Positions 1 through 64,000 of a stretch of DNA of 64,000 nt are shown one piece after another. The translations under genes were made by a program, and so were the position numbers. This stretch comes from Asterochloris sp. CNOR1 (lineage: Eukaryota > Chlorophyta > Trebouxiophyceae > Trebouxiales > Trebouxiaceae): positions 868,001 through 932,000 of the forward strand of contig OZ017762.1 of assembly GCA_963969365.1 (NCBI GenBank). Reading direction: 5' to 3'. The notes under the pieces were generated by a model that was not told the DNA's origin, ran no database searches, and saw nothing but the letters and a program-made list of their open reading frames with translations. Numbering within the stretch: position 1 is the stretch's first letter; every line of letters starts with the position of its first letter.

Positions 1-3000
1 TGCTGTAGGCACAGACTGCCTAGGGGCCAGGTGGCCTTGTGCCAGGCCTGCAGCAGGGCGTCGGGCAGCGGGTGCTGCAGGCGCACTGCCTGCTTGGCCG
101 TCAGCTGGGACATGTACCTGCAGATAGAGGACATAGTCTGATCGGCAATCTGAAAACCACTTAAGCTCTAGCATACTGTCAGCTGGGAGGTGTGCTTGCA
201 CACACAAAGGACACAAGCTAGCAGGATACTCCAGAGTGAATGCAGCTCCAGCCTTCCCTCTGCTAGACCTTGTACCTGCACGATGGTGGCGGACAGTTTG
301 AAGTCGAGCAGGCAGTGCCTGAACCCGAGCTCTGGTCGGGCTGTGCAGCAGTGAGCCTGGGCCCAAGGGCACGGCAGCCGGACACATGGCACCAGCCTAC
401 TCCCAGCCGCAGGCAGCCTCACATGGGTCAGTCACATCACCTCTTCACCTCCAACAAGCAGCCAGTACCTGACACTGAGGCATGGCTGCAGAGGCAGACA
501 CATGAGGTGTGGGGACTCACAGAGCGCTGTTGACGCGGACAGCCCCCTCCGCATCCAGGCGGCTTGTCAGGTCGCCAAAGGCAGTTGACTGCAGCAGGAC
601 CTGCGCTCCCGTGGCCTCCTGCCAGCCTGCTATGGACTGCGCCAGGGCCTGGCGCGGCCAGGCCGACTGCAGGGCTGCCTGAAGCGAAGCCTCATCTGAC
701 ACCTGCGTGCCAGAGGGACGCAAGTAAGTGGCGCCAAGGGCAGCTGCAGGCATGAACATACCGCTGAAGTCTGCTGCCTTTGTGAGAGGCAGGTCTTCCT
801 TGACTCTCCAGCGTCCCTGCTACTGGTGAAGAAGACGGCAACCTTTGAGCTGGGCCGTACTAAAATTGCCCCTGATTCAAGCACTCGCGTTTGTGTAGCT
901 CACCATGGGAATCTCCTGTAGGCTGAGGCACCCACACCCAGGGCTGAGAGCTGCCGCCAGCGTCTGGCGCACTCTTGCATTGCTGGTTGCAGTTGGCAGC
1001 TGCTGCCACTTCAGAACAAAGGGCTCCTGCACATGGCCTAGCCTGGAGGCAGCAGGAAGTGCTTGTGATCCTCAAGTTGTGTACAGGCATCAGACACACA
1101 GCAATGGGAACCAGCGAAAGCCTGAGACTGGCTGCCTGGGCACGGCGACATTTCGACCAAGCATGGGATGAGTTGGGATAAGAGCTGCACATATCAGACA
1201 CATGAACAAGCCCACTGCCGCGTGCTGGCGTCTCTGGTGGCGTCACAGCAGTTCATATGCAGCCGGGCGGGCTGGCGCACCTGTGCAGCGCCCTGTCTGG
1301 GAGCACCCCAAAGGCCAGCATGTGGGTGCAGGTCAGCCAGAGCACGCAGGCCTGGGTGGGGTGCCCCTGCACGGCCTGCAGCAGAGCAGCACGTGCCGCG
1401 GGGCCCACTACCCAGGGATCCCTGGCCTCCAGACCTGCAGTCAGAGGTGGCACAGTGTGTCAGACAACTCCTGCAGCAGCCATCTGCCTGTGATGTGCTG
1501 GGAGCAAAGGGGAGAAATGGAGCCGTCGCCTCCAACGAGGAAGCAGAGTGAGAGCAGGGGCTGAGTACACTTGCCACACTGTGAGCTGTTACTGGCAACA
1601 GTGACCCAGGGCAGCTGCATCTGTCAAGTGCATGTGCACCACCAGCTCTGCTGCACAGCTCTGCTCAGCTCCCCTGCCCAGTGTGGACAGACAACCAAAG
1701 CAGCTGGCCCCACCTGGAACCTTTGCGCTGTGAGAGGCGTGCTGCACAGCTTTGCACATCTCTCCTGCCCAGGCTTCCGCCAGCTCAGCCCTCTCTGCAG
1801 CCACCCAGAGCTGCAGCAGGCGCAGCATTAGGTCCAGGGCAGCGCTGCTGCGCATGTCAGCTGCAGGTTGGGTCTGCTGGTCGCCAGTCACATCCACAAA
1901 GCCTGTGGTGGCTGCTGTGGGGTCAGTCAGCGGGGCGCTGGCTATGCGAATGATCCCGTGCTGCAGCAGCAGGGCTTTCTCTGCCCAGCTGGCTTGCACC
2001 TGCAGGCAGCGCGGGGCAGAGTGCAACCATCAAAACAGTGAGGCTGTGCAGACGATCTGGCGGGTGACTGCAGGACATTTGCAGCGCAAAGGGCGTGGCT
2101 TCAAGCGGCCCAGCAGCACAGGAGCTCCAAGAGACCCTCTACACAAGTGTTGTGCACAAGCCCCAATCTGAAGCACAGCCGGTGTCCCACACGAAGCAAA
2201 GCATGGGCACTGGGGGCCAAGTAAAAGCAGCAGCGGCAGGTCCCACAGTGGACAGGCTTCCTCAAGGCTGCTGAGCCACAGCTCCAGCATGTATGCTGCT
2301 CTCCTTGGCTGCTGCCAGCCCCAGCCTGTAGCTGGCCTCATGCTGCATCGTTGACATTGCATTGACGTTCAGAGCCAGACGCATGGAGAGCACCTTGGCC
2401 GCAGCCAGCCACAGACGATAGCTCGGCTGCTGGCTTTCCAGAGCCTTCTCTCCAAACCCTGGCAGCTGCACCGCCTTGGCAGGCGCTGTGGACAACACGT
2501 GCTGGGTGTAGAGCGGCAGGTACAGCAGCCACAGGCGGGTGTGGGTCAGCGGCATGCTAAGCCCCTTCGCCAGCACCTTGAGCGCACGTTGCAGCGCCAC
2601 GCCTGCAGGCAGAGGATCCAGCAGTGTCGACCCCAGAACTCGCATTGCAAGCAGGTGGTGACTTGACACGAGGGACGGGCAACTTGATCACCATAGCAGC
2701 TTTGCTGGCCCTCTTCGTATACTGCATGGGCAGACATGTTTGGCGCACCACCCTAGCCGCTGGGTGAGGGCGCGTACGGCACTGGAGCATTCAGTTCACG
2801 CCCACCTGACTTGCCAGGCTCTGGCTGCCTGAAGCCCAGGCACTTGACTGCCAGCAGCAGCCACTCCCCCTCCTGACCCTGCAGCGACTCAAAGCACTGC
2901 CTCCAGTCAGCCTCGCTCAGCGCAGCAGGGCCGGCAGCTGGTGAGCTGCTGGCCGCAGTGGGGGCTGCTGCAGGGGCCGCTGCCCCAGCAGGCAACCCCG

Positions 3001-6000
3001 CCGCCTGGCTGGCAGAGCCGCCCTGGAAGTAGCGTCCCAGCTGGCGCCTCCCAGGCGCTGCTTGGCTCTCCTCTGCCTCGAGGTGATCTCCTGGGCCACC
3101 GGCCGGCAAGGCAGGCAGCTCGTACCCGTCCCAGCTCTGCAGGAGGCTCCAAGGCAGCGGCGGCAGCCCGTTCTGCACAGAGCCCAGCAGCTGAGAGGCA
3201 AAGGGGGTCCTCTGGGGCCCCTCTGCGGCCTCGCCAGATTCTGGGCCGGCCTGCCAAGCTGCTGGCACTGTGTACGCAGGGCGAGCCGTCTCAAAGGAGG
3301 TCGCCTTGCGCCGCAACAACTCCACCCGCTGCTGGAGCAGGCGCGTTGAGGCGGCGCTCCTGGCACCGTCCGTGCCTGGGAGCAGAATGCGGTTGGGGCG
3401 CATGTTCCCCAGCAGCTGCTTGGCCAGCTGCTCCAGCTGCGCTGCTGTGAGGCTTCCCCCCGGGAGCTTGGGCATCACTGCCTTGACGCCGGCCCTGCAG
3501 ACAGCAGATCAACAAGCTGCAGCCAGAGTCAAAGGTGGTATGGCAACTAGCACGTATTGGCATTTGTGATGTTGTCTTCAAAGACACCTCCAGAGCAGAC
3601 CTGTGTCAGCAGTAAGAGCAAGTGCTGGCAGGGCAGGACGCCATGCAGGCATCAGTGCTGCCTGATGCAAGTGCAGGTGGCAAGCGCCGGGGATAAGCTA
3701 GGCTTGTATTCGAAATCAAAATTTCACTGGCATCTCCAAATGCAGGCACTGAATTGGCGACTGACAAAGTGCTGGTAACGAAGAAGCAAGTTGAACAGTT
3801 GCAAGCTTGTGGCCATACCAGCAGCCAACTGTTCTGGCATATATGCATGGTCGACAGCATGCCCACAACTTCCCACAAGGGTCCCAGGAACATGCAATGA
3901 TTTGCATGACAACAGTTATTACAGGGGAACGCTGCAGTAAGGCAGATAGCACAACCGCCCCTGAAGCACATGCACTCTGCACCTCCTGGCCAGGACCTGC
4001 AGGTCTGAGAGGATGGTCACCCCCTGCAGCTGGTAGTCGGTCTTCATCTGGTAGGGGCAGGCAGCATCGTTGCATTTGCCACGAGCGTCAAAGTAGCAGA
4101 GGGGCCAGTGTGGGTCCAGGCGGTGGGCAAAGGTGGCGGAGGTCAGGGGCATGCGACTGACTAGCTGGTAGGCCTCAGTCAGCCTGCAGGGCACAGGGAG
4201 CATTGACAACAGAGCCGTGCAGAGCCGTGAAAGCGAGGCTGTGCACAAGAACACTGACGTGCTTTTGAAAAAAGGATTGTCCAGGAGCAAAGCCAAAATG
4301 TGGCTGCTCCCATGCTAAGATAAAGAGGGCAGCAGGCTTGCACCCTTTAGGCAGCTTGAGCTGCACCACTTTAGCAGCAGCCTGCCAGGCCTGGCTGCGA
4401 ATCGCATCTGCACACTGGCACAGCATCAGCACAGCAACAGCGCAGCAGCAGCATCACCCCCACACATCTGTTGTCATGCACACCTGATGACTGTGTCTGC
4501 TGGGCATGTGTCTGCTGGTATGCAGAGCATCACACTTCAACCCACACCAAGCCAGATTGGATGCGTGGACCATGAGCAGGGAGCTCCCCCGCACATCAAG
4601 CGCAGCAGAGCAAAGCCCCTGGCTGCCTGGACCCACCTGTATGTGTGGAACATGAGCAGGGGGCTCTCATATGCCGTTAGTGCGGCTCCAGTGGGTTCCT
4701 GTAACCGCTGCAAGGCGTGAGCCTCATCACTGTGCAAACGCAGCTCCTGCTGGGGCCCAGCCCATGCCAGAAAGGCAAAGGCGCCCAGCCCCGGTGCAGC
4801 CTCCCCAGATGCCTTAGCCTGCACAGGGATGAGGTGATCTTGTGCATCCAATGTGCACTGTAGGTTGAACTGCATCCAGGAGCACCTTTTGTAGCCCCAT
4901 CTAGGAACAGGCATTCACTCCCCTCAGCCTGCGGGCCAGAGGCCTGGTGCCTTGCTCAGTGAGTTCTCAATCAGTCTGAGCAGGCATTGCAGGCATAAGT
5001 TCAGAGCATGTAGTGATCTGGCGCTGCCAACCCCCGTGTCAGGGCTGCACCATTGGAATCCACGCCTCACAGCCCTGGCACACTGGTAAAGCCCCACTCC
5101 CGCCCACCTGCTGGGGCTTGCTGGCCATAACGATCTGGATCCCCCCACTCTTAGGCCTGCCTGGCACTACCTTCTGCAGCTTGGCCAACTTCTGACTGCC
5201 TAACAGGGGGCTGAACACATCCTCCATATCGCCGGCTGCAGAGCTGGGTGCCCCAGCCTCCCCCAGTGCATCTGCCTTGCGCTTTCCACCCACAGCAGCC
5301 GTAGCCACAGCTTCGTCTGCACCGCTTCCTGCAAGGGCAGGGGCCCAACATCAGGCTGCTGGCTGCCCCTGCTATGTCGCGCATAGCTGCACCAGCACTT
5401 CCACGAAAAGAACAGTGATGACAACTTGCTGCTGTACCTGTGGACAGCTTTAGAGCCATGCAAAGGCAACATATGGTAGGGTGCAGCAGGGTGGACAAAT
5501 TGTGCAATGCATTGGTGTCTCCTTGCAGGGTCCTGCAGGGGCACCACACAAACTGACAGCGGAGGTTGCAGCACACAGACGGCACAACATCCAGCAGCTG
5601 TCAATGCCACCGACCCACCTTGCGGCGTCTGGGCGGCCACGTCAAAAGGTGGCGGCTGGGCACGCGCTGGGGCATGTTCCCCCAATGGCGCAAAGTGCAG
5701 CGTGCTGCTGCCGTCTGCCGCCGGTGCAGGCAGCCCCTCATCTAGCTCCATGGGCTCTGCAACATCCTGTGGGCCTGGCTGGCGGGCAGCCTCCACCTCA
5801 GCAGTGGCATCGCCCAGGCCCTCAAAACTGATGAAGGCTTCAGGGGAGGCGTGCTGGGGCACAGAGGCAGAGGGCGCCTTGTCAGCCTGCTTCTGAGCAG
5901 GGACAGCAGCGCCCCTGCTCTGTGCAACGTCTAACTGGCCTGCGACAGCCCCCTCCTTGCTCGTGCCTAGATGGTTAGGCCTGGTCTCAGCTGCTGGCTG

Positions 6001-9000
6001 GGGTTGCCCTGAGGAGGCAGGTGCAGCAGCTGCGGCCTGAGCCGGGGTCGACCCGACGGAAGCTGGCTGTGGTGCTGGGACGCCAGCAGCAGCAGGACCT
6101 GGCTGTGGCGCTGGTGGTGGTGCTGTGGAAGCAGCAGGCATTTCGCCTTCTGGAGATGCTGCAGCGTCGCTGCCTTCCCCTGTCACTGCCAGCTCCACTG
6201 GGACAGCAGCCTTGGCAAATTCCACTGGTGCTTTTGGGGCTGCCAGCACATCAGCCTGGCCAATTTGGGCTGCTGTTGAAGGTTGTAGCGGTGCAACAGC
6301 CTTTGCTGCTGATGGCGCCTCTGCTGGTGATGGGTGTGGGGCGGCTGCATTGACCCCCTTCCCTTCCACAGGCTCCTCTGCTGGTGCTGGTGCTGCTGCT
6401 GCTGTCACGGGCCGCGTAGCTGCTGGGATGTTCTCCGCTGCCGCATCTGCCGCCGCCGCCGCTGGTGGGGGTGGAACAGTCGCCTTTCCGCCCTCCACTG
6501 CCTGCGCCCAAGCAGGCAGCTCCCCCTGCTCTGAGTCGGTGTCAGCCAGTTCCCCTGGGCTCCCAGCAGTGTCTGTGACCTCAGTGGGAGATGCTGGCCC
6601 GTCCAGCTCCGTGGGAGCAACAGCGGCGACCGCTTCAGAGTTGCGGCCATCCTCAGAGTCGATCTCCATATCGTCAGACTCTGGGGACTTTTTCTTCTTC
6701 TGGGGATGCATTGCTCTGGCTGCAGGGGCTTGGCTGGCTGGCAACAGGAGATCCAGCACCTGCACAGTCACGCATATAGAAGGCTGATATGAAAGGTGTT
6801 AAGAGCTGCTGTGCAGGCAGCTGATGGGCTGACATGGAAGGACTCGCAGGCAGCCTGCAGGCCAGGCCCTGCAGGAACATGCCAGGGGACTCAGTGCCGT
6901 GGGGCTGGGTCATGCTGTGAGTGCAGCAATTGATAGGGCAGCAGGACTGCCAGCTGGCAGCATCTGCAGGGCGGCAAGGCCACAGCAGATTACTGGATGA
7001 CAGGAGGCTGGGTGTTGCTGCCAGTTGCACTTGGAGCTCTGGCGCCTGACAGCAGGTTCAGGGCAGCAGGGGCGGGAGATGAAGTATGTACTCTGCATTG
7101 GGGTGTTGCAAGCTGAGATACATTGTGACAGAACTTGGCAGAAGCAGCACTCAGTATGCCTAACAAGAGTCCAAGAGCTTGCATCAATTGCAGGTGGCTC
7201 CCCCGCCAACTGAAGTTGCATTGAGCGTCTGCAGACTGCAGGCACTGACCTCTGCAAAGCCGCCGCCACTGAGGTTCTCTGTAAGGGGCTCCTCCTTGGG
7301 CTGCACCGCAGCAGGCACCCTATCCTGCTGGCTGCTGATGCCAGGGCCAGCCAATAAAGGCTGGCCAGGCTGGCGCCTGGCCACTGATCGCTTCATGGCC
7401 TCCATGCTCACAAACAGCATCTGGGGCTGCGCAGCAGCACTTCCAGCAGCACGGCTGGTGCTGATTGCGCTGGACAGTGCAGCCCTGGCTGCTGCTGCGG
7501 CGTGATGCAGCACTGCAGGCCCCTGCCTCTCTGCTGACTGGCGCCCAGCTGCCAGGCCAGTCGGGCCAGTCTCTGCTGTGGGCGCAGCAGCCAGGACAGC
7601 CGCTGCTGGCCTGGCTCCAATGGGCCTGGGGCCAGCTGCAGTGGCCGCGGCAGCTGCAGCATTTGGCCTGCTGCCCACCTGTGCAGCTGCCTTCTGTGCG
7701 ACAGAGGACTGGCCCTGAGCCTGTGCCTGCTGCAGGGCCCTGGGCACAGGGCCAGGGAGTGGACGCCTCCCAGGGACTGCTATGGGCCTCGCAGCGAGCT
7801 CCCCTGGTTCTAGAGCGGTAGACAACCCTGCTGACGCAGTTTGCGGGGGACGGGCTGCCACATCTGCGTCCGCCTTGCTCCAGGCCCTGCATGCGCAGCA
7901 GGTCGTTATGTCCCCAAGCGTCTGCAGCTGGGTAAGATCCTTTCTGTGTCGGTGGGCAACACAATGCTATGCCCACCCTGCAGCACCCACCCAGCATCCA
8001 AAGGAGGTCTGCAGAACTGTCAAAGCCAAGCAAGTGCAAGATTTGCACTGCCAAGTATCTGCAGTTCACCATGGTCAAGCCTCTGCAGAGCGCCAGGTGG
8101 GCAGTTGTGCCAGCTACCTTGCACTTTGACAGGGCACAGGCAGGTGCACCATGCTTCCACTTGCCTGCGAGGAGAGGAGGGGCCCTGCCTGGCTGCAGGC
8201 GCTGTCTTCTCAACCTCGCGCTTCCCCTGTTTCCTTGAGGCACTGGGGCTGCGGCGCCGCCTGCCAGGGGAGCCACGCCGACGTGGCGGGGTCGGGCTGC
8301 GCCACGCCTTCTGCCCTGCACGGCGGGCCCCTGCCCTGGCTGGGGAGGGAGACCTGCAGCATGGGCGCATGGTTTCTTGCTTTGAATAAGGGAGGGGAGC
8401 TGAGGGGAGCTGTGCTGACCCGGGTGCCCCACGGCACGAGCGCCTCTGACCGGTCAGGGGCGCCGCGGGCGCACAAGATTGATGGCTGTGCAGCTAGACA
8501 GGGGTGCTGAGCTGGAGTGCTGCTGCCTGCCAAAGGAGGGGCATCTGCAGCAGGTCAGACAGTGGTGGTCAGCTGCTGTGGGGACCTGCAGCATGCATGA
8601 GCTGTCTCGCCCTGTGTGCACCTCTTTCAGGGGATCGGAGTCTCTTAGGTCAGATCTGCAGCACCTTGTTTCTGTGCAGTGCACTGCCCTGCACTGTGCA
8701 TAGCAGGTGATGCAAGGGCATTTTCAAATTGCAGGTATGCTTGCAGGCAGGAGTGGCCAAGTGCTTCCGGCCAAAGTGATTCGCACTGCAGCCAGCTGTG
8801 CAAGCGCTGAACCCTGTATGTTGGGTTTGCCTGGCCAGCCTGCAGCAGGACAGCCTGTGCAGCCACGTCGCCAAGCTGGCGGATGCAGTGTGGGGCGTCG
8901 AACTGCTGCGCTGTGCACACCTGCGGTGGGGGCCAGCTCTGGTGCGGCCACTCCTGCTCAAGTCTCGGCTCCTGGCACGAGTGCCCCGGAACCTGCGCGT

Positions 9001-9565
9001 CTCGCCTGGCCCAGGGCTGTGGCTGCGCGACATCAGCGAGGCAGATCTGCGTACGCACAGTAAGCAGTTGGCAGACTGAACAGCATGACACGACCATGTG
9101 ACACAGGCGGCTGCACTGCACAAGCCGCCTGCCACCACAGGAGAGCAGAAGTCATGACGCGTCGTGGCAAAGCAGGCAAGCAGGCGGTTCGCGACAAACC
9201 TGCTGCGGGCCCGCTTCTTCTGGCATGCAGGCTCTCTGTTGCCCGCCGATCCCTTGCTCCCCCCGCTTCCCCTGCTGCTGGTCTCCGCATCTCTCCCCCT
9301 CAATGCCCTGGCTGCAGGCTCAGCTGGGGCCAGGCCATTGCCAAGAGGCTGGGCGCCGCCGGCACGCAGAGCCTCCCTCTGGGCGCTTCGCACCTTCCCA
9401 GGCGCAGGAGGGGGGATCACAGCGGATGTCGAGCCTGCCTGCTGCTGCCCCGTGCTGCCTGCAAGGGCGCCCGCAGCGGCCCTCTGTGGTGCAGCAGGTG
9501 CAGCAGCAGAGCCAGCTGCGGGAGCAGCAGCAGCAGGCATAGGCTGCTGGGCTCCTGCAGCTGTG

Positions 9566-9613
<48 letters not shown>

Positions 9614-12600
9614 TCTGCCAGCTGCTCTCCTGTGGGGAGGCTAATTGGTTGGCTGGCAGTTGCAGCAACATTCTCCTGCCTGGCAGCAACAGGTGCCTCC
9701 TGCCCCACTGCTGGCTCAGCAGCCAGGCTGAGCAGCCCCCTGGCCACCCCTTGGGCAGCGGCAGCCCCAGCTGCAGGAGCAGGCGCCGCTGCAGGAGCAG
9801 CCCCCAGGCTGCCACCTGTGTCCATGGTGGATAGCCGCAGGGCAGGCGTGGGCTGCAGCCCTGCAGCCTGGTACTTGGCGGCCAGCTGGCGGCTGTGCTG
9901 CGCCTTGCGCGCACGGGAGCGAGCATCATACTCCTCCTTCATGCGCCTCGTCTCCTCTGCATGTGAGCTAAGCAGCTGTCACTGATCAACTCCCCGGGCA
10001 CCCTAGATCTCATGTCAGGCCGCGTCTGGCAGCACTGCAATACCCTGCTGCACACTGCACACCGGTCTGCTCAGGCTCGACAATGGCGAAACATAGCCTG
10101 TTGCAGAAGACCTGTGCCCCAGGGCTAATGTCTAGACTTGCCCCTCCCAAAGCCCCCTGATTGTGCAGTGCATGTGCACCCCTGATTGCAGGCACAAGTC
10201 CCTTGTGCCGGGGTGGCATGAGCACACCTCGCAGCTCCTCAGAGGAGGCGCCAGCCCCCTCCCTGCGCAGCGCCAGAGCCTTACCCCCTGGCGTTGCCCC
10301 TGGCACACCCGGGAGGGCCAGCATGGGTGAGGATGGGGCGGGCAGCGCGACCAGGCCCAGCTTTCTCCTCACCTGCAGCGCAGCGTCGGCGGTGGGGCTT
10401 GGTCTAGGCAGGTCGGCTCTGGGGACATTGATGTCGAGCGTAGGCAGAATGGTGCAGATGCACCGTGCAAAGGCATCAGCAGTGCCCAGCACAGCAGTTC
10501 GGGGGTGACTGCGCCGGCTGACCTGCAATCTGCACCTGCAGCAGCAGCAATTAGCCAGAGGAATGGAGGCCAACAGGTGGTGGCGCCCTGCTGCACATTT
10601 TCTGCAGGCCTGCTTTGCTCCATAGCAGCAGCACCCATGCAAAACATCCATGGCACTAGCTGGCAACCTCATGGACTAGCGATTGCAGCAAGCATGCAAC
10701 TGGCAATGGCGCCCTGAAGTTGTGCCACAGACCTCCCAGCGTGACCTGCAAAGGTGCTCAAGGCCTAGCCGCCAAATTTGAGACCCCTGCAGATGTCTGA
10801 GGCATGGAGAAGCTCTGACCTGGGCCTTGCGTGCTCGGCTGGCATTAAAGTGTGCCGCTGTCTCGCGGGCAATGGCCTGCAGCGCTTCCATCTTCAGCCG
10901 CAGCTTGTCCTCCTCTTGCTGCAGGGCAGGGGTCCTTGACTGGACAGGTTGTTCCCAGGTACAGAAGAGCCACCCCTCTGGGCAGCATCAGGTGAACTTC
11001 ATTCATGGTGTTGGCAGGCTCCCCCGCAAGCCACAGGCAAAGCTGTCAACAGCTGGCTGCAGCAGACGGCACTGGAGGGTAGCAGGCTTTACATCATGCA
11101 GGAAGCAGTCCGATGACAGAGAGAACATGCACCTGCACATGGACACCTGACATGAAGATGGGTTCCAGCCCCCAACATTGCAGGCCGCATTGAGGGCTGC
11201 CAGCTCCTCCTGCGTCCCCCCCTGCTGCCCCATGCACCATGCACAGACACAATGAGCAGCCAGCAGAACCAGGTATGCGTCACAAGACTAACACATGCAA
11301 ATCTGTGAAATCGCTGCATTTGCAGCTCACGTTGAGGGCAACCAGCTCTTCCTGCATCACTGCATGCTGCTCTTTGGTCAGGTCTTGAGGCTCCTCCACC
11401 ACCTGGCCTGCGTACAGCGCCAGGGGCCCCGCTCTGGAGGCAGCTGCAGCCAGGGCAGCAGGTGTGCCGCTAACTGCCCCAGCAGCACCACTGCCAGGGG
11501 CACCCACTCTGCTTGCAACCACAGCCAGGGCACCAGGTGTGCTGGGCTCTGCAGCAGCCGCAGCAGCTGTGCCGGCAGCCGAGTTGAGTGCAGCTCCAGA
11601 CCCCAGCCTAGCACTTGCAACAGAGACATTGCCAGTTGCTGGGGCAGCACTGATGGCAGCCAGAGCTTCTGCTGCCGGAGCCCTGCTGCGAAGCGTCTCT
11701 GGGTCAGGCCCCTCAGGCTCGCCTGTGGGGGCCCCACCAAGAGGCCCCAAATCCCTGCCAGTGTGCTTGACACCTGCTGGCCCCTCTGCCGCTGGGGGCT
11801 GCTGTGCGGAGCTCCTTTCAGCAGCAGCCGCTGCACCTCTGCCGCCCTGCTCCGACCCTGCTGGCACCTCAGCCAGAGTGTCCCTGCCGGTCTGCTCCAC
11901 CTCGGCTGGCACTTCTGCTGACGCTGGAGCCTGCTTTGCAGGATTTCTGGTGGTTCCTGTGCCACCGCTCCTCTGCTCTGTGCCTGCTGAAGCCTCTGCT
12001 GCCACTGGGCTCTGCTGTGCTAACCCCTTGAAGGCAGCTGGGGTGTGCAGGTCCAGCGCGTTAGTGGCACTGGAGCCTGGTACGGCAGTGGTCGACTGCC
12101 CTGCACTGGGTACTGCCGGTATTTGGTGCCTGATCCTGGTAGGGGGGGTGTCTGGCCTGCCAGTGGTGACTGCAGAGAGACGGCTGGGGCCAGGGCCGGC
12201 AGGGGCGGCAGCAGGGGCGGTGGCCCGTGCCAAGGGACCTCCCTGCTGAGGTGATGCGCTGGGTGCCCTTTCCTGGGCGCTCTGCTGCTGCCTTGCTGCA
12301 GAGACAGCGCCCCCGCCTGCAGCAGTGGGTGCCCCTGCTTGGGCAGCCTTTGTGGCAGCCTGGGTGGTGTCACCAGGCAGCTGCCTGTTGGCTGCGCCCT
12401 GAGGGGGGGCCTCCTGGTGGCCAGCCCCAGGGGCAGCGGCCTTGCCTGCAGACACAGGAGGGTTGCCTGTCAGTCAGGGTCATGTGGAAGGCGTTGCCTG
12501 TGCAAAAGGTGTGAAGGATCTGGGAGTCTGTGGCAAGGCTGTAGCTGTTTCATTGCAAGCAGCAATTGTGCATGGCAGCAGCCACAAAGATTACAATCAG

Positions 12601-15600
12601 CATGCATTCTGCTCATGCCCTCCCCCCCTCCTCACTTTCCCCCTGGGGGAGGCATGCTGTGTTTGCACAAGCAGCAGATGAATCAGGTCACCCAGTGCTG
12701 GCCACCCTGTGCGCGTTGGCAATTGCTGCCGTCAACCCGCAGCAACTGGCCACAGCAGCCTTGCAGTGAAGCTTCATCCATATACTGCTGTATGAAGCTT
12801 CATACAGCAATTTATGGATGAAGCTGTCTGCCTCATGGTCACAGCAGTCTCCACGGCATGCACTCTGTTCACCCGGAGAAGTGCCGGCGCAACACAAACC
12901 TCTGTGTGTCTGCCTACAGCAGCAAAGAGCATTGTTCCCCATCCCAGGAACACAATGAGCCGTGTGTTCACCTGGGGCAGGCACTCCCTGCGGTGAGGCA
13001 TAGGCCACAAACTGCTCCATGAACCTCTCAGCCTCCTGCTCAGCAGTCAACGGCAACTTCTGCTGCTGCTGCGCCGCAGAGCCCTTCCCTAGGGGGGCCC
13101 CCTTGGCTGCTGGGGCACCCTTGTCCTGCTTGCGGGCCCTGCTGGGGCTCCCAGAGTCCTGCCGCCGGGAGACAGCAACAGGAGCAGAGGCGCGGCCCCG
13201 CGGCGCTGAGGCTACCTGCGCAGCGCTGGCGCTGGACTTGCTGCCCGGCTTGACGGCTGCCGCAATGGAGGCCACCTGCAGCATGATAAGGACCTGACAC
13301 CAGCGCAACGCGACACAGCAGGGTCCTCAAACAACCTGTGCTGCGCGATGTAGCTGCAGGTCACGCCTTGGAATCCACTGCGTCCTGCTACTGAATGACC
13401 TCACAGGGCTGCCTGCCAACAACAAGGCTGCTCTGCAGCAATTAGCTGCATAACACTTGGCTGCTGAATCAGCACGAGGGCCATCAGGCACTGCCAGACC
13501 AGAAGTTGTCACCTTCTGGGTGTGCGGCCGCGACTTGATCTCGCGCTCCTTGGCAGCAATCTTTGCTCTGAGCGCCGCCACCTCATCCACCTGCTTGCCC
13601 TTTGCACCACCTGCAGAGACTATTCACATGGTCAATGGCATCTTAAGCAGTTCATGTCATATGGCAAAGACTAAAGAGGATGTTGACTGGAGATATCTAG
13701 TGGAGAGCAGCATGTCTGCATCGGTTTGCCAATTGCTCCTCCCTGCAGAAATCTTGGACTTGACTTTTCAAAGTTGTGGCCTGCCTGTGTAGCCAGATGC
13801 TGGTGCGGTGCTGCCACCCCCAATTGCTTGCTCTGGGTTCCTGAATCGCCAGGAAACAAATCTCAGATATGTTCTGGGCTTGGCCCTGCGCCTTGCGCAT
13901 GGCAACAATCCCAACATTGCGGGAACTTCGCAGATGCAGGTAATGAGCAGGGTGGTTGGCAGAAACGTGCGTGTGCGGCTGTGCTTCCGCTGACACAGCA
14001 AAAGCTGCACAGCACACCAGGTGGTGGGCAGCAGCAGGTTGGAGCAGGGTGGTGAGCAGGACCTGCTGTCGTGAGTTCGCTGCTACTGACAGAGCAACAT
14101 GACTTCAGCATGCTGGGCAGGCGCAGCCTGCGCTGTGAGCCTGCCCATGTGGGCTGTAGGGTGCAGGCACACCAAAGCAGTCAGTGAGCACCACAATGTG
14201 CAGCATGATGGGCAGGGTCACCCTGACGCAATGCTTTACTAACTGACTGCACAATGCAGACACCCCAATGCGGGTAGTCCGCAGCAGCATGTGCAGCATG
14301 TGGGCGGCTACCCTGCCCAGGTACCACAGCTGATGCACCAGCACCTGCGGCAGCACGCCTTTCATCAGGAGCAAGTGTGCAGCATGGTTGGCAGGCTCAC
14401 CCTGCGTAGACGCCTTTGCAGCTGTGCCTGCGCTTGCAGGCCTCTGGCCCTGGGACACTGCTTGCTTGGGCGCCTGGGGTGGCAGCGGCGGTTGCTGCTG
14501 CTGCTGGGCCTGCCAGGAGCGGAACTGGGGCAGGTGCTGGGAGCTGCTCTGCTGCCCATTGTAGCGCCGCTGCAGGCAGTGTGGGCAGGTGCCAGTCCAG
14601 AGGAGCACACTGTGCAAATCAGGAAAGTCAACAGCCTTGACGAGAGCTCCTGTCCTTGAGCAAAGGGCCCTCTGCAAGATGAGACCGTAGAGCATCAGCT
14701 GGACTGGCATGCAGGTGACCTGAGCACGGCAGCCAAGCAAATGGCAGTTCACTACCCATCAGCCTGGCGCTGTGCAACCAGCACAGGGGCACCCAACCAA
14801 CGCTGCTGACGTCTGCTGGTGAGTGCGCTGACACAGCATGGACACCCACCAGGGCATGTGCACATTGCCGGCTGCCCAAGTAGCACTCACCACGCGGTGC
14901 TGGCCGTCCTCCTCGTCTGCAAAATTCAGTATGACGTCTGGCTGGGACACAGGGGGTGGCCTGGGCCCTGGCGGCTGCTGCTGCGCGTATGAGTAGAGCG
15001 GCCGCCCTGGTGGTGGTCCACGCGGTGCAAACGATGGGGCCAAGCCTGCAGACCCAACAAGCAACTACTGGGCAACCAATGTTAGACTAGGCTCTGCCGT
15101 GTGAAGGCTGTGATGGCTCCTGAGGGCAGGTAATAATGGCATGCCTGCAGACAGTGACAGTGGGTGTTGAAGCTGCCTGCTGCGCACAGAGGTAAGGCAG
15201 CTGCCCTGGCAGGGGTCTCCTTGGCGCGAATGCTGGCACCATGCCCGCCGAGCCAGGGGGCAGATGTCAGGCAACAGCCTGCTGTGCAAGGGCAAATAGT
15301 GTTGCAGACACAAATGGCCAATGTTGGGCAGTTCCTGGTGTGCATTGGGGGCAGGGCAGCTGCCCCAGCTCACAAGCAACTTTGATGGCATAGTTGGTGA
15401 TAAGTTGAGTCTGTGAAGAGTTGAGAAGGAGCTAGTTTGTAGAGTAGGTGCCAAGCCGCATTGAACGCATGTGATCAGATTCTGGGCAGGTGGGCATTGC
15501 TGGTGAGCCAAGTTCATCAATGCAGGTGTCAAGTCGTCAGACAGGAAAGCAAGTCGTTGGATGCAGCGGCTGTCCGGCACCAGCCCTGTGCTGAGTGCTA

Positions 15601-15844
15601 CATTGAGCCTGGCTTTGGCGCTGCATGGACAGCATGCTCCAGCAGAAATGTGTGAGACCAATGCAGATGTAGAAGCTGATGGCCAAGCATATCCAAGAAT
15701 GACCATGAGGTTGCCTGTAGGCAAATGGTGACATGCGGGCTGGGACTTCTGAAAGTCATGCCTGTCGCCACAACTTTTTGTAAGGCTGTACTCACCTGGG
15801 AAGCCCATGGGTGGAAAGCCTCCATGGAACCAGTAGGGATCCAT
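1..15844 (-). CDS. ZFC3H1/Red1-like nuclear RNA-surveillance protein (3' end off window)
   Basis: Family role (known): ZFC3H1 and yeast Red1 are nuclear scaffolds that hand polyadenylated RNA to the exosome through the MTR4 helicase. Seen: 23 exons, about 2,500 aa in the window. Exons high to low: 15796-15844, 14891-15045, 14401-14569, 13513-13610, 12972-13275, 11331-12445, 10820-10918, 10228-10522, 9200-9956, 8921-9046, 8165-8353, 7250-7886, 5619-6759, 5108-5328, 4637-4869, 3983-4183, 2806-3494, 2367-2602, 1721-1999, 1281-1426, 843-859, 521-743, 1-117. Order: N-terminal motif DVILNFADEEDG; short helical segments; Ala/Pro/Gln-rich linkers; an RS-rich part; SPLLMFHTYR followed by the C3H1 finger CYFDARGKCNDAACPYQM; then a helical HAT/TPR-like tail (SYRLWLAAAKV). 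Odd: Met replaces the last zinc ligand; GC donor at 8165; a possible 17-nt exon at 843-859. The start has the first ATG of a short open exon. Family call confident; exon 1281-1426 and the 17-nt exon are the weakest. Confidence 0.85.
2280..2436 (-). repeat. Echo of ZFC3H1-like HAT-repeat exon
   Basis: The real SYRLWLAAAKVLSM codons (2380-2430) are copied at 2290-2335 as SYRLGLAAAKESSI, about 95 bp downstream on the minus strand and beyond the donor at 2367. Confidence 0.75.
4558..4680 (-). repeat. Echo of exon end before the zinc-finger exon
   Basis: The segment tggaacatgagcagggggctctc (4645-4667) is copied as tggaccatgagcagggagctccc at 4567-4589, in the next intron, 78 bp away. Confidence 0.85.
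9566..9611. repeat. Trinucleotide (AGC)n repeat coding polyalanine
   Basis: About 15 agc/gca units inside exon 9200-9956 of the ZFC3H1-like gene, read as GCT/GCN Ala on the minus strand (13-14 Ala). The opposite strand gives long spurious Ser or Ala frames. Confidence 0.95.
11170..11365 (-). repeat. Echo of ZFC3H1-like large exon end
   Basis: The exon end QEELVALN with its gtgagc donor (11331-11360) is copied about 145 bp away at 11190-11215 as QEELAALNA. Confidence 0.8.
12770..12825. repeat. Nested perfect palindrome in intron
   Basis: Outer arms agcttcatccata (12770-12782) and tatggatgaagct (12813-12825) are exact inverted repeats. Inside is a 20-bp perfect palindrome, ctgtatgaagcttcatacag (12788-12807). 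The arms and core share the agcttcat motif, so the element is a repeat within a repeat. Confidence 0.95.
14178..14402 (-). repeat. Echoes of donor region after exon 14401-14569
   Basis: The string tgtgcagcatg(g/t)-tgg(g/c)(c)agg(c/g)tcacc occurs at about 14198, 14291 and 14376, the last adjoining the real donor. Spacing is about 90 bp. Confidence 0.65.
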
Positions 15845-16023
15845 GTGCAATGCTTCAGGCTCCTCTGCTGAAGTCCGGCCTTCCCGTGATCTGTTGGACC
15901 TGCCCTGCCTGCAGGGAGGCAGCAGCCCTTCGCCAGGCGGCAGGCAGCAAGGCTGCAATTAATCAGATACTGACATTCTGAGAGCCCTTTGACCTCCAGT
16001 TCTGTATTGGTATGCTCATCTGC
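15845..16023. promoter_or_regulatory. Divergent promoter region between the ZFC3H1-like gene and IFT27
   Basis: Only 179 bp separate the two start codons, so both promoters and both 5' untranslated regions must overlap here or extend into the genes. An AT-richer stretch lies at about 15953-15975. I see no certain TATA box. Role inferred from gene arrangement only. Confidence 0.6.
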
Positions 16024-17764
16024 ATGGCATCGCAGAAGCTGCTGCTGAGGTGTCGAGTGGCTGTGGTTGGTGAGTGGCGATCGCCATCGCTCTCTGGCAC
16101 TCAATGCTGCCCTTGGGCCCCACCCTTACTGCTGAATGCTGGATGCGCAGCAGTCTAGATGCATGGCTTGCAGGAGGGGCTGCTGTGGGCAAGACAAGTC
16201 TTGTGTCAATGCTGTCTAGTGGTGGCAAAGCCTTTCCCAAAAACTACAAGATGGTGAGGAGTGCTGCTCTGCTCTGCTTCCATGCCGCCCCACTCAAAGA
16301 ATGGGTTCATCATCCCCTGCTTCCTGACCTGAGGCTTGAGCCTGACAGAAACACTGGCATAGACACTGTTGTAACCTGCCCAGCTTTGCCTGACAGCATG
16401 ACAGAGGTCAACACCAACAGGACAATTGCTGCATGCAGACCTCCAGCCCAGAGCTTATGTCCGCTGCTGTCACCTCAGAGGATGGCACCGCTGCAGTGGA
16501 ATTCCTGCTGCTTGATACAGCCGGCGCTGAGGTCTTCGCAGATCTTTCACTGGCCTGCCTGGCTGACAGCTACCATGTAGCGCTGGTCTATGATGTCAGC
16601 AGTCGGGACAGCTTTCTGGAATGCCAGCGGTGGCTTGAGGTCTGCCTCTGCTCTCAGCACCATGCAGCCTATCCCTGATCTCATGTCTTGGTGCAAGCTG
16701 CACTGAGCTGGGTGAGCCTGGCCTGATTTGCACTTTGCTTGCAAAATGATGGCGGTCACCTGCAGCTCCGCAGAGAGCTCAGCACAGCAGGCACAGCTCT
16801 GGCAGGCAGGCACACCAGCCTGCAACCCGCCGTTGAGCAAGTTCTGCAGCCAGGCAGCAGGGAACTTACTTCAACAGCCGTGCAGCACAGGATTGTGCAC
16901 CAGCTTGGGAGACTCAGCCTCATTTCCCAGATGCCCGTTCCATAAACAGATGGATGGCAGCCAGGTCTGCATGCACGCATGAAACACATCTAACCGCAAC
17001 TCACTCACGCTGGCAAGGGACTGCCAGTCATCCTCTCCAAAGCCTCCTGTAGGCTGTGCAGACGACCCTAACCACGTGGGCAACGATCTCAGCTGTGCCT
17101 GCATGCAGCAGATGGTGTGAACAGGTCACTCACCGTCCCCAAAGGATGCTGCATGCTGTGATGATGAGCCGGCCAGCTGGGGCCCCCAGCAGTCTTAGCT
17201 GCTGTTGCCCGCTTGCATACAGGTGCTGCAAAAAGGGCCGCACAGGCTCCTGACTCTGCAAGCTGTCCCCAACGCCCAGCAGTTTCAGCTGTGCCCCCCT
17301 TCATGTGTGCAGGTGGTGCAGAAAGGCCGCTCCGACCCACGGAGAGCCCTGCATGCTGTGCTGATCGCAAACAAGGCAGACTTGCCTCCAGCACGGCATA
17401 CTGTGACACAGCAGGAAGGAGCAGACTGGGCAGCGCATAATCACTGCACATTCTTTCAGATCGCTGCGGTGAGGGCCCAGCATGTCCTGGCAGAGCTGTC
17501 TGCAGTGAGCCTTAGTCCCGCAGTGCACCATCATGGCATTGCAATGGCATTGCCTGTGTCAATTCGGCTACTGCACCTGCCCAAGTGTGCAGAAGGGCAT
17601 GACAGAGTGTGTGTGTGTGTGTGCCGCTGCTGCTGCTAATTTTAGGGCCATTGCAGTCACCGCCAGGCAGCGCATATCAAGAGCCATTTCAGCATCTGGC
17701 ACAGCTCATCGTCAGACATCATACGACGCAATTGCAGCAGATGGAAGCGGTGGTCACTGGCTGA
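16024..17764 (+). CDS. IFT27: Intraflagellar transport protein 27 (Rab-like small GTPase)
   Basis: IFT27 pairs with IFT25 in the IFT-B train and is needed for BBSome-dependent export from cilia. Exons 16024-16069, 16174-16253, 16439-16639, 17313-17468 and 17657-17764 join in frame to a 196-aa protein, close to the usual length of about 200. Visible GTPase motifs: P-loop GGAAVGKT at residues 16-23, G3 LLLDTAGAE, G4 NKADLPP, and a short C-terminal exon beginning SPPGSAYQEPF. The run RCRVAVVG, then NKADLPPARH, follows the Chlamydomonas IFT27 pattern rather than a secretory Rab. There is no C-terminal prenylation cysteine, as expected for IFT27. An in-frame ATG at 16012 would add four residues. 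Divergently transcribed from the ZFC3H1-like gene. Intron 3 carries echoes of exon 4. Confidence 0.93.
17187..17370 (+). repeat. Echo of IFT27 exon 4 and its acceptor
   Basis: The segment at about 17187-17245 resembles the real branch/acceptor/exon-start segment at about 17275-17335, with period near 90 bp: both run from a cagcag tract through a c-rich tract to acag or gcag and then gtg(c/g)tgca(a/g)aaa. A further copy of the ctgcatgctgtg part of exon 4 lies at 17145-17160. The copies are in intron 3 and do not keep a usable frame. Confidence 0.65.
17607..17623. repeat. (GT)n microsatellite in last IFT27 intron
   Basis: A run of about eight gt dinucleotides just upstream of the final exon. 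Confidence 0.9.
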
Positions 17765-18817
17765 AGCATCAGACAATACTGCCTGCCCAAAGACATCTGC
17801 CCAACGACAGCGCTACACTGGCCTAGTAGACAAGCTGATGCTGTTTGGGAAGAACTGTGATGCTGTTTGACATTGCAATTGGTCTTGAATGGTGAACTCC
17901 ATAGTGTATGGCTGCTGGGCTGTTCAAGGGGCTGCAGAGGCTGCAAGACGCTGTTCAAGGCTTCAATGAAATGGAGTGGTCGACATGGGCCTCTTCACCG
18001 TAGACCTGTGCAGCACACCAACCTTCAGTCCAGAGCGCTCACGCATGGCATCAGGCAATTTTGGTGTGAGCAGTGGCCGATAAGCTTGTCTGTCACTGTG
18101 CAGTCAGCACTTCATGATGCATGCGTGCTGATCTGTCGTGCTGGAGAAAGTTTCAAAGCACGATGCTGTCCTCACCGCATGATGCTTTTGTGCTGATCTG
18201 TCATGCTGCTGGGGATGCCAAAGCCCAGCCCTCCAACCTTCAGGCCCCTGCTCCTTGCCTCTCTCAGGCGCCCAGCCTGCAGAGACTCCAGTGTTGGTGA
18301 GAGGCTGCCACTCACCGCAGAGACCTTGGCGTCAGTGAGAGGCTGATCACCCTCTGCTGAGATGCAGGAAAAGGGCGTGCTCTCCCAGCACTCAACGAAG
18401 GGCTGGGAGCCGACAGGAACACCAGCAGACCCAACTCACTGCCCAGGCTGCTGCATACTCTGCTGGACAGTGCAGAGAGGTGTCAAAAAAACACTGTGGG
18501 CTCTGATGGATGAGCCTGCAGAATGCTTCAGCACCTTGCACGCCTCACAGCTCAACTGCATATTGACAGTTATTGCAAAGGGCCACAGGCATTTGCCATG
18601 TCTGCTGATAACAGCTCAAAGCTGTCCCATGCTGGCATGCAATGGCGATCCTGCAGCTCAACACTAGCTCCCGGACAGCTGCTGCTGACTGATGATTGGC
18701 GCAGGCAGTAGTGCTCACAGGCTGCACTGGAATTCGTTCAAAGTGGTCCCCAAATGGGATGGGATGGCAGTGGTTGTGAAATGCAGCAGCTTGTCCATTC
18801 AACAATGTGGCAACAGG
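17765..18817. other. Convergent intergenic region
   Basis: About 1.05 kb between the stop codons of IFT27 (plus) and the 236-aa protein gene (minus). No credible exon is seen. It holds a direct repeat of about 35 bp containing tgctgatctgtc (near 18125 and 18190) and a short gtgagaggctg repeat near 18295 and 18335. It presumably holds both 3' untranslated regions. Confidence 0.5.
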
Positions 18818-21770
18818 TCAGCTCACTGGCAGCCCATGGGGGAACTCCATTGAGAGCTCCTGCTCCAGGTCACGCGTCGCGTGCACCTTCTGGCTGTACT
18901 CCCCACGCTGCCGCGCCCTGGCATCTGCCCTGCACCGTGCAACGGTGTAGTCTCTGTCATGATCTCTGACGGGCTGATTGCCGCTGCCTTGTGTGGCTGT
19001 GCTCTGCACACTGATGCGCCCAAGGCATGCACACTGCATGGTGCAAGGTTGCTGTTGCCTGGTGGACTGTGTGCGTTCCTTCTACGTCTGCTGCAGATGC
19101 TGGCTGTTAGCAGGTTCAGAATGCAAGCAGCCAGGACAGCTACTGGCATCATAGCCCTGCATTGCTCACGCCACATGCTCCTGCTGACAGCAGATGACCA
19201 GCGCGCCTCTCACAAACTGTTGCAAAACAAGCCAAGATATGTTGCACCTGGCATGCCTCACCTGGCACTCTCCTCAGCCATTGCCTTGTCGTGCTTGACA
19301 TCAAAGTCAGTGTGGGCGTTGAAACGTGACCCCTCCCCTGAGCCGTGGATGTCATGCCAGAAGTCCAGGGAGGTTGCATTGTCCTGTGCGCGGCTACGCA
19401 CCGCCTGGATTCCTTCAGAGTTGGCCACCTGTGCAGTGTAGAAGTGTAGATGTGGGTAGGCATGACAGAGCATGGGGTTCTTGCCAGGCCTGAATGCCCT
19501 CAGGGTTCTCACATGCAGCGTATGTCAACATTATTGCAAGAGGTGTAAAACTGCATTGGCATGAAAGACTGGCGCAGCTACGCAGGGCCTGTATGCTCTC
19601 AGAGTTTGCCACCTGCACAGTACCGCCCTGCAGGTATTCAGTGAACCTTCCACCGCAGGTGTGAGTGGGCATAACACAGCAGGTAGGTCTTGGGGTAATT
19701 GTGGCTGCGCAAGGCGTACTCGCCCTCAAGAACTGGCCACATGCAGCGTGTGTCAGCGCCAGTTTCAGAGGTGTGAGACTGCATCGATGTGGGGATTAGC
19801 ACAGCAGTGCACCGTCTGCATGCTCTCAGAGCTGACCACCTGCGAAAGGTCGGATTGCTGTCCTCACCCAGTCCTCACCCAGCAACTAGAAAACTTGCAA
19901 TGCATTGAGGCACTGGTGCCCTCACCAGTCTCACCATCACTGCCTTCAAAACAGCAAGCATGACTTAGCGCAACAGTACCTGGTGTGCGCCGCAGTGTGC
20001 ACCGCCCGACAGACCTCAAACAGAGCGTCCCAGGGTGCACGTGGCACAGCTGGTTGCGCAACGTCTGACTGTGCCGTTGCTCAGGGGAGGGTGCCAGGCA
20101 GCAGGGAGACAGCTCACCGGCAGGATGCCTGCTGCTGCAGAGTCCGCCATGACCTGCTGTGTTGGGGCAGTGGCAGGGCGCTGGCTGGGCCCTGGGGAGG
20201 CCAGGGCTGCTGGCGTCTGCAGCGGGTTCTCGTGGCTGCTCTGGAAGATGGGGTGGTGAGTGCGCGTGATGCGCTCCATGCCGCGCTTCTGCAGGGCAGG
20301 ACAAACAGAGCTTCAGGCATTTTGATGTTATGCGCTGAATGTAATGCACATCTGGCAAACAGGGGCAGATATAAGTATGGAGCTGACGATGCCCTTCATG
20401 CTCGCTTCAGCAGGGCAGCACATTCTGCTGTGAGCTGTGAAAGTCTAAAAGAGATAGGGGTTCAGGGCAGGCCGGCTGGTGGTCTCATTGTGCAGGTTTG
20501 CTGCAGTGCTGTCCAGACAGCAACTGAAGCAGCATGCCGTTAGTCCCATGCAGAATCATGTGGGGGCCTTCACTATGTACTGATAGTGTCAGCCACAACT
20601 TGTCACAGCTCTAGTACAGGGAAGGGGTTTTGCACACCGGCATCTGCTTTTTAGATGCACAAACTGTGCACACCTGACACCCACACCCAGCACCCCTCTC
20701 ACAAGTTGGTGCCGAGCTCCAGCTGTACTCGCAGCAGTCTTGGGCCGTCACCCATGGCAATGTGCTGAGAAAGATTCTCAGGGTGCCACAGTGCAGCACA
20801 CCGCAACTGAGTCTGCCAGGTGTCCCCCACCGCAATGGATTGCAGGTGTCTGCTGTGACCCCGGCCAGAGTTATGGGTGCAGGCTGAGCTGCCACCCGCA
20901 CAGCTGCCTGGAGTCCCAACCAGGCTGGTGAACACGCCCATTATCATCATTTGCACCGTTTCCCAGCTGGTCTTTCTGTGCCGCCGCCATGGTGTGCTAC
21001 AGGCGGCCTGGGTGTGTATGTCCGGTGTCCATGGCCCGGCAATGCTATGAACCGCTTACCTGCACCGCCTCCCAACTGGTCTTGGTGTCCCCTGCGGCAA
21101 TGCGCTGCAGGTAGTCGGTGTAGGCATCGTGACGCCGCCCCTTAGGCTTGGCAGTCATGCGGTCCAGGTCTGCCTCATTCTCCCGCGCTTTCTGCTGCTC
21201 AAACTGGTACCTGCAGGTATGGCCAGGTGAAGGAATAGAGTTCCTCGCCACAATTGCTTTCTATGCAGGGCACTGGCGCATGTGAGGCAATGCTCAAGGC
21301 CCAAGAGAACTTTGAAGGGCTGCATGATGGTGCTTGAGTTGCTACATGACAGCCAGTGCAGCACGGTGACTGGTACGGTATACGCTGGACCTGAAACAGC
21401 CTTGCCAGGCCGTCAGTGCAAAGATGAGGCTGGCATGCAGTGAGTGCAGCCAGCAAATTGGGTGCACCACCAAGTATCAACTGGTTGGGTGTGCAGCTGG
21501 CACCATGAGAGCCGGCCTGACTGAGCTGGATGACTCACTTGACAGATGCTGTCAGCGGCCTCTCTGGCAGTCCGTAAACAGGCTCCCCTGCAGCAGGCAG
21601 GTGCACATAAAGTTCAGCCATGGCACGCCTTCAACCTCATGTTCACCACCAGCAGCACTTTCGATGCACAGACACAGCACATGTAACACTACATTCCCCA
21701 GCACCTCACCTAGGCTGTTAAAACTGATGGAGGCCACGGGCGCACTGAACCTATCAGGCGCTGACTGCAT
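18818..21770 (-). CDS. Unrecognised 236-aa protein, possibly flagellum-associated
   Basis: Six exons join with consistent phase: 21710-21770, 21539-21587, 21060-21210, 20118-20288, 19262-19428, 18818-18929. Features: N-terminus MQSAPDRFSAPVASISFNSL, a charged segment KYQFEQQKARENEADLDRM, then YTDYLQRIAAGDTKTSWEAV, a low-complexity Pro/Ala stretch, HTDFDVKHDKAMAEESARAD, and a charged C-terminus with QRGEYSQKVHATRDLEQELS. No signal peptide, membrane segment or catalytic motif is visible; it is largely helical and polar. I do not recognise the family. The nearness of IFT27 and the microtubule-inner-protein-like composition make a ciliary role possible, but that is a guess. The phase agreement over five introns is the main evidence that it is a real gene. 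Confidence 0.72.
19405..19860 (-). repeat. Echo array of exon 5 acceptor region (about five copies)
   Basis: The start of exon 5 and its acceptor (19405-19440) are repeated in degraded form near 19490, 19595, 19725 and 19820. Each copy shows a tgcatgc/tgaatgc-ctcagag core, a (t/c)tgaccacct or ttgccacct block, then gcacag or gcagcg. Spacing is about 80-130 bp. Translated copies keep fragments such as VANSEGIQA, VANSESIQAL and ENPEGIQA but lack the rest of the exon. Confidence 0.75.
20690..20890 (-). repeat. Echoes of exon 3 end in intron 3
   Basis: Two degraded copies of the exon 3 segment coding YLQRIAAGDTKTSWE are present: HLQSIAVGDTWQTQ near 20830-20850 and LSQHIAMGDG near 20750-20775. Using either as an exon breaks the phase between the real exons at 21060 and 20288. 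Confidence 0.7.
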
Positions 21771-22079
21771 GGTTGGGAGTAGCATGTGAGGTGAGGCCAG
21801 GCATAAACCAGCAACTTAAACTGGGCAGCAGCACATAACCTGGTCCCTGTTGTCGCCCTCATGTTTTCCTCTAGGCGTCTGAGCAGTAAGGAAGGGCCGC
21901 TTCTGCTCACGGCCTGACAGGGGTAGCCGAAAGCTTTGCGCCATCGGTGCACAGAGAGGTAAACAGCGGGCCTAAACTGAAGAATGACCCTGCCTGCCGA
22001 CACTTGCATTCTCGGGATAGTTGCAGAACTAAAGGAGCAGCTTCAGAACGGAACTAAGGGAGAGCACAAACAGCAATGC
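21771..22079. promoter_or_regulatory. Spacer between uL3c stop and the 236-aa gene start
   Basis: 309 bp between two minus-strand genes. It must contain the uL3c 3' end and the promoter of the downstream gene. No specific element is recognised. Confidence 0.45.
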
Positions 22080-25000
22080 CTAGCAGTTCTTGCCAACAAT
22101 CTTGGCTGGGCAGATCTCGAGAACATTGCCGGGCTTTCCTGGGACGGAGCCCTTCACGACAATAGCGCGTCGCTCAGGGTCCACCCGCAATATCTGCAGG
22201 GCAAGGGGCAGATGTTATGCTTTTGCATTGGGGGACAAGTTGGCAACTCTGTTGTGACGCTGAAGGGCCCTCGGCAATCTATGGCGCTGCTGACCCCACA
22301 AGTACACCAACAGCCTGGCCACACCAATGCTGAAGTGTCCCGCAGCAGCAAGAACAGTCAGCTTCGACCTCAACAGGGCTGGCTGGGCCAGGCACCAGCT
22401 GCACCTTACCACTCCAGGACCTTGACGTTCAAGGCGCCACACACATCATGTGACCAGCTGCCTGCTCACCCGGAGCTTCCTGATCTTGACGCGCTCTGCT
22501 CCCAGGTGTCCTGCCATCTTCAGGCCAGGCAGCACCCTGCCGGGCGTTGCTGAGGCACCAACTGAACCATGCTGCCTGTGAGACTTGGAACCATGGGTCA
22601 TGGGGCCACGGTGGTGGTTCCATCGCTTCACATCACCTGCATTTGGGCAGGCAGGTGTGAGCAAGTGTGAGGAAGGGCACCTCAGGTGAGCAATGGGAGC
22701 GCAGCTACATTCCGCGCCCCTTTCATGAACGTCTTGGTCTTCCAGGGCCAGGACAAGAACAGGAACAAACAGCTGGTGTGGCGCTGCGAAGCTTGGCTGC
22801 ACTCACCCTCAAAGCGTCGCTAGGGAGTACCATCTTTGAAAGGAATATGCCCTGACAGGAAGTGCCAAGGCACAGCCCATGATGTACAGGTCACAAAAAG
22901 GACTGGAATAACTCATTCCCGGATACCTTTCCAATGGACTGCCCTGCAAATGTCCAACAGGTCCCCCTGCTTCAAAGGCTTCTGACAGCCCACTTGACCA
23001 GCCCACTTGACAGGCCACCTGGAGATGCTGCCAACCCCCTGGAGATGCTGCCAAACAGCTCACTCACCCTGGAAACCCTTCCCAATGGACTGCCCGGCAA
23101 TGTCTACGAGGTCTCCCTCCTTAAACAGCTCCTCCACCTTCAGCTCCTGCCCGGGCTCAAAGCCCTCAATGTCCTCCAGCTGCAGGCACAGCAGAAGGAC
23201 ATCCTCAGCATCGCAAGTGGTTTATGTGCAGTCCATATCATGATGACTATGATGGTTTGAAGCTCCTAGTCTGCTCCACAGGCAGGCAGGCTCAGCACAT
23301 TTTCAGCTCCCGTCAGGCCTCATGTGCTCATTTTTCTTTAGCTGCAGCACACAAACTCTCGTAAGATCAGCACGTTTGCACAGGTGGTGGCTGTCCGGGT
23401 AGGGGATATATGAACTTAGTTGGGTATCTTGAGGGACATGGCATGCTTGTGCTGTCTGTGAACTGCATGCGCATATACCTAGCAGACTCAGGTGGCAAGA
23501 CACAAAAAAATGAAAGGATCAGTCGCCGGCCCTGAAAGGTGAGATGTGCCACTCCAGTCCCTACCATCCTGTGAGCACCTGTGTTTGACACCAGGGTGGG
23601 GCTGCCAGGAGCTGGCCAAGGCGACATCCTGTGCAAGGCCACAAGCTATGGCGGTCTGAGCAAGTTGTGCATGCACTCGATCTCCTGCCGCGCGGTGCCT
23701 GCACAGTGGCCTTTGTGACCATCCAAGAGCGCAGCCAGCGCGCCAGCCATCCCAAACTCCCTCAGGCGCTGTATAAAGGGCGTCTCTGCCTCCTAGCTGT
23801 GGCTGCTGGGGGACGGCCCTAGTCTCGCCGCACACAGCAGCTCAGCAAGCAGACCAGTGGTGATGCACCAGGGCAGCACGATCACTTTCCTTCTTCAACA
23901 CCTTGAGCTTCATGTACGATGCTCCTCACAGCCAGCAGCACAGTCAGCCTGCTGCCTGGATGAGACTCACCCGAAACTCCCTCAGGCGCTTCATGGGGGG
24001 CACCCCAGCCTTCTTGCAGTGGCCAACGAGGGGCTTCTTGGAGCGCGTCTCACGCGTCTCCAGGTACCCCACCTGCACTGCCTGGTATCCGTTCTTCTCA
24101 TTGGTCAGCACCTGCAAGCAGTCACAGTGGCTGAAACCTGCCTCGTGCCGCAGTAATGCTTTCATTGCAGATAAGCGCCTCCATGCTCTGAGGGTCTAAG
24201 GCCCCATCGATCCTTCATTGCTGTAGCTCACTTCCAAAAGCCTCAGATACCAGTTTCGATAGTCAGCACTTGCACCAGGCAGCAGCGGACCCAGACACTG
24301 GCATCTCTGCGCTGCCTTGCAGAAAGGTGCTCGTCCCTTTGCTCTTGTGCCGCGCAGCCAAGGACCGAGGGCTGCTACAGATGAGCAGGTACCAAGGGGC
24401 CCATGACCGGCACCTGTGGCAGCACCAGGGCCTGCAACTGCCCATTGTGCTGGCAGGAAGCGCTCAGCACTGCGGCGGCCTGCCTGTCCTGATGTCCTCA
24501 GAGCTGTGCATGGCCCCTCGAGCAGAACAGGTCCACCATGGGGCTTTGCTGTCTTCATGCTGGCCCTCACAGGACCACTCCATGTTGGTTCTGACAAAGA
24601 CTCAGGAGCATGGCTGGTGTGCAGCTCTTGCTTCTCACCTGCGTGACCTTGTTGCCATCCTCCAGTGCAATGACTGTGGCTGACAGCGAGAGGCCTTCCG
24701 GGGTGAAGATCTGGGTCATGCCGGCCTTGGTGCCCCAGATGCCCATGGCCACCTCTGCAGCAGGCATGGCTGGCTTTGTTGCAGTGATTGCTGCAAAAGG
24801 AAACAGTGCACGTGTGCTGCAAGTAGTGCAACACGCATGCTGCACACACTGTGGCAGTTTCACGAGGAGTGCCTGCCTCATGCAGCCTGCAGAGGAGGCT
24901 GCATGTCCCCTATGACTGTAAGGTGTGGCACAGCCTGCTGGTGCAGCCCAAAGCAGCGGTGTGGCCTGCGGCCCACCTGAAGTGTTGCCAGCCTGCACAG

Positions 25001-25109
25001 AGAGCCTCTGTGCCCTGCTTGCCCTGCTGCTAGGGGTTCTGGCGAGCAGTGGGGACCTCTGCTGTTGGCCTGTTGCGCCTGAGAACCTGAGGCCGCAAGA
25101 CTGGGACAT
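22080..25109 (-). CDS. rplC: Plastid 50S ribosomal protein uL3 (nuclear-encoded)
   Basis: uL3 is an early-assembling protein of the large ribosomal subunit near the peptidyl-transferase centre. Six exons join to 272 aa: 24977-25109, 24639-24790, 23971-24111, 23068-23179, 22470-22636, 22080-22193. Exon 1 ([19 protein letters not shown]...) is Ser/Arg/Gln-rich with no acidic residue, a typical plastid transit peptide of about 45-60 residues. The mature part starts near [14 protein letters not shown] and has all bacterial-type uL3 blocks: [61 protein letters not shown] and a C-terminal [13 protein letters not shown]. The bacterial form plus a presequence points to the plastid (a mitochondrial form is less likely). 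Divergent from the hydrolase gene. An echo of exon 4 sits in intron 4. Confidence 0.95.
22921..23140 (-). repeat. Echo of uL3c exon 4
   Basis: The segment 22925-22989 resembles the real exon 4 end at 23076-23140: ccaatggactgccc, then gcaa-tgtc, then aggt(c/t)-ccctccttaaa versus ccctgcttcaaa. The copy is about 150 bp away, inside intron 4. Adjacent short repeats at 23000-23060 (cacttgaccag, and ctggagatgctgccaa twice) show that the interval is duplication-prone. Confidence 0.75.
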
Positions 25110-26143
25110 CTTGACTGCCCGCGGGCATGTGTGTGCCATATAAAGAGGCATGATCAGCCTCTGCCCCGTTTCACCTCCTGCGGCTTTTGGTGAGTGAAGA
25201 GGTTAGGTCAGCCATTATTGTGGCTTTGTTGGTTTCACACTTTTACTCCCAGGCTTGCAGTAGCCAGGCTGCTGTAAGGCCAGAGTGCAACAGGACACAT
25301 GCTTCTACAGTGAGGGCGTTCCATCACTCTGAACGTCATATTAGCTACCCCACACAGATGCAGTGGGCCAGAATCAAGGCGGGCAGTATGTGCATTGGTG
25401 CAGCAGGATGGACAAAGTTCTTCTGTCAATTTCTCAGCACCTGTGCCTGTGACACTGGGTTGCTCGCTGCCTGTTCACAGCCTGCTAGCTGGCTCAAGAA
25501 TCGTGCTGCTGTATGATATCGTCATGACCCTAACTTCCTGGATTTCTTGCCACTGGTGCTGCCGTTTTTCTTGAGCGGTCCCTCCCTAGGTGCACAATCT
25601 CTGGCACAGCTGGAATTTGTGACCGTCACTGCCCTCTGATACCTGCTGACATCATAGCGCCCTGAACAACATAGCGCTCTCTGCCTGGCAGGACTCCATC
25701 GATTGCTTCCATTGCCCTTCTTGCAAGCTCCGTTGAGAGCCGCGAGTTTGATTTGAGAGATTTCTGCCGTCATTGTATCGAGAAAGATTGATAGGTGAAG
25801 GGGGGCGGCAAGGCTGGCTAGCGCATTGCCAATCTTTCACCTTGCTACCCCTGATGAAGGGCTGCCAGGGAAGGCAGGCAACAGCAGATATGGTGCACCA
25901 AACCTGCCCCTTGCTGGGCGCCAGGGGCATGCAGCGTTTGCTGCGCCATCTGGGAAGCTCGCCCAGTACACTGACGCAGCTACATGACCCAGTGTTTCAG
26001 GTGCACACCTCTATTTCTTGAAAAGGCATACAACACTGTTTGTCAGCATTGTACAAACCTTGCTGTGAGCCTCGGCCCACAGCCTGCACAATTGTGTTTC
26101 CCACGGCATTTGCCGGAGCAGCCCCTTGGCTCTCTTAGCATGC
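25110..26143. promoter_or_regulatory. Divergent intergenic region uL3c / ABHD11-like
   Basis: About 1 kb between start codons on opposite strands. It must hold both promoters. It also contains the small open frame listed separately. No defined element recognised. Confidence 0.5.
25522..25773 (-). CDS. Possible small ORF, 83 aa
   Basis: An uninterrupted minus-strand frame starting MTAEISQIKLAALNGACKKG and ending in a basic tail KKNGSTSGKKSRKLGS. Base composition is less GC-rich than in the neighbouring exons. It lies in the divergent intergenic region. No family recognised, and chance or a 5' leader ORF is quite possible. Confidence 0.2.
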   Translation of the reverse strand: MTAEISQIKLAALNGACKKGNGSNRWSPARQRALCCSGRYDVSRYQRAVTVTNSSCARDCAPREGPLKKNGSTSGKKSRKLGS

Positions 26144-29100
26144 ATGTCACATGCAGCATTGCTGTTCAGGTCTGTGTGCTGTCTCATACAGGGGCTTTCA
26201 CGGAATGCAGCTGCTGCCAGCAGCACAGGCGCTGCCCACAGCAAGCTCCGCAGCAGATCAGTACAGGTGTCACAGGCAGTGGCGGGCTTAGACAGGCCTG
26301 TCTCCTCCGCGTCCCCGTCCTCATTCCAGCCGCCCAGGCCTGGGGCGTCTTTCAGCAAACCCTCAGAGCTGGAGGACCCACCTGTGGTAAGCAGTTCCAG
26401 CAGAGTTCAACTGCTTCTGGGCTGGTGCCAGCTCCAGGAGTTGTGTGAGTCTGTGCAGGGCAGCCCTGGCTAAGGCAGCAGTCCAAGGTTCTTGTGCTGC
26501 CCCTGAGACAGGCTGAGCAGACCGCATGAACAGCTTATTGCATGCCTGACTGCACCGGCCAGATGTGTGGGAGGCAGCAACCTGTTGCGTAGGTGGAAAC
26601 TTTGAAGGCTGCAGATGTGCTGCATGGCTGCTTCCTCGGCTGGCCCCTGCAGTAGTGTAGCAGCTGGTGTAGGGTGCCCTTGCTGGTCATGTCAATTTGT
26701 TGCACTGCTGCTCTGCAGGGGTATGAGCTAGTCCAGGGAGCCCTTGCGCGGTGGAGCGAGGTGCAGAAGGGGCAGCGGGCCCCGCCCACAGTTGTGATGA
26801 TCCACGGCATTCTGGGCAGCCGCAAGAACATGCAGGCCTTCGCGCACAGGCTCGTGGAGGTTAGTTGTGGTTGCGTGGCTTCATGAATGGTGGTATTACG
26901 GCTAGAGTGGCTGCATGATGACCCCTCGAGAGGGGCCTGGGCAGCTGATGCAAGTATCTGAGACACCGCTGCTGCCTCAGATGCAGCTTGCCCACCTGCG
27001 GAGGAGCCAGCAATACAGTCGTAGATGCAAGACAGCTCGCTGGTGCATCTGATAAGCGGTTGAGCCGTATAGGGAGCCGCTTGCGCAATTGCCAGTGACC
27101 CATCCTGTTCTGCAGGGTTTTGTGTGGCAATTCTGTCCACATGCTTTTTGGCGTGGGCTCAGAACCTCACCCACGCCTTTTTTTCTCACAGCCAATGTTG
27201 CGTACCCCACTGATATCTGAATGCTTTTCATGGGACAGACAAGCATGGCAGCAATATCTGCTGCCTCCCGTTGCAGCACATGTCCTGTCAGGCTCAGGGC
27301 AGCAGTACATTTCCATGCTGCTTTCCCCCTGGGCAGCAGCAACAGTGCCCCATCCTGCTTGCAGGGCCTGCCATCCTGGCAGGTGCTGCTGGTGGACCTG
27401 CGCTGCCATGGAGAGTCTGCACAGCTGGAGCAGCAGCCAGCCCCCCCGCACTCCGTGGAGTCCTCTGCAAAGGACACCCTCACTCTGCTCAGCAGACTCA
27501 AAATCTTCCCTGAAGCGCTTGTCGGGCACAGCTTCGGCGGCAAGGTGGTCCTCAGGTGGGTGCTGGAGTTGTGCCTCCATGTACGGCATACAAATCAGCT
27601 GCAGAATGGAGTGGATGCAAGCAAAGGCAGTGCAATTTCGCTCCTCCAACCACTGCAGTGCACAGCCCAGCTAAGCTGCTCATCAAAGTCAAGTTCCATG
27701 CTGGCATGGGAGTCAACTTCCAAGCTGGAATGGGGGTCAATTCTGATGAGCACCTCAGCTGAACTGTCCTCACCTGCAGCACGGACAGCGTGACTTCCTT
27801 GCTGGGCGTGCCGTGAGCTCAACCAACATGTGCTGCTACCCTGCCTGCAGCATGGCGGACCAGTTTGGGCGCATGGGCAAGCAGCTGCCACGACCAGTGC
27901 AGGTAAGACCGGTGGGACCCTTGCAGTGCGCTGCACGCGGCTCTTGTTGTGCAGGTTACGTCCACCTGGCCTTCGCGGCAGCGTGGGCACCCTCCATCAA
28001 GGCACCCCGTGCGTGCCTACATGGCTCTGTGCAACGTGCAGCTGGTGCCTCCTGGATGCGCTGTCAGGCACCATGGAGGCTTGCAGCGGCTATGCACTTT
28101 CCTTCCTCAGGCCCTCACATTTGTGATGAGCACCCTTCCCTGGGTGGGTATGGGGAACTTCCCCCCCGCCACAAGGGAGGGTGTTCCCAAGAGGCAGTGC
28201 GAGCTGGCCTGAACAGAAAGTGGTGCTGGGTTCGCTGCCATGCAGATGAGGCATCCAGAGCGTGATCCTTCCATCTCCCTATGCTTCACAGGACTGTGTC
28301 CTAGGTGTGCATGCCAGATGCCCTCCTGGGGGGTTGTGCTACTTTGTCCTGCCTTAAGCCCTCGCTCAAATGCCTACACCCACCCTTCCCTGTACAGGTC
28401 TGGGTGCTGGACGCTCTGCCAGGGGAGGTGCGCAGCGGAGAGCGCGGGGGTCAGGATCACCCCGCCGACCTCATTGCGGCCCTGCAGCAGCTGCCCATGC
28501 CCATCCCCAACCGCAGCCACCTCCAGAACTACCTGGTGCAGAGGGGGTTCTCCCTGCAGATCGCGCGCTGGGCCAGCACCAACCTGCGGCCCCTGCACGG
28601 GGACAACCGGTGAGCTGCGCTGCACATCAATGGGAGGGGTTTAGGCTTTGAGTTCAGACACTGTGTCTCAACCCCCGTGCGGCCCCTGCACAAGGACAAC
28701 CGGTGAGCTCCGCTGCACATCCATGCAAGATTCTGCCAAGGAAGCAGCTTTGGCAGGCCGCCACCTGAAGCCTGTGCAGGCACAGCAGTGACGAGGCAAG
28801 GGTCGATGCACATTGCAGCCTCAGCTGTCAGGCTGAGTGCAGCTGACACAGGACCGCGGGGGTCCGAGTCTTTGCAGGCTGCTGCCTTTACCCCGCAGGA
28901 ACCAGGTCTGAGCTTTTGCAAAGACCTGGCAGTGCTGTTCCTGTCCCTCTGCTCGATTAAGGCCTGCTGTGAAGTCGTCGGCGCATTGCCTCGCCTCCCT
29001 GCAGAAGGCTGCTCTGGGCTGACATCCCTTGTCCCAGATGCAAAGTCAGACCTAGCCGTCAAGCAACACTGCACCCAGCAGCAAACCTATCCTTGCACTG

Positions 29101-30494
29101 TCACCATGCAGGAAGTTGGTGTGTACTTCCACGAGGCATCATGGACATGCAAAAGCGTCTGACCAAACAGATGCACACCTGTGTCTGGCTTGCAGTGAGC
29201 CAGACCGCCGCTGCCTCGAACACGGACCACTCTTGCTGCTGCTGTCTTGCAGGCAGATGAGTACAAAGCTAGATGTGGTGGCCGGCAGCTGCTCAGGGCA
29301 GTCAAGCCTGCTGCCCTCCTGCCAACTACCCATGTCACCCTGCAGGAAGCTGGTGTGGAACTTCAACCTGGAGGGCATCAGGGACATGTACGAGAGTTAC
29401 GAGGCATCCAACCTGTGGCCTTTCATTACTGACACCGCTCAGGGCCTGCGCGTGCACTTTGTGAAGGCCGAGCACAGCACCTTCAGATGGGCAGGTCAGC
29501 AGCAGAGCTGTTGCTTGTTGGGCTGCTGCTTTGGCAGCGCCTGTGTGTGTATCCTGTCAACCGAGCACGACCTTCAGATGGGCACGGATCAGGCTGGGGC
29601 GGCCTGCCTGCATTCATCTGCAAAGCACAGCGCACTCAGCTTGCACGTCACTGTCTTGCTGGTTGTTTGATCAGCAGGGGTGCTTTCAGGGGCACAATGG
29701 CAGTGCATGGCAACTGCTTTGACAACGGGAAGCACAGCTCACTCAGAAGAGCTGCCCAGCGTGGGGGCCGACTTGCAGCCCGGAGGATCAGCTGCATGCT
29801 GAGCAGGCTGCAATGTCTGTGGCTGCGGTCGCCAACCTGCAAGTTGTGGTTGCTGACTCCGCTGGCTGTGCTGTGCTTGCCCCTGGGGCCAGTACAGGCC
29901 AGATGGGCTTCAGTGCTGGAGCCAGCCAATACTGCTGTGATACTCATATACGTTAATACTTGCATGTGAAATGCGGTGGGGGACCCAAGCCTCACTGATG
30001 CCTGAAGGTTGCCTGAGTGCTTCATTCTGCCTCGTGTTTGCTTTGTGCTCAAGTGATCTCCTCTGCCGTGCTGCAGGGCCTGAAGAAACAGTCATCACGT
30101 CTTATGGTCATGCAGTGCACCTCCTGCACAAAGCCGGTGAGCATCTAGGGCTTTCATGGCATCAGACGCTTTGCAAGCTGCGTGCAGTCAGCCCTTCTGA
30201 TGCTGCCTGCCTCCTGACTGCGCGTGCTATGCCTGCAGGTCACTGGGTTCATGCTGGTGAGCCTCTAGTGTGGGCCATGGTGCAAGGCCCTGCAAAAGGT
30301 CATGTCCGTGCACAGGGCTGAGCAGGCATTCTTGATTTGCCTCGCGTCCTGCTGACATGGTCCAAAGTTCAACAATGTCGGTTGCTCATGCAGATAACCC
30401 AGATGGTTTGTTTGAGATTATGAGCCCTTCCCTAGGTTCAGCCGACTTGCACATGAGGCGGGCGTCCCACCTGCCAGCCAGATCTCGAAGCTGA
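26144..30494 (+). CDS. Alpha/beta hydrolase, ABHD11-like, organelle-targeted
   Basis: Nine exons join in phase to 388 aa: 26144-26386, 26719-26859, 27365-27555, 27851-27902, 28398-28609, 29346-29494, 30077-30136, 30239-30256, 30394-30494. Residues 1-80 form a Ser/Ala/Arg-rich presequence (MSHAALLFRSVCCLIQGLSR), suggesting mitochondrion or plastid. The fold motifs follow: oxyanion HGILGS at 110-115, LLVDLRCHGES, nucleophile elbow GHSFGG with Ser184, and a C-terminal AGHWVHADNPDGL with His351, the usual catalytic His of ABHD11/YbfF-type esterases. Family activity: hydrolysis of esters or thioesters; substrate unknown. The conserved GHWVHA segment is carried by an 18-nt exon (30239-30256). A presequence split at 26198 cannot be excluded. 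Introns carry several exon echoes. Confidence 0.9.
27688..27745 (+). repeat. 24-bp tandem repeat, about 2.4 copies
   Basis: Units at 27688-27711, 27712-27735 and a partial third share gtcaa(g/c)ttcca-gctgg(c/a)atggg(a/g). They are in intron 3 of the hydrolase gene. Confidence 0.7.
28585..28732 (+). repeat. Echo of hydrolase exon 5 end with its donor
   Basis: The real exon end and donor at 28587-28630 (gcggcccctgcac-gggacaaccg, then gtgagct) is copied at 28680-28728, nearly identical over about 48 bp. The copy still has an intact gtgagc donor. Confidence 0.85.
29095..29590 (+). repeat. Echoes of hydrolase exon 6 start and end
   Basis: Before exon 6, 29105-29155 resembles its acceptor and first codons (catgcaggaagttggtgtg versus ctgcaggaagctggtgtgg). 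After it, 29560-29590 resembles the exon end at 29469-29500 (cgagcac-accttcagatgggca). Confidence 0.7.
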
Positions 30495-31771
30495 TGCGCA
30501 GCCTCTCGTATAGTCCTGGCCCTGCTGGCACAATTACGGTTCTACCTTACTATTGTGCATATCCCACATATTGCGGTCCTCCCCTGCCATCTCAATTCTG
30601 GCAGCACCTCATGACAAGTCCCAGCCAGCGCGAGCAGAGACTTGCACCCAGAACCAATTCTTATTGTTTGAGCGACTTGTTTTGTATCATCATTGAGAAG
30701 AGCTCTAGCGTCATGTCTACAACGATGTCAAGATGTGTGCTCGATGCAAGTGCATGTCTTGAAAAAGACATCTTGAGCTTTAAATCATCCCCTTGCCAGT
30801 GGCATGCTCCCGTCGGCTCCAGTCTGGTACCATACATACAATGAATGGCGGCCGTGTCACAGGCTATCGCATGTGTTTGAGCAGACTGTGGCGCAGTGTC
30901 AGGCGCAACTAGATGCTAGGTCTGCTTGGACACATCTATACAGCTTAAAGCACCTGCCATACTGCAAAGCGCATGAGAGCATGCTGGTCAGTCTTTTGGT
31001 GGGTATGGTGAAGAGCTCTGCATTACATGAGCTAAAGGGCGCTATCTGGATCTGATGCAATGGCCACGCCAGACTAGCTGTGCTCTGGAGACATGACACT
31101 GGATAGCTGACAGAAAGCAAAAGCAGATCATCTCTAGCCTGCTCCAAGCAGCATTGACTGTGATGTCAGAGGCGTGCTGGGGAGGGATGTAACTCCGCAG
31201 CTCAGCAGGCACGGTACCTGGGCCCCCAGGGCATGCCGCCGCCAGGAGCGGCAATTTCCTGAAGCATTCAGCCTCTGCCTGGGAGTCACAGGAGGCTCAG
31301 CAAAGCGCCCAAAGATCCCAGAGCATGGGAGAAGGCAATGGCAGGCACCTTGCAGAGACAAAGGAAAAGACTCGCTCTAGTATGTCAGCTGGCAGCTGAG
31401 CATGAGAGTTTGGTGGGAACTGCTGTTTTGAGCTGGGTGAAGCTGACTGGCCACATGGGGCTGATCAGGTGCAGGAACTGCTGCAGCCCCTGCACCCATC
31501 TGAGCTAGACTTTTTGCCAGGACTTGCATGCTTTGCGCAAATATAACTACATTTTTGTCGTATGGAGGCCACAGCGAGGGACCCGGCGACTGCTTCATAA
31601 ATAAGGTGTTGATGGGAAGCAAGTACAGGTGGTCACATGCCTGTTGTTGACCTAGGTCAAGCTTGCCGCGCAATCAAAAGGTTTGTCTGCAATTATCAAG
31701 GGAGCACCTGACAGTGCCGAGAGCCCATCTGATGCACGCCAGCGCCACCGTGCAGCATTGACCATTCCCAC
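30495..31771. other. Intergenic, AT-richer interval
   Basis: About 1.3 kb after the hydrolase stop. It is visibly less GC-rich than the flanks (notably 30530-30960 and 31530-31620) and has no exon I can support. It may contain a decayed mobile element, but no terminal repeats or transposase motif are visible. Confidence 0.4.
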
Positions 31772-32392
31772 ATGTCCATCGATTTTAAGTTCAAGGCTGA
31801 GGCTGCCGCTGAGGCTGCAGCATTCCTGGCAGTCTTGACAGCGAATGCATCGGGCGCAGCAGGTGCTTGGCCTAGCCCTGAGCAGCTCCCTCCCACTGGC
31901 AGCCGCAGTCCTGGCGGCATGGCAGGCCCTGCCTCTGCCGCCCCCAGCTGCAACCGCTGGCAGGCAGCTCTGAGTGGCACGCCCCTCTGTCCAAACAAAA
32001 CCTCTGAAGGCCGGCCCCAGCTCAGGCCTGGGCCCAGGGCCCCTGCCTCCTGAGCCCTTCACCTCTGGTGGCTTTGCGGCGCCCCAGCAGCACTGCCTGC
32101 CCCACCAATCCTATGCAGGGATTGACAGGCGCCATCGCGCAGTGCCTGGACGCCCTCTGGACCGGCCAGGAGCACGCCAGGAGCCTGAGGGGAGTTGGTC
32201 ATTCAGACCTCGAGAGGGGCCTGGGCCCTGCACCAGCGCTGTGGAGCCCAGGCAGCCTTGCCGGACTGAGCGTGGGCCAAATGACAATGGCAACACTCTG
32301 CTGCATTTTCGTGTGCGTGACAACCTGCAGGATCCCCTGTGCGGTAGCTTTGCCTGCAGAGCGCAGAGCCACAGGCTGCAGCGCCAAGGTAG
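31772..32392 (+). CDS. Unresolved coding candidate, part A
   Basis: Two overlapping open frames: 31772-32053, Ala/Pro-rich, starting MSIDFKFKAEAAAEAAAFLA; and about 31974-32392, ending NGNTLLHFRVRDNLQDPLCG then AQSHRLQRQ before a gtaggt donor. The second reads more like protein near its end. I could not join them in phase or recognise a family. Echoes of the 32350-32395 end follow downstream. Confidence 0.3.
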
Positions 32393-32600
32393 GTTTTGCC
32401 TCCTGCTGCTGTGACATGGGTCACATCCCCAGCACAGGAGGGCTGCCCACAGACCCTTGTCTCACGGCGCCAAGGTGGGTGCTGTCTGCTGTTGCTGCTG
32501 CTGCATGGGTTACTTCCCAGGACGGTAGCTCTGCCTGCAGAGCCTGGATTCACAGGCTGCAGCACCAAGGTGGGCTCTTTCTCCTGCTGGTGGTGCATGG
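32340..32600 (+). repeat. Echo of the exon end at 32392
   Basis: The segment tgcctgcagagc...cacaggctgcagc(g/a)ccaaggt(a/g)gg at 32353-32398 recurs at 32533-32578. A partial copy (ggcgccaaggtgggt) lies at 32466-32480. Confidence 0.7.
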
Positions 32601-33012
32601 ACCCTGGCCCCTGCAAGGGAGTGCTGCCTGCACAGTTCAGGACCATGAGCTGCCACCGCAAGCGCCATGGTGGGCTCTGTGCCTCACTGCGGTCGTTCCC
32701 CGCAGCTGCCGGGGTTGATTTCAGCTTATGCAGCAGTCTTAGGTGCAGCACACAGAACACATGCATCTACGGTGTTGCAGCCTTGTCACATGAGACGACA
32801 ACTTTGCAGTGGGCTGGCAGTGCATCTGGTGACTCTCCCTAGACATCAGCAGCTGTGGTTGCTGGGTCTTCCCGACTGTGACTCAAAGACGTAGGTTGCC
32901 CCTCCCCAACCCTACGCTACTTGACACAAGACTGCAGCGCTTGCACCTGCCAATTGACGTGCTCACTCCAGACTGGTCCAGGCGTCTGCCTTGAGTGCAC
33001 GCGGCCCTGCAA

Positions 33013-33237
33013 CTGTGGTGCTTGCAGTTGGTCAGGAGACCTCACCTTGCGAGCTCACTCTGGACCGGGCCACACACCTGTCCCCCAACAGCTGGAAGCG
33101 GCTGTACCACCATCGATGGGACGGCATGGTGCACACCCTCCCTGCCCCTGTGCTGAGGGTGGGTGGTGGCACAGATGGGCATGACAGCGGCTCTTCCCCA
33201 CTGCAGCAGCTCAAAGCCTTCCACATGCTGGAAGGTT
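33013..33237 (+). CDS. Unresolved coding candidate, part B (F-box-like exon pair)
   Basis: An exon ending near 33162 codes ELTLDRATHLSPNSWKRLY followed by HHRWDGMVHTLPAPVLR. It splices in phase to 33205-33237, coding QLKAFHMLEGFLR. The 'SWKRLYHHRW' pattern is like the end of an F-box helix (LWRRLYxxRW), but I see no LPxE start in the flanking exons, so the family is only a suggestion. It probably belongs to the same plus-strand gene as parts A and C. Confidence 0.35.
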
Positions 33238-34984
33238 TTCTGAGGTGGGCATCATATCAATTGGGGCATAATCTTGTAAGTCCTGCTCGCCCCCGCCCCA
33301 GCACATCTGACACCTCAGCAGACATGCATGACAGCAGTCTTCAGAGCTGCAGCGGCAAACTTTATCCACCGTCGGGTAAAGATTAGAATAGCAGGTGGCT
33401 GTGAGCCGCGCAGCACAGCTTGGCAGCATGCACCCATTGCTGTCTGGCCCACTGCATGCCCCATCATTGCTGTTGACTTCCTGTCCTCCTGGGGTGGCTT
33501 CACGTCGGCGCTGTCAGGTAGTCTCCACTTGCCAGGCCGCTTCTGAGGTGGTCTAGCTGCATGCTGCGGGGCAGCTATGATCTTGCAGACTCTCTACTTC
33601 TGCTGGTGCTCCCCAGCAAGCAGCAGCCCACAATGAGGTGCAGTGCTAGCGGGCTGGCTGAGGAACATAAGCAGTCCTGCTCCATCACTGCAGCTCAGCT
33701 CAATCATCTGTTTGTTTTGCTGATGATCGGCTTTGGTGATCATCGGCACAATTTACAGCATGCGGCATGTCCACGGAGCAGCACTGGCAACGCATGGCAG
33801 TGAGTCCTGCAGCAGGCCAGCAGAGTTGGCGTGCGCGCTGCTGTAACCTGCAGGCCTCTGACAAAGGGCAGGAACATCCAAAAGCAGCCATTTAGTACCA
33901 TGGTGATGCATTGCTGTGGCCCGCAGGGCGGCATCACAGGACGGGAACGGTCAGCTGGTGCAGGCCGCTGACCACCAGCGCTGGGCCTGAGGCATTCCAC
34001 CGTTTCCGGCATGTGGTTTTGCATCTGGACGCGCAGAGGCTGCAGGACATGTGCCAAGAGAGGCATGACCCTTGAGGCTTGTGGCACTTGCACACTCGAA
34101 AGCTCTTCTCTGTTGCAGGCCTGTTTTTGTAATACAATCATGGGTCTCACAGCAAAGCAAGGCTGCAACACTTTGCAGCGTGGTGCTCTGTGGCATTCGC
34201 CAGCAGTTGCCTAAAGAGCATGACATTGTGATGCACCATCTGCAACACTTTGCTACCATGCAGGCAGCAAACAGGACAGGCGATGACCAGCCTCGCCTGA
34301 AGCCTGGCCTGGTCATGCCCAGGGTGACAGCCTATCCCCGCAGTCTTGCATGGTCAAACCGCGTCAAGCAGGCTTCTCCTGTGCAGAGCGCAGAGGTGGG
34401 CTTCATGCCTGTGCTTGGAGTGCTAGATGCGGTGTGGTTGAATGTGATTTCAACTGGGCAACAGGCTGGTGCCGCACTGTGCTGAATGGCGCCACCAGCT
34501 GCAGGCGCAGGCATTCTTCCTTGAAGGTGGGAGCAGTACAGCTGCCTCACCTGCTGTCACCCCATGCCGGCTCAGTCAGGCATGCCATCCACCTGTATCA
34601 CAAATCCACTTCTTCAGGCTCAGGCTGTCAGACCTGCTCAGCTACTGACCCTCATGTGCACCATTGCGGCACTGCTTCGACCTCAACTGCTTGGCCACAG
34701 TGCTTGACCCAAGTGCTGGGCAAGCGTTCGCCTTCCCGCCGTATGAGACCCAGCGTATCACTGCCAGCCTGCCACAAGGAGATTGCTTCACTGCCAATGC
34801 AGCCCCGCACGCGCTCCCGCTCACAAGGGCGCTGCCCACATCTTGCCTGAGCTAGGTGAACCAGGTGCAGACACCCCAGGGCAGCCCCCGCTCAGCCCAA
34901 GCGTACACAGCTGCGGCCCCACTCCCCTGCACACGCCGATTACCCAGGCTGTGGCGCCTCTCCACAGTGCAGCAGACCTGCCCC

Positions 34985-35487
34985 TGAGCTGTGGAGGGTC
35001 ACCTATTGGGTGCTGGCTGGAGTGGTGATGCTGGGGCAACTGCCGCATGGGGTCATGCACCCCAGAACACTGCAGTCGCTGGCCAGGCTGCCCCAGCTGT
35101 ACCAACTGGGAAGCCTGACCTTCCTGTACGCATACCAGCTGGACAAGCCAGACCTCAACAAGGCCCTGCGGGGCAGCATAGATCGCTTCCTCAACAGCGC
35201 GCTGCCGAACCCCTTCTGGATGTGGCGAGTGGCCAGCTGATTACCTGGCTGCCCCAGGACGGGCACTGTTGAAGACAGCCAAGCAGCGCTACATGTGGCT
35301 CCATGAGTCCCTGGGGAACCCTGCCCTAGCTTCTGGTGCCTTTGCCATTAGCTTCCGAGTCATGGAGCGCCTGCCTGACCAGCAGGCTGTTGCGCTGGCC
35401 TTTGCTGGGAAAATGGCGGTACATGGGCCTGTCTCGCAGGACACCCAGGGCTGGCTGTTCAATGGAGCTGGCAAGAGCTGTCTGTGA
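34985..35487 (+). CDS. Unresolved coding candidate, part C (C-terminal region)
   Basis: The frame 35010-35240 reads convincingly: VMLGQLPHGVMHPRTLQSLA, then QLGSLTFLYAYQLDKPDLNK and a terminal ALPNPFWMWRVAS stop. In another frame, 35269-35487 contains GNPALASGAFAISFRVMERL. Both look like real protein but I cannot identify them or connect them. A tail of part A/B and a separate degraded copy are both possible. Confidence 0.35.
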
Positions 35488-36107
35488 CAGTTGGGATGCT
35501 GTTGCCTCCTGACTGATGCCTGCAGAGCTACCTTGAAGCATGCATCAGCCACCAACAGGTCCAGGGGATGCCCTTGCCTCCTGAATGATGCCTGCAAACT
35601 TCACGGAAAGCTTCTGACAGCCACAAGATTAGCAGATGAGGACCTGCTTGCGGCATAACAAATGTCAGACATGAATGATGAACTCAATGCCACTTGAAGA
35701 CTATGGCGGCACATCTGTGCTCCTGAGCTGGCAGTCCTGGAGAGTTGCTGGAGTTCAGAGCGACTCCCAAACAACATTGGGAGAGCTGGATTTGGTGTGA
35801 GACATGGCAGCATATCACACAATCACATAAGGAGGCCGGATGTTAATCTGAAGTGCTGCAGTGGCTAATCCAGCACAACTGCCACTCTAGGCAGGGGTGA
35901 GCTGCAGTGGCCTCTAGTTCCGCCACCAGGCTGGCCCAAGCACACCTGGCCTTGAAGAACCTGCTGCCAGCTGATGCCCTGAAACACAATTTTGGAGCTT
36001 GCCATGAAAAGGAGCAGTGAGCCCTGCGTTGCTGAAGGTCTTATGCATGAGCAGACTTCATCCCTTTAGTTGTCTTGTGTTCATGCTTTAAACTCAATTA
36101 GAGAACA
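35488..36107. other. Intergenic, between part C and SMC 3' end
   Basis: No exon supported. A minus-strand open stretch near 35880-35975 follows a good acceptor, but a shorter last exon for the SMC gene at 36108-36149 fits better. Confidence 0.4.
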
Positions 36108-39100
36108 TCACAGTTTGTGGACTTGCGTGCCCATTCCGTCTCTGGACATCTGCACAGGCATACTAAGTCAAGACGCTCAGCGCCAGCATCCTGGAGAGCA
36201 GAAGCCAGTGGATAGCATGCACACTTACCTGGAAGAGGCTGGAGCAGTGCTGCTGGAAGGCCTGGTTATGGGTCACACACAAGATTTGGCAGCTGCCATC
36301 AGAGGATGCCAGCCCCTGCAGCAGCACAGGCATGCTCGCTGGCACATGCTGCTTTGACCCTCTTGTATCTGACACAAAGCAAGCTATGCAGCAGGGCCTC
36401 ACCGTCAGAAGCGCTGCCACCACTGCCTGGTTGCTTTCATCCAAGGCCGCATCAATCTGCACGAGAGTCTGTTAGTGTGCTTCAGCTGCTGAAATGTGCA
36501 GGCGTCTTTAGCAGGAAAAGCATCAGAGGAGGCACCAACCACTGCAAAGCACAATCGTGATTGCATGACAACATCACTGTGTTGCTTGAACTTCGTGGGA
36601 AGCCCACCTCGTCCATGAGAAACACAGAGACTCTCCCACCTGCGCGTGCGGTCTGCAAGGTACCATGTCTCAAGTGAGCGGCCCAGAGAATGCCCTCAGG
36701 CAGGTTTTGTTTCAGGCCAGACGAAGAGTGCACACAACAGCAGCTGTGCTCTGGTGCTTGCAGCACCGGTGCTTGCAGCAGGCAGGCCAGATCCTTGGCT
36801 TGGGCAGCACGGAATGTGCAGGCTGGTGACCCTGCAGGCCCCAATGAGATTGTCCCATGTTCAATGTCCTGGTGCCGCCCAACTGCTGCCGCCACCAGGC
36901 CATCCTGCGCTGCTCACTGCTAGGATGACTGCCAGGGAGAGCAGTGTGCGCTGCCCGCCCGACAGCTTCCCCAGCTCTGCACTCCAGCCGGTGACGCAAG
37001 AGCCAGTGTCTGCCTCCTGTGGCTGCCGCCTGCCTGGGCCAACAGCTGCTTCAAGCCTGACCTCAATCTGCACCCCATCGTGCATTTTATTACCCTGCTT
37101 CCTCAGGCGCAGCTCCTGCAGCCAGGTGGACGTGTGATCTTCCTACAAGAGTGCATCGCGCCGCACATGCACATGCCGGCTGCAAATCCAGGTGGCGGCG
37201 CGTGTGCAACTCTAGTAGTACCAACTGTGCACTCCCAGATGTTAGCTGCCTATCATTTCCATGCTTCCACACGGGCAGGTCCTGCTGATGGGCCATACGT
37301 GCTGCCTTGCACTGCATTTCTGTGCTGGTCCTTGCATGGCCAGCTTAGCTGCACATCCAGGTACTAGCAACTTCACCAGCTAGCTCCCAATTGTGCAGCA
37401 CTGGGCGTCGTGGAAAAGCATGTTGTGGTTGGCCAACTCAGGTCCTCTCTGTGCTAAGGACTGCGTCAGGGATCTGACCGACTCACCATGCCTGGTAGAA
37501 GCCCAGTGGTGAGGGCAGCAAAGTGCTCGCGCACAGCCTCATACACCTCCTCATTGGCCCTCTCAACCTGCAGACCAATGCACGAGAGCTGCACATGCCA
37601 GAGTTGGGGCGAGGTGGGAAGGGGTTCAGGGCACCATGCAGCTGAAACTGCACAGGGCCATGTGCAGGAGGTGCATATATGATCTGCATGACTCTTCGTG
37701 TTGCAAAGCCAACTTACAAATTGAAATTGCCAGAAAGCAGCTGCCGTCAGGCTGGGTGAAGCTCCCGAGCCCAGGAGACTGGAGGGGGTGCGCTGGGAGG
37801 TCCTGCTACAGCATCTGTGACAGCACAACGGAGCTTCCGTCCTCAGCTGCACTATGCAGTGGGGAACCCTTTGCTGGTGGCATGGCCAACTCTGTTGACA
37901 CCAGCAGATCATGCAGCACCCCACATGCTGTGGCCCACCTGAGCCCTGGAGGCTTGGATGCCGTCCTCCAAGACCACAGCTGCCTGTTGCAGCACCTGAG
38001 CCCGCTGGTGGAACTGGGCAAGTGCTTCCTGGCGCTGCTGGAACAGCACCTGCACAGCAGGAGCAACCGAATTCGAAGAGGCACAACTTGAGCATTGAGC
38101 ACCCTCCAATCCGTTGCGCAGCAGAAGAGACTGAACAACCACACAACAAGGCTGGTCCAGCACACGCAGCAGGAAAGTATGCGGACATGAGCAGTCTCAG
38201 CATGCCTGCTGAGTCAGGAACATTTCTTTAAAGCAGACCTGACATGCACACAGCTTCTCACCCGCTCACTGGCAGGCAGCTCCTGCGCCCTGAGGTCCTC
38301 CAGCTCAGCCTGTATGGAGGGGCAGGGAGCAATGGTCAGTCACCCAGCAACAGATCGCTGGTTCAGTAGCTCTACAAAGCCTCTGCAGCTGAGACACATT
38401 TGATGGTGGTCACGAAGGGTGATTGCCCCACTCCTGGCAGTCAGCCCAGCATGCTGATGGTGTCGGCAGCAGCAGTCAACTGCATGAAGGCATAGCGACT
38501 TGCAATGGATGTGATGCTGCCCAAGAGCTTTAGTGTGCTGCTGTGGGGCGTGCATGTGCTCTTAGTCCTCTACCTCTGGAGGCATGGGAATTCTTGATGA
38601 AAGCAAGACGATGTACTGTTCAAGCATTTCGGCGTGCTGCTATACAAGCTGTGGCTAGCAGAGAGAGCAGTGCCCCCATGTAGGTCAAATGACAGGCTGT
38701 GCAGCCCAGGCCAATATTAAGCACAGCATGCTGATGGCCGCAAGCTGCGGCACCCACCTGCAAAGCCCTGTAGCGCTGCTGCAGGCCCTTGAGCTCCTTG
38801 GTCACCTCCTGAGGTGATGTGGCTTGATGACCTGCAAGCAGTAGGGTGTTTCAGACAATGGTTTCAGGCCACTTGAATCTGCTTGGCCGCCTGCAGTGTT
38901 GTCTGGCAGTGCTGCAGGCCCTTGAGCTCCTTCTCCCACCTCCTACGATGATGCACGAAGATCACCTGCAGACTGTAGTTGTGCACCTGAGAAGCTGCCT
39001 GCCCAATGACTGTAATGACAGCTTAGCCAGCTACCTGCCTGCTGTCCTGAACACACCAGATGCACGGCCAGCATTTTAAGTGATATGGGCACAGCTGTGG

Positions 39101-42100
39101 CCCTCTAGCAAGAGCATGCAGCATGAGCACCTACAGGCCCAGCATGGACTGTGTGACCTAGCATGCTGGGTCAGTCCCTGCTGGCTCAACACGACCCCCC
39201 ATCTGATATGCTGGCAAGGTGCACAAGGGCCCTAGCTTCTGGGTCTGCTGCTGCCACATGACAGGCTCAACCTGGCGCTGCATCAGCTTTTGCAGGCCAG
39301 TCATTGCCCAAACCCCTCCCCTTGTGCACGGCATGCTGCACCAGCTGCTGCAGGCAACCATTGCCCCCCATGATGGGCACACGCATGCTGCATCAAGTCC
39401 TGCAGGTCTGGCACGGTCCCACGTTTTTGCCTGGCATGCTGTGTTCCTAAAGGCACAGAATGGATCCCTGCCGAGATCTCAGGGACTTTCGTGAGCATGC
39501 AGGCCTGAGGTGTCACAGCCTCTCGGCAGGCATCCTTGAGTCCAGCATGCATCATCTGTGACGCAGATGCGCTGGATCAGCTCCTGCAGGTCTAGCACGG
39601 CCTCTGAACCTGCTGGCTCGCCTAGCGCGGCTTACTATTTGGACACCCTATGCCATTGAGCCCCCAAGGTGTGGCAGGCCCTAGGCATGCACTGCTCCCA
39701 GCAGCCGCTGCAGCCCCGGTGCTGCTCCAAGCAGCAGCTGCTGAGGGTACTGTGCGTGGGGTGCTGCTGATCCACTTCAGAGCTCTGCCTGCACACCTGT
39801 GCCACCCATGCTTCCAGGGTGTGGCAGGCCCGCCAGGTTGAGCAGGCATGCTGCATCAATCTAATAGATGGCGGGGGGACCCACCTTGGACACAGGCATG
39901 CTGCATCAATGCCTGCAAGCCCTCCACTGCGCCCAGCAGCTGCTGCAGGTCAGCCTCGTGAGCAGCCTGCTGCTTCTCCACCTCAGCGCTCTGCCGGGAC
40001 ACTTGTGCCACTTCTGCCTCCAGCATGTGGCAGGCCTTGCAGACGTCCTGGTGCTGAGCGCTGCTGGCTGCCAGCTGGAGGTCCAGGCGGTCTCTCTGCT
40101 GGGCCGAGGCGTGCAGTGTTGCCTGCAGGGACAGGGAGCCAAGGTGTGGGTTCCTTTGACTGTGCTGTCAGGGGCTCTGAACCTGCAAGTGAGCTGTAGA
40201 ATTGGCTGCAGGCTGGGTTCGGCATGGCTGCCTCTCAGTGCAGAGGCGGCATGCCTACTAAACAGTGCAGAGAAGAAAGGACAGAAGCTTGAAGCTGGCA
40301 CACTGCTGAGTGATATGGAGCTCCCCCTGGTGCTTCAGGGTTGGCTCTTTCTTGCTGAGAGGTCCCCAGCCTCATTGCAGTGCAAGAAAGGCACGCTTGC
40401 CCGGTGTGCTAGGCAGGATGTCCTACCTTTGCGCGTTGCAGCTGCCCTCTGACACTGCTGACCAGGTGCTCCTGCTCCTGCAACTGGGCGTCCAGCGAGT
40501 CTGAGCCCTCAGCTACCCCCTCAAGCTGGGCCTGCAGCAGCTCTGCTCTGTCTGCTGCAGCCTCTGCCTGCAGGCTGCAGTGGAAAGCAGTCAGGCCTGC
40601 CCTGTGGCATCTGTGCAACCTTGCTGGCTGCAGAGGTCATTTGTCCAGAGCGAGGGAAATTTGTTGAGGGGTACGGGGCTTGTTTATGGAGGACATGAAA
40701 AATACAATAAGCACCTTGTCACAAATTTGCGACGCTGCATCTAGGCACGTCATCGTGGAGCCCGCCCTGCGCGGACACATGGTCGGCGCTGTGGCCTCGG
40801 TTCATGCCACCAACATGGCGATACTCAATGCCACAGTCACTGCCCCCCGGGGCGATAGGACACAAACAGGTGCGGCCCTATTGATATTGCATGCATCCAA
40901 GAGGATCCTCCAGTAGTTGCCATTTTGCGCCAAAATGCGCATTATAGGCGAGTAGCTCGTTGCATTTGCTCTGTACCAGCAGCACAAGAGAAAGCCCACC
41001 TGTGCTGTAATGTCGGCATGTTCATCTGTCAGCCTGACCAGCTCCCGCCTGCATGCCATTGCAGCGGACAGCTCCAGCAGCAGGAGTGTAAGCGCAGGTG
41101 CATCTTGCAGGTTGAGCAGACAGCACTATAGTGACAATGACAGGCTGCTGGACATGTCAGAGCAGCTTGCTGTGTACTGGCAGCCATGAGTGTCTGGCTT
41201 CAAATGCAACCCAGGGCAGACAAAGCTCGCCTGGCACTGTCCAGCTGCTCAGTGAGGCAGGCGCCCAGGCCACCACCAGGGGCCCGGCTGCCCTGGCAGG
41301 CTGCCTGCAGCTCCTGCAGCTGCTGGTGCAGGCTCTGCAGCCGCTCCGCCTCCAGTGTAGCCTGCCTGGCAGCCCTCTGATGCAGCTGCAGGTCTGCTGT
41401 CAGTCTGCGGACGGCCTGCAGCGCTAGTGTGCACGTGCCGTACAGGTCCTCTCCGCATGCACACCAGCAGCAGCGCAGTGTCCATGCTGGCAAGGTCAAG
41501 TCGAGACACAGCTTTGCAGTGTTGATGCCCCAGCGAGGGACTTTATCAGGCAGCTTGATGCGCAGGTCAAATTGGCAGACCTGCTTGGTTGCCTCAAGCT
41601 TGGTGCTGGCCTGAGCTGCTTGCGCTGTCTGCTCCTCTGCACGGCTGACTTGTCGCTGAAGGGCATCCTCCTGCTGCTGCAGCTTTTCTGCCTCCTGCGC
41701 TGCTGCCTGTGCAGCGCACTGCATGCCCAAAATACTCTTGTAGACCATGAGTAGGTGCTGAACGTTGCCCAAAGATCTGCCAAACATAGGACTTGCCTGC
41801 AGGCGGTCTGCCTCCATCTTGCTGCACATCCTGCTTGGTCGGCCGTCTTGCGAGGGGCGCCAGCCACCCTGCACAACTCACAAAATCAGACTGTCAGAGT
41901 TCTCCATGCGAGCCGGCTGGACCCAGAGGTTCTGTGAATTCAAGCCAAGCCAACCTTATCCAAGGTGGCTCACAGGTGTGCAAGTCCCCATACAGGTGGA
42001 GCGTGAGAGCAGCTCAGCATGTGTACAAGTCTTCGTGGCAATCCAGCACAAACAATGACAGTGTCACCATCACCTGCAGGGCGCCAGGGTAGCTGACCTT

Positions 42101-45100
42101 ACCGTCCAGGGTGACAAAGGCAAGGCCCTGGCTGGCCCGCTCAGGCCCCAACGTGGCAAGCCATGGCTGTACGATATGGATGCACAGAAGTGCATGTGTC
42201 CACGCAGGTGGGCAGGGCAACTAAGCATGCCTGCAGGACTGTGGAGTTCAAACAGGCCAAGGAGGCCCCACCTGCAGTGAGCCAGGATTGCTGATTTTGC
42301 CGTCCAGGGTGACTGAGGCCAAGCCCTGCTTGGCCAGTTCAGCCGCTACTGCTCTGTTGCTGGCGATCAGGTGGCCCCCAAAGGTCTTAAGCATGACTGT
42401 ATGGTGCTTCTGGTTGTATGTGATAAGGTCTAAAGGGCAGATTATCTCTCCTGCATGAAGAGGTCAAGAGGGTGCCTCAAACTTTGAAAGATCGCTGGGC
42501 CAAGTGCGTGTCAAGCTTGTAGCTGGAGCAAATGCATCATTCTCAATGCCAGCGCAGGCCTGCTTGCGCTTTGTCAGCTGCTGATAGACAGGTATGGCCA
42601 AAGATGCTCAAGCACATTGCCAATGTTGGTGACGGCGCTGCAGCCTGATGACGCATACCTGACTTGAACTTGGCCTGAACAGAGCGCTGTTTTTGGCTGA
42701 CATCGCGTGTCTGCAGCTGCTGCAGGGCCCAGATGCGCAGCCTGCCACCCCATGTCTGTGCTTTCCAGGCCTGGCTACACGCCAGCAGGGCTGCTGCATC
42801 CTTTGCAGTGGGCACCAGAACCACATGCAGCTTGTGGCCTGCAGGGCACCCAGAGCCAATCACACAGCGGCCAACACGCAAGAATTGCTGGCAGGAGTTT
42901 AGCCCAATCTCTGCCTGCAGCCTTGCCACCCATGGTGCTCGCCCTCAACAGCAGAAGGGCTGCAAACCATTCGACATCTGTCAGCCCCCAAGCTTGCAAG
43001 CAGTGGCTGCTGTTGTGCACGTCTCTTGGCAACAGTTGGGCAGCCCCACCTGCAATGAGGTCCAGTGCATCCAGCAAGCCAGATTGCAGCTCCTGCCCCT
43101 GCTTGAGGTGGAAGCACTCGTGCAGCATGCCGCACGGTGGAAGCTCTCTGCCAGCACTGGCCTGCAGCAGGACAACTTGAGCCTGTGAGCTGAGGCATTG
43201 CACATCAGAGGCTGAAGATTGCAGTAACACTGCGCCACAGAATCAGCTGGGGTTACAGGACATGAAGCCCCGCAATACCTGCAACCATGGTTCAGCATCT
43301 GCATGACTGGCTTGAGATTGTGCCTTGACAAAGGCAGGGCCTGGTCCCTCTTGTCTGGATTCAGCAACACAACTGGTGTGTCTGGGACCACTACAGTCAA
43401 GCTGGGGTCATTCCAACAGAACGGCAGGACAGGTGGCCAGTCAGTTCTGCCCCTGGACACAGTTGTCATCATATATACTTGCCTGCAGCTTGCCCAGACG
43501 GAGCTCAGCCATCTGCAACTCAGCTGCTATGATTTGAGCCGTCTGCTGGGCAGCCTGCTGCTGCTGCTGCACCTGTTGGACCTCTGCCAGCGCTCTCAGC
43601 CTCTCTTCAATAGCGTCGGGATGCCTGCTGGCATCAGCCAGGTGCTGCTGAAGCCTGCAGGGCATGAAAGCAGCAGTTGTTGGCCTCAATAGCGCTGCCC
43701 TGCATGGCTGATTTTAGCGCCTTTTGGGCAGCAGCAGCAGTGACGCCGTCCAGAACAGCTTGTTCAGACGATGCCTTGCCCATCAAGCTCTTGTTTTCAG
43801 CTACCTGTTTTGGGCAGCTGTAGGGTGAGTGTGCTCACAGGGCAGGCTTGCCTACCACTGTCATCCTGTCCCACGTTGTTTGCACAGTCCCAGGCAGTAA
43901 CACAGCAGTTTTTGCCTGCCTTGCTCGTCAGTGAGCCAGCCTCAAGCCTTGCAACATGATGTCTGCCCTGAGGCCAATAGTCTTGGGCCCCAACAGCAAC
44001 CCTGGTGCTGTACAAACGGCTCACCTGCCAAGCTCCTGCTTGAGGGGTGCCAGCCTCTTCCCCGCGTCAGCATGGGCTTTCTGGTGCTCAGCTGCCTGCT
44101 GCAGCGCTACCTGCATGCCTGCCTTGACCTGTGCAGGCTCTATGCTGAAGTTTGCAATGGAGACATTGTTGCCTGCAGGGGCAGCCCTCAGTGAGGACAC
44201 AGCTTACTGATCTGTATCAGCTGCGTGTACCAGCACTGATAGGTGGCAAAAGCATTGGCTTTGCAGACTGATGCCATGCAGGGGTTAGTATAATCTGCAG
44301 ACTTCAGCACACCTTCCTTCAGGCTGCCCTCCATCTGCTGCACAAGGCCATGCTGCTGTTGCATGGCCACGTGGACATTAGCCAGCTGCTGCAACAGATT
44401 GGCACTCTGCTGCACAGCCTCTTCATGTTGCTGTTGCAGCTGCTTGAGCTGCATTAGCTGCAAGCGGTGCACGTCCAGCAGTCACAATGCGCTTCCTTAT
44501 GATGGATACACAGGTGAGGACAGAATGAACAACAGGGAGCCGACAGGGAGTCACAATTGTGTTTGCTGCCTGCGCTGCTGAAGCACAGACAGCCTGCAAC
44601 CTGCTCAGCCAGCACTACATGATGCTGCTATTCAATGTGAACTGCAGCAGGCTTGTGCAGCCGCAAGTGTCAGCATGCTTGCCTGAAGACAAACCTATGT
44701 GGACAGCACTAGCGGACAAGGCCCAGTGACTTTGACTACTGCCTTTTGCTGATGAGCCCTTTCAGCCTGCAGACCTTCAGACCCCGCATGCTCGAAACCA
44801 AGCATGCTTTCCTGCAGACAGTTCCAGGACAATTGTTGAGAGTCCAGCAACCCAGAGCAGACTCACGTCCTCCTCAGCTGCAGCGAGCTTGAGCTCCAGG
44901 GTGTGTGCAGAGTTGTCGTCCCCTGCCAGCTGATCTGCTTTGGCGGCCTTCTCGCATGCCTCCATCTGACAGCGCAGGCTTTCTGCCTGTGCCTGCTTAG
45001 CTGCCAGCTGCACCTACAAAACATCCATTCGATGGTATGAAATCCCTGCTAGGGGCCAAGACCTGGCTGTGCTGGCGTAAGGCCCATGCTTCCCTCTCCC

Positions 45101-47796
45101 CTAGCTGACACTGCACCAGTTTAGTTCGGGATGCCTTTGCAGCCAGCTCAGAGGCTTGGCCTGGCTGAGCAGGGAGGCTGCCAGCGCCCGCTTCTCTGCC
45201 AGCCAAGGCTGCCTGCAGGTCAGTGCAGAGCGTAGTCAGCAGGCTGGTTGCAGCGAAAATGCCGCCAGAGCCTGCATCTCTTTTAGCTCAGCCTTCAGCA
45301 AGGTGACCTTCTACGCTTAGGAAGCCATGGCACTCTGCTTGGAGGCCTGATTCAGGGGCAATGCTGCCATACTGAGCTTCCCATCCACTTCAGCCTGCTG
45401 CAGGATCAACTTCAGAAGAAACACAGAGAGCTCAAGCAGTCAGCTCAGATGCCTTCAGCTGGTTTTGAAAGGATGTTGTGAGTGCCCGTCCCCATCTCAG
45501 TTGGGCCTGCAGCGTGTTCCTTGAATCATTCTCAGCAGCCTGCAGAGAGGCCTCCGCCTGGCTGAGCAGAGTGGCTACCAGCGTCTGCTTCTTGGGCAGC
45601 TGAGCCTGCAGCCAGGAATGTTAGGTGTTATCAACAGCCTGCTCTGGCGCCTCCACGTGACTGAGCAGGGAGGCTGGCAGGACCTTTGCCCTCCAGCTGA
45701 ACCTGCACCCCGTGTCAGAAGACAGCGCAGGCAACCTGCTCAACAAGCCGCCAAATGGCCCGGCAGGAATACTGCCACTGCCTTCCTCCAGCTGAGCCTG
45801 CAGCACTTGGTGTAGATCTCTTCTTGCGCAGGCCTGCGCCTGCCTCTGCTGCCTGCCATGAAGGCAGTGGGGCACAGTCTTACACCGCATGCGGCTGCTC
45901 ACCAGCAGGGCAGCCGCCTCATGGCTCAGCCCTGCTTACTTGCCTCAAGGCAGTGAGACAGACGCAGTGCCACCATAGTCTGCCGTCCCGCTCAGTCCTG
46001 GACCTCTCACCTGCAGGGCTGCAAGCTCCTGCCTTAGGGCGTGCTGCTGACCGTCAAGTCCTTGCTGCCTTGTCTGGAGGCAGATTGCCATTCTCTCCTT
46101 TAGCTTGTGCGCTTCTGCCTCCAGCTGTGCCGTTTTCAGGACAATGCCTTGCTTGGCGGCGTCTGCCTGCAGGCGTTGCTCCTGTACAAACATGAAAGTG
46201 CAGGCCCTTTTCTACAAAACCCAAAGACCGTACAGAGTCATGCACCTCTAACATGAGCCTGCAGCAAGCCAGCAAAGTCCTGATATGCAGGTAACAAATG
46301 TCTTCAGACTTTCATGGGATGCTGACACATGTCAGGCAGCTCTGCTCAGCTACATGGCACAACCACCTGTGGAGCTCAGAATTGTGCTGACCCAAATTGC
46401 TGCTGCTGTCTAAGACTTACCAGCTGCTTCAAATTGCTGCGGATGCTGGCCAGGCCTTTGTTGGTGCGACTGAGCTCCTCGTGGGCTGCTGCCGTCTCTT
46501 TGAGCCACCTGCAGAGCCGCAGCATGAGCATGGCATACCACTCAGTGTGCTGTGTGGCAGCGTAGATGCACCTGCAGGCAAGGCATGTGCAGCGCCACAG
46601 CCCACTGACCTGAGGCCGTTGAATGCGTAGCCCACATGAATTGCTGCATTTCTGTCAAGCATTGGCACCCTCTCAGGGATGCTGGCTGCAAGGCATTGCG
46701 TCTCACCTGCTGTAGCCTGATGTGTCATGTATCAGCGTGGCAATCTGGTCTGTGTCTGCAGGCAGAGGCAGCAGCATTGAGAGGGATGACTTGTAGTAAC
46801 TGTCTACAGTGCTGGCATGCTCCGTTTCTTATCCCAGGTCATTTATACGCGAGGCTCTCTGTCTGCAGAGGGCTCGTGCACAAGGCTAAGTAAGTAGCAG
46901 CGTTGGGTCTCACTCTGCTGCCTGCAGGTGCTGCCACTCACTGTTGTCATCTGCCAAGGTAGTGATCTGAGCCTGCTTGATGTTGCAGCACGGCCTGTCT
47001 AGGCAGATGCTACAGGCAGTCAAGAACTCCTGCACAAGGGAGTTTGCAATGTCAGTGTCCTGCTCTCAGAAGCGACATAGTTGAGCATGCACACAGCCTG
47101 TCCAAGCAGGTGCACTGAGCAGTCCCTGCCCCATTCAGGGACAGCTTCAATGGTGTGCTCAGCTGTGCTTCATGCATGCAGCACAGCTCATGCAGCAGGC
47201 AGTCATGGACTCCTGTGCACAGAGGCGCAGTGTCAGTCCCTCTTGAATATGCTTGAATTCAGCAACTTGGTGGCTGGGGAGGGTACCTTGAGTTCCTTGG
47301 CTGTTCTTATCTTGTCATTCAGCTTGTGCACACGACTGCCATCTGGGGCAAGCGTTGTGCGCAGCTTGTGTGTGAAGGTGCTGTCCTGGCCCTTCAACTC
47401 CAGGCAGACCTCACATGGCTGCACTGCGTATCTTGACTCAGACAGAGCTGCCATGGACAGACAGCAGCCAAGAACTGAAGTCAGCACGAGACGTTTCTTC
47501 ACCTGTTCACTCCCATTTCTGCGAAGCTCACTGAGGCGCCTGACCCCAAGTGCTGAGGGAGGGCAGGCAGTGGCAAAACAGATGGCCGCCATTGCATTGC
47601 TCTTGCCTACAGTGACAGGACGAAGGCTGAGAGGACTGCGCTATAAAACAGTGCAACTTCGAATCTGCATGCCTGCCCCATTTGGCCCAACAAAGCCCGA
47701 CAGACCAGGGCCCAGCCCTGTGATCCTGCAGCTTTCATAGCTCATGAAGGCCTGAATGGTGATGGCCGAAATATAGCAGGACCCCAGGGAGCTCAT
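36108..47796 (-). CDS. SMC-family chromosome ATPase (SMC2-like overall, bacterial-like H-loop)
   Basis: SMC proteins form coiled-coil ATP-driven rings that fold or hold chromosomes. About 29 exons, at least 1,158 aa. N-head: 47673-47796, 47503-47606, 47287-47418, 46942-47029, 46707-46755, 46421-46508, 46011-46181. Coil 1: (unresolved part 45014-46010), 44867-45013, 44313-44457, 44025-44172, 43483-43654. Hinge: 43050-43182, 42659-42838, 42272-42429, 41797-41868. Coil 2 and C-head: 41581-41718, 41211-41415, 41000-41103, 40427-40567, 39885-40122, 38758-38831, 38262-38309, 37939-38049, 37487-37567, 36918-37115, 36608-36652, 36403-36456, 36229-36315, 36108-36149. Motifs: Walker A GPNGAGKSN (37-45); hinge ALDLIAGHKLHVVLVP and VTLDGKISNPGSLQGG; LLPGM; signature LSGGQRTLLSLAVILA; Walker B VFLMDEIDAALDESNQ; H-loop ILCVTHN. 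Three GC donors. LLPG and LSGGQR are SMC2-like, but VTHN is not typical of eukaryotic SMC1-6. Confidence 0.88.
38750..38985 (-). repeat. Echo of SMC coil exon 38758-38831
   Basis: The exon segment gctgcaggcccttgagctcctt-(g/c)tc(a/c)-cacctcct is copied at about 38900-38945, roughly 120 bp away, and followed by a similar gatga-c-gatcacctgcagac tail. The copy is in the adjoining intron. Confidence 0.8.
39160..39925 (-). repeat. Echo array of SMC coil exon end (five or more copies)
   Basis: The end of exon 39885-40122 (catgctgcatcaatgcctgcaagccctcc) recurs in altered form near 39275, 39335, 39390, 39565 and 39850, each with g/catgct(g)catca(g)-ct(c)ctgcagg. They fill the roughly 1-kb intron between two coil exons that join in phase without them. 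Confidence 0.75.
45100..45815 (-). repeat. Duplicated coiled-coil exon fragments in SMC N-terminal coil
   Basis: Four related fragments follow tgcag acceptors: AALAGREAGAG (45215), AQLPKKQTLVATLLSQAEAS (45610), VQLEGKGPASLLSHVEAPEQ (45700) and AQLEEGSGS (45800). The second and third share LLS(Q/H)(A/V)EA-xQA(A/V)(E/D)N. At most one or two can be true exons; good donors are hard to find, so this part of the gene model is open. Confidence 0.6.
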
Positions 47797-49417
47797 TCAG
47801 GCTTCCTGCAATGGTCTCAACTGATCAGATCCGCCGTGACCGCTGCACGGTGTGGTCACGATGCGGCAAAATGCCAGGCCTGGAGTTAGGTCATCATCAG
47901 AGAGGGAAGCCCCTGGCCTGAGATCTGAGGCCTGTGACACCTCTGAAAAGCTTCGAGAGGAGCAGATCAAGCATGAAACGCGACCAGGCGCCAACTAGCC
48001 GTTACATCAGCTGCACACTCACAGGCATCACCAGCATGTCACAGGCAAGATGATCCTGGCAAACAGCAATGTCTCTCGACATGAGGCAGCTTCACAAGCT
48101 GGAGTGGGCTACATCATCATACAAGCAATGACTGGCCCCAATGTACAGCATCTCAGGGTTGCAGCATGCACTAGGCGTGTGGGAGCACAAGGCGGATGGG
48201 CCCAAAACAGGAGCTTGACAGGCAGGCTGGGCAAGTGCACAGAACAAATACTCCTTGTTCCAGATTTGAGAAGCCGCACTGTGCTGAAGAGAGCATGTAT
48301 AAGTGAAATCTGAGGACCAGACAGCTCTGGTATCAAACCCTCATGGGTGGCAGCGCATGGTGATGGAGGTCATGGACGCGCATCCCTGTTGGTGCCTGTG
48401 CTGTTAGGGGGCGTGGCCACGGCTCTGCATGGGACAGGTGACAAGGCTCCGTTTTACCATGCAGGGCCAATGGGCTGTCATAACGGCATCAAGTCACAAT
48501 CGTCCGCCGAGCAGTAGCTAGCGGTGAACATAGGCAAGCGGTCTGGCAAGTCTGCATCTTTAAAGCACTGCACCCACCAGTGCCTCACACAATCTTAGAC
48601 AGCTTCTGTGCAGTGCGTGCATTGCCTCATCCGAGATGCTTGCTACAGCACTTGAGGCCCTTGTGTGCCTGAGGAGATTTCTGCGCCGAATCATGGCAGC
48701 ATCAGGGTTGCTCGGAGAAACATACCTGGCAGCCCCTCAGACAGTCAGGCTTCTTCTGCTGGCAGTATTTGCCATGTCCCTTGCTTGCTGCATGAATGCT
48801 TGCCGTGCTGGCTCCAAGCCAACGATGCTTGATTGGTGCAGTGCAGGAGCCTGTTCTGCTATTGAAGACTTTGCACACGTAAAGCAGCCAGAGGCAGACC
48901 AAGGCATAAAGACTTGACTCCACCTCAGTGAGGCGACAGCCACCTGATCGGGTGTCATGACACCTCAGGCTAGCCTTGAGTCGTGCCATATGACCACTTT
49001 TCAGTACAACACGGATGTCCATTGTCAAATTGACCTTCCTGCCAACTCCTCGGGAGCACATATCAGCTTGACATATAGCGCACAGACTTGCATTGCGAGA
49101 ATAAGCACAGTCAGCTTGACCGTTTCAGCTTGCGTGTTACTCATGTCCCCAGCAGGCAACAGCGCACTTCATTTGCCACCTGTTATGTGTCTAGTCTGAC
49201 GTGACGCTGCTTTCACTCCTTAGACAGTGTCATGATGTGCATCAACATTTCAGAAGGCAGCAAGGCCGTCAAGGTGATATATGCATGCGTCAGCCAGTCA
49301 GCAGAGCTGCAGGCAATGGCATGGGCTTCATCTGGCAGAGGCGCGCCCTGCTGCGCGAGCCACAGCAGGATGCTGGGCTTGACAGCAATCAAATCGTCAA
49401 TTTCCTCATCTTCATCA
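47797..49417. other. Intergenic region upstream of SMC gene
   Basis: 1.6 kb with no supported exon. It separates the SMC start from the 3' end of the repeat-protein gene on the same strand and should hold the SMC promoter. Confidence 0.45.
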
Positions 49418-50209
49418 TCAAGGCTCCACCATGGACAGGGGGGGTTGCTGCTGCCGTGCCCACTTCAAGGTGACAAGGTCGAGGTTGAGAGCTGCATACA
49501 GTGTTGTGATACCAGACCAGGGGCAGTTGTTCCTGTGGGCCCACTTCAGCACTGCCAAGTGGCCTCCAGCAGCGGCACAGGCGCAGGTGTCCTCATTCCA
49601 ATTGCAGCCATTCTGTCGCGCCCATTGTAGGACTGCCAGGTGGCCCCCTAAGGCTGCGCATGAGCACGTGCAATGATCCCAGTTGCAGCCGCTCTGGCGA
49701 GCCCGCACTAGCACCGCTAGGTGGCCTCCTTCAGCTGCATTGGCGCAGGTTTCCTCATCCCAACTGCAGCCATTCTGTCGCGCCCACTGCAGGACTGCCA
49801 AGTGGCCCCCTCTGGCTGCGCATGCGCACGTGACCCAATCCCAAGGGCAGCTGTTCTGGTACAGCCATTGCAGCAGTGCCAGGTTGCCTCCAGCAGCTGC
49901 TGCAGCACACAGCCTCATTGCCCATGTTTGGGTCAGGGGGTTGTTTGGGTCAGGGGATTGTCCTGCAGCAGTTACCCAGGCATGGGCATGCCAAGAGTAA
50001 CCAGCTTGCTGCCAGGCTGCTTGCAGCGCCTGCAGGTCTCCCTGTGCAGCAGCTTGATGTGCCTGCAGGCAAGGTACCTGTCTGCAGGCAAGGTACCTGT
50101 CTGCAGGCAAGGTACCCTTCAACACCTGTTTTGAGGCCTTGTAACCCTGCAACATCGACAACCTCACTTGTCGGACATCTCCCAGAGCCGGTTCATGTAT
50201 GTCATCCAT
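49418..50209 (-). CDS. Ankyrin-type repeat protein, about 263 aa
   Basis: At least five repeats of about 26 aa with the core GGHLAVLQWARQNGC(S/N)W(D/N)E follow a unique N-terminal segment (AHQAAAQGDLQALQAAWQQA). This short ankyrin-like unit, ending in Gly-Cys-x-Trp, is common in algae, stramenopiles and giant viruses; it is a protein-binding scaffold of unknown partner. The last repeat degenerates (LYAALNLDLVTLKWARQQQP). Two starts are possible: the single frame from 50209, or a short first exon 50169-50218 (MEPWMTYMNRLWEMSD) spliced in phase to an acceptor at 50081. The second removes an N-terminal part coded by a 19-bp tandem repeat and may be the better model. Confidence 0.8.
   Translation of the reverse strand: MDDIHEPALGDVRQVRLSMLQGYKASKQVLKGTLPADRYLACRQVPCLQAHQAAAQGDLQALQAAWQQAGYSWHAHAWVTAAGQSPDPNNPLTQTWAMRLCAAAAAGGNLALLQWLYQNSCPWDWVTCACAARGGHLAVLQWARQNGCSWDEETCANAAEGGHLAVLVRARQSGCNWDHCTCSCAALGGHLAVLQWARQNGCNWNEDTCACAAAGGHLAVLKWAHRNNCPWSGITTLYAALNLDLVTLKWARQQQPPLSMVEP
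50058..50115. repeat. 19-bp tandem repeat, three copies
   Basis: Unit core ctgcaggcaaggtacc(t) repeated three times without change except the last base. On the minus strand every unit creates a ttgcctgcag acceptor-like site at the 5' end of the repeat-protein gene. The unit length is not a multiple of three. Confidence 0.9.
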
Positions 50210-50218
50210 GGCTCCATG

Positions 50219-50788
50219 TATGGGGGCTTGCCAGCCAGGGTCTTGTCGCCCTCCCCCTTCTTCTTCACGAATTATACATTGCCTGGCTGTCTTTGACCTG
50301 TGAGGTCAGGTAGGGTGAGGTCAAAAGGCCTGGATTGCCAAGCTTCTGAATTGCATTCCCATGTCCCCAAGTATCACATGCAGCGTTCTAGCAGATATAC
50401 TGAGTTGCAATGTGATTGCAGGGAGCCTTCCCCGGCCGACGTTTGCAAGATGTGCTATCAGCCCCACACCCGGGATCAGTGCAAGCTGCACAGGCAGTAG
50501 CTGAGCAAGGTATGGGCCTTTCCATTCCATGAAATGATGGTGCTACCCTGAGCCTGAGCCCTATAGCAGATGAGTGTTGGCACATGGCTGCTGATGTACC
50601 ATGCTGGTGGTGCTGCCATGAGTACCACAGCAGGTCAGCACCAGCGCCAGCTCCATGACTGCACGAAGACTACACATAGATCACATCAATGCTAAGTGCA
50701 ATAAATCAGCAAGCAGAATGGTACAAAGAAGCGAGATGGAAACCATTGTTCAACACTGGCATGGGGCAGCCGTTCTTGTGCAGCAGAG
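50219..50788. other. Intergenic region
   Basis: 570 bp between the acetyltransferase stop and the repeat-protein start, both on the minus strand. No exon supported. Confidence 0.45.
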
Positions 50789-51363
50789 CTAATAGTCAGG
50801 ATTGTAGACCCCAGGATTGTCATGCTCATACTCTGGGTTGTTCCAGGAGTAAAAGTTGTGCTTGGTGTCCAGGGAGAGGCCAGCACTTGGATACAGCTTG
50901 TTGCCAACCTTGTTCGTCTTCTCGGTCTCCAAATTCAGCCCTGACGCACCTGTGTCCTTGCACAGCTGGTAACAGCGGTTAATGAGCAGCTTGGAAACTC
51001 CCTGGCCGCGGTGGCTGGGCGCCACATACAGGTCATTCAGCAGCCAGTGCTTGCCTGCAGCAGACAAGTGCCCATGTGTCAGTTAGAGAGGCGAAATAAC
51101 AGCTGCCCGAACTTGTCTCTTCCAATCAGCTCACCCATGCTCAGGGATGAGAAGAGTGGGTAGAGCTGTGCCATGCCAACAGCCTCTGTACTGGCATACG
51201 CGAGGAACACAACGGATTCCTGCTTGCTGAGACGCTCTTGCAAAAATATCCGCGCTCTGGAGCTGTTTTCGGGCTGTCGGTAGAACTTCAGGTACTGCTC
51301 AAATAGTGGTGCAATGACCTCCACATCCTCAAGTGAAGCCTGCCTGATGCTCACATTGGACAT
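50789..51363 (-). CDS. GNAT-family N-acetyltransferase
   Basis: GNAT enzymes move acetyl from acetyl-CoA to an amine (small molecule, peptide or protein). Two exons, 51135-51363 and 50789-51054, join to 164 aa. Motif order fits the fold: N-terminal SIRQASLEDVEVIAPLFEQY, strand VVFLAYASTEAVGMAQLYPL, then motif A LNDLYVAPSHRGQGVSKLLI with the CoA loop H-R-G-Q-G-V near residues 91-96, then GASGLNLETEKTNKVGNKLY and the C-terminal DTKHNFYSWNNPEY. The compact single-domain form resembles bacterial GNATs; transfer followed by gain of one intron is possible. In-frame upstream Met codons reach 51450, but homologous-looking sequence starts at MSNVSIRQ. Divergent from WTAP. Confidence 0.88.
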
Positions 51364-51734
51364 CACAGACGGCTTGGCCAAGATTGTGAAAGCTGCTAAT
51401 TCCCCTGACCGCGCAGGATCGCTCCACACCTGCATGCTGACACCAGACACCCTGAGCAGCAGGTTGGCATGACTTGATGCTACAATTCACCACATGCTGC
51501 ACGGAATCTTCTTACACTGCACCGTGATCCCAGCAGGTCTTTTGGGTGCCAGGAAATTGAACCTGGCCCTGACGATTGGAGTGCCCCCCCTTACTTAGGT
51601 CGCCATGTAGGGGTTCCTACCTGATACCAGTTTTGAGACAGTCTTTTCCAGGGGGCCTTGGTCTGGTGGCCCGCATGGAGGAGGTGCGTCTGCCCACCGT
51701 ACCAAAGTGTTCTGCTGCATGCTATTGGGCTTCC
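51364..51734. promoter_or_regulatory. Divergent promoter region GNAT / WTAP
   Basis: 371 bp between start codons on opposite strands. An upstream ATG at 51675 is in frame with WTAP and could extend it by 20 residues. Confidence 0.55.
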
Positions 51735-54700
51735 ATGTATGAAATGAACAAGCTGCTGCAGGATGACTTATATGGAGGGGACATCTACGACACTGTGGCA
51801 GAGCCAGTTCTGCCAGCGGCAAACACGCCTGCAGATGACTCCAGCAGGCGCCAGGTTGACCATGCCAGAGACATATGTTGCCTTCTTGTGTGCTGCTCAC
51901 AACTGCACACTCTGTGCTTCACTAACTCTACCATCATGCAGGTGCCTGTCAAGGTGCAAGAGCCCACCCCCATGGAGGCTGATGCTCCCGCCAGGTACCT
52001 GGTCAGGGCACTGCATCAATGTGTATTGGCCAGACACTCATTGGCGACCTGCTTGATCCACAGCACACCTGCGAAATGCTGTGCCCACACCTCGCCTTTT
52101 CCGGCATTTCTGTTACTTCCCTGCAGGACTGAGGCACCAACCAGCAGCATAGCGGAGCTGCAGGTAAGCTGGACTGCTCCAGGAGCAGCAAGCCATGCAT
52201 TGCTCGTGCCCTGTGCCTCCTCTGCGCATGCAGGCACCCCTGCCAGACAGCCTCCATGCCTCATCCTTGCTCTGCACATGCAGGCACAGCTGGCGACTAC
52301 CCAGGCAAGCCTGGACCGCTGGCAGAGCACCTTTGCCCCTGTGGCACAGGATGCCAGCATCCCACTTGAGCCCGATGCTATCCTGGCTGAGCTGAGGCAG
52401 ACGCGCGAGGCACAACCCAGCGCAGCTGCAGCAGGCCCTGTGAGCAGCGCTGCAGGGGACCTGCTGGCGGCCAGGCAGCGAGAGGAGAGCCTGCAAGTGA
52501 GTGTGGGGGTGGTGCAGGTGTCGGGCAGGGGATGTGGCACAGCATGCTTGCTGCAATGGAATACTGCAAAAGCGGCTGCAGCAGCACTCGCTGCAGGAGC
52601 AAGTGAAGCAGGTGTCGCTGAGCAGGACCCGCCTTCATTCTGAGCTCCCTCATTGGCACATGTTGTTGACAACTTAGCTGTTTCCAAGCCTGTGTGCCAG
52701 CTGGGAGCAAGAGGTGCATCAACAGGCAGCAGGAGGAGGGCCCACATGTGAGTGGGTGGTGCGGGACAGCTGTGTCCATCAGCAGGTGGCGCTGATGTGC
52801 TGACAGGCCATCAAGCATGTTTCAGCAGGTGCAGCAGCTTCTCAAGGGATACATGAACGTTTTAGTGCAGCGGGACAATATTCTGCACTTCAGTGGGCAG
52901 TTGTTCTTGACATGTACAGCCAGGCAGTCAAGGCCTCATATATGTCAGATGTAGCTCACGATGCAGCAGCCGAGAGCCCTGTGAGGCACGCTAGGTTGGC
53001 GGGCAGTCTGCACATGAGTGGGGTCTCAGTCAGGGGCTGGGCACGGCAAGTCGATGCTCATGTCCCACCTGCAGGCCCAGGTGGCAGAGAAGATGCTGGA
53101 GAACTTGGAGCTGCGCAAGGCCATGCACACAGCCAAGGCAGCCTCAGAGCCCACCATTCTCCAGGTGAGCCTTATGTCAGTAGGTCTGGCAGCCTCCAGG
53201 AAGGCAGCGGACTGGCTCACTGTCTGGGCTTGCAATGGTGCTGTGTTTCAACAGGGCCAAGTCCACCAGTAGGGCTGGAGTGGCTTGGCGCAGGCCAGCT
53301 ATAAGCCTGGATGAAGCCTGACAGTGCAGCTGGTTGTCACCTGGTGCAGCCAATGCACAGACAGGTTCCGAGCCCACCATTCTCTGCAGATGAGCCTTCT
53401 GTAGACAGGTCTGGCAGCCTCAAGGAAAGTGGATAGCGTGGCCATCCTGGCATGCATGTTTGCTGTCGTAAACAGGGCCAAGTCCATCAGCATGGCTGAG
53501 GTGGTCTGGTGCATGAAGTCAAGACAGCCTCCCAGGCTGTCCTTCTGCAGGTCAGGCCCCTGCTGCACAGGACTGGGCCTCTGCCAGGCAAGCCCCCCCA
53601 GCATTTGCCACATTGCCAACTCATGGCTGGCAGGTGTGCCAGCTGCTGATGGGCCCCACTGCGAGTGGTGCGCCTGCAGCATGCAGCCTACCTCTGCTCA
53701 ATCTCTTGTTGCAGGTGACAAAGCCGTTATTGCACCTTGCCCTGCTTTCTGTCTGATCCTTCACGCTGCTGCTGCCTGCAAGCTGCCCTCTAAGACCATC
53801 ACCATGCTTGCGATGCAGGTGCGCCAGCTGCTGATGCCACCCGCAGCTTCCCGCGAGTCTGAGCACGCGAACGCAGCCCAGTGTAGTGTCATGGTGAACT
53901 ACAACCCGTAACCCCTATGCCTACGTGCTGCAGGTGCGCCAGCTGCTGCTGGACCCTGCAGTGGCCCGCGAATTTGAGCGCATGAGCGCGCAGCTGCAGG
54001 AGAAGACGCGGGAGGTGCGGCGCCTGTATGAGGACACGCAGGCGATGAACTTCAGCCAGGAGGGCAAGACAGGGCGCCTGCTGATGGCCAAGTGCCGGAC
54101 GCTGCAGGTGGGCAAGGTGGTTCAGAATCAGAAAGCGGTCGCTCCGCAGGGGCCGCTTCGCTGCCTGCTCAACCTCTGCAGGCAGCCAACCAGGAGACAT
54201 GGCTTACAGTTGGCCAGGGTGCAGTACACGTCCTGCATAGCTTGACATGGTTCCTGCAGGAAGAGAACGAGGAGATGGGACGGGAGCTGGGCGAGGGCAA
54301 GGTGCACGGCCTGGAGAGGCAGCTGGCCCTGGCCAAGAGCTTTGCGGAGGACATGCGGCGTGCGCACGCAGAGCTGGAGGATCACTGCACCACGCTGGAT
54401 GAGGAGGCCGAGAAGCTGCAGGACGAGGTGGGCAGTGGTATGGAAGCTGAGGCAGCTGTGGGCCACATGGGGTTTATTGTGATTCACGCTTGGGCTGTGC
54501 TGAATGTGGAGGCTGAGAGCCTGTAGGACCATGTGGGCACTTGAGCAGAATTTAGCAAACCTAGTCTCGGTGGAAGGCTGTCATGAAATGTGGGGGCAGA
54601 GAAGCTGCAGATCCAGGCAGGAGCTCAGATTGCTGGAAGTGTACACAGGTGTGTCACAGCGTTGAGGTGTAGGACAAGATTTTTGGTCAACACTACAAGT

Positions 54701-55607
54701 TTGGATGGGTGTGCACGAGGGCCATTGCAGCATATTCTGAATTGGCTGAGCAGGTGCAGAATGAGGTGTATTGAGCGGAACTGCAGTGGAGTGTGCTCTG
54801 CGGGAGCCAGTGGTGATGGGTACCTGAATCAAATGCTGCGTGAGTGAGCACTGCGCGCTAGACAAGGAGGCTGACCTGCGGTAGAGCTGCAAAGCTGCAG
54901 CACAAGATGTGTGCATGCATTGTCCACTCTCCCCAAACATCTGCAGACCTGTGGCTGCAGCAGCGAGTTGTGCTGAGGGCAAGGCTGCCTGTGGGCGTAT
55001 TGTTTTGCGTCCAGTGGCTTGGCCGCTTAGCCTCACAGGCAACATGACACGCAACTGTGCAAACCCTTGACACACACCTAACATCCAGAGCGTCAAGTTG
55101 TGGCAAACAGGCTGACATGAATGCTGTGGACTCCAAACACATCCCATGGAACCTCCTGGGCCCCTGCTGCATAATGCCATCCCATAGCGCCTTAGTGCAA
55201 GACGGCAGAGGCGGACGTCAAGCCCAGACTCCATACCAAAGTCCCCTGAGGCACCCTGCTGCGAAGTGCCAGCCTGCAGGGCAATAAGACAGGGCAGGCC
55301 TAAGTGTCGTTCACGCATGTCCTTGGGTAAGTCTGGTGTCCACCTGCTGCAGAATGCGAGCCTGAGGCGCAAAGTTGCAGAGGCAGAGCTCAAGGTGCAC
55401 CGCGCCCCTCACCCACGGGCGCCCTCAGACCGAGACAGGCGGCCAGGATTTGGAGGTTCATATATGGGTGGCTCGCGTAGCTTTCAGAGCCCCCCTGGCG
55501 GCAGAAGGTCTGGGGAGGCGTCAAACGTGTTGCCCATGAAACGCAGCCTGCCCGACAGGGATTCGGAACGATATCCCAGCAGGCCTCGTGGGGGAATCAG
55601 ACCTTGA
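51735..55607 (+). CDS. FIP37: FIP37/WTAP, m6A writer complex adaptor
   Basis: WTAP/FIP37 is a nuclear-speckle coiled-coil dimer that anchors the METTL3-METTL14 adenosine methyltransferase. Eight exons join in phase to 369 aa: 51735-51854, 51942-51994, 52127-52163, 52284-52496, 53075-53164, 53934-54107, 54260-54427, 55353-55607. Diagnostic block at residues 172-260: RQLLLDPAVAREFERM, then GRLLMAKCRTLQEENEEMGR and EGKVHGLERQLALAKS, which follows the plant FIP37 pattern closely (KMLMAKCRTLQEENEEIG). Coiled coil about residues 85-300. The C-terminal 70 residues are Arg/Gly/Ser/Pro-rich (RDRRPGFGGSYMGGSRSF), an addition compared with Arabidopsis. An in-frame ATG at 51675 is an alternative start. 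Its stop lies 129 bp from that of the convergent gene. Confidence 0.95.
53137..53530 (+). repeat. Echo of WTAP exon 5 end plus intron
   Basis: 53140-53290 recurs at about 53358-53515: gagcccaccattctc, gcagatgagccttctg-agacaggtctggcagcct versus ccaggtgagccttatg-agtaggtctggcagcct, and further on aacagggccaagtcca(c/t)cag. The offset is about 220 bp. The exon end, donor and following intron were copied together. Confidence 0.85.
53808..53990 (+). repeat. Echo of WTAP exon 6 start
   Basis: The real acceptor and exon start at 53926-53990 (tgcaggtgcgccagctgctg...) is preceded about 115 bp upstream (53811-53875) by a copy coding VRQLLMPPAASRESEHANA instead of VRQLLLDPAVAREFERMSA. The copy has no matching donor, and the phase works without it. 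Confidence 0.85.
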
Positions 55608-55736
55608 GTCTCTCCCAGCTTGCTAGTTGTCAACTGAAGCTCTGCATTTTGGCTGACCATTTTGGTTTTGCAGTCACTGTCCTCTGACTCCATTTGCAGC
55701 AGCACTTTAGCATCTCAGCAGTACCCCTGGCCTTCC
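55608..55736. terminator. Shared 3' region of convergent genes
   Basis: Only 129 bp lie between the stop codons of WTAP (plus) and the membrane-protein gene (minus), so the 3' untranslated regions and poly(A) sites must overlap or be very short. No classic tgtaa signal is obvious. Confidence 0.5.
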
Positions 55737-58700
55737 TCAGTGTACAAACTCTGGTATGAAGTCATCATCATCGACCTCAGGGCGGCGAGCAATGCCATCA
55801 TCAAATTTGGGGGCAGTCATCTCCTTGACCAGCTTCTTCAGCCGCTTTGTCAGGTCTGTGATGGCCTCATGAATGTCTGCATGCATGTGGCTTCTGTGTG
55901 ATGTTTGGTGAGCAGGGGCCCAGTCAGATGCTGTGAGCCAGCAGCGGGCTTGCTTTGAGGACAAGATGCATCGCCTCCCAACACCTCATGGACCAGCTGA
56001 TTGCAGTTTGCAGCAGGCATGTACATATTGCAGGAGGCCAGGCGCACCATGCAGCTCCCCACAACTCTGACTGCACAACATGCATGGCGCCTGCGCTCTA
56101 TGTGTGTCCACTGAAGCTGCTCACCTCCTTCATCCATGGGGCGCGGCAGTGCATTGCCATCTCTGTCTGAATCCTCAGAGAGCAGCATGCGCTGCTGGCG
56201 GTTGCCCTCGCTCCACTCGCTCAGCAAGCGCCGCACCTGAGTGGAAACTGTGGCAGAAGCGGAGGTAGACGTTGGCAGGGCACACTTGTCCCAGGCAGGC
56301 TGCAGGGTCACATAGGACTTGCTGAGCATATGTCAAGATCACTGGGCACCCAAGGCAGGCTTGCCAAACTGGAGTGCTTGAGTCTAGGTCCATCCTGTGC
56401 AAGTTGCGTGATCAAACGGAACACGTGCTGGGAACAAGCAGCACAATGACCAACGGCACGCAGCAGGCTGAGGCAGCAGCATGCAAACAGTCGAGTCAGG
56501 CTGCCGCTGATGCCGGACGCCCATGGGGGCTGCCACAAGCTGAGCAGGGGAGCTGCAAACTGTACTAGCTGGCGAGCAGGGGCTGAGCTTAGCTGCACTG
56601 TTTCTGTGTCTGTGCAGCCTGGCATCTCCTGCTGCCAGCGCCGAACTCTGGCTTTGCTAAGACCTCTCCACAAGTCATGCCTGCTGCGATTTCTGAGTTT
56701 GGCAACACACTGTTGATGGGGTATTGGTGGCCTGCCCCTAGGCTGACCAGCTGCATCTGGCGGTTCCACAGCCCTGCAGCCTGTGGCATTCAGCATTTCC
56801 TGCCTAGGAGAGTGCCGCAAGCAAGCTGCCCAGAGGCAGTTGATGCTCACATCAGTGACCAGCAGGATGGGGTTGGTCTGGTTCCTGATATCGTACACAT
56901 TCCCTGACACCCGGCCAGCGTAGTCCCCCTTCAAATAGATGTACCATGTGCCATCGATCACGCTCATGGTTTCCAGGCGCGTGGCTTCTATCTCTGTGAA
57001 GGTCTGGTCGCTGTCAAACCTGCAGGGCATGGCTGCATGCCTGTATCTACCAGCACTGCTTAAGTGGGCAGCTGCAATAGGTGGCTGTCAAACCTGCAGG
57101 ATGCGCCAGGTAGACGCTTGCATCTGTCTGACAGGCAGACATGGCTGTCTTGGGTCACCGTGAAGGCCTGCACTGAGCCCATACGAAATGCAGCGGGTAA
57201 AAGTAGAGCGACATGTTCAAGACCTGTCAGACAACTCTGCTGGCGTACAACTCACCAGAAGCTGTGCTCTACAAGCCAAGAGCCTGTCAAAGGTGTTTCT
57301 TGTGGCATACATGTGACACACTCTGGTCAGGTTGCCAGAGCAGGAGTCCACTGACCAACAGATTCCCTGCTTTCATTGAGCCAGACCGCTCCACACAACA
57401 ATCTGATACACAGATGTTGCCCCCTCACATCTGCGCTTCTGGCCTGCACCTGTCTGTAACTCTCACTCAGGTTCTGCTGCCATTGCTTATTCCCCTCCGT
57501 ACCATCCAGTCAGCTGGTGGGCCACAAGCTGCCTTTCACTGCTGTTTCTGACCTGACAGCACCTACAACTGTCCCAGCCTGACCCTGTGCTCACCAGCAC
57601 AAGTCCTGCTCCCCACGGCTCCTCCTTGTAGGGTCGTCGAGGCACAGGTTCCAGGTGGCAGAGGCCATCAGCACGCTGGGACTGATGGTGGGGTGCCCCA
57701 CAAAGTCGCTCTGCACCTGCACCAGGATGGGCGTTATCTGGGTCTCCTTGCCACAGTCCGCCCTGCAGGAAGCAAGCATTACCATTTGAGTGCCAGTTCC
57801 ACCCTCGAGGCAAGGGACTGACACACACAAGTGCCTGCGCGGCAGGGGCAGAGGCTGACCTGCTCCTGTTACTGCTTTCTGAGGTGTAACACATAGAGAG
57901 GTATATTTGGAATGACACACATGCATGGCCCCATCTATTGCAGCTTCACACGTGCAGCCTCAGGGCCCATCGGCTGGGAAGCTGCCAGAGCAAATACATC
58001 AAGGCATGCGCCTCAGGCTCCAGCATGCTGAAAGGTCTGCTCCCCACCCAGGCACCTGCTCCTGCTGGCGCGCACAGCCCCCTGCGCAACAACAGATGCA
58101 GTCCAGACACGAGTAACACTGTTTTGCTGCCCCTCCCCTGCAGCAAGGGCACATAGGCAGGGGACATAGGTAGTGGACCATATGCAACTGCAGCAACCAG
58201 GTCTCTCATGCCTCTGCCTGCAGTCAACTGTTGCCATGAGTCGCACAACACCCTGCCCTTACTGGCAGCCAAAGGGCCCATAGGCTGGGAACTCCCAGGG
58301 GTACTCGCAGTTGCCGTCCCCGCACACAGGGTCCACCCAGGTGGGCGTTAGAATCTTCTCCCCAATGTAGGCCAACACCTCGTCACCGCTCTGGAAGGTG
58401 GCCGTCATGCCGCCATCTGCAGAGGCAGCGGCCTTGGAAGCCAGGACACCTTACAGGACATCTCTCAAGGTGCAGCCACCAAGACAGCTACTGGGGCCAC
58501 CAGATTCCAGATTCCTCTGCAGCCCTTGCCAGAGGCCGGCAATGCTGAGTGAGGCCTACTGATAGCCACGCATATGGCTTGCCCACGGCATGCACAACAC
58601 AGCTGGCCACCCACAGTCCCCAATGCCTGGCTTGGAGGCCCCAGCGCAGAGCTGCAAAGCTGTGCACATAGATGCCGCAGAGCTGGGGTGGCTTGCCTGG

Positions 58701-60509
58701 CATGAGCTGGTTGCGCAGGGTGGACACCACCTCCCCCGAGTTGTAGGCTGAGGCTTGCAGGTACAGCACAATCAGGTAGGCCGCCACAAACAAGGAGTAC
58801 CACAAGACATGCTTGTACTTCCGCTGCGTTTCCACGGCTGCCTGCACGAAGACCACAGCTTTCACTGTTTGCATTCTGTGGGGCACATCACAACATTGTC
58901 TGCCAGCCTGTAGGGGTTCTGCAGGCCCAGCGGCACAAGGAGCTTGCAAGCCTGCAGGGCGTGGAAGACCTCCATGTCCACTGCAGCCTGCAGGGCCAGC
59001 ACACTTATTCATGGCCTCAGGTGGAGTGCCTGCAAAAGGCACCACCCGCATCTCCAGTCTCTCAGGGTGCGGGAGCTCTAGCTCAGGCTGCTGGCAAGGA
59101 CATAACAAACATTGTGTGCACATGAGAATGACTGGTTGGCAGCACTGGGTGAGGTGCCCACGAGATGCAGATATCGAGTTTTGAGCCTGCCAAACCACGA
59201 TCATGCTTTCTGTGCTCATCTGGCACAGCTGCAGGCGGAGGCTGCGTATTGCACATCTCAACAACAGCTGGCCAAATGTCACTGGGCAGAGCAAGCAAGC
59301 ACCACGTTGAAGCGGGGGCCGCACCGCAACTTTCTCCTGCACTGCCTGAGCAATCTCCTCGTTTGTGGGTGGAGCCTTGCCAGTGGCAGGGTCTGTGGGT
59401 GGAAGGCCTCTCTGCCGCCTGCGGGCGCCAATGTAGCTCCCCTTGCGGCCATCTACACCTGGCCCTGCACAGCATACCAAAGAGGCTGACATAAGGGTGT
59501 TCCACACAGAAGAGGCCCCTGCACCCATCCAGACCTGGCCCTGCAAAGCATTGCTGTTTGTTTGCAAGCGTTGATGTAGAGCTTTCCCAGCACTGGCGAC
59601 TGAGGCCCCAGCTCACAGCCTCATGGACAGAAGGGTAGCAAGTGTAAAAGAGGCCCTTGCGCCCCTCCAGACCTGGCTCTTGAAGTAGTAGCAGCATGGT
59701 TGCCGGGGGCAATGTAGATGTTTCCCAGCGCGAACAACTTTGTCCCGGCTTACTGTCTCCCTTCTCCCTCAATTTGCAACACACTTGAAAGTCCTGCTTA
59801 CCATCCGCAACTCAGCCCTTGGCCTTACCAGGGATGTAAGCAGGCAGCAGAGTCCAGGTTGCTGCCTGCCCCACATACACATGAGCCATGCCGACCTTGC
59901 AGCCCCTGCTCCATGCCACCACCCCACTCCCTCTTACCCAGCAGGATCTTGGCAGGTGGCGCCTCACGTGCCAGCTTGCTGTCGCCATCTGTGGGTCGAA
60001 GCAGCGGCGACCCGCTGGCATTTGAGTCCCCAGAGAAGGCTCGAATGGCTGGGCTGCCAGGCTCTGACTCCACGCCACCTCCGTCTGGGCCTGCAGCTCC
60101 AGCATGAGCAGCTGCCCTCGCTGCTGCCTGGAAGCCCAGGCCTGTACGGGGCGCCCTGCAAGGGCAGCAGAGGCATTAGAGTGAGGTAGCTGTGGTAGTG
60201 TCGGCTGCTTTGTCTGTAGGCAATCAGTGCCTGTTGCTGAGGCAGCTTGCGGTGTTGTGCAAGACTGAGAACTGGCTGCTACGCAAGGTGCATGCAGGCA
60301 ACTGCTGCACAACGTGGTTGCATCGTAATAAGACACCACAACAGATATGAATAGGCTCATGCCGGTATGCCTCACCTCACAGGTTTGAGAGCAGAGCGCC
60401 GTGGGGGACTGCTGGGCCCTGGGTCTGCACTGCTGTCCCCCAGGTCCTGAGAGCCGCGGCTGAGCAGTCCAGCTGCGCTATTGAAGCTGCTTGCAGAGCT
60501 TTCAGACAT
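55737..60509 (-). CDS. Single-pass membrane protein with CGDGxCExPxEFPxYGxFGC motif
   Basis: Eleven exons join in phase to 504 aa: 60376-60509, 59938-60155, 59325-59464, 59046-59087, 58895-58987, 58697-58841, 58263-58416, 57595-57762, 56851-57019, 56125-56236, 55737-55876. Residues 1-210: Ser/Pro-rich, polar, probably cytosolic (MSESSASSFNSAAGLLSRGS). One membrane segment about 221-238 (HVLWYSLFVAAYLIVLYLQA) with a basic N-flank, suggesting N-in topology. Then an extracellular part with CGDGNCEYPWEFPAYGPFGC at 289-308, QADCG, and GTWYIYLKGDYAGRVSGNVY. The C-terminus is acidic and basic (RRLLSEWSEGNRQQ; DDDDFIPEFVH). I associate this Cys motif with uncharacterised large algal membrane proteins; function unknown (sensing or adhesion is a guess). 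GC donor at 58697. Confidence 0.85.
59440..59695 (-). repeat. Echoes of membrane-protein exon 3 start
   Basis: The acceptor and first codons of exon 3 (PGVDGRKGSYIGAR) are preceded in the intron by two copies reading PGLDGCRGLFCVEHP (about 59490-59545) and PGLEGRKGLFYTCYP (about 59640-59690). Spacing is 80 and 145 bp. Both copies lose the frame soon after. Confidence 0.85.
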
Positions 60510-61001
60510 TCTGCCTGTTCACAAAGGTGGCAGCAAGGGGAGCTCAGGATGCTGCAGGTGCACTGCTGCTCATCATCAGCTGGTGTCACCGATGCTGAAT
60601 TATAAGCCCTCGGGCAGTCAAGGCGAGCAGGTAAGCGTTGCACTCAGTGCAGCACTGAGGGCAGCCTGTCAGACCGGCATTTCATGAGTGAATCATCTGA
60701 AAAGAGAAAGAAGCAGAAATTGGGGTCAAAGTCAAAGTCTTGCAGATGATCAGCCTGCCCTGCACATTGCATTCCACACCATGCTGGCCACTCCAGCTGC
60801 CAAGAGTCGCTGCGGGGCACAAACTTGGCAGCAGCACACCCTGCAGGCTTATTCACCATAGAAGCACAGTAGTGGCTGCCAGAGGGTGAGGAACACCACA
60901 TGCCGATAGCCATGGCTTTGAACAGTATGCTTCATGTCATGACTCGGCTGGGCACCAGAGCCGGCATGAGGCTTGCTGTGATATGGGCCTGCTGCAGGAG
61001 C
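60510..61001. other. Upstream region and first exon relic of tandem unit 1
   Basis: It holds the promoter side of the membrane-protein gene and, at about 60840-60895, the segment matching the first exon of unit 2. In unit 1 the ATG of that exon is lost (gtagtggctgcc versus accatggctgcc) and the frame upstream has a stop. Confidence 0.5.
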
Positions 61002-62156
61002 ATGCAAGCGGGAGTGGGACTTGATCGGCTCATCAGAAGGGCCCTGCAGACAGGTGGTGCTGGCCCCAAGCAGCGCAGCCGGGCAGGCGACTTCACAATG
61101 AAGTTCGGCATGGTTGTCATGGCAGTCGGTGAGGAAGCTGCACCTGAAGTTGCAGCAGGCTGCTATGCACGGCTTATGTGTGGGCGCTCTTGTGTCTCTG
61201 TTGCTGCTTGCCTGCCTGTGCCAGCTGTGTGTAGGTTGGAGCTGGCAAACAGATGGCCTTTTATTCCTCTGACCGTCACCCTGCATGGTTGCAGGCCTGC
61301 TCAACCTTGCATTGCCGGAAGTCGGACTCAAGGCAGCAGGGGGCGACCCAGCATCTGCCAGCAATCCCTTGGGTCAGTTGGTCGCTGCTTCTTGTCTGCA
61401 GGCCGCTCTCTGGTCCTGTGACACTGAATCTGAGCTCTCTGTGCAGCTGTTGGCAGTGCACAGACCCTGGGCCTGTGCACATTTGTGATTGGCTGGTTCA
61501 ACTACCTGGGTGGGAAGGCAGATGCAGAATGGTTCCTCTGTGGTAGGCTGCTTGCATGCACCTCAGCTGCATTTCCAGAACAGAGCATGCGCAGCAGGCA
61601 GCACCACTCTGGGGCAATCTTGGTTTTCTGTGTTGGTACCTCTTTTGCATACACTACTCTTGTGCACGCTGCATCGTGCCAGTATGTGAGATGCATGCAA
61701 CTCTGCTCTCTGCAGCCTGCTCCTGCACAATAAGGCAGTGTGCTGCCTGGCGACTCAAGCCATGCCAGACCAAGTCCTCCCCTGTCCAAGGGCATGTCTG
61801 CTGCCAGCAGGTGGCATCCTAGATCGCCTTGCAGCGTACCTTGTTGTGGTGCCCCTGGCCCTGCTGGGCCGCATCCCGATGTCCCAATTTCTGGCACAGA
61901 CGGTGCTGGATTTGGGGAGTGCCCTCTACACTTGGAAGCTGTATTCTGAGGACCAGGCAAGACGAATGTAGATGTAAGCAGCCGAGACCAGATGCCCGCC
62001 CAAAGACCAAACTCTGTCTGCAGCAAGTATCCTCAACCTGATGGTGACAGGGTTCGAGCCAGGCAAAAAGTGAGCATCCAAATCCTGGAGAGAGTTCAGC
62101 AGGAGCATCAGAGCCGCAGGCGCGCCATGGCTGCTGCTGCAGGGAGTTACCGGTAA
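61002..62156 (+). CDS. Small multi-pass membrane protein, tandem copy 1
   Basis: Exons 61002-61128 (exon body from 60998), 61295-61372, 61447-61542, 61811-61967 and 62024-62156 join in phase to about 196 aa. Sequence in order: MQAGVGLDRLIRRALQ, a basic loop PKQRSRAGDF, then hydrophobic stretches MKFGMVVMAVGLLNLALPEV, LGLCTFVIGWFNYL and LAAYLVVVPLALLGRIPMS, then AQTVLDLGSALYTWKLYSED, ending in a charged helix VSIQILERVQQEHQSRRRAM. I count three or four membrane segments. I do not recognise the family. The original start (MAARG in copy 2) is destroyed here, so use of the internal Met at 61002 is inferred. Expression is unproven, but the downstream frame is intact. Confidence 0.6.
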
Positions 62157-62440
62157 AAACGGTCATCATGTGGATAGCACCATGAGATCATCTTGTTTGT
62201 CAAACAGCAAGTGTCCAAGATCAGTACATGTGCCCTTCAAGACTTTTTGAGCGGAAGTCCTGGCGGCCAAGATTGACGTTGGTGGCGAAAACAGCAACTG
62301 TGAATTGGTGGCAATGTCCAAGCCCTAACCCTGCACATTGCAATCCCCGCTGTTGGCCGCATAAGCTGCCAAGAGTTGCTTCGGGAGGTGACTTTCGCAG
62401 CAGCAGACCCTGCAGGCTCATTCACCACAGAGGCAGAACC

Positions 62441-63706
62441 ATGGCTGCCAGAGGGTGAGAAGCATTACACGCTATCTAGCTGTGGCCTGAGACAGTATGC
62501 TTCCTGTGATGACTTGGCTGGGCATCAGGGCCATCACAAGGCTTGCTGTGAATTGTGCCTGCTGCAGGAGCATGCAAGCGGGAGCGGGATGTCAACAGCT
62601 GATCAGAAAAGCCCTTCAGTTGGGTGATGCCGCCCCCAAGCAGCGCAGCCGGGCAGGCAACTTGATAACGCAGTGGGGCGTGGTCCTCATGGCAGTCAGT
62701 GAGGAAGCTGGGTCTGATCCTGCAGCAGACTTGTGGATGTGTTGTCAGCTGCTGCTGCTGCTTGCCTGCCTGTGCCAGCTGGGTTCGGTTAGCGCTGGCA
62801 GAAGTATGGCCTATTCTCTCTCACACTCTGCCACCCCTGCATGGTTGCAGGCCTGTTTCCACTTGCATTGCCAGAACTTGGACTCAAGGCAGCAGGGGCC
62901 GACCCAGTGTCTGCAATCCATCTTTTGGGTCAGTTGGGTACTGCTTTCTACCTGCAGGCCGCTCTCTGGCCCTGTGACACTTGGTCTGAGCTGCAGCTGT
63001 TGGCATTGCACACACCCTGGGCCTGGTGACATGTGGGATTGGCTAATTCACCTACCTGGGTGGGAAGGCGGATGCAGAGTGGTGTCTCTGTGGTAGGCTG
63101 CTTGCGTTCCTCGGCTGCCTCCCACAAGAGAGCATGCACAGCAGTGTGGGGCACTGCAAGATCTCAACTCCTGTGTAGATGAATCTTGTGCATGTGTATA
63201 CCACTCGTGTGCACGCTGCATTGTGCGAGCTCAGAGCTGCATGCAACTCAGCTTTGTGCAGCCTCCTCCTGCGCAACAAGCCAGCGCGCTGCCTGGCAAC
63301 CCAAAAGTCATGCCAGACCAAGCCCCTCCCCTGTCCAAGGGCATGTCTGCTGCCTGCAGCTGGGATTCTACATCGCCTTGCAGCGTGGCTTGTTGTGGTG
63401 CCCCTGGCCCTGCTGGGCCGCATCCCAATGTCCCAACTTCTGGTACAGACGGATTTTGATCTTGGGGGTGCCCTTTACACCTGGAAGCTGGATCTGAGGA
63501 TCAGGCAAGACGGGACTGAGTGCCTCTGTCAGTTATCGTAGCCAGCTACCAGACCCCGGCTGCAGCAAATATCTTCAAGATGACATTGACAAGCCAGGCA
63601 CAAAATACACTTTGAATCCTGGAGAGAGTTTAGCAGGAGCATCAGAGCCCCAGGCGTGCCAGGGTTGTTGCAACAGAGATAGTGGCCGTTCTACCTCACG
63701 TGATCC
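62441..63706 (+). pseudogene. Tandem copy 2 of the small membrane protein, decayed
   Basis: Equivalent exons start at 62441 (with the ATG and a good accATGG context, ending 62454), then 62578-62698, 62851-62928 and 62997 onward. The fourth exon has a stop where copy 1 has Trp of GWFNY (ggctaa versus ggctgg). The fifth keeps LAAWLVVVPLALLGRIPMSQ but has lost its donor and runs to a stop. The last exon has a stop in the ERVQQEH helix (ERV then stop). So copy 2 keeps the 5' end that copy 1 lost, and the reverse holds for the 3' half. Confidence 0.75.
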
Positions 63707-64000
63707 ATCTGTGTAGCACCATGAGATCATCTTGATTGTCAAACAGCAAGTGTTCCAAATCTGTAGAGGCGCGTTTCGATTTTTGTGAATTGAATTTCTG
63801 GCTGCCAGGATTGACATTGGCGGCGGAAAAAGCAACTGTGAGTTGGTGGCAAACAATCCTGTGGTCAGGTTCTCCCATAGGGTTTGAGATGCATTTCGAG
63901 ACCTGCTGTGCATGCACAGGAGATGTCCTTCCTCAGGGATTCTGGAGGTCGGTATCATCCGAGCTGCATGCTCGATTCAAATTTTTGCTTAACCTTGTTA

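Follow-up and report, generated by a model that had tools for sequence, protein, structure and literature searches.

Background

Local duplication of DNA is known in many eukaryotes. Small tandem duplications made by fill-in at broken ends are described as the most frequent class of short insertion (<100 bp) in the human genome (PMC8355091). The repair-mediated duplications of vertebrates, in the account given in PMC2671141, measure 50-619 bp, arise by proximal capture from donors within 5 kb and include an inverted case, tandem copies having been left out of that study, and the same paper cites doublets, short paired mammalian duplications that are abundant and local (Thomas et al. 2004, via PMC2671141). 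Within genes, a tandem duplication that spans the border of an intron and an exon is reported to have given the potato RdRp gene a new intron and a new exon that are spliced (PMC4974935), and intron gain by internal gene duplication, or tandem genomic duplication, is attributed in PMC3443670 to Gao and Lynch 2009. Introners are the subject of PMC9860276.

The goal of our analysis was to examine introns of the green alga Asterochloris sp. CNOR1 in which partial copies ("echoes") of the adjoining exon ends had been noticed. Our best reading is that they belong to a known type of event, small local duplications that are probably tandem, with a notable density and a skew to old age. Like the duplications described in PMC8355091, the copies are short, local and direct; unlike those, they are mostly old and decayed, lie mostly at offsets of 60-400 bp, and their tandem birth is presumed. 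They share with the events of PMC2671141, as presented there, short and closely linked copies that include exons and splice sites, with donors within 5 kb, but they are almost only direct (148 vs 2) and mostly within 400 bp, and the inverted orientation that belongs to that description is nearly missing here. Where PMC2671141 uses a spacer of >50 bp as a criterion, the median here is 78 bp in 145 pairs, a value that decayed tandems can also show. The likeness to doublets, drawn through the citing description in PMC2671141, lies in the abundance of short local duplications. A tandem duplication that crosses an exon boundary is also what the potato RdRp gene has in the account of PMC4974935, whereas here the inner copy is skipped where checked. 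Intron gain by tandem genomic duplication, as described in PMC3443670, involves the same class of mutation inside genes, but its signature is present here in few of 436 introns. Introner elements disperse similar introns genome-wide, whereas here the echo of 53136 matches only its local partner. Our literature search, which covered titles and the openings of abstracts and included few subscription journals, found no report of this pattern for a green alga.

Sample, gene models and searches

The sample consisted of the window, which is the whole 64-kb stretch of DNA in which the copies had been noticed, and ten 20-kb stretches, one each from contigs 1-10, for a total of 264 kb or 0.47% of the 56.38-Mb assembly (21 contigs). 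Genes were modelled with a gene-finding HMM that was self-trained on the 264-kb sample, without transcripts or existing annotation, and that converged on 620 introns with a median length of 186 bp and an acceptor near CTGCAG/G. A predicted exon of <12 bp precedes 73 of 555 introns, and these tiny exons are probably false; the models also contain split genes, so any count based on the models is approximate. Of the 447 exons that are 20 bp or longer, 79 begin with GT and, given the long acceptor consensus, some acceptors also resemble donors. The Pfam domains recognized in the window models were alpha/beta hydrolase, SMC, GNAT acetyltransferase and WTAP (two neighbouring models joined); a uL3 match stayed below the family cut-off and 2 of 7 window proteins matched no Pfam family.

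Pairs of copies were searched for by self-BLAST with a score of at least 36 and copies 40-600 bp apart, and the shuffled control preserved dinucleotides in 250-bp blocks. Because a BLAST self-search omits offsets below about 50 (diagonal rule), we added an ungapped scan of our own. The junction tests used introns of at least 130 bp (360 of 555) and flanking exons of at least 40 bp. Counts of phase, codon position and splice sites were made on pairs with an identity of at least 0.62 and a length of at most 250, and counts of spacers, edges, directions and substitution spectra on pairs with an identity of at least 0.68 and the same length limit (128 of 145 pairs). Insertions of at least 15 bp in pairs of paralogs were tested for copied flanks.

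Local direct copies in introns

Self-BLAST of the 264 kb found 148 local direct pairs, 2 inverted pairs and, in the shuffled sequence, 0. Hard masking of low complexity left 128 direct and 2 inverted pairs, with 1 to 39 direct pairs in each of the 11 stretches. With our ungapped scan (score of at least 34), offsets 4-999 yielded 181 matches, compared with 2 for offsets 3000-3999. The sole comparison genome, 50 kb of E. coli searched at the same BLAST settings as a check of the method only, had 0 local direct pairs. The offsets of the 148 direct pairs have a median of 141 bp and a 5-95% range of 71-462 bp; this amounts to one detectable pair per 1.8 kb, with 5.2% of the sampled bases inside detected direct pairs, and 73 of the 360 introns that reach 130 bp contain at least 20 bp of such a pair. 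Direct 6-mer matches occur at 774 per million at 50-100 bp vs 595 far off, and an excess within about 300 bp is present in every sequence class, whereas reverse-complement matches stand at 607 near the diagonal vs 598 far. Plain-reversed 6-mers also rise by 13% near the diagonal and exon-exon reverse-complement matches by 15%, so part of the 6-mer signal is local composition.

Matches of this kind could come from chance, low complexity or dispersed repeats such as Introner-like elements, and TGCAG is indeed common in the sample (7.7 per kb). With nothing in the shuffled sequence, 2 inverted pairs and 128 direct pairs left after masking, we regard this explanation as practically negligible; a genome search with 53136-53292 also returned only that segment and its local copy at 53359-53513. 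Genome searches with two 10-kb pieces of the sample (L021 and L025), in which very common words were skipped, gave 3 and 9 matches, which may be exons.

When each intron was compared with its own flanking junctions, with other junctions as the control, the own junction ranked top in 62 of 514 tests (8.4 expected). This total comprises 32 of 256 donor tests and 30 of 258 acceptor tests, with 4.2 expected for each; in reverse complement it was 6 of 514 (donor 2/256, acceptor 4/258). Decayed copies of exon ends close by are indeed present in the introns of this sample, as the earlier note had claimed for the adjoining exon boundaries, and 13 of the 15 places that it listed have a clear local copy. 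It had named matches no commoner than chance as the outcome that would count against it; they are commoner both in the pair search and in the junction tests. Its figure of eight genes in nine is close to our own, since 8 of the 13 predicted window genes tested have at least one top-ranked junction, although with up to 33 tests per gene single hits may be chance.

A score of at least 36 is reached at 12 of the 15 places and at 11.5% of 400 random positions; for this test one range was divided into 3 parts and another into 5, and a single pair has 59490 and 59640 as its two ends. The place at 4567 is backed by a 29-bp pair at 4558/4638 that is 86% identical. The range 20750-20850 is marginal, with a score of 28; its intron ranked top in the donor test, which does not give the location of the match within the intron. 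At 17190 the score of 25 is not above chance (24% of random positions equal it). Some pairs have no exon border in our models, with 19510/19738 and 59510/59648 nearly all intronic and 32342/32523 in model-intergenic DNA. Table 1 gives the coordinates of the main features.

Table 1. Exons, introns and local copies in the window (percentages are identities; offsets in bp)
Position	Strand	Feature	Basis
4558..4586	-	Copy, within an intron, of exonic 4638-4666, 86%	
19510..19616	-	Paired with 19738-19843, 71%, both copies nearly entirely in introns	
22926..22983	-	Paired with 23077-23133, 79%; the gene matches uL3 weakly	
28398..28609	+	Alpha/beta-hydrolase exon, end echoed	HMM model, Pfam
28678..28725	+	Echo of exon end and donor; 48 bp matching 28585-28632 at 92%, offset 93	
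29099..29149	+	Echo of acceptor and exon start, 82% to 29333-29388, offset 234	
29346..29494	+	Following hydrolase exon; joining to 28609 keeps the phase	Pfam Abhydrolase_1 extends across the join
32523..32635	.	Copy of 32342-32452, 75%, model-intergenic DNA	
38910..38953	-	Copy, within an intron, of exonic 38777-38819, 84%	
39732..39830	-	Copy, within an intron, of exonic 39934-40036, 76%	
42071..42144	-	Copy of exon end and donor 42269-42342, 80%, offset 198	
53075..53164	+	WTAP exon, end and donor echoed downstream	HMM model; Pfam Wtap E=1.5e-37
53165..53933	+	Inferred WTAP intron, 769 bp, three echoes of flanking exons	Protein continuity
53359..53513	+	Echo of exon end and donor, copy of 53136-53292, 72%, offset 223	Genome search
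53630..53656	+	Echo of acceptor and exon start, 89% to 53930-53956	
53814..53864	+	Further acceptor/exon-start echo, 80% to 53929-53979, offset 115	
53934..54107	+	WTAP downstream exon, source of both acceptor-side echoes	HMM model, protein alignment
59648..59729	-	Partner of 59510-59591, 72%, offset 138, almost entirely in introns	

At its echo-bearing intron, WTAP had been divided into two genes by the HMM. The exon ending at 53164, joined to the exon starting at 53934, gives a gap-free alignment to the WTAP chains 7yg4_B and 7vf2_C of solved structures, which we take to be human. Because the protein is continuous across this join, the sequence between the two exons is read as an intron whose echoes are skipped. 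Joining the outer exons of the alpha/beta hydrolase kept the phase and changed the Abhydrolase_1 match from 45.2 to 45.9 bits, and the putative intron at 28610-29345 contains both hydrolase echoes. The statement that true exons join without the echoes is thus borne out by WTAP and less firmly by the hydrolase.

Placement and decay of the copies

The bases in copies are divided among exon, intron and intergenic DNA as 0.27/0.54/0.19, and those of the sample as 0.26/0.53/0.21. The copies are thus spread almost randomly across the three kinds of DNA and are not confined to junctions. Compared with random placement, exon-intron pairs are in excess (71 vs 50.3 expected) and intron-intron pairs are too few (22 vs 38.3), which is a relative enrichment of 2.46; at a score of at least 44 the same classes give 33 vs 26.4 and 13 vs 18.5, an enrichment of 1.78. 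We simulated survivorship with one copy (>80 bp) evolving at 0.15-0.5 of the neutral rate and without indels, and obtained an enrichment of 2.4-3.4. Since this is about the observed value, the exon-intron excess needs no more than a protected exonic copy. Pairs with a border in both copies, a class outside this simulation, number 12 vs 6.6 expected. We therefore do not follow the earlier note in linking the copying itself to exon-intron junctions, as the placement is modestly off random and the slower decay of exonic copies suffices for the excess.

In 36 of 51 pairs (36 vs 15) the intronic copy is on the 3' side of its exon, with the junction-free copies split 12 to 1; a direction test at the level of exons showed little skew (28/256 vs 22/258). 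Copying directed by transcription was considered for this bias, which our preferred explanation would not predict. Anchoring of the copies at TGCAG acceptors was considered and found unconvincing, as a shared TGCAG stood no more than 6 columns from the left edge in 13 cases and from the right edge in 6 (8.0 expected per edge).

When mismatches were counted by the codon position of the exonic partner, they were almost flat, at 255/1169, 219/1164 and 284/1162 (0.218, 0.188 and 0.244). Alternative or mutually exclusive exons need coding constraint on both copies, and these values do not show it. Splice dinucleotides are kept in the intronic copies about as often as expected, the donor in 21 of 36 (21.4 expected) and the acceptor in 23 of 35 (19.8 expected). 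The intronic copies decay neutrally, and we see no sign of a role as decoys or spare exons. That the echoes could be functional decoys or alternative exons under selection is suggested by those that retain a full acceptor or donor, by the exon-like parts of the copies at 28678 and 53814, which are open in the frame of the exon, and by the 17 of 21 exon-exon pairs that are in phase, though the gene finder favours phase. Set against the splice-site and codon-position counts, and against a continuous WTAP protein that leaves no room for three echoes, this explanation is very improbable, and the suggestion that the echoes provide decoy splice sites or seed new exons did not hold up.

Mode of origin

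We consider it probable that the echoes are the decayed halves of small local direct duplications, themselves probably tandem and mostly old, that hit coding and non-coding DNA alike. Such duplications, probably tandem at birth and about 60-300 bp long, would strike both kinds of DNA equally. Where one overlapped an exon end, the outermost splice sites would be used and the protein would stay unchanged, while the inner copy would be stranded within the intron and would then decay neutrally. Selection would hold the exonic copy and exon-intron pairs would stay recognizable longer than intron-intron pairs; the echoes would have been noticed at exon borders because exonic copies decay slowly. This account presumes a tandem birth, the use of the outermost sites beyond the genes that were checked, and an origin in break repair or replication.

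The local alignments are shorter than their offsets, with a median length/offset of 0.40, and the median spacer between copies is 73-78 bp. Among the 20 pairs of at least 40 bp with an identity of at least 0.80, 2 are adjacent within 5 bp, 1 is an overlapping array and the rest have spacers of 29-526 bp, and the pairs with an identity of at least 85% are short (median length/offset 0.16). Spacers of this size, at least 29 bp in 17 of those 20 pairs, are what one would expect if the copies had been born apart, by a form of break repair in which neighbouring DNA is captured (synthesis-dependent strand annealing), like the vertebrate repair-mediated duplications, and the size and proximity of the copies are like those of the human events presented in PMC2671141. 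That paper also reports an inverted exon copy, whereas inverted pairs are nearly absent here.

Simulated tandems with 0.2-0.6 changes/site/copy and 0.12 indels/change gave a length of 60, an identity of 0.77, an offset of 137, a ratio of 0.47 and a length-identity correlation of -0.74; the observed medians of 144 pairs are a length of 58, an identity of 0.77, an offset of 147 and a ratio of 0.40, with a correlation of -0.75. A length/offset of >0.8 was found in 19% of the 144 observed pairs, compared with 15% of the old simulated tandems and 3% of the simulated spaced copies at 0.12 indels/change, although the tandem value itself runs from 37% through 15% to 3% at 0.06, 0.12 and 0.25 indels/change. 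The three paralog pairs have 0.111, 0.07 and 0.219 indels per change. In these simulations old tandem duplications would fit the lengths and identities, and spaced copies of the same age would fit somewhat worse, by a measure that is sensitive to the indel rate. Taking both sides together, we hold spaced birth to be possible but doubtful. An absence of homology beyond the aligned ends was considered as proof of spaced copying and was dropped; the value of 0.422 equals that of the control (0.422), but simulated decayed tandems give the same (0.425).

Tandem duplication of exon segments containing AGGT could also create new introns. The donor window resembles the acceptor window with a score of at least 12 in 7 of 436 introns (1.03 expected) and of at least 18 in 3 (0.0 expected), but this concerns at most a few of the 436 introns, and in 2 of the 3 best cases the predicted exons measure 6 and 15 bp and may be false. 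As a source of the echoes, intron gain is therefore highly unlikely, and small local direct duplications remain our preferred explanation.

Age of the copies

Pairs that are at least 60 bp long and at least 80% identical number 5 of 144, compared with an expectation of 45% for tandem or 15-30% for spaced copies in a simulation that included ages from 0.02 changes/site (indel rate 0.12). None of the 128 masked pairs is at least 40 bp long at 92% identity or more. At the other extreme, simulated tandems with >0.35 changes/site were hardly detected (21 and 1 of 4000), so very old events are uncountable. We compared three pairs of paralogs, in the window (76% identical), in the C6 stretch (81%) and between C7 and C16 (71%; 21% changes in aligned columns), and found no insertion of at least 15 bp copying its flanks in about 4.5 kb aligned; the sole insertion of that size was 22 bp long, and its flank match did not exceed the 95th percentile of randomly chosen positions. 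Two recent repeats, a retroelement and a 3.6-kb palindrome (about 12.5 kb), hold 0 pairs vs 7.0 expected (5.0 counting the arms once), a test weakened by selection on the element and by the non-independence of the palindrome arms.

A steady process should leave at least as many young survivors as old ones, and the scarcity of young pairs, our least expected result, therefore points to a higher activity in the past or to a past window of fixation. The process may once have been more active, or new duplications may no longer fix. A constant and still active background of local tandem duplication would agree with how widely such duplication is known, and the missing young pairs may reflect the small sample; given the few long and similar pairs, the empty class at 92%, the paralogs and the recent repeats, we judge it unlikely. 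Errors made at birth would be an alternative reason for the missing young pairs, which the normal substitution spectrum does not favour. RIP-like hypermutation was also considered as the cause and was rejected, with a transition/transversion ratio of 0.97 in the pairs vs 1.10 in a paralog pair. Of the proposal of a genome-wide habit of short local duplication, the direct, short, local and degraded character of the copies stands in all 11 stretches, whereas current activity does not, as there are almost no young copies.

A more tentative extension, which we would not yet favour, is that a past and now quiet pulse of direct-only local tandem duplication inflated intron and intergenic DNA, and that much intron sequence is its debris. 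At 0.12 indels/change the simulated detection ranged from 9% (neither copy protected) to 47% (one strongly protected), and on this basis 146 pairs would represent roughly 300-1,700 events in 264 kb. A fossil pulse, if true, would be a route of intron growth without transposons, and what switched such duplication on and off would become a question. The copies provide in any case a countable record of intron lengthening without transposons. Echoes next to exons can arise through survivorship alone, which is a caution against taking intronic copies that resemble exons for decoys or for exons in the making.

Other repeats in the sample

The C6 stretch (L019-L020) contains a 3.56-kb inverted repeat (4706-8264 / 8793-12347) that is 99.8% identical and is flanked by a 1.6-kb direct pair (3131-4707 / 17099-18671) at 81%; two reading frames that were searched there matched no Pfam family. 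At L009:3950-9297 (C1:503950-509297) lies a retroelement of about 5.3 kb and of non-LTR type, with reverse transcriptase and endonuclease domains. It has at least 23 further matches of 2.1-5.3 kb with 99-100% identity, so it was recently active. In the window, a small gene is duplicated in tandem at 60758-62314 and 62329-63852 with 76% identity including the introns, and a genome search with 60758-62314 returned only these two copies. The window also holds a diverged tandem array at 49539-49900 with an 81/162-bp period and about 4.5 units of 81 bp.
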